Part shown: positions 1 to 64,000 of the stretch, piece by piece
Numbering within the stretch: the first letter of the stretch is position 1
Layout: every line of letters starts with the position of its first letter
Source of the DNA: Mesoplasma syrphidae
GTDB lineage: Bacteria; Bacillota_I; Bacilli_A; Mycoplasmatales; Mycoplasmataceae
Direction: 5' to 3'
DNA length: 64,000 nucleotides
Assembly (NCBI RefSeq): GCF_002843565.1
Contig: NZ_CP025257.1
Coordinates: forward strand, 620,001 to 684,000
Notes under the pieces: model-generated
What the model saw: the letters and a program-made list of their open reading frames with translations, nothing else
Database searches by the model: none
What the model was told of the DNA's origin: nothing
Translations under genes and position numbers: made by a program

Positions 1-12
1 CATCTTTTCCTA
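1..12 (-). other. possible RBS and start codon of the gene after tsf (partial)
   Basis: At the left edge the minus strand reads AGGAAAAGATG, with the ATG in positions 3-1. It lies about 50 bases after the tsf stop, with no terminator between. In Firmicutes and mollicutes tsf is often followed by pyrH or frr, so this may be the start of such a gene. No coding sequence is visible to confirm it. Confidence 0.3.
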
Positions 13-60
13 GCTGGTTACTTCCATTAACTCATGTATTAGATAAGAATTGAATCATAA

Positions 61-957
61 TTAGTTACCTGCTACTTGAGCTGCTACTTCGCTTGCGAAA
101 TCAGTAACAACTTTTTCGATTCCTTCTCCAACTTCAAATCTAACCATTTCTTTTAAAGATACTTTTTTAGAACTAATAAATTGCCCAACTTTAAAACTTT
201 CATCAACTACAAATGCTTGATCTTCCAACGAAATTTCTGCCAAACGTTTTGATAATTTTCCGTTCAAAATATTTTCAATAATATTTGCTGGTTTTCCCTG
301 CAATTTAGGATCTTCTTTTGCATTTTCTTTAATAATATGCATTTCTGATTCCTTAAAATCTGCAGGAATTTCACTCATTGTTTTATATTTTGGTGCCATT
401 GCTGCAACGTGCATTGAAACATTGTATGCATCAGCTGAATCAATATTTCCAGCAAATTCCAATAATACAGATACTCTTTTGTTTGCATGATTATATAAGG
501 AAATAGTCGTATCAGAAGTTTTTTGAATTAATACAAATCTTCTTAGTTCAATTTTTTCTCCAATTGTTGCTGTTGCGTTTACCAACACTTCTTTAATTGT
601 TTCTCCAGTTGAAGTTTTAACTTCTAAACCTTCTTCCAAATTTGTTGTTTTTGATGTTAATAATGAAGTAGCCACCTCATCAATAATCGCTAAGAATGCT
701 GCATTTTGAGCAACAAAATCAGTTTCAGAGTTAACTTCAATAATAACTGCTGCTGCATCATTTTGTTTTGCCAATGTAACTCCCTCAGCTGCAATACGAT
801 CTGATTTTTTAGCTGCTTTCGCTAAACCATTTTCTCTTAATCAAACGATTGCATCATCAACATTATTATTTGAAGCCTCCAAAGCTTTTTTACAATCCAT
901 CATTCCTGCTTGAGTAATTTCACGCAGCTCTTTAATTAATTTTGCATCTACTGCCAT
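61..957 (-). CDS. tsf: elongation factor Ts (EF-Ts)
   Basis: Guanine nucleotide exchange factor that regenerates EF-Tu-GTP during translation elongation in the cytosol. The protein is 298 residues, a normal length for the family. The N-terminal UBA-like domain carries [17 protein letters not shown], followed by the TDFVAQN core signature seen in EF-Ts ([11 protein letters not shown]), then two dimerisation subdomains. The start at 957 has a strong AGGAGG-type site seven or eight bases upstream. A UGA lies inside the conserved DAIVWLRENG segment and must be Trp, which is direct evidence for translation table 4; under the standard code the first 60 or so residues would be lost. It follows rpsB by 28 bases in the same direction, the usual rpsB-tsf operon. 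Confidence 0.97.
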
Positions 958-985
958 ATTTTTTCCTCCTCTTATATTTTTGTAT

Positions 986-1795
986 CTATTTATTTTCTGT
1001 TACTGAACTTGTTTTTGGAGCTGCATTTTTTGAAGCTCATGATGTATTTCTGTTTTCAGTGTTATATTCTTTTTTTGGTGCTACAGTTTTTAAAACTGAA
1101 GGTGCCATTTTGATTCCTGCTGCATCAGCATAAACATCAACCAAATGATTAATTAATATATTAACTGATTCTTGCAAATCATCATTTGCTGGAATCACTA
1201 AATCAACCATATCAGGATCAACGTTTGTATCACATAAAGCAATTACTGGAATTCCTAATTTTCTTGCCTCTTTAACAGCAATTTCATCTGTTTTTGGGTC
1301 AACTACAATCAATGCTGCAGGCAACTTGTTCATTTGTTTAATTCCACCTAGAGTTTTTTCTAATTTAGCTTTTTCTTTCAAAATTAAAATTTGCTCTTTT
1401 TTAGTTCTTAAAGCCAATTTACCATTTTTTTCTTCTTCTTCAATTTTTCATAACGCCTTAATTCTTACTAAAATTGTTTTCAAGTTTGTTAGAGTTCCCC
1501 CTAATCATCTTTGGTTTACAAAAAAGTTTCCTGATCTTAATGCCGCTTCTTTAACAGCATTTTTTGCTGAACGTTTAGTTCCGACAAATAAAACTTTATC
1601 TCCTTTTTGTCCAATTGCAGTAATCAAGTTTCTTGCTTCTTCTAGCTGAGCCATAGTTTTTTGCAAATCAATAATATGATTTTTATTTTTTGTTCCATAA
1701 ATATATGGTGCCATTTTAGGATTTCAACGTTTAGTTTGATGTCCGTATTGAACTCCCGCTTCTCATAATTCTTCTCTAGTTAATTCTTTTGCCAT
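986..1795 (-). CDS. rpsB: 30S ribosomal protein S2
   Basis: Structural protein of the small ribosomal subunit. The product is 269 residues and starts [20 protein letters not shown], followed by [14 protein letters not shown], the classic S2 N-terminus. The central [10 protein letters not shown] and the later [15 protein letters not shown] are also diagnostic. Both Trp residues in the N-terminal motif are UGA codons. The C-terminal ~25 residues are variable and rich in Asn, Lys and Ser. The start at 1795 has AAGGAGA upstream. It is the promoter-proximal gene of rpsB-tsf, with a leader of roughly 120 bases after a predicted promoter at 1921-1949. Confidence 0.97.
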
Positions 1796-1920
1796 AATGA
1801 TGGTCTCCTTTTCTTTATTCGTTATACTTCCAAATAATTCGAACAATATACCACCTCTTTGATTAATAAATTGAGGCACTAGGCTATTGAATTCTTATTT
1901 GTGATTGAATACATTTTCTA

Positions 1921-1949
1921 AACATATATCAACTTAATAAGTTTAACAA
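1921..1949 (-). promoter_or_regulatory. predicted sigma-A-type promoter for rpsB-tsf
   Basis: On the minus strand TTGTTA (1949-1944) is separated by 17 bases from TATGTT (1926-1921). This is a reasonable vegetative promoter, about 125 bases before the rpsB start. The leader between holds a small inverted repeat around GCCTAGTGCC, which could be part of a ribosomal protein autoregulation site; I could not assign it to a known leader family. Confidence 0.5.
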
Positions 1950-2027
1950 AAAAAGTCCAAATACAAAATAGTTTTAATAATATTTATGAATGTTTTGGAT
2001 ATGTCTTCGCTATTGAATTAAACAAAT

Positions 2028-2049
2028 AAAAAGCGGGCAACCGCTTTTT
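2028..2049 (-). terminator. intrinsic terminator after pepV
   Basis: The nine-base arms AAAAAGCGG and CCGCTTTTT flank a GCAA tetraloop on the plus strand (TTGC on the minus strand). The hairpin is four bases beyond the pepV stop and ends in a T run on the minus strand. Confidence 0.85.
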
Positions 2050-2053
2050 AAAT

Positions 2054-3409
2054 CTATTCTGTTAATAATGTAATTGCTTTTGTATAAATTTCTAACATTT
2101 TTTTCAAATCATCAATTTTCACATATTCATTATAAGCATGCATTGTTGATTTTTCAATATCAAATTCAGCTCCAAAAGCAACAATATTTGGCATTGATTT
2201 AGCATAAGTTCCACCACCAATAGCTAACGGTTGTGAAACCATGTCTCCCGTTACTTCTTGATAAACCTTCATTAGTTTTTTAATCAAATCAGAATCTTTT
2301 GGCACATAAACGCTATCTTCAATTCCGATAATTTCTATTCCCAAATTATAGTTTTCCTTTAAGAACTTAGTTAATTGCGGAATAAATTTTTCTTTCGGTT
2401 TAGTGAATACTGGAACACGATAATTAAAAGCCAAGCGCTGTTTTCCATTTTTTATTTCAATGATTCCCAAATTTTGAGTTAAATCACCAGTTTCATCACT
2501 AATTCCTTGAAAGATTCGAGTCGCATTGTAATTGGTATGAACTTCTTTTGCTAAAAAATCTGTTGTCGGATGATTAATTCCTACTTCAAACATGGCTTTT
2601 GCTAATCAAGTCGCTGCATTAACTCCAACTCATGGTAAGCTTCCATGACCAGCTGCCCCTTGAACTACTAATTCATGATATCCATTCAAGGAAGTACGAA
2701 TATTTTGGTTAGACAAGTAATTTTGAATTTCATTAATTTTTGGCCCCTTATAAGTTACTAAATCACAAATAACATTATAAGCAGAACCACCTTTAATTTC
2801 AAATTCAGCTGGATGTGTTGAAACAATGTCGGCATCTACAATTCACTTTTCAGCATAAACTACTGGAAATTCACCATCAGGAACATAACCAGCATCAGCA
2901 ATTCCATAATCTTCAATATAAGCACGAATACTTTCTCATGTTGTTTCTTCTGTCAATCCAAAAATCATTCTAATTTTATATTTCTCAGATTTAAAACCAT
3001 GATCTTTTAAATATTTCAGAGCATAAAGATTCATCATTGTTGGACCCTTATCGTCAAAAGAACCACGACCAATTAACTTTCCGTCTTGTTCAATTGGCTT
3101 AAATGGATCAGTCACTCATTCACTCATATTTCCTGGAGGGACTACATCTAAATGACATAATATTACAAATAATTTTTCTCCATTACCATAATCTAAAAAC
3201 CCATAACGATTTTCTTTATCTTGATGCGCATCAAATCCCAATTCTTTGGCAAGTTTTATTGTGTAGTCTAGAACATCTTTTGTTCCTTTTCCAAATGGAG
3301 CATTTGGTAATGCTTCAGTTTTAAAAGATGGTATTTGCAATATTTTTTTTGTTTGTTCATAAGCTTCTGGAAAGTACACTTCTAGCAATTTTTTATTATC
3401 AATTATCAT
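2054..3409 (-). CDS. pepV: M20-family dipeptidase, PepV-like
   Basis: Cytosolic zinc dipeptidase that finishes the breakdown of imported peptides. The product is 451 residues, close to the usual 460-470 of PepV. Visible family motifs are CHLDVVPPG (metal-binding His and the catalytic-Asp strand), FDDKGP (bridging Asp), the Glu pair in FGLTEETTW, an internal lid domain, and a C-terminal HAYNEYV with a metal-ligand His. The ORF contains several UGA Trp codons, and the Trp after the MSE segment is one. The start at 3409 has AGGAGA upstream. It is a single-gene unit with its own terminator. In this genome it would act downstream of the Opp transporter encoded at 13-22 kb. Confidence 0.92.
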
Positions 3410-3482
3410 ATATTTCTCCTTATTTATTTTATTAAATATACTATATACTTGGATTAAATTATTATTAAAATAACTTAAAAAA

Positions 3483-4412
3483 TTATTTTAAGTTTCGAAT
3501 TTTTAAAATTAGCTCATAGGCTTGATTAATTTTACTCATAAACTCATTAGCCTCTGCATCAGAATTTTTATCAGGGTGATATTTCATTGCCAATTTACGA
3601 TAAGCTTTTTTAAGTTCTACATCATCAATATCACTAGTAGTTCCCAGTACTTGATAAGCTAACTCAAATTGATCAAAGTTTTTACCATAAGTTTCTGCAC
3701 TACTGTTATTATTGATAGGCTCATCTGAATCTTTTGTATAAACAAATTGTTCTTCAGTAATAGAAAGGTCTTCATACAGTTTTTTAAGAATAGTATCAAC
3801 AGCCTCATTTAAAACTTTTTCAATACGAATTAGATTTTTGTCAATAATTTCTTGCTTATCATAGCTAATGCTAATATTTTTAAAAACCTCATTTAATTCT
3901 ACGACCATAATTTTATTTACAAAATTTTTGACTATTTGTTCTTTGTAGCAGTTCAAAAAGATATTATAGAATTTCAATAAGTAGTTGGCATTTTGATAAT
4001 TATATTTCAATTTTGTCTTATCAAATCCTTTTAAAAGTTTGCTTGAGCTTTTTTGAAATTGTCTTAAAATTACAGACTGATGAGTTAATAGATCATCAAC
4101 AACTTTGTCAATTTTAGTAGACGAAGCTCCACGTTTTTTAAGCATCATAGCTTTACTTTCCTGAAAGTCACTTAAAAAAGGAAACTGATCAAAAACTTCG
4201 CTAAATTTATAAGTATCAATCATAACGGTCGTTTTTGTATTAAACAATCATATTTTTTTATTGTTCTCAAAATAGTTAATTTCTGCGGTCAAATCTTGTT
4301 TTTCAATCGAGCGAATCTTGTTTTTTTTCATTAAAATAACTGTTCCAATTGCTAAAGCAATAAATGCAGTTAAAAAAATTCCAATTATAATAACAAAGTT
4401 TTCCATAGTCAT
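3483..4412 (-). CDS. membrane-anchored protein with a C-terminal J domain
   Basis: A 309-residue protein. The N-terminus has one hydrophobic segment (about residues 5-28) followed by basic residues. A long Lys/Asn/Glu-rich middle follows, then a J domain in the last ~70 residues, with [30 protein letters not shown] and the invariant HPD tripeptide. J domains stimulate the ATPase of DnaK (Hsp70). Here the domain is C-terminal, with no Gly/Phe or zinc-finger region, so this is a type III (class C) J-protein that would recruit DnaK to the membrane. The start could be 4412 or the in-frame ATG at 4406; tandem AAAGG motifs precede both. Its client is unknown. No partner gene lies next to it. Confidence 0.85.
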
Positions 4413-4493
4413 ACCTTTTACCTTTAGTTGTAATATATCATATATTTTAATTCAAATATTTTTCAAAAAGGCATTATAGGTTTTTTTATATTC

Positions 4494-4499
4494 TATAAT
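4494..4499 (+). promoter_or_regulatory. -10 element for the HAD hydrolase gene
   Basis: A consensus TATAAT lies about 20 bases before the start codon at 4520. I see no good -35 at the usual distance. The short distance implies a very short leader. Confidence 0.45.
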
Positions 4500-4519
4500 T
4501 AAACTTAAAGAAGGTTTCT

Positions 4520-5389
4520 ATGAAAATAAACAACAGCCACATAAAATTAATAGTAACTGACTTGGATGGAGCAATTTTGCCATTAAATAGTAAATCGCTA
4601 AGCTTAAACACTCAGCAATATTTATCCAAGTTAGCAAGTGAAAAAATTTATTTTGTTTTAAACACAGGGAATTTGCCCTTCATGGTACAATGAGTTATTG
4701 ATTCAATTAGTCCCGAACCTAATCAGTATACCAAATATTTTTTAGGCAACAGTGGAACAGTTATTTATAATTTTGTGACTCAAGAGGCTTTTGTTGAAGG
4801 ATTTTTTGATAACGATATTGTTATAAAAACTGTGAAGATTTTAGAAAAGGCTAATGTTCACTTCAACCTCACTGATTCAGGTTTGAAAACAATTTACTAT
4901 TCTCATCAAAGGGATGTTGATATTTCAAATCATCGTCGAAATGGCTTGAACGATGCTAATAATTATTGTCTATTGACAAAAGAGGTTTTAAAAACTTTAA
5001 CATCACCAAAAATTGTTTTTCGATCAAATAATCAGAATATTCAAGAATTTAATAACTTGATTAGTGAAATATCTCTTGAAATTGGTGAAAATAATTTTCA
5101 AGCAATGTCATGAATTGAAACTGGGGCTGATTTAATTGTTCCTGGACATGATAAGTTTACGGGAATTTTGAAGCTGATTGAATTAATCAACGCTGAGCAT
5201 AATGAAAATATTACATTAGATAATGTTTTGTTTTTTGGAGACCAGAAAAATGATTTACCAGTATTTAGAAATCATAAGTATTCAATTGCTGTCGGCAATG
5301 CAATTGATGAGTTAAAAGAACTTGCTTATGCAATTACTGATACTTGCGAACTTGATGGCGTCATAAATTTTTTAAAGACTTTAAAATAA
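4520..5389 (+). CDS. Cof-type HAD superfamily hydrolase
   Basis: A 289-residue cytosolic phosphatase of HAD subfamily IIB (Cof type), likely acting on sugar phosphates or other small phosphorylated metabolites. Motif I is VTDLDGAIL, with nucleophile Asp14 and Asp16; the residue usually Thr or Ser (DxDGT) is Ala here. Motif II is the NTGN segment. Motif IV is FFGDQKNDLPVF. The C-terminal Gly-Asn-Ala motif (VGNAIDELK) also fits the family. The start at 4520 has AAAGAAGG upstream. UGA Trp codons occur after FMVQ and in the middle of the protein. It is the only plus-strand gene in this part of the window and converges on rpmA. The substrate cannot be deduced. Confidence 0.88.
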
Positions 5390-5414
5390 AAAACTGGCAA
5401 ATTGCCAGTTTTTT
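5388..5414. terminator. bidirectional intrinsic terminator between the HAD gene and rpmA
   Basis: Near-perfect palindrome AAAAAACTGGCAA / TTGCCAGTTTTTT around a single A. It starts in the HAD stop codon and ends a few bases before the rpmA stop, so it can serve both convergent genes. Confidence 0.88.
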
Positions 5415-5418
5415 AAAA

Positions 5419-5709
5419 CTATTTAGCCTCTTGAGCAATTACAATTGCTCTTGTGCGGTTTTTTCCAAATTTTTCGTATTTAACGATACCTGAAACTAAC
5501 GCAAATAATGTATCATCTCCACCACGTCCAACATTTTGTCCAGGGTGAATTTTTGTACCTCTTTGTCTAAAGATAATTGATCCAGCATTAGCGAATTGAC
5601 CGTCAGCTTTTTTAGCTCCTAAACGTTTTGATTCTGAATCTCTACCGTTTTTAGTTGATCCTACTCCTTTTTTAGAGGCGAAGAACTGTAATCCTAATAA
5701 GAAACGCAT
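5419..5709 (-). CDS. rpmA: 50S ribosomal protein L27 with cleavable N-terminal extension
   Basis: A 96-residue L27, part of the large ribosomal subunit near the peptidyl transferase centre. The conserved core [14 protein letters not shown] is followed by [15 protein letters not shown]. The N-terminus has the extension [11 protein letters not shown] before SKKG. In Firmicutes and mollicutes this extension is removed by the protease Prp after the FFA motif to expose the mature N-terminus. The prp gene lies directly upstream, with only two bases between its stop and the rpmA ATG. It is the third gene of rplU-prp-rpmA. Confidence 0.96.
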
Positions 5710-5711
5710 AA

Positions 5712-6026
5712 TTAACGTACCTCCTTCAATTCTACATTTTTTGGATATTGAATAGCAATCGTGTCTAATTGTATTTGCAACATTTTTAACATTGTTTGAA
5801 GCTCTACATTATTCAAGTTAATCACTTTAATAATAATTTCATTCTCCAAAACTTGCATTTCAACATCTGTTTTGTGATTTATATCAAAAGCATTCATAGC
5901 TCCACTAACAATTCCTGTAATTGCGGCACAAACTAAATCACTGCCGTAGTTTCCAGCATTTGCATGACCAGAGATTTGAATTTTTTCAATTTTGTTGTTT
6001 ATAACTTTTAAATTAATTTTAACCAT
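5712..6026 (-). CDS. prp: ribosomal-processing cysteine protease Prp (YsxB family)
   Basis: A 104-residue cysteine protease that trims the N-terminal extension of L27. The catalytic pair is visible as His21 (in [10 protein letters not shown]) and Cys33 (in [11 protein letters not shown]), the arrangement known for the YsxB/Prp family. It sits between rplU and rpmA, as in most Firmicutes, two bases before rpmA and five bases after rplU. Co-occurrence with the LQFFA motif in L27 supports the function. Confidence 0.93.
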
Positions 6027-6031
6027 AAATG

Positions 6032-6358
6032 TTACTTAGCTGCTTTTGATTCTGCAGTTCCTACTGAAATGTTATCAATAACAACTTTTGTAAAAGGTTG
6101 TCTATGACCATACACTTTATTAACATTTTTCTTTGGGTGATATCTAACTACACGAATTTTTTTACCTTTTCCGTGTTTTACAATTGTACCAGTAACTGTT
6201 GCTCCTTCAACAAAAGGAGTTCCAAATTTACCATCTACCATTAAGACTTCGTCAAAGACAACTTTATCATTAGCTTCTCCGCCAATTAACTCGATATAGA
6301 TTTCTTGTCCTGATTCTACCTTAATTTGTTTACCACCAGTTTTAATGATTGCGAACAT
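6032..6358 (-). CDS. rplU: 50S ribosomal protein L21
   Basis: A 108-residue large-subunit ribosomal protein. [15 protein letters not shown] is the conserved L21 start, and [17 protein letters not shown] and [16 protein letters not shown] match the C-terminal signature. A GGAGGAA ribosome site precedes the ATG. It is the first gene of rplU-prp-rpmA, behind a structured leader (6359-6452). Confidence 0.97.
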
Positions 6359-6452
6359 ATATAATTCCTCCAGTCTAGACTCGCCTTTGCATGTGAGAAA
6401 TATATCTTCTTGAAGACATGCTTTTAAGAGCGGTTGAAACTTTATTTTTCAA
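6359..6452 (-). promoter_or_regulatory. structured 5' leader of rplU (L21-leader-like)
   Basis: The ~95-base transcribed leader contains a stem pairing TTGAAA with TTTCAA and a second, larger stem pairing GCATGT with ACATGC, with a small CTTC/GAAG hairpin inside it. Firmicutes rplU operons usually carry an autoregulatory L21 leader RNA at this position. The assignment rests on position and these pairings; I did not run a covariance search. Confidence 0.55.
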
Positions 6453-6459
6453 CATATAT

Positions 6460-6489
6460 ATAATACTATAAATTGTTAATCTATTTCAA
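6460..6489 (-). promoter_or_regulatory. predicted promoter for rplU-prp-rpmA
   Basis: TTGAAA (6489-6484) and TATTAT (6465-6460) on the minus strand are 18 bases apart. Transcription would begin at the base of the leader hairpins. Confidence 0.6.
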
Positions 6490-6517
6490 TACAAAAGCTC
6501 AAAAGTTTTGAGTTTAA

Positions 6518-6850
6518 TTAAGTAAAGTCATAAAGCTCAGAGTTTTCTGTTGCTAGTGAATTTTGCTGAAAAGTTTCTACTTCGTTGTTGGCTTGATAAT
6601 CATCGCTTAAAAATATGCTGTCCAAGTTTTTAAGTTTTGTTGTGTCATCTCAAGAACCACTAACTGAACCTACTTTAAAACTTCCCTTATTTGGATGATT
6701 ATTTATAACATTAATTCCTACTAAAGTTCCCACAATTTCACTAACCACTAATGTCGAAGCTGTAATAAGCTTTCCCAATCCTGCTAAAAAAGCCCCACTA
6801 ACAGCGCCTCCTTCAGTTTGTTTCATTACTGCTGCTGACATTTTTTTCAT
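6518..6850 (-). CDS. small protein with double-glycine motif and hydrophobic Gly/Ala segment
   Basis: A 110-residue protein with no family that I recognise. It reads intact only with a UGA Trp at about residue 67. The first 15 residues end in QTEGG, followed by AVSGAFLAGLGKLITAS and a second hydrophobic stretch to about residue 50, then a hydrophilic Asp/Asn/Ser tail. The N-terminus resembles a double-glycine leader: Gly at -1 and -2, Met at -7 and -12, Ser at -11. Such leaders are cut by C39-peptidase ABC exporters in bacteriocin and pheromone systems. No such exporter is in this window. The alternative is a plain small membrane protein. The start has AGGGGTGA upstream. It follows rsmI by 25 bases and is probably cotranscribed with it. 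Confidence 0.75.
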
Positions 6851-6875
6851 TGTTTCACCCCTAAAGTATTAGCAA

Positions 6876-7760
6876 TTATTTGTAAAAGTCTAAATAAATT
6901 TTATAAACCTCATTTTTTTTCTTATTGTACAAATTTGCAACTACTTCACTTGCCTGCTTAAGTTTAAAACCCTTTGCCAAATAGCTTGCAACTTCATCAG
7001 CCAATTCTTGATCTGTTAAGTCAGTTTTGCAATTACTAAACTGATCAACTACGATTACAAATTCACCCTTTTCAATGAAACTTTCTGAAGCAACAAACTT
7101 GGCAACTTCCAATGTAGAACCAAAAATAAACTCTTCATTTATTTTTGTTAGTTCTCTGGCAACTAAAATTTTTTGTTCTTTGTCTAAAATTTCTACTAAC
7201 AGGGCAACTGTTGATTTAATTCTATGCACAGATTCATAAAAACTGACAATTGCTTCATTATTATATTTATTGATAATTGAAATTAATTCCTCTTTTTTAG
7301 TTTGCTCGGTTTTATGCTCAATAAACCCATGGAAATAATTTTGCTTATTAGTGAATCCGGCAGCCACAATTGCATGAATATATGCTGGGCCTACGTTAAC
7401 AGCTGTAACATTGAATTGAGTATTTGTCTGATTGATTCCATTGATAAATGCTGCTCCAGGATCAGAAATAACTGGGGCTCCTGCATCAGAAACAATAGCA
7501 ATATTTTTACCATCACTTAAGGCTTGATTAATTTCTTTAATCCGTTCCGTTTCATTGTGCATATGCAAAGAAATTAGCTTCTTTTTAATGTTAAATTTTT
7601 TAAGTAAAACTTGAGTATTGCGAGTATCTTCACAAGCGATAATATCAACTTCATTTAAAATTTTAATTGCTCTATTACTCATATCATTTAGATTACCAAT
7701 CGGTGTACCAACGAGATAAATAGTTGGTCAATTATTTTTAAAAGTTTGTTGTACTTTCAT
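6876..7760 (-). CDS. rsmI: 16S rRNA (cytidine-2'-O)-methyltransferase RsmI
   Basis: A 294-residue SAM-dependent methyltransferase of the tetrapyrrole methylase fold that modifies C1402 of 16S rRNA. Conserved motifs are YLVGTPIGNLNDMS near the N-terminus, IIACEDTRNTQVLL, the glycine-rich IVSDAGAPVISDPG, and the FYESVHRI motif at mid-protein. The first ATG at 7760 has GGGAGC-type pairing upstream; the in-frame ATG at 7682 would cut off the SAM-binding VGTPIGN strand, so it is rejected. A UGA Trp lies at about residue 11. Gene order greA-rsmI-small peptide is all on the minus strand. Confidence 0.93.
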
Positions 7761-7781
7761 AATGCTCCCTTTCTTTATAAA

Positions 7782-7804
7782 TAAAAACCCATACAAAAAT
7801 GGGT
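7782..7804 (-). terminator. short intrinsic terminator after greA
   Basis: Six-base stem ACCCAT/ATGGGT with a TTTTGT loop on the minus strand, followed by TTTTTATTT. It lies six bases past the greA stop and is weaker than other terminators here, so readthrough into rsmI is possible. Confidence 0.55.
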
Positions 7805-7809
7805 AATAA

Positions 7810-8280
7810 TTATTTAACTTTTTTAATTGTAATTTTATATGGTTTAGAAACTTCTTTAATTTCTACAGTTGTTCCTTCTTTTTGACCTAACATTGCTTTA
7901 GCAATTGGAGATTCGTTTGAAATTAAATTTTCAAATGGGTCAGCTTCAATAGCTCCCACTATTGTTATTGTTTTTTCTTCGTTTGCAATAGTTGAAACAT
8001 AAGTTACAGTTGAACCAATTTTAACTTCACCTTTAGCTCCATTATTCGCATCAATAACTTTTGCTTGGCTAATCATTGCTTCAATTTCTTTAATTTTTGC
8101 TTCAACTTCTGCTTGTCTATTACGGGCAGCATCATAATCAGCGTTTTCTGATAAATCTCCTTGATTACGTGCCTCTACCAATTCTTCAATAACTTCTGGT
8201 CTTACAACTTCAATTAAGTGTTTCAACTCATTGCGTTTTTCTTGTAAACCTTCTTTGGTTAAGATAATTTCTTTTGCCAT
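7810..8280 (-). CDS. greA: transcription elongation factor GreA
   Basis: A 156-residue RNA polymerase secondary-channel factor that stimulates transcript cleavage in backtracked complexes. The N-terminal coiled coil has LTKEGLQEKRNEL and the acidic tip GDLSENADYDAAR, whose Asp and Glu residues are the functional ones. The C-terminal FKBP-like domain includes SPIAKAMLGQKEGTTVEI. The start is the ATG at 8280 (MAKEII), which has AGGGAGA seven bases upstream. The upstream in-frame ATG at 8295 lies over that site and is rejected. Confidence 0.96.
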   Translation of the reverse strand: MAKEIILTKEGLQEKRNELKHLIEVVRPEVIEELVEARNQGDLSENADYDAARNRQAEVEAKIKEIEAMISQAKVIDANNGAKGEVKIGSTVTYVSTIANEEKTITIVGAIEADPFENLISNESPIAKAMLGQKEGTTVEIKEVSKPYKITIKKVK

Positions 8281-8315
8281 TTTAATCTCCCTCACATGAT
8301 ATTTTTAACATATCA

Positions 8316-8321
8316 ATTATA
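8316..8321 (-). promoter_or_regulatory. -10 element for greA
   Basis: A minus-strand TATAAT lies 35 bases before the greA start. The -35 region is not clear. Confidence 0.45.
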
Positions 8322-8346
8322 TAATAAGTTGCTCTTATATTCTATA

Positions 8347-10113
8347 CTATAATTCCCTATTTTGTAGATAATCCATAAGCTGGCTAGTTAGCTTTTTATT
8401 TTTGAGAACTTTATTCAATTCTTCAGATGTTGCAGCTTTCATATCTGAAATCGTGTTAAAGCCTTTGAATAGCTCCTGAAGGCGTTTTTTACCCATTCCT
8501 GGAATAGATTCAAACTCACTTCTTAAAAAAGATGTATTTTGTTTTTTTCTAAATCCTGATTTGGCATATTCATCAACTCGAAGTTGAATTGATGCCAAAA
8601 AATTATATAACTTTACATTTGATTTAATAACTATTTTATTTTCATCAGTATCAAGCAAATATTCAGTTTTATGATAGTTATCTTTAACTAAGCCAATTAC
8701 TGGAATTTTCAAGTTTAGTAGTTCTATCTGTTCTTTGGCGGCATGAACTTGAATTATTCCACCATCCATAATAATTAAGTCAGGAAAATCTCGTTTTTCA
8801 ACTAGTGCTTTTTGATAACGACGGTAAATCATATTTTTTAAACGCTCATAGTCTGAAGGTTGTTCGATTTCAATATTATACTTTCTAAAATCATTGCGTG
8901 AAGGCTTGCCATCTTTGTAAACAACACAACTTCCAGTTACAAATTCATTTCCAATGTTTGATATGTCAAACATTTCAATATGATAAGGATATTTTTCAAG
9001 TCCTAAAATACTTTGAAGTTCTTCAAGAAGCAGCACTTCATTATTTGCAAATGATTGCGAATTAAGTTTTGTTTTAATCATTGTCTCTTTAGCATTATTT
9101 TCAGCCAATTCCAATAATGTCTTTTCAATATTTGCTAAAGGATGAGTACTAATGCTTTTAATATTTTCTCTTAGATTTTCAAAATCCATTTCCTGTGGAA
9201 TGATAATTTGGTTAGGCAGCATATTTCGATCATAAATTTGATTAATATAGTTTGATAATAATTCACTTGTATCTTGTTCATAATAGTCTTGAATGTGTTC
9301 ATCTTTAAACAGTAGTTTTCCAAGACGATAGAATAATGTAACAAAAACAATTTTATCATCATCAATTAAGTAAGTAATCACATCACGATTTTTATCATCT
9401 CTTAGTTCAACAGTTTGTTTAGTTGTAATAAAATTCAAACTATTAAGTTGTTCTTTAATTCTTTGAGCTTCTTCAAATTGCAAATTGTCAGCAGCAGCTT
9501 GCATCTTTTGCTTTAGACTATTTTCAACTTCTTTCACATCACCTTTAAAAAATTTATCTACTTTTCTAATTTGGTGCTGATAATAACTATAATCAACAAC
9601 TTTGAAACAAGCTCCTGAACACTGATTTATATGATAATATAAACACGGTTTATTTAGGTTTCCTTTACAGCGACGTAATGGAAACAAGCGTTTTAGTGTA
9701 ATCAAAATTTCTCGAGCGTTTGAACCTTGAGGTAATGGTCCGTAGCTTCGCAATGCTTTTTTATCATACTTACGAATATACTTATATTGTGGATCAGATT
9801 CATTAGTAATAATAATATATGGATAACTTTTATCATCGTTTAATAAAACATTAAATCGTGGTCGATATTTTTTAATTAAATTTTCTTCTAAAACCAAAGC
9901 CTCTTTTTCATTATTAACTACAAAGTAATCAAGGTTAGTAATTTCTCGAACTAGTCGAGTCGTTTTTATATTATGTGCTCGATTAAAATATGAAGCAACT
10001 CTGCGTTTTAATCGCTTTGCTTTACCAACATAAATAACTTGATTTTCCTTGTTGTAGTATATATAGCAGCCTGGTTTGTCAGGGAGATTTTTAATTTTTG
10101 CTTCTAAATTCAT
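8347..10113 (-). CDS. uvrC: excinuclease ABC subunit C
   Basis: A 588-residue nuclease that makes both incisions in nucleotide excision repair with UvrA and UvrB. Domain order is: N-terminal GIY-YIG nuclease (PGCYIYYNKENQVIYVGKA), a Cys-containing segment around RRCKGNLNKPCLYYHINQC, the UVR motif (LQFEEAQRIKEQL at about 215), the UvrC RNase H-like core with FDISNIGNEFVTGSCVVY and LIIMDGGIIQ, and a C-terminal helix-hairpin-helix pair (FESIPGMGKKRLQELF). The length is typical. There is no internal UGA. Neither uvrA nor uvrB is in the window. It follows ftsK but is separated from it by a terminator. Confidence 0.96.
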   Translation of the reverse strand: MNLEAKIKNLPDKPGCYIYYNKENQVIYVGKAKRLKRRVASYFNRAHNIKTTRLVREITNLDYFVVNNEKEALVLEENLIKKYRPRFNVLLNDDKSYPYIIITNESDPQYKYIRKYDKKALRSYGPLPQGSNAREILITLKRLFPLRRCKGNLNKPCLYYHINQCSGACFKVVDYSYYQHQIRKVDKFFKGDVKEVENSLKQKMQAAADNLQFEEAQRIKEQLNSLNFITTKQTVELRDDKNRDVITYLIDDDKIVFVTLFYRLGKLLFKDEHIQDYYEQDTSELLSNYINQIYDRNMLPNQIIIPQEMDFENLRENIKSISTHPLANIEKTLLELAENNAKETMIKTKLNSQSFANNEVLLLEELQSILGLEKYPYHIEMFDISNIGNEFVTGSCVVYKDGKPSRNDFRKYNIEIEQPSDYERLKNMIYRRYQKALVEKRDFPDLIIMDGGIIQVHAAKEQIELLNLKIPVIGLVKDNYHKTEYLLDTDENKIVIKSNVKLYNFLASIQLRVDEYAKSGFRKKQNTSFLRSEFESIPGMGKKRLQELFKGFNTISDMKAATSEELNKVLKNKKLTSQLMDYLQNREL

Positions 10114-10155
10114 TTTATTTCCCCTTTTAAAGATTTTATTCCATTTAAAAAAAAC

Positions 10156-10179
10156 AAAAAAGATGACAACATCTTTTTT
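10156..10179 (-). terminator. intrinsic terminator after ftsK
   Basis: Ten-base arms AAAAAAGATG and CATCTTTTTT flank a four-base loop. The hairpin overlaps the ftsK stop codon by one base and continues into a T run on the minus strand. Confidence 0.8.
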
Positions 10180-13100
10180 TATTTTTCAACTAATACTTCC
10201 CGAGGTTTTGAACCATTTTGTGGTCCAATAATTCCGTTTGCTTCTAAATCATCAATAATATTGGCAGCTCGATTATATCCCAAATTAAACTTTCTCTGAA
10301 TTAACGATGTTGATGCTTTACGTTGCTCAATTACAAAGGCCTTAACTTCTTCAAACATATCATCAGCTTCGCCGTTGCCTGTGGCAGCACTGCCCGAAGC
10401 CAAGTTTTGTTTATCAAATGAGTTTTCATAACTAACAGTTTGTTCTTTAATTGCGTGAGCAACAATATCATCAATTTCTTCATCTGACATATACGCTCCC
10501 TGAGCGCGAATTAACTCAGATGAACCTGGTGGCATGAATAACATATCTCCACGACCTAATAATTTTTCAGCTCCAATCGAATCTAAAATTGTTCGTGAAT
10601 CAGTTCCAGTTGTTACTGCAAAAGCAATTCTTGTAGGAATATTTGTTTTAATAGTTCCAGTAATAACATCTACGGACGGACGTTGTGTTGCCACTATTAA
10701 ATGAATTCCAGCAGCACGTGCCATTTGCGTAATTCTCATAATTGATTCTTCAACATCTTTGCGACTACCTGTCATCATTAAATCTGCAAGTTCATCAATA
10801 ATTACAACCAAAAATGGCAATTTTCTACGTCCAGTTACTCGACTATTGTAACCTTCAATATTTCTAACACCCTCATCCATGAATAATTCATAACGACGTT
10901 CCATTTCCAAAACAATCATTTTCAAAGCATTAGCTGCTTGTTTCATATCAGAAATAACGGGCGCTAGCATATGAGGAATTTTTGTATAAACAGATAATTC
11001 CACTTTTTTAGGATCAATCATTAAAAACTTGACTTCATTTGGCTTAGCTCTTAACAAAATTGAACAAATTAAGGTATTAATCATAACTGATTTTCCAGAA
11101 CCAGTTGATCCAGCTACAAGTAAATGTGGCATTTTATTTAATTCAGCAGTTAGGGGTTCTCCCAAAACATTTTTTCCTAAAACAAATAGCAATTTGGAAT
11201 TTGCTTTTTCCTTTGGAATTGATTCAATAATTTCTTTCATTGAAACCATTTCAGATGTCTGATTAGCTATCTCAATTCCCACTAAGTTTTTTCCTTGAAT
11301 TGGTGCTTCCAAACGGATGTTTTGGCTCGCCAGAGCAAGTTTCAAATCATTCTCCAAAGCGGTAATACTGTTAACCTTAGTTCCATGCTCTGGTTGAACT
11401 TCAAACTTTGTCACTGAAGGTCCAATAATTGTATTAATAACTTTCGCTTTAACTCCAAATTGGTCAAAAGTTTCGTTAATTGCTAAAGTTTTCAATGCTG
11501 CAATTTCTTTATTGGCACGTTCTTTTGCATAGTCATGCTCTATTTGCTGAAGAATATCACTTGATGGCAATTTATAATTACGATTAAGTATTGGTTCTTC
11601 AATTGTTGTTGCTTCCAGATTATCATCTTCAATTTCAGGTAATTCAATGACCTTAGCAATTTTGGGCTCTTCAACTTTAATTACGTCTTCAATTATTTTT
11701 TCAATCGAATTGGAACTAGATTTACTTGAAGTTATCTTTTCAACATTTTTAGTTGAAGTTGATTCAGTATATAGGGAATCAAAAAACTCTGTATCACTTA
11801 AAAAATCATTTACTGACTCTTGAGCTGCTATTTTTGTAGACTCTAAATCAATAATAGCATCCAATTCGTTATTTATTTGTTTTGGTTCATCCACTATTAC
11901 TTCTGGTTTTGGTTCAGCAACTAGTCGGTCTTTTTCATAAGTCTTAGTTAAAAATGAATCAACAACAATTGGAGTTGCAGCTTCTCGTGCTAAACGTCGC
12001 TCTTTTAGCTTAGCTAAAATTTCGTCATCATCACTTAAATATTTGGTTTCCAGTTTTGGTTTGTTAATTTCTTTCTTAGAATCGTTGCTTATTATATTTT
12101 TGGCATATGAACCTTGCATGCCTAAATCGTCATCTTCAAAAATACTATCCAATTCAGTCAAGTTAGCAATTGTTGGATCTTCATCATACTTTTCAAAATT
12201 ATCATCAATTTCAATTTCTTCTAAAAATAAATCAGGTTTAGATTGTTTATGATAAGAAGGCAATTGAATAGTCAAATCAGATTCAATAATTGATGCTTCA
12301 ATATCAGAATTCTTGTCAAAAACATTTAATGAGTTTCAACCATTATGAATAAGCACAGGTTTTTCCTTACTTATAGTCCCTTCATCGATTTTAGTAACTT
12401 CCAAATTTCGAAGGCGAACTCCAGTTTTGTTGGGATTGTTTAAGGATTTTAGTGACAAAATACGCAATCCTTTCCCTTTACGATATTGGGGTTTTTTTAG
12501 TAAATAAATAGGATCACCAGTCAAAATTCATGATATATCTAAAAATAAGAAAACACTAATTAAAATATATGACACTGGAATTGATAAATACATGAAAGTT
12601 CCTGTTAGTAAAGTTCCTGCAATCCCTCCTCCAGAATATAAATTAAAATATCCTTTTGGATTAATAAATCAATCCAAAGTTTCACTATAAAAACCAGCTT
12701 CAAAAATCGAATGACTTTTTCATTCCGTAAAATAAGTATCAAAAACAGCCAAAAATGAATTTCTCTGTCAAATTTTGTCAAAGTGATAATCTTCAATTGG
12801 ATTGTAAGCTAAATTAGTTGTTAGAATTAAAGAAATTAGCCAACAGCATAACATTACGGTTGCCAAAATCATTGCTAAAAAGCGCTTTTTAAATTTAAAG
12901 CGAATTCCAGCATAAATGCAAATATCAATTAACATTAATAGCAAATAAACGGGATACTTAAATCATCCAAAAAGGAAATTAAAGAAAACATCATCAAAAA
13001 ATTGCCCGATGATAGTAATTCTTCCCAACGAAAATAAAGTAAAAACAAACAGTATTAATCCTGAAACTACTCAGGCAATTGAATCTTGCTTATACTTTTT

Positions 13101-13190
13101 TTTAATTGCACTAAATGCAACTGTACGTTCATCGTTAAATGTATGATGGGCGATTACTTTATCATTGCGCTTTAAACTGCTATTTGCCAT
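10179..13190 (-). CDS. ftsK: DNA translocase FtsK/SpoIIIE
   Basis: A 1003-residue membrane-bound DNA pump for chromosome segregation at division. The N-terminal ~240 residues hold four or five membrane segments rich in UGA Trp codons, then an acidic linker (about 300-540). The motor domain follows, with FEVQPEHGTKV, Walker A GSTGSGKS, FLMIDPKKVELS, Walker B VVIIDELADLMM and RIAFAVTTGTDSRTIL. The C-terminal gamma winged helix includes STSLIQRKFNLGYNRAANI, which would read KOPS-like DNA sequences. At least five in-frame UGA codons in the membrane part must be Trp. The start at 13190 has AGGAGG upstream. The linker is longer than in minimal mycoplasma FtsK proteins. Confidence 0.95.
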
Positions 13191-13219
13191 TTTTGCCTCC
13201 TTTTATTGCCTATTAATAA

Positions 13220-13225
13220 ATTATA
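13220..13225 (-). promoter_or_regulatory. -10 element for ftsK
   Basis: A minus-strand TATAAT lies 29 bases before the ftsK start, just after the oppA terminator. No clear -35 is visible. Confidence 0.5.
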
Positions 13226-13242
13226 CTAAAATTCTTAAAATA

Positions 13243-13262
13243 AAAAAAAGGCAAAGCCTTTT
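13243..13262 (-). terminator. intrinsic terminator after oppA
   Basis: The arms AAAAGGC and GCCTTTT flank a three-base loop, and a run of eight T follows on the minus strand. It ends the opp operon 14 bases beyond the oppA stop. Confidence 0.85.
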
Positions 13263-13275
13263 AATTTATATATAC

Positions 13276-15993
13276 TTAAGCTTTTTTAACTAATTTTCCA
13301 GAATTTTTTGAATATTCTCACAATGCTGATGCATATTTTGGATCCTTTGCTTCGAATAATTCTTTTTCCTTTTTATAAACTTCCTTGTTCATTAAAGACT
13401 TAGTCATTTTTGCACCAAATAAACGGTATTGACTACTTCCAGAAGGAAAGGCTGCTCTAGTAAACGGATTGGTATATGATAAGTACATTGTTGTTGGTCC
13501 TGTTGGGACATACAACGGCAAAATCATATTTGAATTAAAGATCACATTATACTCTGCTTGCGCAAATTGATCATAACGTGGTTTATATTCACCAATTAAA
13601 TCGGCTGCTTGAACATCATTTGTATATGTTTCTAATGCTGCTTTTAATTCTTCAAAATATTCAGACTTACCAGATTTTGTTAAATATTCAGTTGGCTCCA
13701 AACTAACTTCTTTTTGCTTTGTATTTGATAATTTAAAATATTTTGAAAACCTTTGATAACTTCCATACTCTCCACCATAGATTAATGTATGTAAAAAGTT
13801 GTAGGGATCATTATAATCAGGTGTTCATCCACCAACCATAAAGTCATAAGCTCCTTTAGTTCTTAAAGTTATATAGTTAGCTGAATCTGTTGACTTAATT
13901 TCTTGAATATCAATTGGATTACCTGCAACTGCATTAAATGAACCTGTCATATTTAATATAGCTTTATTTGTAGTAGAACTAGTATTCCCATTGGTTAATA
14001 TTTTAAAAGTAACCTTTTCATTTCCTGTTACTTTTTTAATATCTTTACGAACTTGTTCTTGGAAAATAGCAATTTTAGTAGCTTCATATTTAGTATATGC
14101 ACCCTGAGAAACTGCTGCCTCAACTGATCCTGCGGCTTGAATCTCTTCGCTCTGTTTCACTAAAATTTCTTTAAACTTTGGAGCAATGGTTTTATCATCA
14201 TCGGCTTTTTCAATTGCATTTAAGGCTAGCAAGTCATTTCTTCTAAAAGCGTCATAACTATCAGTTACATTTTTGCTAAAATTATAAGTCAAATTAAATT
14301 TTTCTTCATCTTCACTAATACCGGGCTGAACATTATTAGCTGATTCTTTCATTTTGTCAACATAAAGGTCGGCCACGCGATCAGTATAGTCAACTGTCTC
14401 GTTATTTTCATTTTTATAAGTTGCAAATCCTGAACCAGTGTAAATGTTCTTTAATAATTTAGAAATTTGGTTTCCGCTTTGATCTACATTATTATCCTTT
14501 GTATCCATTGCGTCAGAATAATACTTAGCTAGTTGAGTTCTCTCCATTAAATAAGCCAAATATGCTCTAACTGAATTTTGAGACAAGGCTAATGAAGAAT
14601 CTGCAATTGTACTATTTCCAGTTTCATAGTTGTAGTTGTATAGTAAGAAAAATGAGTTTGTATTAGGCTTTTTAATATCATGAGCTCCCTCAAAAACGGG
14701 ATTATTAAAATCATCACCAACATATTTAGTTCATCCTGAAAAATCAGTTGGTGAAATTGCAACTTCACTAACATCTCCTGCTTCAAAAAACAATCTTGGC
14801 TTAGAAACATCAACATTTCCGACAAATGAATAAATTTGTTTTTTAATATATGCTTTATCTTTATTAAAGTAATATGGATTAGCTTTTAAACTAATTACAG
14901 TACTTGGTCCATATTCATCAACAACATATCCCCCAGATGATCAAATATTTTTGTATGATTCACCGTAAGTATAGCTTGAATTTTTATGACCATAGTTAAC
15001 AGATGTTGGTGGCATAGGAGCTAATGATAAAAATCCTGCTATTGATTCAAAATATGGAGCTGGTTTTTGTAAGCGTATTGTCAGGTTGTAACCTTCAGCC
15101 TCTTCAGAGCCTTCGACGTTAATTTTAGTTTTTTCTGTTTTACCGTCAATAACGGGAGACGCTTTAATGATTCCCCCTTTTATCATAGATTCAATGACAT
15201 ACTCTTGGTAATCCTTGTCATTTAATTGGGAGTTAGTAATTATCTTGTTCACAATTGGTTGACTAATTTTTCCTGATGAATCACTAAATGTTGTTTTTCA
15301 ATCAAAACTAGCTTTTTCTTCACCAGCTCATTCATTTTCACGATTATTGCCTTCGTCTAATCAATTACCATAAGCAACATTATAATACATAATTGCTGAA
15401 TCAATTGCTTTGGATACACGAACATTTGTTTGAGGAGCAGTTTCTTCTCCTTTAGGTTTATTATTGTCAAAATTTTCTGGATAATCTTTGATCAATTTAT
15501 CAATGAATTCAACAATTTCATTTCCTTCAGCAATAATTGTTGCTCAAGAACCAGTTGTTTCTGACTGATTTCTTGGATTAAGAACAAATCTAAAAGCATC
15601 GTAAAAACCTTTTCCGCCAATTTGTCCCTTTTGTTCATAAGTATTATTATCTTTTAATCCTGTTCATTGTGCTTCGTCACGAACGTTAAAATATCATTCA
15701 ACAGATTTCTCATCATGGCCTCATCACTGAGCTAAACTTCCCTCAAATTGGTCATACGCATTTGGAGTAATTAAAGTATCTTGAAGTTGAGATAAAATGA
15801 TGGCATCTTCGTTTTGCATTGTTGATCCAGTTGATCAAGAAGTCATTGGGAATTTAAAAGTTCCTCTAAAAACTTCTGTGTTAACACTTCTAGCCAACAA
15901 TTTAGCATTCGTAATTGGCCCACAAGAAACAACAGCTGTAGAAGCTGATGAAACAATCGTAATAGCCATTAAACTAACTAATAATTTTTTCAT
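13276..15993 (-). CDS. oppA: oligopeptide ABC transporter substrate-binding lipoprotein OppA
   Basis: A 905-residue surface lipoprotein, the peptide-capturing component of the Opp importer. The N-terminus is MKKLLVSLMAITIVSSA followed by a hydrophobic stretch and a lipobox ending VVSC, with Cys24 as the lipidation site. The extracellular part is large, as in other mollicute OppA proteins, and contains LPLYVPTGPTTMYLSYTNPF near the C-terminus and a YDFMVGGWTPDYNDP-like segment typical of family 5 solute-binding proteins. Many UGA Trp codons break it in the standard code. It has a strong AAGGAG site and lies 31 bases after oppF. It is last in oppB-C-D-F-A. Sequence identity to a specific OppA was not tested; the call rests on operon position and general form. 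Confidence 0.88.
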
Positions 15994-16024
15994 AATAAAT
16001 CTCCTTCTTTTAATACTTTTTTAA

Positions 16025-17893
16025 TTATTTTTTACTTTGCGTTTTTTTAAATTTAGCATACTCAGTTTTATATTTTTTTAGTTCACGTTCATTTGCATAA
16101 ACAAAATGCCCGTTAGCAACTTCAACTCATTTAGGGAAATCAGTTATATAGTCAGCATGTTCAAGTTCTGGCTCATATTTATAATGTATCTTGTTTTTTT
16201 CTTGCTCAGGATCGGGTAATGGAACTGCACTTAGCAATGACTTTGTGTATGGATGTAATGGATTATAGAACAACTCATCAGCATCAGCCAATTCAACAAT
16301 ATCACCACGGTAAATAACAGCGATTCTATTAGCAACAAATCTTACAACACTTAAGTCATGAGCAATAAAAACATAAGTTAACTCAAACTCTTTTTGGAAT
16401 TTAGCCAGTAAGTTCATAACTTGAGCTCGAATTGATACGTCCAAAGCTGAAATTGGTTCATCGGCTACAATAAAACTTGGTTTCATAACTAATGCACGAG
16501 CGATTCCAATTCGTTGACGTTGACCCCCTGAAAATTCATGTGGGTAACGTGATAGATGTTCTGGAAGCATTCCTACAGTTGTTAATAAATTTAGAATTAA
16601 AAACTTTTTAACTTGTGAATATTTTACATTTTTAATAGTAATATGTTCTTCAACTGGTTTATCTTGATTAAATCATTCAACATAAGCTTCAGCTGCTTGT
16701 TCATTTTTATATAACTCTGGAAAATTATCCAAACCTTCAGCAATAATTTCTTCAACAGCCATACGATCATTTAAAGATGACGCTGGATCTTGGAAAATCA
16801 TTTGCATTGCTTTTTTAAGATTATGTTTATCACGAGCATTTGGCAATTTGAAATTATCTGCTTTATTAATTTCTTTTTGAATATGCGGTAATTTTAATAG
16901 CTCCTGCATTTCTGTTAGTTCTTTAACTAATAGAGTGTTATTTTTAACTGTATTAGAAATAATACGACGTTCAATTGTTTTAATATGTTGCTTTCTTGAT
17001 TTGCCAGTTGATGATAAGTCCAAATTAAAGTAATGAGTTTTTTTAGCAACGTCTACCAAAGCAGAAATTGCCTTATGATGTTGAACAATAACTTCCAATT
17101 CTTTTCCTAGGTCATTAAAGAATTTAGTTACAGATGTATATTTACCTTCAATAACTGATCTACGAATAGCCTTCATTTTTTCTAAAGTCTGATAAATTTT
17201 ATTTTCCAAATCTTTAACACCTAAAATTAATTCGTGAGTTTCACGTTGATATTTAACAACTGCTTTTTCCAACTTAACATCAACATTTGTATATTCTGAA
17301 ATAGCATCAACAAATTGCATAGTTTTTTCCTGAATACGAATAATTTTTAACAATCTTTTCAAATTGTCTTTAACTGATTCTGCAACATAATTTAAATTAG
17401 CATCTCTTTTTGTTGAAACAATTTTTGTTGTTTTTAAATTTGTTCCTTCTGGAATGATTCGATTAATTCCATCTGAGTATTCTCTAACTTCTTTAGTTTT
17501 AAAATCATAGTATTTTGATTCAACATATTTATGGTAAACACGTTTAAATTCTTCAACATAATCATTTAAGCGATTTGTTGTTGTATTTTGATTTATTTTC
17601 ATAATTTTAATATTACGTTCAATTGCTAAATTTAGTTTATTTAAATCTGGTGGAGTTCCATAGGCTACTCGACTGTTAAAATAAATTGTTCCATCCGATA
17701 CAGGTTGAATTCCCATAATCGCACGTCCTACAGTAGTCTTCCCAGAACCAGATTCACCCACTAGACCAAAAGTTTCACCTTTATAAACGTCAAAACTAAC
17801 TCCTTTTACAGCTTTAACTTTACGACGCCCTGTTCCAAATTCAATCAATAAGTCACGAACTTCAACGATTGCTTGTTGTTTTTTATTTTTCAT
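16025..17893 (-). CDS. oppF: oligopeptide ABC transporter ATP-binding protein OppF with a large insert
   Basis: A 622-residue ATPase of the Opp importer, nearly twice the ~330 of bacterial OppF. Walker A is GESGSGKT at 46-53, while the Q loop ([10 protein letters not shown], Gln368) is some 320 residues later, where about 50 is normal. The extra ~270 residues are Lys/Asn/Glu-rich and probably helical. The rest is canonical: signature [16 protein letters not shown], Walker [14 protein letters not shown]-loop [10 protein letters not shown], and the Opp C-terminal [13 protein letters not shown] motif. Inserts at this point are known in Opp proteins of Spiroplasma and mycoplasma relatives. AGGTGA precedes the ATG, which sits three bases after the oppD stop. 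Confidence 0.93.
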
Positions 17894-17896
17894 AAC

Positions 17897-19456
17897 TTAT
17901 TCACCTACCTTTGCTTCACTAACAGCTTCACGTAAACGACTTAGCTGTTTTGGCTTTTCAATTTTTGGAGAACGTGGATCTAATAATCATGTCTTAGCTC
18001 CATGAGATGGACTAACCTCAAACATTGGTGGTTCAAGTTCATAATCAATTGCCATCGCAAAATCATTACGAGGGGCAAATGGGTCTCCCTTTATTTCATT
18101 AAATAATGATGGTGGAGTTCCTGAAATTGAATACAGGTCTTCACCCTTATTTCCTAATTGTGGTAATGAAGATAATAATGCTCATGTATATGGATGTCTA
18201 GCATCAAAGAAAATATCATTTGTTGTTCCATATTCAATAATTTGACCAGCATAAACAACTGCCACACGATCAGCGATATTTGCAACAACTCCCAAATCAT
18301 GAGTAATAAAAATAACTGTCAAATTGTATTCCTTTTTTAACTGTTTAATTAAATCCAAAATTTGTGCCTGAATGGTTACATCTAAAGCTGTAGTTGGCTC
18401 ATCACAAATCAAAATTTTGGGTTTACATGCTAAGGCAACTGCAATTACAATACGTTGACGCATTCCCCCTGAGTATTTACCAGGAATATCTTTGAAACGC
18501 TTTTCAGCATTTGGAATTCCCACTTTTTTCATCAACTCAATAGCTTCTTGTTTAGCTTCAATAAAACTCATTTTTTGGTGAGCTCTCAAAACTTCAGTAA
18601 TTTGATATCCCACACTTAATAAAGGATTTAGCGAAGTCATTGGGTCTTGAAAAATTGTTGCAATAGTTCCCCCACGCAACTTTTTCAAGTTTTTGTTAGC
18701 TTGAGTTTTATTTTTCAATGCTGACTGATTTTGGAATGTTCAAATTTCCAATAGCAAATTAACCTCTTGAGAGTCAATTGCAATTTTGTCATTTACCTTA
18801 TGAAGAATTTCTTGTAACAATATTTCAAATTCAGTCAAGTATTCTTCATTTTTTAAATAATCAAGAGCATTTTCAATCATAGTTTTTTCTAGAAAGTTTA
18901 CACCTTCTGGAGTTGCAATTTCTTTCATAATTGGACGCATTTTTTTACGTGTGCGACGTGAAAGACGATTAAATGACGCCATTTCTTGATAGGCATTTTC
19001 AATTTCTCTTGTTAGATTATCAATTTCAATTTGTGAATTAATAGCATCAATATTCATTTCGATTTGTTTAGTTAAAATTCCAATTTTAGTTTTAGCTTCT
19101 TTAATACGCAAATTATTGTAACTTTTGATACTTTTACGTGCTTCAGAAGTTAATGCTCCCTTATGAAATTTGATTAGGTTGATTTCATCTTTGAAAGCTG
19201 TTTTTGGATCATTTTTTGAATCTTCATTTGGATAATACATAATTGAACCATTAGCAATATAACCATTTGACTCTAACATGTTTGTTAATGTTTTAGTTAA
19301 CACTGATTTTCCTGATCCTGATTCTCCAACAATTGCGACTGTTTCTCCATCATAAATATCAAAAGAAATATTACGGATTGATGTCAGCATTTTTGATCGA
19401 ACTCTAAATTTTACAACTATATCTTTTAACGAAAGTATCTTTCTGTTATTTTCCAT
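17897..19456 (-). CDS. oppD: oligopeptide ABC transporter ATP-binding protein OppD with an insert
   Basis: A 519-residue ATPase that pairs with OppF. Walker A is GESGSGKS (44-51); the Q loop ATIFQDPMTSLNPL has Gln at about 270, so roughly 170 residues are inserted between them, mostly charged and helical. The signature is KYSGGMRQRIVIAVAL, Walker B ILICDEPTTALD and the H-loop VIFITHDLGVV. The C-terminal zone has RHPYTWALLSSLP and the ISGTPPSLFNEIKGDPFAPRN-type OppD motif that in other bacteria contains a Cys cluster (absent here). AAGGAG lies before the start. A UGA Trp joins the two parts of the ORF at about residues 239-246 and after HPYT. Confidence 0.93.
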
Positions 19457-19480
19457 AATATTTCTCCTTTTCTTAATGAT

Positions 19481-20482
19481 TTATCTATGGTTTTTAGGGT
19501 CTAATGAGTCGGCAAATACTTTAGCAACAACGAAGAAAATAATTGATACTGTTGTTGTTAAAATTAGCGGAATGATAATTAAATGTGGATAATTTTGTCA
19601 TAAAGTTCCTGCCATAACTTCATTTAAAATTTGTCCTAATGAAGTTTGTTTTCTACCTTCAATAAATCCAAATCCCAAAAATGTTAATGACGCATCAATT
19701 GAAATTGCATTGGGAATTGCAAACGTTCCAGATTGAATAATCACTGGTAAAATTTTTGGCATAATATTTTTTTGGATAATTCTTCCAGAACTACTTCCTA
19801 AAGAAATTGAAGCAGTATTATAATCGGTATTTTTAACTAGCATAATTTGAACTCTAACTGTTGTTGCAATCGCAATTCAAGCTTGAATTGATACCCCTAA
19901 TATAACAGGTCAATACCCCGGCTTAATAATGAAAATAATGAATAATAATAAAATTAGTTGAGGAACCAAAGTTAAAATATTTGTCAACTGTACAAAAAAG
20001 ATATCAGTTTTTTTGAAATATCCTCAAATTGATCCAATAAAGATCCCTACCGCTAATTGAATTGAAGCCAAAATGAAAGCAAATAATAAAGTTGTTCGCA
20101 TTCCTGCTCACATTTTAACTCAAAGATCTTCTCCCTCAACTCCCAAACCAAATCAGTAACCTCAAGTTGGAGCATGAGGACGACTTGATCCAATAATTGG
20201 ATTTGAAGGATCAGCCAGATTTGGTTTTTCCAATGGCGTTGCTTCCAATCCTCAAGGAACCACAATTGCCAAAATAATAAAAGTTATCAAAATTGCAATT
20301 GCAATTAAGAAAGTTGGAGATTTAAATAGTAGTTTTCCAACAGACTTTCAATAGCTATAAGGCTTTGATGCCAAATGCTCACTTTCTGAACTTTGAGCAC
20401 CAACAATAGTAAATAGCGATGAGTCTATTTCGTCAAAGTTAACATGATTTTCTCTAACAAACTTTTCTTTATTGATTTCCAT
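19481..20482 (-). CDS. oppC: oligopeptide ABC transporter permease OppC
   Basis: A 333-residue inner-membrane permease. The N-terminal cytosolic stretch of ~50 residues is followed by six predicted membrane segments. The conserved permease region includes the TASISLGSSSGRIIQKNIMP coupling-helix area (the EAA-type loop) and IDASLTFLGFGF, typical of OppC/DppC. Several Trp codons are UGA, including a QNYPHL-adjacent Trp near the C-terminus. The start has AAAGGAGA. It lies 24 bases before oppD. Confidence 0.93.
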
Positions 20483-20499
20483 AAATAAACTCTCCTTTT

Positions 20500-21831
20500 C
20501 TATTTTTTATTTCCTAAACTTACACGAGGGTCCATTCAAACCATTGTTAAGTCTGATACTAATGATGCAAAAATACGGACAAAAGCTGCAAAAGATATAA
20601 ATCCTAAAATCACAAATGAATCTTTAGTTCCTGAAACAGCTTTAACAATAAACGGACTCATTCCTGGAATTCCTCATTGTTGTTCAGTCAAGATTGATGC
20701 TCCAAATAATGTAACTGCCAAATCTAATGGAAATTGACGAATAATTCTAATTCCAGCATTTCTAAAAATATGAATGTAGTAAACTTTAGATTCACCCATT
20801 CCTTTAGCATAAGCAAATTTTGTATAATCGGCTGTCATTTCATCAATTACATAACGTCTAGTTAAAATGACTGTTGATGGTGTCATTAACAATACTAAAG
20901 CAACAACTGGCCAAAACTTAGTTCAAAATGATCCAGAGTTAAACATTGCAGAATGACCAAATACTGAAATACTTAGCAAGTAAACACCAATAATAATTAC
21001 AACTGCTGGTGCTGCTACTAATAAGATGTTAGCCCCGTTGATAATGTTATCTGATGGTTTTCCTTTACGTTTAGCTGCTTGAATTCCCAGTGGAACACCA
21101 ATTAAGTAAGAAATAATAACTGACACTGATCCAAATGCAAATGAATATGGAATTGCTTTATTAAACAGTTCTAAAATTTCTGTAGAACCTGGAGTTCCAA
21201 TTGATTTTGAAGAGACCACTCCTAAATAAACTCATACTGTCTTAGTTTCAACAATACTATTTCAGATTCCATCGCCACCAACTTTAAGCGCATTACTCAA
21301 TAAAGCTGTAGTCATTCCACCATCACCTGTTAATGGGCTAGAACTAAAGTAAATTGTTTCTCCTGTAACAATAGTTTTGGGAATAAACGGTGTTATATTT
21401 TTAAGATATAAAAATAATCTTTCAGTTACACTTCCATAAACTCCAAATAGCTTCATACGATCTTCTAAAAATTTGTTATAACGATCACTACCATGAATTA
21501 AACCCAGCTTATCTCAATTTTCTGGCATGTATTGATCAACATCAGTCACAGCATTAACAAGTAAGAATAAAATGATAATTGCTGCTAATAGTGTTAAGAA
21601 TCCATAAACAATTCTTTTAAATGAATATCCTATTAAAGGATGAGCTCTAAAGAATTTGTAAAGATTAGCATTAAAATCTTCATACTGATATTTTAATGCT
21701 CGAAATCTTGATGGTTTTCCATACATTAATTCATCATCTAAATTTAATTCAACTGAGTTAATGTCAAATGCTTTTTGCTTTGCTTTCTTTTTGATTGAGT
21801 AATCGCTTATTGTCTCTTTATTTTTAATCAT
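20500..21831 (-). CDS. oppB: oligopeptide ABC transporter permease OppB
   Basis: A 443-residue permease, longer than the ~310 of most OppB because of an extended N-terminus and an extra outer loop of about 80 residues after the first membrane segment. Segments typical of OppB are FAFGSVSVIISYLIGVPLGI, LVAAPAVVIIIGVYLL, YAKGMGESKVYYIHIFRNA (the EAA loop) and the terminal WMDPRVSLG. The ATG at 21831 is used because AAAGGAAAC precedes it; an ATG at 21861 lies over the same Shine-Dalgarno. First gene of the opp operon, 17 bases before oppC. Confidence 0.92.
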
Positions 21832-22321
21832 AGTAATTGTGTTTCCTTTCCAAAGATACATATTTATGGTTTCTAAAAAAATATAGTATTAAAACCAATA
21901 ATACATTAATTTCCAATAGTTTGGTAAAAAAAATTTTAAGTTTTGTTTTGATTTTCCTGCTTAAATATTATCAAATATAATCTAAACACTAAATATGCAA
22001 ATTATATTGTTGACTAATCGATTTTTTTATTCTAAATAATAAATCAAGTTCAAAAATCATAAATTATTTAATAAAAATTATTAAGGCGCATGACATAATG
22101 CATTTCAAAAAACGCTTTACAAGTATTTAGGTAATTTGAACGCATAACCACTTGTCCCTTCTATATTAAATTCTTTGTTTATTGTTAATAACTATACATT
22201 AAAAATGTCTAAAAATGCAAGAAAACCGGCATATTTTTTATTTTTAATAACTTCAGATATTGTGGATATTAAGAATTATATGGTTTACTATTTATATAAG
22301 AATTAGTAAGGATATATTGAC
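21832..22321. other. divergent intergenic region upstream of oppB
   Basis: About 490 bases without a coding sequence separate oppB from the divergent membrane-protein gene. The part next to oppB has promoter-like AT-rich sequence on the minus strand (TTGGAA near 21907, TAATAC near 21885), but spacing is ambiguous. I found no tRNA, no strong hairpin and no clear operator. A TGTAAAGCG element near 22115 resembles a cre site only poorly. Confidence 0.4.
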
Positions 22322-22813
22322 ATGCAAAAAAAAGACTCAATTAAAAAATATCGCGAATCACAAAAACAGGTTCATAATCAAGAAGTCAATGAAATAATCA
22401 AAGAAACATATAGCTCGAGCAATCAAAATGCAAAGCTTTACTACTATAAGATCAATAAAAAGCTTCGCTGATGAGGTTGATTGCTTCCATTATTGTTGAC
22501 TTCACTTTCTACTGGTTTGTCTTTTTTAATTGGGTGATCTTTATACTGAAACTTTAATTTAAATGGAGCTAGTGGTGGATGAGCTGGAGTAGGATGAGTA
22601 GCTTTTTCAATTTTAATTGGTTTTGCATTTAGTTACATGATTTTGAGTTGAATTAGAAATAGGCGCGCTGCAGAGTTTTTTAATCACAAGGGCCGTCGTT
22701 ATCAACTTACTCTAACTGATTGAGAAGCCAAAATTATTATGTGAAAAAAAATTATTGGCCTGACTACAGTTTTAATGGTCATTGTAACAGGATTAACCAT
22801 TGGATTATTATAA
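22322..22813 (+). CDS. small membrane protein, unknown function
   Basis: A 163-residue protein visible only with UGA read as Trp (at least nine UGA codons, many clustered in membrane segments), so a standard-code search misses it. The first ~45 residues are hydrophilic and Lys/Gln/Tyr/Asn-rich. Three hydrophobic segments follow: about 53-75 (WLLPLLLTSLSTGLSFLIGW), 85-115 (a Gly/Trp-rich run ending FSYMILSWI) and 142-163 at the C-terminus. Basic residues such as NRRAAEFFNHKGRRYQ lie between the second and third. The start has AAGGAT upstream. A strong terminator follows at once. It stands alone, divergent from opp. No family recognised. Confidence 0.75.
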
Positions 22814-22841
22814 AAATCACAAACTTATGTTTGTGATTTTT
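22812..22841. terminator. bidirectional intrinsic terminator
   Basis: Thirteen-base arms AAAAATCACAAAC and GTTTGTGATTTTT with a TTAT loop. It ends the membrane-protein gene on the plus strand and can end the lipoprotein array (last gene stop at 22903) on the minus strand. Confidence 0.9.
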
Positions 22842-22902
22842 ATATATATTTAGTTATCTTTTTGTTTCCTATGGGTAAAAAGTTATTTGTTATATTTGTT
22901 CA

Positions 22903-25023
22903 TTAAAGTTTAGATTCATACTTTCTAATCTCAAGATCAAAAAACTTTAAAGATCGTTGCTCTTTGCCAAGTCATCCAGATAAATTTAAATATGGATTTT
23001 CCGCATTCCAATCAAGCTTATCATCAAACAAATTTTTATCATTGCTTAAATTAAAATAGTTTTTCCCATTTCAAAGATTGTCATTTTCATTCATTGCATT
23101 AAAAGTTTTTCCCTTATCAAAAGGCATAAAAAGATTAAAAGTAGTTGTACCAATATTAAAAATATAAGACGCGTTTATCTCTACTGGGTCCTTTCCAGAA
23201 CCGTTACCTGTAGTTGTTTCTAAATAACTAATATTTGTATCATATGATGCTCACTTGTTAAAATTTGCAGAAGTAATATGTTTTCCTACAAAATTTCCAG
23301 TGTCAGAATTGGGTCTTGTATCAATTGACCCTACAACAAATTCCATTTTTGCTCCAAATCTACTGAAATCATAATTTTCTTCAGTAGTAACATAGTTTTT
23401 TTGGTTATCTTGAGCAAAGTTAATTGCTGTAACGCTATTTTTATCAATTTTAAAGCCTGTATCAGTAGAAATCTTATTAGCTGTACTAAAGTTATATCCA
23501 AAATCGTATTTGTTATTATGAATAGCTGTTTTACGCATAATTGCATTTCATGATTCAGCAAATGAATTTTGCATATTTTTTTGTACATCCAATGATGTTT
23601 TAAATATTGCATTCCTTGTAAAATTTCCAGTTGGTAGCTCACTAGTTCACATGACTTTTTTATTGACAATTGTTAAAGCATTGTATAATGATATTAGTCA
23701 TAAATCTTTTTTGTGAGCGTCAACTTTATCATTTTTATATGTTCAAGGCATTACTAAAGTTGGCAATTCCAATGAAATATCTTCATTCATTTTTAAACTA
23801 AGATTGCTTAGTCTAAAACTTCCATAACTATATGATTGTCCAACAATTTTGTCACGATTTGTTTGTCCAATATTATTAATGTCAAAAAAATTCTTTAGGT
23901 CATTATCATATTCTTCAACAATTTGATCAAAGTTTTTGACAACTTCTTTTAGCATAGTAACCGCATTTTCCTCTGATAACAGTTCAGTATTTTCTTTTTT
24001 CAAAATTAAACTATTTGCTAAAGGGTTTCGATGCAAATCATACATACGTTTAGTTTGTGTCATATTGCGACTATCACTTTTTAACATATTGGCATTAACA
24101 TAAATTTGCTCTGCTTCTGTAATTTTTGGAGCATATGTAAGATAATACTCAGTATTTTCAACATTGAGTTTTTCAACTGTTGAAGAAATAGCCTCTTTAA
24201 ATACATCTGAATTAATATAGTTAGCTATTGAACTTTCTATTTTGTCATCATAAGTTTTAAAGTCTAAACTGCTACTTTCTTTTAACAATGATGAGGCAAA
24301 CTGTGAACTCGTATTATTATACAACTCTTTTGGCAGCTCACGAACGATTTTTTCTACAAATGAAATTGTTGGACCTTCTTGACCAACTAAAATATGTAAT
24401 GGAATTTCCATTGTCTTAAACAACTCTTTTTGCCCCTCAGAATCTTTATTATACATATCTCTAGTAACCGTTGCCTGAATTGAATAAATTTGCTCCAATT
24501 TCTGGGTTTCAAGATTTGTATATTCTGTTTTTGTAAGCATAAAGTCTTTATCTCCAGAAATTTTAAATTCTCCAAGTGTAGCATCAGGTGAGCCCATATA
24601 AATATTTCTAAATTTAACAGCATTTTCACCTGTTGCTAGATTTGCTTGAATCATTTTGCTAAATTGTTCTTTAGGAAATAAAATATTTAAATCTTTGGCA
24701 AACTTAATACCATTTTCGTTATTTTCATGAAGGTCAAATGTTGTATTTGATTCGGCATCTTTATAAACTTCATTTAAATATTTCAAATTAAATAGTTCAT
24801 AGTTGCTTTGATCGCCTTCTTCACCAATTTGTCTAACAAATTTTTCAGCATTTTGGTTATAAACACTGCTTCAAATTCTGTTTAATTCATTTTGAAACTC
24901 TTTGATTAATTCATTTGAAATTGGTGGTACTTTTTCTTTTTCTTTTTTCCCACAAGCAGCAACTGACAATCCCGCAGTTGCAGTTAATGTAACTGCTCCT
25001 AATATTGTTAATAATTTTTTCAT
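22903..25023 (-). CDS. tandem-family lipoprotein A
   Basis: A 706-residue predicted surface lipoprotein. The signal is MKKLLTILGAVTLTATAGLS with lipobox SVAAC, Cys24. The mature part is mostly hydrophilic. It shares with its four relatives blocks such as RNIYMGSPDATLGEFKIS, MYNKDSEGQKELF, the LHRNPLANSLILKK block, GSFRLSNLSLKMN, ELPTLVMPWTYKNDKVD and the C-terminal YIFNIGTTTFNLFMPFDKGK and GKNYFNLSNDKNLF. It is the most divergent of the four contiguous copies and has its own C-terminal end, whereas B, C and D all end in FFQLR. Function is unknown. It is last in the array, with a TATAAT at 25057-25052 that may allow separate transcription. Confidence 0.88.
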
Positions 25024-25051
25024 ATTTTTTCTCTTTCACTCTATTTTCGTA

Positions 25052-25057
25052 ATTATA
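25052..25057 (-). promoter_or_regulatory. -10 element upstream of lipoprotein A
   Basis: A minus-strand TATAAT lies about 30 bases before the ATG of lipoprotein A. The same element in a similar ~100-base spacer is present before lipoprotein C. Confidence 0.4.
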
Positions 25058-25125
25058 TATTTTGAAAAACTGAGTTCCTTTCTGCGATTGGTTGTTTAAA
25101 ATTTGAGCTAATGGTCCAAAACTTT

Positions 25126-27207
25126 TTATCTAAGCTGAAAAAATGTCGCATTAATGCTGCTTCATCAATTATAAGAATCAGAAACATATGGATTACTTGC
25201 ATTTCAATCAAATTCAGCTTCCGTTGGTGAAAATAACTTTCGATCATTACTCAGGTCAAAATATTGTTTTCCGCTTCAATTATCATCAGTCGCAGCAGAT
25301 AAAATATCAAACCCTTTTCCTTGATCAATCGGTATAAACAACCTGAAATTAATTAATCCAATATTAAAAATATATGAAGAACTGGCATTGACTATAGTTT
25401 GCCCATTTCCTATGGCATACGAAGTTTGATTTCTTCAATTTTCCTTTGGATATTTACTTCCATAGCTTGTCAAACTTGCACCCGTCGTACTATGATTCCC
25501 AACTTCTCCTAAACTTTTATCAATTCCTAAAACCGTTTCAATTTTTGCTGAAAAACTGCTAAAGTCAAAATTGCATTCATCAGTTATATAATTTTTCCCG
25601 CTTCTTGCAAGGTCCACCCAAGTAATATTATCTCTAACCTTAAAAATTTCAGGTCATTTAGGATTATACACACGTTTTGAATATGATGAATTTTTATCCT
25701 TTTCAGTTCGCTCTAAAATTTCATTTCACTCAATAGAAAATGAATTTCTTATTTCAGATAAAGCTTCTTTAGAAATAGCAAACATACCACGACTAACATT
25801 TTCACGCTCTGTAAAATAGTTAGTGTTAACTGCCATAACTTTTTTATTGACAATGTTTAAAGCATTGTAAAGAGAAACTAATCAGCTGTCTTTTTTATCT
25901 AAGTCACTATAACTATCATTTCTGTAAGTTCAAGGAATTACCATAGTCGGCAATTCTAGAGAAACTTCATTATCTTCAATATTTATAAAAACATTGTTAA
26001 GTCTAAAATTTCCAAAACTATAGGTTTTATTAACTATTGATTCCCGATTAACATTTTTGTCAAGATATAAATCTAAAAAAGTATTTAGATCGTTTTCATG
26101 TTCATCAATATTTTGGTCTAAATCTTTGATCACTTCTTGAAGCATTACAGAAGCATCCTCTTCTTTTAAGACTTTTGTATCAGCTTTTTTTAAAATTAAA
26201 CTGTTAGCTAAAGGATTTCTTTGTAAATCAAACATACGTTTCGTTTCAACTTGTTTTTTATTGTCATTTCTTAGCATAGTTGAAGTTATTGATATTTGCT
26301 TCTCTTCTGAAATTTTAGGTCCAAATTTAATATTATATTGGCTTTCATTATTATTAATGCTTTCAATTTCTTTGATAATGGTATTTTTAAACTCATTTGA
26401 GTTAACTTGATTAGATAAACCCAACTCCAAATCATCATCATATGTTTTAAAATTTGCATCACTTCTTTTCATTCTTGAAGTCCCAAATTGTGAACCTTTT
26501 TCAGAAAATAAATTTTTGGGTAAATTGCGAGCAATTTTTTCTACCAAAGTTATTGCCACACCATCTTTCCCAATAATAATATTTAAAGGAATTTCAACTG
26601 TTTGGAATACACTTTTTTGACCTTCAGAATCTTTATGATACATATTTTTAGCAACTGTTGCTTCAATTGAATATAGTTTTTCTTGTTCTTGATTTTCTTT
26701 ATACTCAGTTTTGATAACATTAAATGGCTTGTCTTGAGCAATTTTAAAGTCACCAAGTGTAGAATCTGGTGAACCCATATATAAATTTCGATATTTGACA
26801 GCATTTTTACCCGTTGCCAAAGTTTTTTGAATTTTATCTGCGAACTGATTTTTAGGAAATAATTTATTTAAATCATAAACAAACTTTTCAGCATTTGATT
26901 TATCTTCATGAAGATCAAAAGTTCTTGTTCCCGGAATATGTTCATATTGACTATTTAAATAATTTAAATTAAAAAGTTGGTAATTTTCTTGGTCACCTTC
27001 TTCACCAATTTTTCTAACAAATTTTTCAGCATTTTGATTATAAACATCATTTCATAATTTATTTAACTCATCCTGAAATTCTTTAATTAGCTCATTTGAG
27101 ATTGGTGGCAATTTAGCATCATCTTTTTTTTGACCACAAGCAACAACTGATAATCCCGCCGTTGCCGTTAAAGTAACTGCTCCTAATATTGTTAATAGTT
27201 TTTTCAT
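25126..27207 (-). CDS. tandem-family lipoprotein B
   Basis: A 693-residue lipoprotein with the same signal as A and lipobox SVVAC (Cys24), followed by GQKKDDAKLPP. Family blocks include YRNLYMGSPDSTLGDFKIA, MYHKDSEGQKSVFQTVEIP, LQRNPLANSLILKKAD, GNFRLNNVFINI and ELPTMVIPWTYRND. The C-terminal third has VDLARSGKNYITDECNFDF and IFNIGLINFRLFIP and ends at NATFFQLR. Two consecutive UGA Trp codons occur near the C-terminus. It is clearly closer to C and D than to A in the C-terminal third. The spacer upstream of its start carries a fragment of a GH18 gene end (27241-27289). Function unknown; surface exposure is inferred from the lipobox. Confidence 0.88.
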
Positions 27208-27240
27208 AATTTATTTACTCTTTCTAATTTAACTTTGTGA

Positions 27241-27289
27241 TTAAATATATTTTTAATTACCGTTACCGCTTTTATAAAATCACATTCAT
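27241..27289 (-). pseudogene. remnant of a GH18 gene 3' end between lipoproteins C and B
   Basis: On the minus strand this spacer reads NECDFIKAVTVIKNIFN in one frame, matching the last residues of the intact GH18 protein at 31612-33546 (NEYDFTKVLTGDWKYV and stop). The bases between the remnant and the start of B also resemble those between the intact GH18 stop and the start of D. I infer that the block now encoding B was copied from the D locus together with the tail of the neighbouring gene. Confidence 0.6.
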
Positions 27290-27307
27290 ATTATTATTTA
27301 AAAGCTT

Positions 27308-29392
27308 TTATCTAAGCTGAAAAAGAACTGGAAGAATACTATTTAATCAACTACTTGATTCAAGAACGGCATATGGATTGACAGCATTTCAATCAAAATC
27401 GGCTTCTGTTTTTGTAAATAAGCTTTTGTCATTGCTTAAATCAAAATATTGTTTTCCATCTCAATTGTCATTCTTTGTAGCAGATAAAGTGTCAAAAGCT
27501 TTTCCTAGATCAAGGGGCAAATACATTCTAAAATTAATTAATCCTATATTAAAAATATAAGAAGAACTAACATTAGAATACGATTGAGAATCTCCTACAC
27601 GGTAAAAAGCTTTATTATTTTTAATTGGATTTTTAGAATACTTACTTCCTTGGCTTTCTAATGTCGCACCCGAAGCATGACTTCCAACGTTCCCTAAGTT
27701 TTTGTCAATTCCTAAAACTGTTTCAATTTTTGCTGAAAAACTGCTGAAGTCAAAACTACTTTCATCAGTTATATAATTTTTCCCACTTCTTGCAAGGTCC
27801 ACCCAAGTAACATTATCTCTAACCTTAAAAATTTTAGGCATTTTAGGGGTATACACATTTTCTGAAAATGATGAATTTCTATCTTTTTCAGTTCGTTCCA
27901 GTATTTCACTTCACTCAATAGAAAATGAATTTCTTATTTCAGATAGGGTTTTTTCAGAAACAGCAAACATACCCTTTTCAACAACTTCTTCGTTTTCCTT
28001 ATTATTATAATAATCAGCTCTAGTTGCCATAACTTTTTCATTTATAACTTTCAAAGAATTATATAGTGAATTTAGTCAAAGATCCTTTTTATTTAAATCA
28101 TTGTACTTATCATTTCTATATGTTCATGGAATCACCATTGTTGGTAGTTCAATAGTTTTTCCACTATTATTCATTTCTAAATTAATATTATTTAATCTAA
28201 AGTTTCCAAAACTATGAGTTTGTTGAATCATTTTTTCTTTAGCTTTTTGATCTTGAACATATAACCCTAAAAAGTTTGTCAAATCTTGATCATGTAAGCT
28301 AACACTCTTATCTAAGTCTTTAATGATTTCTTGAAGCATCATAGAAGCATCTTTTTCTTCTAAAACTTTTGTGTCAGCTTTTTTCAAAATTAAGCTGTTA
28401 GCTAAAGGATTTCTTTGTAAATCGAACATACGTTTTGTTTGAACTGCTCTTTTATTATCATTTCTAAGCATTGTAGAAGTCATAGCTACCTGACTTTCTT
28501 CTGAAATTTTAGTACCAAATTCAAGCTTATAAATGCTTTCGTTATTATTAAGGTCGGCGACTTCTTTATCAATAGTATTTTTAAACACTTCTGAATTAAT
28601 GTAGTTTGCCAATTTTAGTTGCAGCTCATCATCGTATGTTTTAAAAGCTGAATCAGTTTGTTTAATAATTGATGAGGCAAATTGTGATCCTTTTTCTGAA
28701 AATAATCTTTTGGGCAAATTGCTTACTATTTTCTCTATTAACGAAATAGTCGGCCCATCTTTTCCGATAATAATATTCATTGGAATTTCCATTGTTTGAA
28801 ATAAAACTTTTTGTCCTTCAGAGTCTTTATGATACATATCTTTAGTAATAGTTGATTGAATTGAGTATAACTTTTCGTTTTTTTCTCCCTCTACATATGC
28901 AGTTTTTGTGAGAACAAAGCCTTTGTCTGTAGAAATTTTAAATTCTCCAAGTGTACTTTGAGGTGAACCCATATAAATGTTTCTATACTTAATAGCATTT
29001 TCACCTGTTGCAATATTATCTTGGATCATACTTTCAAATTGCTCTTTTGGAAATAACTTGCTCAAATCATTAGAAAACATTTCAATATTTTTTTGGTCAT
29101 CATGTAGATTAAAAGAACCCTCTTTACGATTTCCATATTCACTCTCTAAATAATTTAAATTAAAAAGCTGATAGTTTTCTTTATCTCCACCTTCTCCAAT
29201 TTGTCTAACAAATTTATGCGCATTGGCATTATAAACACCACTTCAAATTTTATTTAGCTCATTTTCATATTCCTTAACAACTTCTGCTACACTTGGTGGT
29301 ACTTTGGGTTCTGTTGTTCCACAAGCAACCACTGATAATCCTGCAGTTGCTGTTAAAGTAACTGCTCCTAATATTGTTAATAGTTTTTTCAT
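27308..29392 (-). CDS. tandem-family lipoprotein C
   Basis: A 694-residue lipoprotein, signal as in A and B, lipobox SVVAC (Cys24), then GTTEPKVPPS. It is nearly identical to D: over a 318-residue stretch I count six differences, all in the C-terminal part of that stretch. Blocks include YRNIYMGSPQSTLGEFKIS, MYHKDSEGQKVLFQTMEIP, RMFDLQRNPLANSLILKK, GNFRLNNINLEMNNSG and VDLARSGKNYITDESSFDF. It ends FFQLR. The start has AAGGGAAAAA upstream. The spacer before it is like the spacer before A. The near identity of C and D beside more divergent A and B points to recent duplication or gene conversion. Confidence 0.9.
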
Positions 29393-29418
29393 TTTTTCCC
29401 TTTCACGCTATTTTTGTA

Positions 29419-29424
29419 ATTATA
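29419..29424 (-). promoter_or_regulatory. -10 element upstream of lipoprotein C
   Basis: A minus-strand TATAAT lies about 27 bases before the lipoprotein C start, in the same context as the one before lipoprotein A. Confidence 0.4.
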
Positions 29425-29493
29425 TATTTTGAAAAACTGAGTTTCTTACTGCGAATAGTTGTTTAAAAATTTAAACTAATGGTACAAAACTTT

Positions 29494-31578
29494 TTATCTA
29501 AGCTGAAAAAGAACTGGATTAATACTTCTTAATCAACTACTTGTGTCAAGAGCAGCATATGGATTGGTAGCATTTCAATCAAAATCGGCTTCTGTTTTTG
29601 TAAATAAGCTTTTGTCATTGCTTAAATCAAAATATTGTTTTCCATCTCAATTGTCATTCTTTGTAGCAGATAAAGTGTCAAAAGCTTTTCCTAGATCAAG
29701 GGGCAAATACATTCTAAAATTAATTAATCCTATATTAAAAATATAAGAAGAACTAACATTAGAAAACGATTGAGAATCTCCTACATGGTAAAAAGCTTTA
29801 TTATTTTTAATTGGATTTTTAGAATACTTACTTCCTTGGCTTGATAATCTCGCACCCGAAGCATGACTTCCAACGTTCCCTAAGTTTTTGTCAACTCCTA
29901 AAACTGTTTCAATTTTTGCTGAAAAACTGCTGAAGTCAAAACTACTTTCATCAGTTATATAATTTTTCCCACTTCTTGCAAGGTCCACCCAAGTAACATT
30001 ATCTCTAACCTTAAAAATTTTAGGCATTTTAGGGGTATAAACATCTTCTCGAAATGATGAGTTTATATTTTTTTCAGTTCGTTCCAATATTTCACTTCAC
30101 TCAATAGAAAATGAATTTCTTATTTCAGATAGGGTTTTTTCAGAAACAGCAAACATACCCTTTTGAACAACTTCTTCGTTTTCATTATTATTATAATAAT
30201 CAGCTCTAGTTGCCATAACTTTTTCATTTATAACTTTCAAAGAATTATATAGTGAATTTAGTCAAAGATCTTTTTTATTTAAATCATTGTACTTATCATT
30301 TCTATATGTTCATGGAATTACCATTGTTGGTAGTTCAATAGTTTGTTCACTATTATTCATTTCTAAATTAATATTATTTAATCTAAAGTTTCCAAAACTA
30401 TGAGTTTGTTGAATCATTTTTTCTTTAGCTTTTTGATCTTGAACATATAACCCTAAAAAGTTTGTCAAATCTTGATCATGTAAACTAACACTATCATCTA
30501 AGCCCTTAATGATTTCTTGAAGCATCATAGAAGCATCTTTTTCTTCTAAAGCTTTTGTGTCAGCTTTTTTCAAAATTAAACTGTTAGCTAAAGGATTTCT
30601 TTGTAAATCGAACATACGTTTTGTTTGAACTGCTCTTTTATTATCATTTCTAAGCATTGTAGAAGTCATAGCTACCTGACTTTCTTCTGAAATTTTAGTA
30701 CCAAATTCAAGCTTATAAATGCTTTCGTTATTATTAAGGTCAGCGACTTCTTTATCAATAGTATTTTTAAACACTTCTGAATTAATGTAGTTTGCTAATT
30801 TTAATTGCAACTCATCATCGTATGTTTTAAAAGCTGAATCAGTTTGTTTAATAATTGATGAGGCAAATTGTGATCCTTTTTCTGAAAATAATCTTTTGGG
30901 CAAATTGCTTACTATTTTGTCAATTAACGAAATAGTCGGTCCATCTTTTCCGATAATAATATTCATTGGAATTTCCATTGTTTGAAATAAAACTTTTTGT
31001 CCTTCAGAATCTTTATGATACATGTCTTTAGTAATAGTTGATTGAATTGAGTATAACTTTTCGTTTTTTTCTCCCTCTACATATGCAGTTTTTGTGAGAA
31101 CAAAGCCTTTGTCTGTAGAAATTTTAAATTCTCCAAGTGTACTTTGAGGTGAACCCATATAAATATTTCTATACTTAATAGCATTTTCACCTGTTGCAAT
31201 ATTATCTTGGATCATACTTTCAAATTGCTCTTTTGGAAATAACTTGCTCAAATCATTAGAAAACATTTCAATATTTTTTTGGTCATCATGTAGATTAAAA
31301 GAACCCTCTTTACGATTTCCATATTCACTCTCTAAATAATTTAAATTAAAAAGCTGATAGTTTTCTTTATCTCCACCTTCTCCAATTTGTCTAACAAATT
31401 TATGCGCATTGGCATTATAAACACCACTTCAAATTTTATTTAGCTCATTTTCATATTCCTTAACAACTTCTGCTACACTTGGTGGTACTTTGGGTTCTGT
31501 TGTTCCACAAGCAACCACTGATAATCCTGCAGTTGCTGTTAAAGTAACTGCTCCTAATATTGTTAATAGTTTTTTCAT
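29494..31578 (-). CDS. tandem-family lipoprotein D
   Basis: A 694-residue lipoprotein almost identical to C in both halves. In the C-terminal third I count five differences in about 110 residues, mostly in the GSHASGARLSSQGSKY region. The N-terminal signal and lipobox are the same. It starts 33 bases after the stop of the GH18 lipoprotein gene at 31612. No strong ribosome site is seen (AGAAAGAAAA). Coiled or repeat structure is not evident. The gene could be cotranscribed with the upstream GH18 genes, as I see no terminator between them. Confidence 0.9.
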
Positions 31579-31611
31579 AATTTATTTTTTCTTTCTAATT
31601 TAACATTGTCG

Positions 31612-33546
31612 TTAAACATACTTTCAATCACCAGTTAATACTTTTGTAAAGTCATATTCATTTAGATACAATAAACCATGCGATGTTTGCGATTTATTGG
31701 CTTGCTGTCCCCCAAGAAAACCTTGATTTTGGTTACTTGGATCTTTAATAATTGGATAACTTAAACCACGGTCATCGTTCATAGATCACATTGATAAGTA
31801 TGATAAGTTATTCACTTGAGCTCAACTATACAATTCTTTAGCATCTTCTAAAGTAAAAATTCCGTGTTCTGTATCGTTAACTCCAATCATTGGTGTTGAA
31901 CCCATCAAACTATAGGCTTGCTCATCAGTTATTTGCTCTTGATAATATTTTAATATTGATGCCTTAAGTTGGTCTTTTGTGCTTTCCATAGCCATAATAG
32001 CTAAATCGGCATTTGTTTTACCATTAGCTATAGCTTCATCATAAATAGCATTTCCATAATCCATGACCATTGGATTAACTTTTGGTAAAAATTCTAATGG
32101 CACTTGAGCATTTTTGTACTCTTCAATAAATGAATCAAGTACTTGTTGTCCTTTATTGGGACCACTTACAAGTCCAGTAGGTAAAACTGCAACTGTCAAT
32201 GAAAAGTCTCAATCATGATCTTTTTTAACCATTCCGGCCAATGTTTTTGCCAATAATCTAGTATCTTTGTTATAAATATCTAATTGCGCTTCACCTTCAA
32301 TATCAAAGTCAATAGATTTACTCATTGGTTGATTAACTAATGCTGCAGTTTCTTTTTGAAAGTTTACAAATGCATTTTCCAAATCCTTTTGGGCTTTTTG
32401 AGCATTTTTAGGATTTAATTTATTTGCCAAAACTCATGGCAAATATTTTTCTGGCTCGGCACCAGCATTATAACCACCATAAGAAATTTTAGTGTTCTTA
32501 AAAACTCCTGCATCAGCAATTGGTTTCAAAATATCAGGTACTAATTTTTTGTTTAAATATCATCAGTATGGTCCTTCAGGAATTGGGTCTTTTTTAGCAA
32601 CTCCAGCAAAAGAAATATCCAATTTATCTGTTTGACTTCCATCTTGAGCAGCAAATGCTAAAGTTATATGGTCAAGATTCATATTTTGTGCCAAAATTTC
32701 TTTCATGTTATCTCCAGCATATAAGGCTGCGTCAATGTAAGGCGCAAAATAAGTTTTTCCATTTCAATTTTCTTTTTTAACGTTTTTACTAGTACGGTTT
32801 GGATTAGCTTCTCCTCAAGTTGCAAAGGCACTTTTGTCTTTTCCAGGGGGATTTTCAATATAGCTTTCTTCATAAACACTAACTTTAAATTTAATTGGTT
32901 TGGCACTTCCATAACTAACAGTCACATTGTCTTGTCCAACTGAATTATTTTTTAAAGTAAAGACAATTTGATCACCAACAACTTTAGCTGTTGTAACCGG
33001 TTCTTTTTGAGGATACTCATTTTGCCCATATTGAGGGGCTTCAGTTTTGACAGCAATATTTGTTCCAGATGTTTTGTTTGCAACAGAAACTGCAACTGTT
33101 TTATTTGCTTCTTTTCCTTTAATAATTGTGACATCTTGTATCGGTTCAATATATGGAGTTGTTTGAGCAACTACTTCAACATCAAACTCAACGTTTCGAA
33201 CTCCTGGATATGAAACAATAATTTTAGTAGTTCCAAGAACTTGATTACCTCTCAAAGTTATTTCACTTTTATTAGTTTCATTAATTCCTGCTTCGGCAAT
33301 TTCAGGATGACTTGAAACAATTTTTGCACCATTTCTAAATGGGGCCCCGTTTGTTGATACTATGCTTATTTTTTTAATGCTATTTGTAGTTAGCCTTTGA
33401 TTACTTATTTTAGCAATTCCTTCAACTGCTGCATCGGGCACTCATGGGCCATTTTCATCCTCTTTTTTAGAATTACAAGCAACAACAGATAATGTTGTTG
33501 TTGCGGTCAGTCCTATAACTCCTAGTATTGACAACAGTTTTTTCAT
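31612..33546 (-). CDS. GH18 (chitinase-type) lipoprotein with N-terminal Ig-like region
   Basis: A 644-residue surface lipoprotein. The signal MKKLLSILGVIGLTATTTLS ends in lipobox SVVAC. Residues ~35-210 look like two beta-rich Ig-like (BIG2-type) modules, with GNQVLGTTKIIVSYPGV. From about 240 a glycoside hydrolase family 18 domain follows: YFAPYIDAALY, LDHITLAFAAQDG, ISYGG, the catalytic SIDFDIEGEAQ (DxDxE, with Glu as acid/base), VAVLPTGL, VNPMVMDYGN, GSTPMIGVNDTEHGIF and SMWSMNDDRG. All blocks known for bacterial chitinases of the DFDIEG type are present, so activity on chitin or another N-acetylglucosamine polymer is likely. Seven or more UGA Trp codons. The ribosome site is GGGAGAT. Confidence 0.9.
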
Positions 33547-33581
33547 ATTTTAATCTCCCAGTTTCCATTTTTTCATGCTTA

Positions 33582-33613
33582 AAAGTTATTTTTGAATAAT
33601 CAAAAATAACTTT
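33582..33613. terminator. perfect 14-base hairpin between the two GH18 genes
   Basis: The arms AAAGTTATTTTTGA and TCAAAAATAACTTT flank a four-base loop, just after the stop at 33618. On the minus strand only a short T run follows, so it may attenuate transcription or stabilise the 3' end rather than terminate fully. Confidence 0.6.
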
Positions 33614-33617
33614 AGTT

Positions 33618-36584
33618 TTATTTATTAGGGTTTAATACACCATCTGTTCAATGACCGCTAAGTGCTCTAGCAAAATCATATGCTTCTAGATAGGCAAGTC
33701 CATGTGATGTTAACGATTTAACAACCGGCTTATTAGAATAAATATCACGACCACGATCGTCATTCATTGATCATGTTCCAATATAAGCCAAACCATTTAA
33801 ATGAGCTCAGTTGTATAAATCTTTGGCATCTTCTAATGTAAATACTCCATGTACAGTATCATTTACACCAATCATTGGAGTCGCTCCAATTAGTTGGTAT
33901 AATCCACTATTCCCAATTGATACTTGTCCGTAGTTAGCCTCAATTGAAGTTGCCAAATTATTTTTTGTTGAATTAATAGCATTTTTTGCCAATTCAAAGT
34001 TTGTAATTTTATCAGAATCACGTGCTTTTGCATAAATTGGATCACCATAATCCATTAGCATTAAATTGATTACAGGTAAATCTTGTTGTCCAAGACCAGC
34101 TTTTTGAAATTCTTCAATGAAAATATTCATAACGTTGTAACCCACACTTGTTAATCCTGTTGGTAAGACAGGCAATGTAACTGAAAAATCTCAACTCTGA
34201 TCGTTTACTTTCATTTTTGCAATTGTTCTTGCCAATAAACGATTATCTTCATTTAATTCTTGAGCATGTCCTTCAATATCAAAATCAATTGCTTTTGGCA
34301 TTTTAACATCTGTTGTTCCATATTTTTTAGCAACTCCAACAAGTTCTTGTTGATATCCAACTAAAGCCTTTGTTAAATCTTCTTGAGCTTTTTTAGAATT
34401 TCCAGGATTTAGCTTGTTTGCCAAAGTTCAAGGATTTTTTTCAGTAAACCCACCAGTTGTTGCTCCACCATAAGCAACTTTGATGTTTTCAAAATTATTG
34501 CTTTCAGCTAATGGCTTCAGCATTTTTCCTCACAATTGAGTTTCTTCTCATCATGTATATCCTTCATTATCTTTTGCTTGTCCAGCAATTGACATTTCAA
34601 TAGCATCACCATGATGGTTAACTTGTTGAACAAAGGCTAGTGTTAAATGATCCATTGTAGGAACTTCTGTCATAATTTCTTTCATATCATTTCCCTGGTA
34701 TAAACCAGCATCTAAGTAAGGAGAAAAATATGTATTTGGATTTGCTTGTTCTTGCTTTGTAACCTTAGCTGTTCTATTAGGATTGGCTTCTTCTCATGAA
34801 CTATACATGCTTTTTCCTGGTCCAGTTGGCGGTGGCGGATTTGAACCTTCAGTTTCACCAGCACCTCCAGCTCCTTGCCCAGGTCCACCAATTCCAGGTC
34901 CTTCTCATGAACCTTCTCCAGGGTTATCTAAATCAGTATTTTTTTGAATATCTTTTTGATAATCAATTCCCCCGATTTTTATAACATCTTCAACTGATTT
35001 TGCTTCCTGAGGAATATCGCTGTCTTCCAGTATAGTCCCATTTAGCGCTTTTGCATATGTAAATTGCTCAAATCCTGATCCAGAACGAACATTTTGATTT
35101 AGGGCATTTTGATCTGCTTGTGCAGGTCCAGTTAACCCATTATCATCAAAGTAACTAGGAGCATCACGAGAAATATAAAACATTCCGATACCACCCAATT
35201 TTTCTGATTCTGCTCATTTTCTTAAATCTAAAGCGTTTTTAGGTGTGAAATTATAAGCAGCTTGTTCAGCACGACGACCAATTCAAGGAGTAACTTTAAC
35301 TTTTCTTGATGATTTATCTAAAGTTTCATCACTTCCATTATTAATTGTGCGATGCATTTTTTGTCAATTAATATGAGTTTTTAAAACTCCCGCTTTTGTA
35401 GTTTCTAAGACTCAATTTGGATCTGTAATTTCATTAGGAACTGTTAAATATCCTGCGACTAAATTTAATCTAAAATTCATTCCCAAATATTTTGTAAAGT
35501 TGTATAAAGGGAATGCTTCATCTCCAAGCAATTTTAAACTTCCTGTCTCTAAAAATCCATCACTAATTGCTACACCATCTTTAGTTGACATAACTAGTGA
35601 TAATTGAACATCATAGCCAATATCTTTTTCAACAAGAATTTTTAAAGCACTTGCTAATAATCTTTGAGAATCAGCATAGTTTCCACTTGCTGACAAATAA
35701 GGAGCAGCAAAGTAAAAATCAAACTTTTTAGTTTCATATTTTTCAGAAATTTTTTCTAAAACTCCAGCTAACTGCTCGGGAGTTTTATTATTTTGTCAAG
35801 CTGTATGTCATAGCGAATTTGCAAAAGGACCAAATGATATACGAAGATTATCAGAATTTAAATGTCCTGTGTTTTCATTACCTTCTCATTTAGTTTGTTT
35901 TCCCGTTGTTCCCGTTCAATTACGGTAACGATCATTAAATCATTTAGCATACTCTGTTTCATCTTTTTCATCTGCTAAAATTCCTTGATTTCCCTTTGCA
36001 GGAGCAGCGTTTCACATTGGCACTAGTTCACCAGTGTCAGATGCATTTTGCATAAATCCTAAAGTGATTTCACTTGAATCTGTAATAACATCTTTTTTAC
36101 CAGCTATTTCGCCCAAATCATTATAAACTATATTATTGGTTTTATGTTTTTCTAACGATTCCATTGCTTCAGTTCTAGCTGCAGAACTTCGACCCTTTTC
36201 TTTCATTAAATATTCAGCAGTATCTTCTACAATTCCCATATCCGCATATGGAGTAAACTGTAGCTTATCTTCTACTTGCAAAATATTTTTGTCGGCCAAG
36301 GTAGACTTATCACTTGGATTGGCAGCTTGTTCTAATGTTCTGCTTACTTTTTGAGAATAATCTGTCTTCAAAACTTCTTGTCATTTTTGATTTTTAACAG
36401 ATTGCTCTTTAATTTTATAAAGTTCTTCTAAATTTCCTTGACCTTTTCATTTATCTCCAGTTTCAAATCCATCATTTTTTTCAGGTTTTGGAATTGGTGT
36501 TATTGATGAAAAACAAGATACTGTTGTTGTCAATAGTGGAACAGTTATTGTAACTACTCCTAAGACTGTTAATAATTTTTTCAT
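33618..36584 (-). CDS. two-domain GH18 lipoprotein (first domain degenerate, second intact)
   Basis: A 988-residue lipoprotein in one frame when UGA is Trp. The signal ends in lipobox TVSC (Cys24). Residues ~110-480 form a GH18-like domain (TPYADMG, ITLGFMQ, LRISFGPFAN, GMNFRLNLVAGY, VTPWIGRRAEQA, GIGMFYISRDAP), in which the catalytic strand reads KFDFYFAAPYL instead of DFDIEG; the acid/base Glu is lost. A Gly/Pro-rich linker follows (about 545-590), containing GIGGPGQGAGGAGE and PPPPTGPG. The second GH18 domain is complete: YFSPYLDAGLY, MDHLTLAFVQQ, AIDFDIEGHAQ, LPVLPTGL, INLMLMDYGD, GATPMIGVND and GTWSMNDDRGR. The first domain may bind glycan; the second would hydrolyse it. Ribosome site AAAGGTC. 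Confidence 0.9.
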
Positions 36585-36647
36585 ATCTTAAGACCTTTCT
36601 TCTTGTTTCGACATTATTTGTTACACATATAAACTTTTATATAGCTA

Positions 36648-38978
36648 CTAATTTTTATGTAGTGCTTTTAAATACTCATTTAATGTTCCATCTTCTTGAA
36701 GCTCATAAAATGCTTTTTCATAAGCTTGTAAATCTGGTGAATTTCCTTCCAAATATTGATTGCTATCGGCAATAACCTCGTCTAATTGTTCAATTAAAGG
36801 CGTTTTAACTTCTGCAACCAAATCGCTATTTTCCTTAGAAATAACAGCTGGTCCAATTGGATCTAATCTTTTATCCTTTTTAGAAACAACTTCTTGTTTA
36901 GGCTTTTCAGTTATATTGAAATATTTTTTAACTAAGCTGTCCAATTCTTTGACATTTACATATTTTTTGTCATTTCTAGCTGCCACTTCTTTTAATAATT
37001 TTTGATTTTCAGTTTTTAAATGATTATTAGTTTCAGCAATACTTTCTTTAAGAACAGAGGCCTTACTTTCAGCAATTTTTTTATCAAAATTGTTTTTTAA
37101 GACATCAATTTCTTTATTTAATGACTTCGTTTTTGATGCAGCAGTTTTGGATTGAGCCTTTTTATAATTATCAAACTGCTTTTTTACTTCAGCCAAAATT
37201 TCTAACTTGATTTTTTCAGAATCAATAGCTTGGCTCGGTTGCAAATTATTAAATTCATTTTTTACTTCGTTTATACTTTCAGCTAAATCATTTAAATTAA
37301 GTTGAAATTTATTAAACTCAGATGAAATTAAATGATTTTGTGATTCAACTGCTTCATTTACAAAATTCATTGTTTGTTTATGCAAAACTTCAGCTTTGTC
37401 ATTTGAAGTTAATTTTAAAACTTGCTGAGCTAAGTCTTCATAATTTTTTGACTGAGCATTAACTAATTCAACTGTGTCTTTAACTTTTTTGGAGTCAGCT
37501 AAAACCTTACGTTCATTTTCTAATAAAATTTCATGAATCATTTTCAAGTTTGATTGTAAAACATATTCCAACTCGGCATTTAGGGCATGAACTTCTTGTA
37601 CTAAACTTTCCTTATGATCAGGTGAGTTATTATTATTTTGCAATTCAACTAAGGCAGTTTTGAATGAGTCAGTAATTTCTTTTTTAATATTGCTTACTTG
37701 TTCTTCTGAAACAAATGATTTACAATAATCCATTAAATTTTTAATAGAGTTTTTAGACTCTTCAGTTTCTTTTCGCAGGCTTTCAATTTCACTAACAGTT
37801 GATGCTTTTTCTAATTCAGCTGTTTTAATTTGTAATTCTTGAACAGCTTTTATATTTTCTTGAATTTTAGAAACAATTTCATTTTTAGTTAATTCTAAAT
37901 CTTCGTGCATTACTAAATTTTGAGTATCATTAGATATACTTTCAACTTGACTAGCAAAAACAAATAGCTCTTGTTTCAAGTTTTCAATATCTTGCTCTAG
38001 CACCGTATTTTGAAGAATTCCATCATTAAACTGATTTAATTCAATTTGTTTTAATTTTTCATAAATCATAGTTAGAATTTCGTTTTTTGTAGATTCTAAA
38101 TCATGTTTTAAAACTAAGTTTTCTGAATTTTTTTCTATTTCATTTATTTGATTTAAGAAGTAATTGATGTCATTTCTTAATGACTTAACTTCTTTGCCTA
38201 TTTCTTCACTTTGAGACGCCATTTCACTAATTTGCAAAATGTTTATATTTTTGAATTTATTTTTGATCTTATCTACAATTTCAGCTTTAACAGCTTCCAA
38301 ATCTTTTTGTAAAACAACCTTAGAAGAAGTTTGTTGTATGTTTTTCATTTCATTTGCAAAGTTAGCCAAATCAATTTTTAGTCTGTTAATCTCACTATTG
38401 TCAATTTGAGGATTTTGTTGAAACTCTTTGAAGGCATTTTGTTGAGTTTCAATGGTATCAATTTTTTTCTCAATGTTAGTAATAGTTTTTACCTTCAAAG
38501 TATCTAGCATCGCTTGCAGTTCTTCAATTTTTTTCAAAACTTCAGGTTCATTTAATGTTGCTAGTCTAGTTTCAGCTTCTTGTTGAACTATTTTGTTTTG
38601 ATTATTTTTAGTTTCATTTTCTAAAAATGATTTTGAAGTTGCTTGTAAACTATTAATTGTCTGAATAATTTCTTTTTTCAAAGCGCTTTCCAAACCATCA
38701 ATTTTAGAATCCATAAATGAAACTACCTTATTTAAATCTTGATTTTGACTTTGTTTTTCATAAATTGAATTTGCTTTATTAAGATTATTAAAAGAAGCTT
38801 CAACTTTTACATTTTGCTGTCTTTCATCAATTATGTTGTCATAAAGAGATTCTATTTGAATAGCTGCATCATTATATGAATTACATATTTTTACTACTTT
38901 GTTTTCATCATTTTTTATGTAAAAATAGTTTCCAATTTTTTCAATAAAAAACTTAGAATGATTATTGTTTTTTAACAT
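36648..38978 (-). CDS. long coiled-coil protein
   Basis: A 776-residue protein without signal peptide or membrane segment. The N-terminal ~45 residues look globular (FFIEKIGNYFYIKNDENKV, then a YNDAAIQIESLYDN segment), resembling a small beta domain. From about 60 to 690 the sequence is Glu/Lys/Gln/Asn-rich heptad-like coiled coil with imperfect repeats of 80-90 residues containing the pattern LVLKHDLESTKNEIL / LVMHEDLELTKNEIV / VVLQKDLEAVKAEIV. The last ~80 residues are less regular and end in LNEYLKALHKN. It starts 18 bases after the ABC ATPase gene stop, which implies cotranscription and a role linked to that ABC system, perhaps a cytosolic scaffold. There is no internal UGA. No family recognised. 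Confidence 0.85.
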   Translation of the reverse strand: MLKNNNHSKFFIEKIGNYFYIKNDENKVVKICNSYNDAAIQIESLYDNIIDERQQNVKVEASFNNLNKANSIYEKQSQNQDLNKVVSFMDSKIDGLESALKKEIIQTINSLQATSKSFLENETKNNQNKIVQQEAETRLATLNEPEVLKKIEELQAMLDTLKVKTITNIEKKIDTIETQQNAFKEFQQNPQIDNSEINRLKIDLANFANEMKNIQQTSSKVVLQKDLEAVKAEIVDKIKNKFKNINILQISEMASQSEEIGKEVKSLRNDINYFLNQINEIEKNSENLVLKHDLESTKNEILTMIYEKLKQIELNQFNDGILQNTVLEQDIENLKQELFVFASQVESISNDTQNLVMHEDLELTKNEIVSKIQENIKAVQELQIKTAELEKASTVSEIESLRKETEESKNSIKNLMDYCKSFVSEEQVSNIKKEITDSFKTALVELQNNNNSPDHKESLVQEVHALNAELEYVLQSNLKMIHEILLENERKVLADSKKVKDTVELVNAQSKNYEDLAQQVLKLTSNDKAEVLHKQTMNFVNEAVESQNHLISSEFNKFQLNLNDLAESINEVKNEFNNLQPSQAIDSEKIKLEILAEVKKQFDNYKKAQSKTAASKTKSLNKEIDVLKNNFDKKIAESKASVLKESIAETNNHLKTENQKLLKEVAARNDKKYVNVKELDSLVKKYFNITEKPKQEVVSKKDKRLDPIGPAVISKENSDLVAEVKTPLIEQLDEVIADSNQYLEGNSPDLQAYEKAFYELQEDGTLNEYLKALHKN

Positions 38979-38996
38979 ACATTCTCTTTTCTATGC

Positions 38997-40526
38997 CTAT
39001 CAAAAAAGTTGATTTTTTTGTTCGGCAATTTCTGAATTTTCATTAATTAGCACAATGTTAATTCGATTAATTTTAAGATTTCTTTTTTTTGTAATTTTTG
39101 ATCCATTTTTATTTGTATTTTTTAAAATTTGAGCAAACATTTTTGAGGTAGTTTCATCTTTAACATTTCTTAAGAGAATTTCTACTGCTAATTTAGCAAT
39201 TCCCTCTTCATACTTAGTTAAAAAATTTTCTTTAAGCAAAATTTTTACAGAATTTGTCAATTCTTTTTTATCTATATCTGACAGAATTTCGTTTCGATTA
39301 AAAAATATATCAAGAATTTCAATAATTTTGTTTGTTACTTCTGTATTGATTTGCTTATTTCTCATTGTTTCAAGTAGCATTTTATTTTCTTCAATTAATG
39401 CTGTTTTTTCAGTACGATATTCTTCACTTGAAGAGTTTTTTATTTTGCGCTTAAGTTTATACCCTGATTTAGCTAATAAAGAGAAAAGTTTAATTCTACT
39501 TACTGTTGTTAACTTTTTAAAGTAAAACTCTAACTCTTTTACTTGCTCAGAATATACCAAAGAATTGTAAATTGATTCAAAATTCATTGGGATATTAACA
39601 ATTTCTTCTAAAAACAGATTGTATTTAATTATTAACGCCATCAAAAAGTTTATTTTGTCGCTTTCCTGCTTTAAAACACCAATCTCTAAAGTATTATTTT
39701 CAATATCTTCACTAAAAATTTCTAAACCTGAACTTAATAGATGAGCTTTAAAGTCTTTATAACTAGAATGCTTGGCAATATCTGTTTTAAAATACAGTTT
39801 ACTTCTAAAATATAGCTTAAGATTTTTTAATTCTGATTGATAAATAATTTGTCCGTGTTCAATTAAAATAATGTCATCTACCATATCAAAAACTTCATCA
39901 ATATTATGAACAACTAGTAAAACAGTTTTATCCATATTTTTATATTCTAGTAATATTTCTTTAATTTTTTTTCTTCACACTGAATCCAAATTTGCTCCAG
40001 GCTCATCTAAAATAATTAAATTAGGATCTTTTAATAAACTGATAATTAGATTTAATCTATTTTTCATTCCTCATGAAAAATCTTTTAATTTCTTATCACT
40101 ATGCTCTTTCAATTGAAACAGTTCCAGCAACTTGTCAATTTGCTCTTCTGCATATTTTTTAGATAAACCCATAACTTTTGAAATCTGATTCAAATACGTG
40201 ATCAGCTTAATATCGTAAGTAATAAAATCCATTTGAGTATAAAACCCAATTTCGCTATTAATCTTGTAACCAGAAATTGACTTGCGTCGATATCCATTAA
40301 TATCAATTGTGCCTTTATAACGAGCATAAGAACCCATAATTGAATTTAAAATAACTGATTTTCCTGAACCACTTCGTCCAATTAAAATTGTTACTTTATT
40401 TTTTTTAATACCAAAATTTAGTGGACCAATTCTTTCTTTATAATTAAATTTTTTAAAATAATTAGTAAATCGAATTATATCATCGCTACTTTGCTCTGCT
40501 GGTAATAGTAATGTTTTGTCGCTCAT
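38997..40526 (-). CDS. ABC transporter ATPase with long C-terminal extension
   Basis: A 509-residue cytosolic ATPase. Walker A GRSGSGKS, Q loop GFYTQMDFITYD, signature DFSWGMKNRL (the family's LSGGQ/LSGGM form is altered but recognisable), Walker B LIILDEPGANLDS and H-loop LLVVHNIDEV are present in the first ~240 residues, so it should hydrolyse ATP. About 260 further residues follow: an alpha/beta segment (to ~350) and a helical Lys/Glu-rich tail. The apparent end at QNQLF in the standard code is UGA; the true stop is the next codon, TAG. The ATG immediately follows the permease stop, so the two are translationally coupled. Confidence 0.9.
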
Positions 40527-42455
40527 TTATTTCAAATCCTTTCTAATAAATAGATATACAGATATTGCAGCTGTTAATAACAGAAAGGCAACTTGAATTG
40601 CTAAATATAACTGAATATTTGGTCTTTGAGTTCCACTAATTTTGTTATTCTCATCGTTTACAACAACTTTGAATTTGACATTTGTGAAAAATATATTGTC
40701 TTGTGATTCAAAATTAATAGAAGACTTGCTGCCAAAGTTAAATCAATATTGATCTCACTCTTTTCCTGCATAGTGATTGAAATAGCTATTCATATTAGCT
40801 GGAAATAAAACTAAGTTTAATAATTGGTAGTTTTTCATATAACGTTCATAATCATTAAAGTTTTCATTGCGAAGTACTTCAGATTCTGTAATAATTACAT
40901 AATTAGATGTTTGATTAATAAAGTTATCCTCTAAAATTCTAATAAACAACTCAAAATACATTTGTTCACTAAAAGCATTCATCAGTGCTTTGTAGTTATT
41001 AGCATATTCAGGTTCATTTCTATTTGTGCTAAAAGATAAGTCATAGTTTTTTGAACTTTCAGTTGCAAAATAGTTGTTAAAAATGTAACTTTGAAAAAAA
41101 GCATTTGTAATATTGGCTTCAATATTTTTATTAGTTTCAGGTTCTACTTCTTTGCCTGGTTTTGACATTGTAGAAACAGCACTATTGATTTGTAAAGACA
41201 AGTATTTACCATAATTGTTATAGTTTGAACTTCACATTTTTTCTAGCATTTCTTGTTCATTAGAAATTGCTGGATAAACACTTTTGAAAGTACTTTCATA
41301 ATAATTAAAAAAATCGATTAAGTCCGATAAAACAGCCTTATGTTCTGCATCATCTGTAGTTTCATAAACATCTTTAATTGATTCAATATTTTTGAACTTA
41401 TTTTTAAAGCTAAGTTTGATATCAACAACATCGCCCTTTGAAAAATCAGTTACTCCACTTCTGCTAGTGATAGTATCAATTTTCAATTTTGTTGTTGTAC
41501 TTCCATTAACTAAAAGGGGCTCTTCTTTAGTATTAATAATCCCTAAATCACTCCACATAACCATTCGCGAATTAAGTTCTTCTCTACCTTCATAGTTTGC
41601 AATTGTATAACTTTTGCTAATATAATAATCATTTATATATTTACTTAGATGAGGAAATTTAATATGACCCTTATTAACATTTTCGTTAAAAATAAGAGCA
41701 TTATTAATTTCTGATCCCTTGTACATAAATGAACTTCCCGATCTGTCAACAAATGTTATTTGTGTGTCATTCATTTTAGTTGCAAAAAATTGTTGCGGCA
41801 AACTTGATATGAATAATGACAATAGCACAAAAGACAAAATTATTGATACAATTTGTTGTTTGCAAAATAATGTTAAGAAAAATAAAAAACTAATGAAAAA
41901 GATTGAACAGGCTGTTTGGTAAGCTAAATTAGTAAATAAGTATCTAATTCCATATGAATTTCCTGTATTTAAAAGCACCATTGATACCGTTGATAAAATA
42001 TTTAATGCAAGTATTCCTAAAAAAATTGCTACTCATATACTTATTAAAATTGTTATTCTTTTTGTTTTTTGCTGAATAATAATTGTCATAGTTTGATCTT
42101 CAAATTTGTTATGCAAAAAATATGTCACTAATCTAGAAACTAAAATTAATAATAAAACCGTATTAATTAAGTAATATCAGTTGAAAACTACAATGGGTGA
42201 ACTTTGAACTTTTGCCATAATCCCAAAAACAATTGCAAATACAAAACCAATTCCAAAAATAATTAAAAAAGCTTTATCAATAAAGATCAGTTTTAAAAAA
42301 TAGACTAGTAAGTTATAAAAACTTACATTTTTTCCTTTCTCTTTTTCTTGCTTTCTTGTTTTTTTATTTAATGCAGCTGAAGAAATTCTTGTAATATTTG
42401 TTAATTCTGGTTCATCCAGAATTTCTTCTACTTCAGTGTTTATATTTGATACCAT
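40527..42455 (-). CDS. ABC-2-type permease with large extracytoplasmic domain
   Basis: A 642-residue membrane protein. A cytosolic N-terminus (~65 residues, Lys/Glu-rich) precedes membrane segments at about 70-95, 105-125, 140-165, 185-205 and 210-230. A hydrophilic outer domain of roughly 370 residues follows, and one final membrane segment, LYLAIQVAFLLLTAAISVYL, ends in a short basic tail. This topology fits ABC-2-type exporters that work as homodimers with a big external loop. It includes several UGA Trp codons. The start is the ATG at 42455, five bases after AGGAGG, not the TTG at 42458. The ATPase gene starts at the next base after its stop. Substrate unknown; export or surface assembly is inferred. 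Confidence 0.83.
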
Positions 42456-42500
42456 CAATACCTCCTAAGATACCTATTTAATAAATCTAAATATTTATTT

Positions 42501-42986
42501 TTATTTCAAAATAGCAACTAAGTCACCTTTTTTGACTTCTCCAAATTTTAATATTTTCAAAGTCTTTTCATTAACATTAGTTAATAAGATCGGAACATTT
42601 ATAATCTGGTCAATCTCTTCTTTTAAATCCGTCTTATTTTTTTTGAGACTAATGTCGCATAATGTACGTAATGCTTTAACCTTTTTGCCATTTTCAGTGT
42701 TTGAAACAAATTTGTCAATTTTTCAATGATTATCTTCAAGTACCAAAAAAAGTAACATTTGAATTCCTGCCTTGGTTTTTATTTTATAAGCTCTCTTTGT
42801 TTTCAAGATCATAACAATTTTTCCTGAAATTGGAGAAACAAAGGAATGTTTCAAAGTTTGTAAAACAAACCCTTCTTTCGCAATAATTTCTTTAATAGAA
42901 CTATTACTAATAGCGCTAAGATCAAGAATGCTGCCATCAGCTGGAGCATAAATTTTTATAGCTCTATTTTGTTTAATAAACATCAT
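42501..42986 (-). CDS. PTS EIIA(Glc)-like protein lacking the phosphorylation histidines
   Basis: A 161-residue protein. The N-terminal ~90 residues resemble the glucose-type EIIA domain: IYAPADGSILDLSAISN, an EGFVLQTLKHSFVSPISGKI strand pair and ILKTKRAYKIKTKAGIQ. In active EIIA the last block is TKHAigI and the next is LIHvGIDT; here these are TKRAYKI (His to Arg65) and LLFLVLED (His to Phe80). Both the phosphate-accepting and the supporting His are therefore missing, so it cannot act in phosphotransfer. The fold may be reused as a regulatory or binding module. It lies 45 bases upstream of the ABC permease and 59 bases downstream of lipoprotein H. Start at 42986 (double ATG), AAGGTAA upstream. 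UGA Trp at residue 88. Confidence 0.75.
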
Positions 42987-43045
42987 TAATTATTTACCTT
43001 ATCCTTTTACTACGTTTTATATAAAACTGATTTTTATATAATTAG

Positions 43046-45031
43046 TTAATCTAAAACAAATATTGCAAAAGTTTCTCGTTCGTAATATACTTGATTAACT
43101 CAAGCTCCACGATCACGATTGTCACCATAAAAATCTTTGTCTTCAATATAATTAAATGCATCTTTTGCATCATAAAAACTATCTTGGTTACCATAACCCA
43201 TAAATGGCAATTTTGCTTGAATTCTTGTTAAACCTAAGTTAACCTTATACTCAACATCAATTTGTCTAATTTGTTGCAGAGTAATTCCTTTTTTAAATCC
43301 AAGTCCAATTTTTCCATCAGGATATTTTTTGAAAACCAAATAATTTTGAGCCGCTTTGTTAAAAGTCATAAGAATATTTAAACCTTCAAATTGAACTCTC
43401 TCATCTTCTTGAAAGTCACTATAAGCGTTCATAATAGATCATGTATTGGTATTACCAATTATTCTTTCTAGAGATTGCTCTTTATTTTCATTTCCTTCAA
43501 TCATATTAATAATTTCTTGTCAGCTAACACCAAATGAATTATTTCGAATGTTTTCTTTGAAACTATCCTCTAGATCGAATAGCCTTTCTGCTCTTGAACT
43601 TGCATCAGCATTGGCTTGCAGACTTTTTTCATTTAACACCAAGATTGCTTCATACAATGAAGCCAAAAAGGCATCACCCTTATCAGTAAACTCTTCTGAT
43701 ATTGTATTTGAAAATGTTCATGGAATTTGAATTGTTGGAATTGGTAAGGCTACATCTGAATTAGTTCCATCATTGATTAGTATTTCAATATTTGATAATG
43801 CAAAATTACCATATGTGTATATTTGCTCAACAATTTCATTAGCCTCACTTGTATTTGGAACTACTGCTTTTAAAAATTCTCTTGCTTTGTTATCAAAATT
43901 TCCAAAGTTTTTATCAAAATCAATAATGGTTTTTTTAAGTTCGGTAATTGCAACATTTTTGTCTAACGCCTTAGTTTCTTTTGCTTTTAAAAATAAACTA
44001 TTGATCATAGCATTATTTCCCATATCTACTCAAAATTTAGATTGCTTAAAAGTACCACCTTCAAATAAAGTAGCAGATGTTTTGACACTCTCAGAAGTTA
44101 CAATATCGCCTTTAAAATTAATTTGAGAAGGGAACTCTTCAGTCAGAATTTCTTCAATTGACTTTTTTAAGTCTTCTTTAAAAACATCAGTATTAATGAA
44201 CTTGGCTATAGATTCATTAAGGTTTCCATAACTTTTAAAATTAGAGCTTATTTCTTTTAAGTCATCATATTTAAGTTGAGTTGAAACTTTATTATTTGTT
44301 TCTTTATTGTTATATAGCATTGTTGGCAATTTTGTAGTTACTTCTTCAATTAAATTCATGATCACTCCTTCTTGTCCAATAACAATTTTTAAAGGCATCT
44401 CATAAGTTTGATAGGCTGTTTTGGTTCCTTCAGCATCTTTAAAATACATATCACGAGAAATATTCATTTCAATAGTATAAATTTGCTCATCCTTAATTAT
44501 TGAATTAGTCAACTTGAAATCTTTGTCCTGGGCTATTTTAAATCCCCCCAAAGTTGCATCAACTGAACCCATATAAATATTTCTATATCGTGTTGCATTA
44601 TCACCAGTTTCTAAAGTTAAGCGAATTTCTTCAGCAAATTGTTGTTGAGTAAAAAGTTGCACTAAATCTTTTAACATAAGTACTTCGGATTCTTTTCCAT
44701 CATTTCGTAGGTTAAAAACTTTTTCAGACTCATTAGACTCGTTTTTAAAATTATTTGACAAATAATTAAAATTAAAAAAGTTGTATGTCCCTTGATCTTC
44801 TCCGTCTTTAATAATTCTTGTGAATTTTGATTGGTTTTCTGCAAGATTGTAAACTTTTGTTGTAATTTTATTTAGATCTTCTTGAAATGCCTTAATAATT
44901 TCCTCAATAGTTTCTTCAACAGGTGGATCAATTTCATTTCCTTCATTTTTATCTTTTGAACAGGCAATAACTGATAAACCGGCGGTTGCTGTCAATCCAA
45001 TAGCTCCTAATATAGTTAATAGTTTTTTCAT
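43046..45031 (-). CDS. lipoprotein H, distant member of the tandem family
   Basis: A 661-residue lipoprotein. The signal MKKLLTILGAIGLTATAGLS has lipobox SVIAC (Cys24) and is followed by SKDKNEGNEIDPPVEE. It shares with lipoproteins A-D the order of blocks RNIYMGSVDATLGGFKIA, MYFKDAEGTKTAYQTYEMP, SLFLKAKETKALDKN, GNFALSNIEILIN and PIPTIQIPWTFSN, but lacks the C-terminal third found in those (IFNIGLINFR and DLSNDK blocks). It heads the gene set EIIA-like, permease, ATPase and coiled-coil protein. A run of 16 T precedes it by about 80 bases, a position where homopolymer slippage could change expression. Function unknown. Confidence 0.87.
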
Positions 45032-45113
45032 ACTTTTTTACAAATTCCTTTCAAAAGTACTTGTCTATTTTTATATAAAATATGTACTTAATTTCCATAT
45101 AGTTAACTCTAAC

Positions 45114-45166
45114 AAAAAAAAAAAAAAAACAAGAGTTTGTCCCAAAAAGGGAAAAAAGCTCTTGTT
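45114..45166 (-). terminator. intrinsic terminator after the RNase J gene, with a 16-base T tract
   Basis: Stem ACAAGAG/CTCTTGT with an inner CCC/GGG pairing, followed on the minus strand by sixteen consecutive T (45129-45114). The T tract is longer than termination needs and leads into the lipoprotein H promoter region. Confidence 0.85.
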
Positions 45167-45246
45167 CTATGCACGGTTATTCTTTGTTTGCAATTTTTTG
45201 TATATTATCAAAATTTATTTGGCTGGACTTGCCCATTTTAAAATGA

Positions 45247-47013
45247 CTAATTATTCTTATTATTTTTCTTAGAATAATTGCTATTTTTATTTTGATAGTT
45301 TGTTACATTACGAGTATTACGGATATAAGGAACATAATCTTTACCATCAATTTCATTAATGATTGCCAACACAATTGGTTGCTTGCCTGATTCTTGTTTA
45401 ATTGATGAACGAACCTTTGAAATTATTTCACGTTTAATGTCACTTAATTCATATTGTCCAGGTGTTTCCTTATACAAAGATTCACCTTTTTTAATGATTT
45501 CAGCAATTTGTTTTTGCAAAATTTTGAAAATTGGATTTTCCTCACTAATGTAAAGTACACCTCGCATTTGAGTGTCAATTAATGATACTAATTCTTTATT
45601 TCGAGTATCAATTGTAGCTCCAACAATTATCACTCCGTCAGTTGCCAGTTGCTTACGTTCATTTAAAACAACACTTCCAACATCACCAACACCAACACCA
45701 TCAACATATACGTCTCCAGTTTCGATGCGTTCTTGGCTTATAGCCAAATGATTTTTTGATAAAACTAAAATTTCTCCGTTATCAATAATTCCAATATTTT
45801 CAGGCTTAACACCGCCATCTATTGCTGCCTTTTCAGCTTTCAAAAAGTCTTTGTACAAAGCTTTAATCGGAATAAAATATTTGGGATTCATAATCGACAC
45901 CAACATTTTAATATCTTCATACGAAGCATGCATTGATCAAATATTTTTGTCACTTAAAGCAATTAAACGAGCGTCTGTTCTTGCCAATTCATCTAAGATT
46001 TGTGCATGACGTTTTTCGACTCCTGCAGCTGGAGGCGTAGCCAAAATAATCAAATCTTTTTCACCAAATTCAACGACATCATCATTTCCATTAGCAATCT
46101 TAGCTAGCTTAGAATATAACACATCTCCAGTTCCTGAAATTATTAAAACTCCGTTTTCAGATGCCATATATTCCTCAACAGAACATAGATCATCTTTTGA
46201 CAAAATTAGGTTTTCGTTAATCATGTTAGACTCAATAATTGCAGCCATAGTACGACCATAAACTGCAATTTTACGGCCATTTTCTTTAGCTGCCATACAA
46301 ATCTCACCAAGTTTAAAAATGTCTTCTTCAAAAATTCCAACAGCTATTTTAGTTTTCTTTTCTTTAAAAGGTGATGCAATATAATTTTCAATTTTGTGGT
46401 TTGGAACAGTAAAATCCATTCTCGATGCATATTCAGCATCAGCAATTAGTGCCAATACCCCTTTTTTGCTAATTTCATTTAAGTGTGCAAAATCAGTTGA
46501 AAAATAAGATTGTTCTTTTCCATCAATAATATAATCTCCTGCATACACGATAACTCCATTTTCAGTATGAACGGCAAATCCACATGACTGTGGAGAACTT
46601 GATGTTGTTCTGAAAACTTCTACTTTAACTTTCCCAAAATCTAATATATCTCTTTCTTTTATGATGTGAAAATTTTGCTCCTTGTTTTTAACTCTTAATC
46701 GTTGAGCTTTAATTTTTAAAACAACCGTTGTAATTTCATTACAATATACTGGAACATCAATTTCTTTTAAAATATAGCTAATTGCTCCTGAATTATACGA
46801 CGCTGGATTACTAATAAATATCCCTCTAATTTTTTTAATATTATTTTTCAAAAAATCCAACTTCGGAATAACCACATCAACTCCCAAAATTCCTTTATCA
46901 GGAAACTTAATCCCAGCATCAAAAATGAACAACTCCTGATCAATTTCTAAAGCAAAAATGTTTTTCCCTCGTTCATCTTGTCCACCAATAGGCATAAATC
47001 TAATATTTGCCAT
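45247..47013 (-). CDS. rnjB: RNase J-family protein with degenerate catalytic site (RNase J2-like)
   Basis: A 588-residue protein with the metallo-beta-lactamase/beta-CASP layout of RNase J. MPIGGQDERGKNIFALEID matches the N-terminal strand (LGGxGEiGKN), FIFDAGIKFPD and GVDVVIP follow, and the beta-CASP part has IAVYGRTMAAI. The zinc motif HxHxDH should fall at IFISNPASYNSGAI, where every ligand is changed (Asn69, Ala71, Tyr73, Asn74). The later HGEYR motif is KALYKDF. It should thus be an inactive partner of a catalytic RNase J1, which is not in this window. The start at 47013 has AGAGGTG; an upstream in-frame ATG at 47112 adds a basic tail with no ribosome site and is rejected. The C-terminal domain ends in Asn/Lys repeats. 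Confidence 0.88.
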
Positions 47014-47167
47014 ACAGCACCTCTTTCTTTTTAAAATTTTAATCTTTAAAATGAATTTTATTATTTCTTTTTTAAAGTTCACTAATCGCGTGATCGTTAG
47101 ATTAGTTATCAAAGTGTATTTATTTTTATTAATTTTACACTACAAACTTCAAAAATACTTTAAAAAT

Positions 47168-47896
47168 TTAAATTTTTTGTTGTGTATGAGTTATTAGTAA
47201 TTCCTTTACATTAATATGTTGAGGAAGTTCATAAGCATATAAAATTACATTAGCAACATCTTGAGATTTTAGCCCACCTTTTAAGTTATTTTTATTCACT
47301 AAATAGGCATCTAAAACTTCTTTGTTAACTGTTGTATCAAGTAGGTTCGTATCAACAATTCCTGGTTCAATTAAAATGAAACGAACATTATTTTCAGAGT
47401 TTTCACGACGAGCTTGTTCTGTAATTGCATTAACCGCAAACTTTGACCCATTATATAAAGCATGGTCAATTGAAGTTCAACGCGAAGCTGTTGATGACAG
47501 GTTAATAATCGTTCCATGTTGACGAGCGTTCATTGTTTTTAAGACGCAGTCCATTCCATTTACAACGCCTTTGATATTGACATCTAATGTCGCATATTTA
47601 TCCTTAAGAGATTGATCAACATATTTTTCCATCGGCATAATTCCTGCGTTGTTAACTAATAAATCTACAGGACCATAAATTTTTTCTGCTTTAAGAATTG
47701 CTTGTCGAATCTGCTTAATGTCTGTCACGTCAACCTTAGCCGTTATTTTGTGTTCAATATTAAGTGAATCTAGAATTTCTACTCGACGAGCCATTAACAA
47801 CACTGGATAACCTTTAGCAGCAAATAATTCGGCTGTTGCTTTACCAATACCAGAAGATGCTCCAGTAATTGCAATTAGGGGTTTTGTTAGTTTCAT
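47168..47896 (-). CDS. short-chain dehydrogenase/reductase, NADP-type
   Basis: A 242-residue cytosolic oxidoreductase. The nucleotide-binding TGASSGIGKATAE with ARR after the second strand suggests NADP(H). NNAGIMP, the catalytic INLSSTASR serine and the YNGSKFAVNAI (YxxxK) motif are present, so it should be active. The closest general form is the YdfG-like classical SDR family acting on hydroxy acids or small carbonyls; the substrate cannot be read from sequence. UGA Trp follows STASR. AAGGAG precedes the ATG. It stands alone after the scr terminator, with a palindrome (47914-47928) in its promoter region. Confidence 0.9.
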
Positions 47897-47913
47897 GTAG
47901 GATACTCCTTTTG

Positions 47914-47928
47914 TATACTAAAAGTATA
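47914..47928. promoter_or_regulatory. inverted repeat in the promoter region of the SDR gene
   Basis: TATACT and AGTATA separated by AAA, lying 18 bases before the SDR start. The geometry (6-3-6) would suit a dimeric repressor, but AT-rich palindromes arise easily by chance. Confidence 0.3.
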
Positions 47929-47935
47929 TACTAAA

Positions 47936-47961
47936 TAAAAACACCATAAAATTTAATGGTG
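47936..47961 (-). terminator. intrinsic terminator of the sucrose operon
   Basis: Stem CACCAT/ATGGTG with an eight-base loop, followed on the minus strand by TTTTTATTT. It begins four bases after the scrK stop. Confidence 0.75.
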
Positions 47962-47965
47962 CTTT

Positions 47966-48880
47966 CTATATAAAGTTTAAAAAAGTCAACGCTCCGATAT
48001 GTTCAACAGAGGCTTTGGCAAAACTATTTGCTGCATAAATTGCAGCAAATATTTCATCCATTTCTGATTCTGAAGTAATCTGACGATTTAGAACTTCATT
48101 TATTAATCCAGCAATAAAAGAATCTCCTGCTCCTGTTGTATCAACGACACAGTTACTTTTTAAAACAGGTACTTCATCTATTTGTTGCTTTCAAGCAAAT
48201 AATGTTCCTTTTGAACCTTGAGTAATACAAATTAAGGCTTCAGGATTAATCTTTTCTAAATTTTGAAGACGCTCAATATTTGAATCCCCACTACTTAAAA
48301 TTTCCAATTCTTCTTCACTTAGTTTGATTAAAGATGCATTTTTTAATAACGGTTGACAATATACTACAAATTCCGCTACCTTTTTTGGAGTATTTCATAG
48401 TTTATCTCTAAAATTGGGGTCAAATGAAAAATAAATTTTATTTGCAATTGCATACTCAACTAGTTGATTATAAGCTTGCTGCAATGAGCCTCCTAAAAAA
48501 GCCGTTGCACTTCCGAAATGAATTGCTGCAATGTTTTCTTTTTTAATTTCTTCAATATTTAAGGAATAGTTTTGATCTGCTCCACGAACAAATTGAAAAT
48601 TACGTTCATTAAACTCATCTAAAGTTACTAAAGCCTTAGTTGTTGCTTGTGAATCGACTTGTAAATAATCTGTCTGAATATTATAGTCATTCATTTTGTT
48701 AATAATTGCTTTTCCTTGCTGATCATTTCCGACAGCTCCCAAAAATAGTAGCTCATTTTTAAGTTTACCCAAGCTCGCTGCTACGTTAAATGAAGCGCCA
48801 CCAATTTCTTCAGTTAGAGTCCCATTGTTATTATAGACGTCTACTAGTGCTTCTCCTAAACATATAATTTTACGCTTCAT
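47966..48880 (-). CDS. scrK: fructokinase (PfkB/ribokinase family)
   Basis: A 304-residue cytosolic sugar kinase that phosphorylates the fructose released by sucrose-6-phosphate hydrolase. IICLGEALVDVY is the N-terminal strand of PfkB kinases, EEIGGASFNVAASLGKL is signature 1, FSFDPNFRDKLW is typical of bacterial fructokinase (DPNxR), and VVDTTGAGDSFIAGL near the C-terminus contains the catalytic Asp. The start at 48880 follows AGGAAGGTG and lies one base past the scrB stop. An upstream ATG at 48931 lies inside scrB and is rejected. Last gene of the sucrose operon. Confidence 0.93.
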
Positions 48881-48881
48881 A

Positions 48882-50339
48882 TTAATTGGCACCTTCCTGC
48901 TGATTATCAAATAAAATATTATTATAAACAATTTGAATTGGTTCTAGCTGAAAAGCATCTTTAACCGTCAAACTTGTTTTAACTTGATTATGTTTTTTTA
49001 AAAAGAACTTGATTGTCATAGTTTCTTGTCCATCATTGATAAATATCTCCATAGAACTTCGATCAACAAGAATTTTCAGATTAGAAATTTGTTCAATTGC
49101 AAATTCATAAATGTTTGGTAAGCTTGTAGCATCCTTATAAGTACATTTACTACGATCAAATCCAAACATATGATTTTTATAAAATAACTTTAGTTTTTCT
49201 TTTTTGTCATTTAAAAATTCAATTGTAAATTCCTTTTCTGTATTGATTAAATCAACTTCAATTAAGCCATTTTTGTATTCAATAGTTTTTTGCTGAGTAA
49301 TATTTGCACTTCGCAGTTTTTCTAATTCAACAATGGGCATCTGGTACAAGTGATTATCTTTTAATGACACTTCTCTAGGAATTGTTAATTGATTTGATCA
49401 ATTATTTGTATTCGTTGCTTTAGTATCTGATTGCGAGTTTCCTAATCATGCCATAGTGATTTTGCGACCCTCAACATTATTAAAGACTTGCGGTGCATAA
49501 TAGTCAAGACCTTGATCTATTTTACGTATTGTTCCAGTTTCATTAAAATTCATTTTGTTGTCAAAATTTCCTGTCAAATATCACACATGGTGTCCTCCTT
49601 TTGCAAAAGGAACTTTTTGTTCAACACTTAAGAAAATGATTTCAGTGTTTTCAATATTGAGATAGTTCGGACATTCTAACATATAATTATCTAAACGTTT
49701 TGAAATATCAAAGTCCTCATCTTTAAAAAACTTTCAATCATCATTTTCTAAATTTGATGTTGACGCAAAATTAATTGTTCCTTTTAAGTCAAGATTTTGG
49801 GCTCCATTAAGCATATAAAATCGATTATTTTTTTCAAATATAATCGGATCTCTAAAGTGACCTGTATAACGAGTTTTGTCTGTTTCAAATAAAACTTTTT
49901 TGCTGACTGTTTTATTTTCCAAATCAATTTTTGCTTTAATTGTAAAACTTGTACGATCGCCTTCTGTGCCAATCTTTATATTTCCGGTGTAGTAAAAATA
50001 TAATTCATTTTTATGAACATAAGCACTTCCTGAAAATACTCCATGACGGTCACCTTCAAATGATGGAGTAATTGCAATTCCCTCGTATATGTAATTGATA
50101 AAATCGGTTGTTGTATACAACAATCAAGACTTGTTTTTATGCTCAGGACTAAATGGACAATTTTGCATAAAAATATAGTATTTTCCTTTAAAAAATACTA
50201 GTCCGTTTGGGTCATTTACTAGCCCTGAAAAAGCTGATAAATGATACTGATTATTATATCAATCACGGTTTTTTAATTCATGATTGCTTGCAAATTCATG
50301 CAAATCTGCAGCATCAATTAAACGATATTTGTCATTCAT
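48882..50339 (-). CDS. scrB: sucrose-6-phosphate hydrolase (GH32)
   Basis: A 485-residue cytosolic invertase that splits sucrose 6-phosphate into glucose 6-phosphate and fructose. GH32 motifs are LSAFSGLVNDPNGLVF (nucleophile Asp in NDPNG), HFRDPIIFEKN (RDP, transition-state Asp), and the LECPNYLN segment, whose Glu in the EC motif is the acid/base. The C-terminal beta-sandwich has LKILVDRSSMEIFINDGQ, diagnostic for the family. Numerous UGA Trp codons. One unusual point is the QNCPFSPEHKN segment, where related enzymes have QYNPFGxxW. It lies 13 bases after gntR and one base before scrK. Confidence 0.94.
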
Positions 50340-50352
50340 TTTTTTCTCTTTT

Positions 50353-51048
50353 CTATGATCTTCACTCAATAAATTCTCAGCTAAAATCATTCATTTTATA
50401 GTAACTTAAGCGAAACTCAATAATCTCATTATAAATATCAAAAAGCAATCCACGATCAACAATTGCTTGATCAGCCTCATTATCCTCAAATGCTAATTTT
50501 AAGTTCAGCTGTGGAGTTGATTTTTGAACATAAATATTTTTTAAACAGTGGCTCACTTTAACTGAAGTCTTTTTATCAACGTACTCCATCAGACCAAAGT
50601 CTTTTAGGTATCTTAAATCGACATTTTTAAAAATACTTTTATTAAGCCAACTTTCCTGATAAACCTTTATTTTGTCTTCAATATAACGTTTACATTTAAA
50701 TTTATAAACGGTTGCTCCTGGATAAAAACCAGATTGTGCAGACAGTTCTTTGTCTACATAAACTTCTTCTAAATCATAAAATTCACTATAACTATTTGGA
50801 AATAACTCTCGGAAACTAAACAACTGATTGCTTTTAGTTTTATTAGTAACCACAAATCCTTTTCCTGGAACTGATTCAACTAATTTTAATTCAATTAGCT
50901 TATTAAAAGCAATTCTAATCGGCTGCTCACTGTATTTAAAACGTGTTTTTAAACGATTTTGGCTTGGCAATAAACCGCCATCTTGAATTTCGTTGCTTTT
51001 AATAATATTTAGCAAGTAATCAAAAACAATTTTTCACTTCTTTTCCAT
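50353..51048 (-). CDS. GntR/HutC-family transcriptional regulator
   Basis: A 231-residue regulator. The N-terminal winged helix has LPSQNRLKTRFKYSEQPIR (recognition helix) and ELKLVESVPGKGFVV (wing). The C-terminal UTRA ligand domain contains FYPGATVYKFKCKRYIED and YQESWLNKSIF, as in TreR- and ScrR-type regulators that sense sugar phosphates. The apparent end at NDFS is a UGA; two more UGA Trp codons follow before TAG at 50353. It sits between the PTS permease and scrB, so it most likely controls this operon, probably by binding the palindromes upstream of the PTS gene. Confidence 0.9.
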
Positions 51049-51085
51049 ATATTATTTATAATCTCCTAATTAACTTTTCAATATA

Positions 51086-52762
51086 TTATATAGATTTAGA
51101 TTCTGAAATTTGATTTTTGTACTGTTCTAATGAATATTTTCCTCATTTTGATTTCAATAATAAGTATGAAGATACCGCTGTTGTAATCATCGAAATGATC
51201 ATTGCAATTGTAACGTTTATTCCCGGAGCTAAATTTGCAAATGTCGCGTGAATATTATTAGTAGCGAAATATTTTTGAATGTGTTCTGTCGTTCAATCAA
51301 ACTGAACCAATCCTATTCAAGAAGCACTTCCTAATGAATTGGCAACTGTATGAGTCATTCCCAATCAATAACCTCCTATCGCTGATCCAATAATTGCTCC
51401 AACAAGCAATGGTTTTAATTGCAAGTTAATACCAAACATCGCTGGTTCTGTAATCCCCAAATTCGCTCCAAATGATCCCGAAATTGATTTTGATTTTTCT
51501 TCTTTATTTTTAATGAAAAAGATTAACATTAAGCAGGCAGTTCCTTGAGCTATATTTGAAACACAAGCCACTGGTGTTATAAATGAGAACGAATGCGCGA
51601 ATTGCAATTTACTATCCATTAGTAATTGTGCCTCAATTGGTAAAAACCCTTGGTGTAATCCTGTAATAACTAATAAAGGATAAAATCCGGCAAAAATCAT
51701 TCCTCCAAATCCAATTCCTGTATAGTTAGTATACTTAAAGATTGCCGTAATTCCTTTAGCAAATCCTTGACCAATTAATTGACCTAAAGGCCCAATTGCC
51801 CAAAAAGCCAATCATGTTGTTAAAATAACTGTAACTAACGGAACTACAATAATTGCTAAAACATCAGGAGTAATTTTGCGCAGAATTTTTTCAACATTAA
51901 CTGAAATCGCTAATACTAATAAAACGGGCACAATTTGGGCTTGATATCCAATTAACTTGATTTTCCAAAATCCTGAAAATAATGTACTATAGGTTCCAAC
52001 AATTTCTGACATTTTAAATTCCTGTTCAGTTGCATTATTTGTCGCCAGTCACTGCTTGTATGCTTGTTCTGCTGCAGACTGAATCTCTCCAGTCGGAGTA
52101 TTAATGTCAAACCCTAATAAAATTGGCTGGCTAGTTGCATATGAGTTTAATAGTGCTGGTGCTACAAGGATTAGTCCCATCGCTAATCCCAAAAACGGAT
52201 TTCCTCCTCACTTTTTGGCAGCCGTATACCCAACAAAAGCAGGTAGACTCCCTAAAATTGCTCCTCCAATAATGTCTAAAATTTTTCCCATTCCTGAATT
52301 AGGATAGATTTGTTGAAGAAGCGAATTTAGTGCCAAACTCATTCCTCCAGCAATAAATACTGGAACTAAGGGAACAAAGATTGCTGCAAATGATGACAAC
52401 CCACGTTTGCTGATCATTAAGCTGTTTGATCTAAAACTTAGTTCTTTTTTTCACATACGCTCTTTTTTTGCATTTTCCGTTGAAAAGGTCCCGGTATCAC
52501 TATTTGAATTTAACTCTTGTTGAATAGCTTTAAAAATTTTATCGACAACTCCAGTTCCAATGATTAACTGGTTTTCATCATTAGCTTTATTATAGCCTTT
52601 AACAATTGACAAAGCCTTCAAATTTTCGACTTCCAATAGTGATTGATCTTTTAAATAAAAACGCAAGCGAGTTGCACAGTGAAAAATGTCTTTAATATTT
52701 TCTTTACCACCAAGAAACTTGATAATTTGAGATGCATCTGTATTTCAATTGACTTTTTTCAT
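51086..52762 (-). CDS. scrA: sucrose-type PTS transporter EIIBC
   Basis: A 558-residue membrane transporter that imports and phosphorylates sucrose. The EIIB domain is N-terminal, with phosphorylation Cys29 in IFHCATRLRFYLKD. A linker of about 30 residues leads to EIIC, with ten or so hydrophobic segments, FVPLVPVFIAGGMSLALNSL, FVGYTAAKK, a GLHQGFLPIEAQL loop and GITEPAMFGINLQLKP (the conserved GITEP). No EIIA domain is attached, so phosphate must come from a separate glucose-type EIIA. Trehalose is an alternative substrate by sequence family, but the scrB and scrK neighbours favour sucrose. First gene of the operon; GAGGTA precedes the start. UGA Trp codons are present at several sites. Confidence 0.92.
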
Positions 52763-52780
52763 TTTTTACCTCTTTATAAT

Positions 52781-52795
52781 TTATAGTATCTATAA
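52781..52795. promoter_or_regulatory. candidate GntR operator in the sucrose operon promoter
   Basis: A perfect inverted repeat TTATAG-TAT-CTATAA lies 19 bases upstream of the PTS start codon and overlaps the likely -10. A half-similar copy, TTATAGTATTTGATA, lies at 52839-52853 between the divergent PTS and trpS genes. An adjacent CTTAA/TTAAG palindrome is at 52797-52811. The operon encodes a GntR regulator, so a dimeric site here is expected. Confidence 0.5.
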
Positions 52796-52853
52796 GCTTA
52801 AAATACTTAAGAGCTATAATCATAAGTTTTTAAAGGTTTTATAGTATTTGATA

Positions 52854-52883
52854 TTGTTTTCATTTAGCGAGTTTTCCTATAAA
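52854..52883 (+). promoter_or_regulatory. predicted promoter for trpS
   Basis: TTGTTT (52854-52859) and TATAAA (52878-52883) with 18 bases between, 40 bases before the trpS start. The leader is too short for a T-box. Confidence 0.55.
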
Positions 52884-52922
52884 ATTAATTTATCTTTAGA
52901 AGAGTGGAGGAAAAAAGTATTT

Positions 52923-53933
<1,011 letters not shown>

Positions 53934-53936
53934 TAT

Positions 53937-54107
53937 ATGGCTCAAAAAGAACGTATTTTTGTTAAAGCTTTTAACAAATATTTAGATGAATTAACTGTTG
54001 AGGAATGAGAATCAATGAATAATGCTACTTGTGATGATCCTCTAAAAGACTGCGATAATGTTATGATTGAAATTATTGAAGAACAAGAAAAAAATGACAG
54101 CAAATAA
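53937..54107 (+). CDS. small acidic protein, unknown
   Basis: A 56-residue protein, too short for most ORF cut-offs. It starts MAQKERIFVKAFNKYLDEL, has a UGA Trp (EEWESM), then two Cys (NNATCDDPLKDCDN), and ends in a Glu/Lys-rich tail. The strong AAGGAGA site lies within the last codons of trpS, so translation is coupled to trpS. A terminator follows 48 bases later. No family recognised; coding is supported by the ribosome site, codon use and tight spacing. Confidence 0.7.
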
Positions 54108-54518
54108 GGTTTAACTTAATGCAAAAATTATCTGCTGCTGAATTTAAGATTTATAAGGGACTAATCAAAAGTCCCTTTTTATTGGCCATTTTTGAAAAGT
54201 TCTAGAAAAAAATACGCATTACCTAAAAGTTCAAAAAGTGAAACCAGCAAGTTTTGGAGTCTATGATTTCACTACTAAGTTAAATATCACATTAAAATTC
54301 CTTGTATCTTTTGTTGATATTCATCATTGAAGTGATTAACTATCGTAATAAAAAAATAGCAGAAACTGTAGTCAGTTTTGATCTTAAAATGATATATAAT
54401 AAAACCATCGTCAATAAATATTGATTCGTTCTTTTAATATGAAATTGAATATGTTTTTACGAATTTGTAAAAATATGAACATTTATATTTTATTATGTAG
54501 AAAGACATGAGGTCAACT
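54108..54518. other. intergenic region before the first FNT gene
   Basis: About 410 bases. After the terminator at 54155-54181 there is a stretch (to ~54344) that stays open in one plus-strand frame under table 4 (GHFWKVLEKNTHY... VDIHHWSD), without a start codon or ribosome site. It could be a gene fragment or chance. The last ~100 bases before the FNT gene are AT-rich and likely hold its promoter. Confidence 0.35.
54155..54181 (+). terminator. intrinsic terminator after the trpS unit
   Basis: Arms AAGGGACT and AGTCCCTT with a seven-base loop, then TTTT on the plus strand. Confidence 0.85.
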
Positions 54519-55556
54519 ATGAAATTTAATACTTTTAAACGGGTTAAAAAATTAACTAATCAAGAAATCTTAACTGAAATTGAGCTGCTTGAAAAAGTCG
54601 ACTATACAGCATTATTTAACAAAGAAATACCATATCATATTTTTGGCTATGTTCATACCTTTAGAGTAATCTCGGATGGACTCCATCTCAGTCTTTTAAA
54701 ACAATTTGTTGGAGGTTTGTTAGCAGGTATATGAATTAGTTTTGCATATACTGCCATTTCTTTTTCAACATATTCAATTGATAATTCTTCAGTTGCAAAA
54801 ATTTTAACAGGATTTATTTTTATCGGCTCAATGGTTTTGATATTATTTTTGGGCGGAGGATTTTTGACGGCTTATCTATGATACTCTCGGGCAATGTTCA
54901 AGGGCGTGGAAAAGTGAAGTGTTTTTTTAAAAGCATGTTGATGAGTTTATTTAGGTAACATTACTGGAATTGGTTTTTTTGTCGCAATTTTTTATTTATC
55001 AGACGGATATGCAAGCGACGACAATCTTTTATTGACAAAAATTTATGAAAACTATGGCCTAAATAAAATGGGTATAATCGGAAATCGATTAAAAACTAGC
55101 TCTGCAATATCGGGTACGGATGTTTTTAAAACTATTGGAACAGTCTTTGGAAGTGCCGTTTTATGTGGACTATTAATTTGCGTTGCTATTCAAGGTTCAA
55201 AATCAACAAAAGGTGACATCGTTGCGTCAATTATGGTACTAGCTTGTATTGTTGTTTTCTTTGGAATTGGTGGTTATCAACATTGTGTAGCAAATTGATA
55301 CGCAGCATGAGTAATTATTTTTATGACTCTTGATAATCAACAAGAACTTTTGACATTGACTTTCAACAACAACACTTTTTGGTGATACATTTTAATAAAT
55401 ATTTTTCCATCGATTATTGGTAACTTTGTTGGATCCTTAATTATTGGATTATTTATGAGCTGATTTAATGCTGATTACGATCATTTGCTAATAAAAAATG
55501 CTCGCTTAAATTTTTTAAAAGAGACTTTAAAAATGCGAGACAATAGAGACAAATAA
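54519..55556 (+). CDS. formate/nitrite transporter (FNT) family channel, copy 1
   Basis: A 345-residue membrane channel. FNT proteins form pentamers passing small monocarboxylates such as formate or lactate. Membrane segments start at about residue 65. Family signatures are QFVGGLLAGIWISFAY, the LGGGFLTAYLWY half-helix, VYLGNITGIGFFVA, LCGLLICVAIQGSK (usually CNwLVC; here the Asn is Gly), GIGGYQHCVANWYAAW with the central pore His, and the last helix IIGNFVGSLIIG. The cytosolic N-terminus is long (~60 residues). Many UGA Trp codons. The ATG at 54519 has GAGG seven bases upstream; 54507 is an alternative. Its paralogue follows 434 bases later. Confidence 0.88.
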
Positions 55557-55990
55557 TTGATATCAAGTCAGCATTCCTCAATTTATAAAAAACACAAGCC
55601 GAAATTTTTTATTTTGCATTGAAGCTTTGACTATGTAATAGTAAATGAGTTGATCACGTTTACAACTTTTTTTATATTTTAATTGAATCATATTCATTAC
55701 AAAAAGACGCTAAGACTAGCACTTTTTTTGTTTTGAAACGAGCCAAAATATATTTAAACTTGTTAGCAGCTTTTGCAGTTGAAATAGAAGCATTATAAGA
55801 ATATAATCATAAAAGGTTTCTCTGATGGTTAGCAAAGTAAAATTTTTTTTTGCTAACCATATCAATCATGATGAATGTGTTTTTTAAATTTGTTGTAGAC
55901 AAATATTGAGATGAATTTAAAAAACTTTTAGTAAAACCATTATTTTAAAATTTACTTATTTTACCATTAAATGGTATTTAGAAAGGTCAT
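55557..55990. other. intergenic region between the FNT genes
   Basis: About 430 bases, AT-rich. It holds the 12-base hairpin at 55825-55860. On the minus strand an open frame of 62 codons runs from an ATG at 55860 to a TAA at 55672, but it lacks a ribosome site and matches nothing I know. The last 50 bases before 55991 probably hold the promoter of copy 2. Confidence 0.4.
55825..55860. repeat. long perfect hairpin between the FNT genes
   Basis: Arms ATGGTTAGCAAA (55825-55836) and TTTGCTAACCAT (55849-55860), with a 12-base loop containing an eight-T run. There is no T run beyond the stem on either strand, so it is not a standard terminator. It lies 270 bases past copy 1 and 130 bases before copy 2. 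Confidence 0.7.
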
Positions 55991-57085
55991 ATGGAAGGTA
56001 CAAAAAAAAGATTTTTTAGAAGCACTAAAAAACTAACTGACGAGGAGCTTCGGGACGAAATTCACGAATTAGAGAAAGTTGATTATACACCATTATACAG
56101 CAAGGATATTGCTTATCATAACTATGGATACATTCATACATTTCGTGTTATTTCTGACGGATTACGTCAAAATTGATTGAAGCAATTAATGGGTGGTCTT
56201 TTGGCAGGAATTTGAATTGGGTTTGCTTATACAGCTGTTGTTTATTCAACATATGCAATTTCAAATCCTTCAATTGCTAAATTATTAACTGGATTGTTAT
56301 TTGCAGGAGTTATTTTGATGATTTCTTTTCTTGGAGGAGGATTTGTCACAGCTCATATGTGATACAATCGAACAATGTTTAAAAAAGTTGAACGTTGATC
56401 AATTTTTTTAAAAGCATGTGCCTGAGTTTATTTAGGAAATATTCTGGGAATTGGAATCTTTGTTTCAATATTATACTTAGCTGATGGATTTGCTGGAAGC
56501 GAAGTTATAACAAAAGTGTACGATGGTTTTGGTCTACATAAATTGTACAATGTCGGTCATAAATTAGGAAGTGGCGAAGCGATTACTGGAAGCGATATCG
56601 GAAAAACAATTTCTTTAGTTTTTGCCAGTGCAATTTTGTGTAATTTTTTAATTTGTTTAGCAACTCAAGGTGCTAAATCAACTAAAGGTAATACTGTCGC
56701 TTCAATGATTATGTATTTGCTAATTTTAATGTTTTTTGCAATTGGTGGTTATCAACATTCAGTTGCAAACTGATATGGAGCATGATCGTTAATTTTTATG
56801 GCCATTGATGGAAATATTGTTTTAGGTTCAAATGACCTTATATTTAATGCTAATGCGGCATGATTGTTTATCTTGTTGAATATTATCCCGGCTATTGCTG
56901 GGAACTTTGTAGGAGCATTGATTATTGGATTATTTATGGGATGATTCAATATTGATTATGACACTTTATTATTAAAAGAAGCTCGCCTAAAATTTTTGAC
57001 AGAAATTTTATATTTAAGAGAGCATCCAAATGCCAATCAGCGTAAAGCAAGATTTAAAAGTAATAAAAAAAGAACATCTAAATAA
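55991..57085 (+). CDS. formate/nitrite transporter (FNT) family channel, copy 2
   Basis: A 364-residue paralogue of the preceding gene. Shared blocks include RVISDGLRQNW, KQLMGGLLAGIWIGFAYTA, FLGGGFVTAHMWYN, WVYLGNILGIGIFVS, ILCNFLICLATQGAKSTKG (here the FNT CNxLIC motif is intact), AIGGYQHSVANWYGAW with the pore His, and IIPAIAGNFVGALIIGLF. The C-terminal tail is basic (FKSNKKRTSK). AAAGGT precedes the ATG, and a terminator overlaps the stop codon. The two copies differ at the CN motif, which may reflect different substrate or gating. The substrate (formate, lactate or nitrite) is not decided by sequence; lactate or formate efflux would suit a fermenting mollicute. Confidence 0.9.
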
Positions 57086-57099
57086 GATGTTCTTTTTTT
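57065..57099 (+). terminator. intrinsic terminator after FNT copy 2
   Basis: Arms AAGAACATCT and AGATGTTCTT with a short loop containing part of the stop codon, followed by a run of T. Confidence 0.87.
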
Positions 57100-57115
57100 A
57101 TCATAAAAGTTATTT

Positions 57116-57310
57116 TTATTCTTTAATTGCACGTGAATTTGCTAGTACATCCATCATTTCTTGAAAATGTTCCTTGCAATAAGCAATATTTGCCTTTTTA
57201 AATGTTGGCTCCTCTGTAACTCATTTATTATCTGTAGCTGTCACATCCAACACGTCTTCAGCCATTGTGGCACTTGCTGGCTTATTACAATCATCCTTAA
57301 TACAAATCAT
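57116..57310 (-). CDS. small Cys-containing protein, unknown
   Basis: A 64-residue protein: MICIKDDCNKPASATMAED, then a UGA Trp (NKWVTEEP) and AYCKEHFQEMMDVL. The pattern Cys-X4-Cys ... Cys-X2-His could bind zinc, like a small zinc ribbon. AAGGAGA precedes the ATG. It is convergent with FNT copy 2, with the terminator between them. No family recognised. Confidence 0.7.
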
Positions 57311-57580
57311 TATACTTCTCCTTTTTATTTTAATAAATTTTACTTACGCATTGATTTTATCATTTAAAAACTGTTTCCTAAAATAATTATCGCTCGTTTT
57401 CATAAATAGAAATTTGTTAATTTTATCTAACAGCTTTTAAAATAACTCGTCAATAATAAAATATTGTCAACTTTAAATATTAGCCTTGCTATTGTTTACT
57501 TGACGTTAGTTAATTTTGCATTCAGTTCTTTTAATTCCAGGACTATCAATTTAGTCACAACTTTCTTGCCTACAAGAATA

Positions 57581-58531
57581 CTATTCCTTGCTCTTTCGGT
57601 GTCTTCTTAGCTCTTTTAATTCCTCCAAAGTTTGTGCCAACTTTAAACTTTTAATATATTCTTTACTATCTATTTGAGTTACTAGTCTTATTCCAACATA
57701 CCGATTTGTCATTTTTTTTAAAGTTTTTGATTTTGAAAAATATATGAGACTATAAAACATAACTACTCCAGAAGACAATAAATATGGCAATCACCAAATT
57801 TCCTGATACCCAAAGTCAACTGTTACAATAGTTCCTTGAGAACCAATATATGAATAAATCATATTTGGAGCATTGACAAAACCAGCTTGCATAATATTAA
57901 CAGTATATCGAAATGGATGCAAATACAGTGCATAATTTAGTCATCTAACAGCAGTTATTGTTTCAAAAGGAAACCCCAATCCCAAAAACTGTAGCGATGT
58001 AAAATACAATAACAAACTCGCCATGTTAGCTACTTTGTAGCTTTTGAAAGTCTGATGAATTGCTAGTGCCACAACATAAGATGTTATTCAGCAGAACAAG
58101 ATTCCCAAAAATAGCATACCAACATTAATATTATTTAAGTAGTTTATTTGCTTAGGAAAACAAGATATTGTTATTAGAAAAATAACTAAAGAAATAATGA
58201 GTGTTGAAAAAATATTAAAAAAAATTAACGCCGAATGCTTTGTTATTGTTGAAACCCTAGATAAGGAAAATTTTTCTCAAACACCCTTTTCTCTTCATTC
58301 ATTAAGAGTTTTTAAAAAACATCACAGTGAGTTACGAATTATGACAACACAAATTCCTGAAATCATTAAGAAAGGATCGCCATCTTTGAAAGCAACTCAG
58401 CATAAAATTGTGTATAGGCAAATGAAAAATCCCAAAAAAATGTTCATGTAGTTTTTAAGTCAATTTTTTGTTTGAATTTTTTGAAATAATCAAAATACTC
58501 TTCATTCACGTTTGAAATTATACTTATTCAT
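57581..58531 (-). CDS. ABC-2-type permease 2 of the second ABC system
   Basis: A 316-residue membrane protein. After a basic N-terminus (KYNFKREWRVF) there are six hydrophobic segments, including IFLGFFICLYTILCWVAF, a long one around VIFLITISCFP, LFLGILFCWITSYVVALAI, LLLYFTSLQFLGLGFPFE, and the last before a basic tail ending RRHRKSKE. It has the loop PFRYTVNIMQAGF, equivalent to PHRYTINLIQASW in its neighbour. It is related to the gene just upstream (58533-59564) and would form a heterodimer with it. More than ten UGA Trp codons fragment it in the standard code. GAGGAGA lies upstream, and the ATG follows the upstream stop by one base. Confidence 0.85.
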
Positions 58532-58532
58532 T

Positions 58533-59564
58533 TTATGAATTCTCCTCGTATTTTGTTTTTTTTACTTTTGAGACATATTTACTTTGTTTTTTATGCTTCA
58601 AACGCTCTCTTTTTATATGTTGAATTTGCCGATTTAACTCTTCTAAACTATTAGAATGTTTGATATTATTAATATTATTTTTGTGCAAATTGTAACTTGA
58701 TAAATTCTGATATTTTTTTGTCTTAAAATGCATTGGATAATTTTTATTAAGCAGAAAAATAAAAGCTCCTAAAAAGCCAATTACTCATACTGCAGATATT
58801 AAAGCTGGAAGTCATCAGCCATGCCCATTGTAGCCAAAACCATGAGTCCCTAATCATGAATTCGGATCAACATTGGGAAACTCCATATTAGCGGACAAGC
58901 CTGACCAACTTGCTTGAATCAAATTTATCGTATAGCGATGAGGAAACAAATAAGTAATAATATTTAAAACTTTAATTTGCCCAGCAATATTTCAAGGAAT
59001 CCCTAGTCCTAATAAGTACATTGGACCGAAGTAGGAAATCAGCGCAAAAATAGTTGCTATATCGCGATTTTTAAAAATTTGAACAATGACCAGTGCCATC
59101 AAATTTGACAAAATTACATTCAAAATGAATCCTATTATTAATGGCACTAAATCAATTCTTGCCAAAACATTACGTTGTTTAGCAAAAAGCATTGCCAAAC
59201 TAAATAAAAATAAGAACATTAAAAAATTTATAAATCAATTGAAAATAAACATGGAGCTATAAAGCATTTTTTTTGAAAGCGGCGTTTGGGATAATGTTTT
59301 GAAAAACTTTTTGTCCCTTCAATCAACTAAAATTGTTGTAAAAGTATGTTGGGAGTTTCTAATTTGACTAATAGCGATTGCGCTTGCCAAAACAAAAGGA
59401 TCTGATGAAAATCCATCACTACCGACAGGCTTAAAAGCAATTCAGCTAAGCATTGTTACTGAAGTAATCACAAAGTTTAAAACAATATTTGTTGGATCTG
59501 TAAAATAATTCAGGGTTTGAGCTTTTAAAAGCTTTCAAGATATTTGAAAATTTTTCTTGCTCAT
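58533..59564 (-). CDS. ABC-2-type permease 1 of the second ABC system
   Basis: A 343-residue membrane protein with six predicted hydrophobic segments and a basic, coiled C-terminus (RQIQHIKRERLKHKKQSK). It starts MSKKNFQISWKLLKAQTLNY, typical for ABC-2 permeases. Middle segments are MFLFLFSLAMLFAKQ, PLIIGFILNVILSNLMALVI and a GPMYLLGLGIPW helix, then the PHRYTINLIQASW loop. The start codon overlaps the ATPase stop in the sequence TAATG, so translation is coupled. The polarity is typical for exporters; substrate unknown. Confidence 0.86.
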
Positions 59565-60868
59565 TATTGTTCACTCTTCAAACGTTTTATACGTAAAGTT
59601 TGTTTTAGTTTTTGGCGACGGGCGGCTGTCTTCAAATGGCGAATTTCCTCTTGAATGTATTTTCGCTTCAGACGCTTCAAATGTTGACGCTCCTTAAGTG
59701 ATAAATTATTTTGCTCATCATTTTGTTGATAAAGAGCTTTCTCACTTACAAAAATTGCTGTCAAATCATTCTCCAAATATTTAGTAATTGCTTTTAAAAT
59801 TTTAACCACTCGGCTACTTAATAAGGAATCACTAATTTTAGCATGCTTACGAGCTTTGAGCAAAACTTTTTTTGTATCCTTAATTATTTTTACAACACCC
59901 TTAATTGCGTTTTTGTCAGTTTTTTGTTTATAAAAATTTCCTACAATTTCTTTTAAACTAGCAACTGCAAATACACTGTTTACAAGTTCTTCTTCAAGCT
60001 TACTTAACGCAAAATTGCTATAATCAACGTAGCTTTTAATAGCGTCCTGTAGCTGCAGTATATATGTATTCAGTTTGTTAACAAATGGAGCAAAAACTTT
60101 TTTTCTATTATTTGAAGTGCGCTCTTTAATTATTTCTTCTTTAAGTAAAGTCTTACTATAATTCATTACAGTTTTGTACTCACGTTTGATCTCAGTTTTG
60201 CTTAAATCGTCAATAATTTCTCCACCACTGATATAAATTACTCTAGTTGACAAATGGTCCAAAAAGTAAGGACTTGGAGAGTTTAAAATTAGCGTGTTTC
60301 CTTTTTTGACATATTCTGACATTAGTTTGCTAATTTTTTCAGAGTATTTTCAATCGATATCAGAAGACAGCTGATCAACCAAAATTAATTCCGGCTTATA
60401 CAAAAAAACTAAAAATAGAGCAAACAGCTGCTTCGTTACCATAGATTGCTTTGATAAGTAATTATGTCAAATTTGATTAATTCCAAAAACATCTTTCAAG
60501 TAATTGACTCAATCCTGGTCAATGACTTCATATGTTGCAATCCAAATTGCCGTTATATCTTTAACCAAAAAACCCATCGGTCAATCCTGATCACGATTTT
60601 GAAAACCAATAGCTTGACTTAGTTCTTTTTCTTCAAATGAATAATTAATCTCTCCTAAAGTCAGTTCAATACTATTAGCTATTAAACTCATTAAAGTTGT
60701 TTTACCACTACCATTACTTCCAAGTAATGAAATACATTCATTAGAATAAATTGTAAAACTGGCATTCTTAATTGCTCAATTGTTCTTTCCAAAAGTTTTG
60801 GATATATTCTTTACATGTACAATTGATTTGGCTTCTGATTCTACCGTTTTTCTTGCCTTTTCTTTCAT
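59564..60868 (-). CDS. ABC ATPase with altered catalytic motifs and C-terminal helical extension
   Basis: A 434-residue protein that pairs with the two permeases. Walker A GSNGSGKT (50-57) and Q loop IGFQNRDQDW are normal. The signature is NYLSKQSMVTKQ (LSGGQ degraded), Walker B is LILVDQLSSDID, where the catalytic Glu is Gln, and the H-loop His is replaced (LILNSPSPYF). From ~230 on, about 200 residues of Lys/Arg/Glu-rich helix follow, ending RRQKLKQTLRIKRLKSEQ. ATP binding is likely but hydrolysis doubtful. The same layout (ATPase plus long helical tail) is seen in the ATPase at 38997-40526. GAGGTTGAGA precedes the start. Confidence 0.84.
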
Positions 60869-61043
60869 TTCTCAACCTCAATTTTTATTAAATTTTTCTC
60901 CATATTTTCATAATATTTATTATGATTTTTATTGTACTCTTTGAAATTAAAAAGTGTAAGCTTTTCTCAATAAAATTTAAATAGTTTTTGTAATTTTTTT
61001 TATTGACTTCAAAATCAAAAAATGTACAAAATCAAAAAATATT

Positions 61044-61394
61044 TTATTTGTCATTATAATATTCATCATCGTAAAATCATTTATAAGCTCAAGTGTATTT
61101 TAGTTGACGACGAGAATCTTGCTTGAAACGTTTAGAAATGCAATTTTTATGAACTGCTATATAATTATTATTAACCAATTTAGGCTTTTTGGCATTAATT
61201 AAATCTAAAGTTCATGCCATCTCATCTTTACTTATTTCTGCGAAGTTTTTTTTCTCAATTGAAAATTTGCAAATATAACAAAGACGATATTCATCTTTTG
61301 ACCTGTTTTCCAAAATTGGAGCATTTTCTCATGCTGCTTCAAATTCTGTTATTTCAAACTCAACGCTTTGTTTTTGCTCATTAACATTTGCCAT
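61044..61394 (-). CDS. small Cys/His protein, unknown
   Basis: A 116-residue protein visible only with UGA as Trp. The middle has YRLCYICKFSIEKK (Cys-X2-Cys) and AVHKNCISKRF (His-X2-Cys), together a plausible zinc-binding site. The C-terminus is aromatic and acidic (WFYDDEYYNDK). AGAGGTA precedes the ATG. It lies downstream of the fructose PTS terminator and upstream of the second ABC system, separated from the ATPase by 175 bases. No family recognised. Confidence 0.75.
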
Positions 61395-61425
61395 ATTACC
61401 TCTTATCTTTAATAATTGTAGCAAT

Positions 61426-61451
61426 AAAAAACTAGTCTGAAACTAGTTTTT
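61426..61451 (-). terminator. intrinsic terminator after the fructose PTS gene
   Basis: Arms AAAACTAGT and ACTAGTTTT with a five-base loop, and a T run on the minus strand. It begins about 11 bases past the stop at 61462. Confidence 0.85.
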
Positions 61452-61461
61452 ATACTTTTAA

Positions 61462-63960
61462 TTATTTTGCAGACTGATAATATTTTTCAACAAACTGCTT
61501 ACGCAAATTAGTTTGATATTGTATAAAACTGCTTTGTTTTTGCTCTTTAAGCTCTTGTTTTGCTTCAAGCAAATTGCTTTTGTTTTGATGAACTTGCATT
61601 TTGTTCGTTGCAAACTTGTTATTTTTAAAGTCAGAGTTAATCTTTGAAAGTTTTGTTTGATAATCTTCAGTGTTTTGCGCGACAAACTTTTTAACTTGTT
61701 CATTTTTAGTTTTAACAAATTCACTTTCTAATTTTGATATTTCCTTGTAAGCCATTTTTGCTTTTTCAACATCACTTTTGTATTTTTCGATGATCATAGC
61801 TTTTTTATCAACTAAAACTTTTAAAGTTTTACTTAAAGAAAAAAGAATAGCATCGGCATTTTCATTTTTCATTTTAGCATCTTTAACTGCAAATTTGGCA
61901 GTTACTTTTGCTGTTTTTATTTTTTCATTAATATCAGCAAGTGCCACTTTTTTTTCTGAGTTTAAACTTAATAAGTAGGCAACATGAGTTTCCTTAACAG
62001 ATCCTGGTTTTCCTGCATCTGTTAATAACCAGAATGAATAAACAGATGCTGTTGTTGCAACTCCTGCAGCAATTGCTATAAAGAAGTAGAGTGTTTCAAC
62101 TCCATAGGGAACTGCTCCCAGAATTGCCACAATTGGCCCCCCATGTGCAGCAGCATTAGTTACCATCAATGCACCAGCAATTCCTCCAGCCACTGCTGAG
62201 CCCAAAACATTTGAAACAACGGCACGCTTAGGATCTCTAATTGCAAAAGGAATTGCTCCTTCAGAAATTCCGATGCATCCCATAATGATTGCTGCAACAC
62301 CTAAATTTCGCGTATCTTTATCGAAAAATTTTGGAACAATTATTGTAGTCAATCCCATACCCAATGGTGCAACAGGAATTGCAGCAGCAATCGCTCCCAT
62401 TGGTTCGTAAATTTTGGCCGTTACTAAAGCTGATCCTGTCACAAAGGCAATTTTATTAATCGGCCCCCCCATATCAAAACCAGCCATAGCACCAAGAGCC
62501 ATTCCTAACCCTAGTCCAGCTCAAACACCTAATTCTGAATTATAAGCATTTTTGAATCCAATTGAAATTTGATCCATTACATATCCAATTGGTCCTCCAA
62601 TAACATAAATAAATAGTAGTCCTATTCCTAATCCAACAACAATTGGAATAAAGAATATAGGCATTGCTGCTTGTAATGTTTTTGGAACATTTCATGTATT
62701 AATTCATTTAACTGTGTATCCCGCTAGTAAACCTGCAGCGATCGCTCCTAAAAAACCGGCTGGAGTTGCAACAGCATCCATTCCTGGCATTGGCATGAAA
62801 TTGTCGGGATTATTACCTAAGAACGCTCCAACCATTGCGGGGACAATGGCTGCTCTACCAGCTATTGAATTAGCAATAAATCCACCAAGTATCGGAATCA
62901 TCATAGCAAATGCGGCTGAACCAACCAGATTCATGACATTTAGAATTCCTCATTTATATTGATCATTGGGTCCAGCAGTTCCTGCTTCTGGTCCTCAAAT
63001 AGCCTTAGCTAATCCAATTGAAAATGCTAAACATATTCCACCCAGAACTATAATTGGAATCATATAAGAAATTCCGGCCATGATATGTTGCATTACTCCT
63101 TCTTTTTCACCACTTACGCGATTTTTAGTTTGAAACGAAGGATTTTCTCCTTTTTGAAGTGTTGCCTCAGCAATGGCCAATTTAACAGTCCCCTGTGGGT
63201 CTTTCATTGCTTTAGCAACTTTTGTTTGATAAACTTTTTTTCCAGCAAAACGAGTTTTGTCAACTGATGTATCTGTTGCAAAGATTACTAAATCAGCATC
63301 AGCAATTTCTTGGGGTTTTAAGGGAGTTCCTACACCCTTAGAACCCTGAGTTTCAATTCTTATAGAATGACCCATTTTTGGAACTTCGGATAAAAGTTTT
63401 TCTTCAGCCATATATGTATGAGCTATTCCAGTAATACACGCTGTAATTGCAACAATTTTTAAACCATCGTTAGAAGTTTTTTTATCATTTGATGCAATAT
63501 TTTCTTTAGTCTCTACTTGTTGAAGTAATTCTAAGACTTCCTTATTCGAATTTGTTGACAAAATTTTTCTTTTAAAATCTGTGTTCAATAATTTCATTGC
63601 AATACTGCTCAAAATTGTCAAATGTTCCTCACCAGAAGGCCCTTCAGGAATCATTAAGGCAATTGCAATTTTTGTTGGCTTGCCATCCAATGAATTCCAA
63701 TCTATTGGTGATTTGAGACGGACAACAAAAACAGCCGATTTTTTAATCTCCATAATTCGAGCATGTGGAATTGCAAAGCCATCTTCAAACCCTGTAGATC
63801 CTTCTTTTTCTCTGTCCAAAAAACCTTTTACTAAAGCTTCCTTATTAGAAACCAAATTTAGTTTTAAAGCTTGACTTGCAATAAAACTAAAAACTCTTTC
63901 TTTAGAACTAAATTCCTGATCAAGAAATATGTACTCAGTACTAAAAATACTATCTTTCAT
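61462..63960 (-). CDS. fruA: fructose-type PTS transporter EIIABC with C-terminal helical tail
   Basis: An 832-residue transporter importing and phosphorylating fructose. EIIA (1-150) has His66 in GFAIPHARIM. EIIB (from ~167) has Cys175 in IVAITACITGIAHTYMAEE, where most relatives have CPTGIAHT. EIIC spans ~280-660, with GISYMIPIIVLGG, the GMDAVATPAGFLGAIAAG block, GGPINKIAFVTG and EGAIPFAIRDPKR. After the last membrane segment, about 165 residues of Lys/Glu/Ala/Asn-rich helical sequence follow, not part of the normal family. The ATG at 63960 has GGTGA upstream and is preferred to the one at 63978. Usual neighbour fruK would lie beyond the right edge and is not visible. Confidence 0.92.
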
Positions 63961-64000
63961 AAATTCACCATCTTTCATTATAAAATATACACACTTTTAT

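What the first reader, a model, noticed from the sequence alone, without database searches (positions are those of the whole stretch)
22903..45031. Candidate surface system: lipoproteins, EIIA-like protein, ABC-2 exporter, coiled coil and GH18 enzymes in one run
Ten genes lie in the same direction with short spacers: lipoprotein H, EIIA-like, permease, ATPase, coiled-coil protein, two GH18 lipoproteins and four lipoproteins of the same family as H. Stop and start of permease and ATPase are adjacent and the coiled-coil gene follows 18 bases later. The same lipoprotein family at both ends suggests one functional unit. I infer a machine at the cell surface that binds or degrades a GlcNAc polymer (such as insect chitin), with the ABC part moving or assembling the lipoproteins or taking force to them through the coiled coil. 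The function is inference; the layout is seen.
Basis: partly seen in the sequence, partly recalled or inferred. Interest (0 to 1): 0.75.

Follow-up and report, generated by a model that had tools for sequence, protein, structure and literature searches.

The report
Lipoprotein–ABC surface module in Spiroplasma relatives
An insect-associated wall-less bacterium carries a gene run built around an ATP-driven membrane protein pair and its partner surface lipoproteins; the same core recurs across its relatives, sometimes with a long cell-interior coiled coil fused to the ATPase, which suggests an undescribed machine working the cell surface from inside, while the chitinase genes beside it are a local addition.

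Summary
The layout is real: 11 (not 10) minus-strand genes at 45031-22903 with gaps of 0-102 bp. Comparison with 60 genomes of the family separates core from passengers.

Core: lipoprotein (LipH superfamily) + ABC-2-type permease + ATPase. The full-length permease was found only in three families of the order, up to about 14 copies per genome. Genome-wide, 41 of 55 LipH-superfamily genes lie within 3 kb of a permease (2.0 expected); permease and lipoprotein co-diversify (Mantel r 0.94). AlphaFold gives the permease a PmtD/NosY-like membrane part with a ~390-residue extracellular domain between helices 5 and 6. LipH folds confidently but matches no solved structure.

The coiled coil belongs too: fused to the ATPase (896-1024 aa) in genus g7 and G059, a neighbouring gene in the window, a second copy in the same genome and two relatives.

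Not core: the EIIA-like protein has lost both phosphorylation histidines; the GH18 genes look like intact chitinases, but GH18 is unlinked to the permease family-wide (1/30 within 3 kb; 0.8 expected).

Most likely an ATP-driven surface device coupling cytosolic ATPase/coiled coil to extracellular lipoproteins; a peptide or lipid exporter is the main rival. Mechanism is inference.

The parts
43046..45031 (-). LipH, lipoprotein 661 aa (core partner lipoprotein)
   Evidence: lipoprotein signal NF038029; no Pfam family; AF2 pTM 0.78 and no PDB match; superfamily linked to permease genome-wide
42501..42986 (-). EIIA-like protein without active-site histidines (accessory; only here and in M. seiffertii)
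   Evidence: PF00358 1.9e-16; H75 to R, H90 to F against 1f3g/2gpr; M. seiffertii orthologue K/F; canonical copy next to enzyme I keeps both His
40527..42458 (-). ABC-2 type permease: 5 TM, extracellular domain about 221-612, then TM6 (core; TTG at 42458 is followed directly by ATG)
   Evidence: AF2 pLDDT 85 pTM 0.79; NosY/ABCG/PmtD fold over the TM part; PmtD by profile 4.6e-5; family distribution
38997..40526 (-). ABC ATPase 509 aa with C-terminal extension; FSWGMKNR signature (core)
   Evidence: PF00005 2.4e-23; closest solved NBDs ABCA3/ABCA4; signature shared by 41 permease-adjacent ATPases
36648..38978 (-). cytosolic coiled-coil protein 776 aa, no signal peptide or TM
   Evidence: heptad z 4.1; relatives in the second own copy, M. 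seiffertii and G058 by hhalign 98.6%; coiled coil fused to ATPase in genus g7 and G059
33618..36584 (-). GH18 lipoprotein 988 aa: N-terminal part that looks like a degenerate GH18 domain plus intact C-terminal GH18 (accessory)
   Evidence: DFDIEG at 767, FDFYF at 288; same place in M. seiffertii
31612..33546 (-). GH18 lipoprotein 644 aa, N-terminal region of Ig-like look plus GH18 (accessory)
   Evidence: matches exochitinase 9buf and Pyrococcus chitinase 2dsk; DFDIEG at 413
29494..31578 (-). lipoprotein of the LipH family (694 aa)
   Evidence: 97% aa identical to the next copy, dN/dS about 0.39
27308..29392 (-). lipoprotein of the LipH family (694 aa)
25126..27207 (-). lipoprotein of the LipH family (693 aa)
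22903..25023 (-). lipoprotein of the LipH family (706 aa)
45100..45175 (-). approximate site of the intrinsic terminator (hairpin plus T16) separating RNase J from LipH
   Evidence: sequence; fold -16.6 kcal/mol, z -4.6
33574..33617 (-). AU-rich hairpin between the two GH18 genes, possible terminator or attenuator (approximate position)
   Evidence: sequence; -13.1 kcal/mol, z -6.5
22809..22844 (.). hairpin after the last lipoprotein, between convergent genes
   Evidence: -17.4 kcal/mol, z -8.2

Best explanation
The core of the run is a lineage-specific ATP-driven surface module. Two permeases and two ATPases would form a type V (ABC-2) ABC complex whose large ectodomains, between TM5 and TM6, sit over the extracellular exit and work on the partner LipH-type lipoprotein. 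The cytosolic coiled coil, a separate protein here and part of the ATPase in some relatives, ties the ATPase to something inside the cell or multimerises the complexes. ATP hydrolysis is proposed to drive movements of the ectodomain and lipoprotein, as FtsEX and NosDFY work on extracytoplasmic partners, rather than only pumping a solute. GH18 enzymes and the histidine-less EIIA are additions of this species and M. seiffertii: the enzymes may be presented at the same surface, and the EIIA may bind the ATPase as dephospho-EIIAGlc binds MalK. Shown: the parts, linkage, predicted architecture, co-diversification and coiled-coil fusion. Inferred: complex formation, mechanical action, ligand, and the roles of EIIA and GH18.
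For: LipH-superfamily genes within 3 kb of a permease 41/55 against 2.0 expected. Lipoprotein at position -1 in 38/71 and ATPase at +1 in 51/71 permease loci. Mantel r 0.94 between permease and lipoprotein distances in 14 loci of genera g9/g10-type genomes. Large conserved ectodomain with invariant residues R298, E510, Y537, F573, I581, Q586, N588 and a confident AF2 model. Best structural neighbours over the TM part are NosY and ABCG, then PmtD. Coiled coil fused to the ATPase in one genus and G059 and adjacent elsewhere, against 6/381 background genes. In outgroup families f9/f11 the ATPase-permease pair persists, often with a ~530-577 aa membrane-anchored neighbour.
Against: No direct evidence of a complex or of mechanical action. 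The closest sequence relative of the permease with a solved structure, PmtD, is a true peptide exporter, and the NBD resembles ABCA lipid movers. The NosY match covers only the TM part and has E 0.08. Many g8 loci lack a recognisable lipoprotein next to the pair, and most ATPases of g8, g9 and g10 have no coiled coil. Lipoprotein linkage is inflated because the profiles were seeded mostly from permease neighbours.
Confidence: 0.4

Rival explanations
1. An ABC-2 exporter or immunity system: it expels membrane-active peptides (host antimicrobial peptides, bacteriocins) or exports its own peptides, with the lipoprotein as extracellular binder, as in PmtCD or LanFEG/LanI.
For: PmtD is the best sequence match of the permease in PDB (4.6e-5); ATPase scores drrA 5e-38 and lantibiotic-protection ABC 2e-31 in NCBIfam (both far below cut-off); wall-less insect associates are exposed to such peptides (inference); lineage expansions would suit diverse peptides.
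Against: Known immunity lipoproteins are small and those ABC-2 permeases lack a 390-residue ectodomain (own knowledge); a long coiled coil on the ATPase has no role in that scheme.
Confidence: 0.3
2. A lipid mover: the permease ectodomain and lipoprotein carry host or own lipids to or from the membrane, ABCA-like.
For: NBD is closest among solved structures to ABCA3/ABCA4/ABCA1 (best 1.5e-38); ABCG sterol transporters share the TM fold; these bacteria take lipids from hosts (own knowledge).
Against: ABCA ectodomains lie after TM1, not between TM5 and TM6 (own knowledge); the LipH model matches no lipid-binding fold with confidence.
Confidence: 0.15
3. The whole run is a chitin/GlcNAc utilisation locus in which the ABC pair serves the GH18 enzymes.
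For: Two GH18 lipoproteins in the run with intact DxDxE; the long two-part GH18 holds the same place in M. seiffertii.
Against: GH18 within 3 kb of a permease in 1/30 cases family-wide, 0.8 expected (the weaker excess within 20 kb is 9 against 3.6); EIIA is not a working PTS part; ABC-2 systems are not sugar importers (own knowledge).
Confidence: 0.07
4. Chance neighbourhood: a common ABC pair lying amid unrelated, tandem-amplified lipoprotein genes that are frequent in these genomes.
For: Lipoproteins are frequent (19% of background genes of 400 aa or more); two of the four distal copies are a recent duplication.
Against: Linkage recurs in several genera, 41/55 against 2.0 expected, with co-diversification.
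Confidence: 0.05

Closest known systems
PmtCD (phenol-soluble modulin exporter, type V ABC)
   Same: Permease profile positions 18-197 match PmtD by sequence and by fold; separate ATPase gene beside it.
   Different: PmtD chains are about 250 aa with no large ectodomain; no partner lipoprotein or coiled coil.
NosDFY-NosL
   Same: Best structural match of the TM part is NosY; an ABC-2 pair acting with extracytoplasmic proteins and a lipoprotein (own knowledge).
   Different: NosY has no ectodomain of this size; NosD and NosL show no homology to LipH in any result here; a copper maturation role is not indicated.
FtsEX (with PcsB/CwlO/EnvC)
   Same: Works-like analogy only: ATPase inside, large extracellular loop controlling an extracellular partner (mechanotransmitter, PMC6355983).
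   Different: FtsX is a type VII (ABC3) permease; here type V with the ectodomain between TM5 and TM6; the coiled coil here is cytosolic.
ABCA/ABCG lipid and drug exporters
   Same: NBD closest to ABCA3/4; TM fold shared with ABCG.
   Different: Split subunits, different ectodomain position, lipoprotein partner.
GH18 chitinases of the Pyrococcus ChiA / exochitinase type
   Same: Sequence match and DFDIEG motif.
   Different: Membrane-anchored lipoproteins with extra N-terminal regions.

Membership tests
Type V (ABC-2) ABC systems | Six TM permease with type V fold and separate NBD | tested here: met
   AF2 model and Foldseek to NosY, ABCG, PmtD (prob 0.99-1.0, but E 0.08 or worse); PmtD profile hit
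Type V (ABC-2) ABC systems | Intact ATPase motifs | tested here: met
   Walker A GRSGSGKS, Walker B LIILDEP and H-loop read; variant signature FSWGMKNR
FtsEX / MacB / LolCDE (type VII) | Four TM with ectodomain between TM1 and TM2 | tested here: not met
   Five TM, then ectodomain, then TM6
PTS EIIA (glucose type) | Phosphorylatable active-site histidine (H90) and H75 | tested here: not met
   Replaced by F and R; the canonical own copy keeps both
GH18 chitinase | DxDxE catalytic motif in a GH18 sequence | tested here: met
   DFDIEG in both genes and PDB chitinase match of the 644-aa protein; Pfam PF00704 itself does not ring
GH18 chitinase | Chitin hydrolysis | not testable with these tools
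   Needs an assay
Lantibiotic immunity LanFEG/LanI | Two small ABC-2 permeases plus a small lipoprotein | tested here: not met
   One 643-aa permease, lipoproteins of 661-706 aa; NCBIfam score 109 against cut-off 310
MOLPALP lipoproteins (TIGR04547) | Full-length model match | tested here: not met
   No LipH-type window protein matches; single weak hit among 20 relatives and a signal-region hit of the GH18 protein
MIB-MIP system | Homology of lipoprotein to MIB/MIP | tested here: inconclusive
   No such family named in Pfam or NCBIfam scans, not compared directly
Mechanotransmitting ABC complexes (function) | ATPase-driven change of an extracellular partner without transport | not testable with these tools
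   Needs biochemistry

The most novel reading that the evidence does not exclude
A new class of ABC mechanotransmitter on a type V scaffold: in wall-less bacteria, an ATPase carrying or recruiting a long cytosolic coiled coil is coupled through a permease with a TM5-TM6 ectodomain to dedicated surface lipoproteins of unmatched fold, making an ATP-driven link between the inside of the cell and its adhesive or enzymatic surface.
Probability: 0.2. Interest if true: 0.8.

Novelty: new variant of a known kind. Interest (0 to 1): 0.52.

Why it matters
It would define a widespread undescribed lipoprotein-ABC module of insect- and plant-associated mollicutes, amplified to a dozen or more copies in some genomes, and turn loose 'hypothetical lipoprotein / ABC transporter' annotations into one testable system. 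If it acts mechanically, it would extend the mechanotransmitter idea from type VII to type V ABC proteins and give wall-less cells an energy-driven handle on their surface.

Tried and rejected
PTS/sugar sensing through EIIA: rejected, both histidines lost. A recurrent EIIA partner: the other EIIA hits near permeases that I checked are domains of large PTS-type proteins; the stand-alone EIIA-like gene is found only here and in M. seiffertii. GH18 as core: rejected by linkage. MOLPALP membership: no full-length match. Viral or phage origin of LipH: no confident BFVD match. Defence system: PADLOC gives only generic ATPase-domain hits. Fold of LipH: no PDB match by structure or profile. The first hhalign round had wrong sequences in two groups through a loose coordinate match; repeated correctly, where lipH-LPspi dropped from 98 to 86% after splitting groups; reversed controls gave at most 2%. 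A first attempt to search named genomes with the wide permease alignment failed for lack of conserved stretches and was repeated with five close sequences. Literature searches for the module found nothing, in an open-access library only.
Full report
Where it is. The window is bases 620001-684000 of a 908,214-bp single-contig genome read with code 4. A published table lists four species in the Seiffertii clade, with M. syrphidae at 918 kb draft (PMC6117150); by elimination the window is probably M. syrphidae (inference). The two other genus members (G053, G054) lack the permease, so the system is accessory within the genus.

The reading frames, the abutting permease and ATPase, the 18-base gap to the coiled coil and the lipoprotein family at both ends are all as described. 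Upstream, a hairpin followed by 16 T lies after RNase J; downstream a hairpin lies between convergent genes; a further strong AU-rich hairpin separates the two GH18 genes, and the distal lipoproteins are spaced by about 100 bp. One transcript for all eleven is therefore unlikely (inference).

The core. A search of 60 family genomes with the permease found it in 42; with the family alignment, full-length matches occur in this family and in two more of the order (f9 with 5 genomes, f11 genus g50 with 6), the other order-level hits being weak N-terminal ABC-2 matches. I fetched 60 regions, most of them around permeases, and called genes. Of 71 permeases, 51 have the ATPase directly downstream and 38 have a lipoprotein of at least 400 aa directly upstream; 43 have such a lipoprotein within two genes, against 17/78 for background genes. 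Some genomes carry tandem lipoprotein-permease-ATPase units.

The lipoproteins are divergent. Profile comparison links LipH to partners in Spiroplasma-like genera (86-96%) and to partners in genus g7 (83%), with reversed-profile controls at 2% or less; links are stronger between neighbouring groups than end to end. Two further lipoprotein families near permeases (LP3, LPcit) are not related to LipH by this test. Genome-wide, 41 of 55 superfamily members (E below 1e-20) lie within 3 kb of a permease against 2.0 expected at random positions. The profiles were seeded mainly from permease neighbours, so this is an overestimate; in the single-sequence search, by my own count, 11 of 16 longer hits outside the window run still lie within about 6 kb of a permease. 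Distances of permease and lipoprotein correlate at r 0.94 over 14 loci, no shuffle of 2000 reaching it; co-duplication as an operon explains part of this.

Structure. The permease model (pLDDT 85, pTM 0.79) shows five TM helices, an ectodomain from about 221 to 612 and a sixth TM helix. Its TM part resembles NosY, ABCG and PmtD; the ectodomain has no match in the list. In ABCG proteins the TM5-TM6 loop roofs the exit path (own knowledge), so this domain would sit over the exit. LipH (pLDDT 77, pTM 0.78) matches nothing confidently in PDB or BFVD. The ATPase has intact Walker motifs and an FSWGMKNR signature shared by 41 permease-adjacent ATPases; its nearest solved relatives are ABCA NBDs.

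The coiled coil. In genus g7 and G059 the ATPase is 896-1024 aa, with a 500-600 residue C-terminal coiled coil (heptad z 7-14). In the window, in the second copy of the same genome (G000:C1 about 337600-346040), in the second copy of M. seiffertii and in G058 it is a separate gene nearby. The M. seiffertii orthologue of the window protein is shorter (365 aa), with a similar N-terminal part but weak heptads. W. lucivorax, G002 and the Spiroplasma-like genera have none. Background frequency of such genes is 6/381, and those six include module genes. A part fused in some species and adjacent in others is classical evidence for a physical partner.

What is not core. The EIIA-like protein lacks both histidines, here and in M. 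seiffertii, while the cell keeps a normal copy beside enzyme I. EIIAGlc binds the MalK transporter in its dephospho form (own knowledge; entry 4jbw is among the hits), so a regulator of the neighbouring ATPase is a guess only. GH18: one gene keeps its place in M. seiffertii, but family-wide GH18 is not close to permeases (1/30 within 3 kb, 0.8 expected; 9/30 against 3.6 within 20 kb).

Mechanism. Shown: parts, linkage, predicted architecture, fusion. Inferred: that the ABC pair acts on the lipoprotein. Mechanotransmission (FtsEX, NosDFY) explains ectodomain, partner lipoprotein and coiled coil together; peptide export or immunity explains the PmtD kinship and the expansions; lipid movement explains the ABCA-like NBD. 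Sequence cannot decide, hence 0.4 / 0.3 / 0.15.

Novelty. All engine parts belong to known superfamilies, but I found no description of this combination in the searchable papers, and LipH, the permease and the coiled coil have no full-length family in Pfam or NCBIfam. I call it a new variant of a known kind.

Noticed in passing
G000:C1 about 337600-346040 (L031): A second copy of the module in the same genome: ATPase 419 aa, lipoprotein LP3, permease, coiled coil 477 aa, LipH-type lipoprotein; M. seiffertii has the same set at G055:C1 (L033).
   Followed up: yes
L128, L129, L131 (family f9): Near the ATPase-permease pair lies a 571-576 aa protein with an N-terminal TM anchor instead of a lipobox, about the size of the lipoprotein partners; profile comparison shows no homology to them.
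   Followed up: partly
window 33618-36584: The 988-aa GH18 protein appears to carry a second, degenerate GH18-like domain (FDFYF in place of DFDIEG) before the intact one.
   Followed up: partly
window 54507-55556 and 55991-57085: Two formate/nitrite transporter genes in tandem on the plus strand.
   Followed up: no
window 13276-21861: Opp-type oligopeptide ABC operon (two permeases, two ATPases, SBP_bac_5 lipoprotein) downstream on the same strand.
   Followed up: no
window 22322-22813: Small membrane protein with a weak OPT-transporter match (24.1 bits against cut-off 25.8), possibly a fragment.
   Followed up: no
window 6367-6445: Ribosomal protein L21 leader RNA (Rfam RF00559), just above the gathering score.
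   Followed up: no
L042 10787-11716: The ATPase reading frame of one module copy is broken into pieces, so some copies decay.
   Followed up: no
G010:C1:543999-545648: LipH-type gene in a genome without the permease; the tool reports an open frame of 13,911 aa around it, perhaps masked N or an odd assembly.
   Followed up: no
G032:C1:640273-643446: The only GH18 gene in the family set that directly abuts a permease of the family.
   Followed up: no
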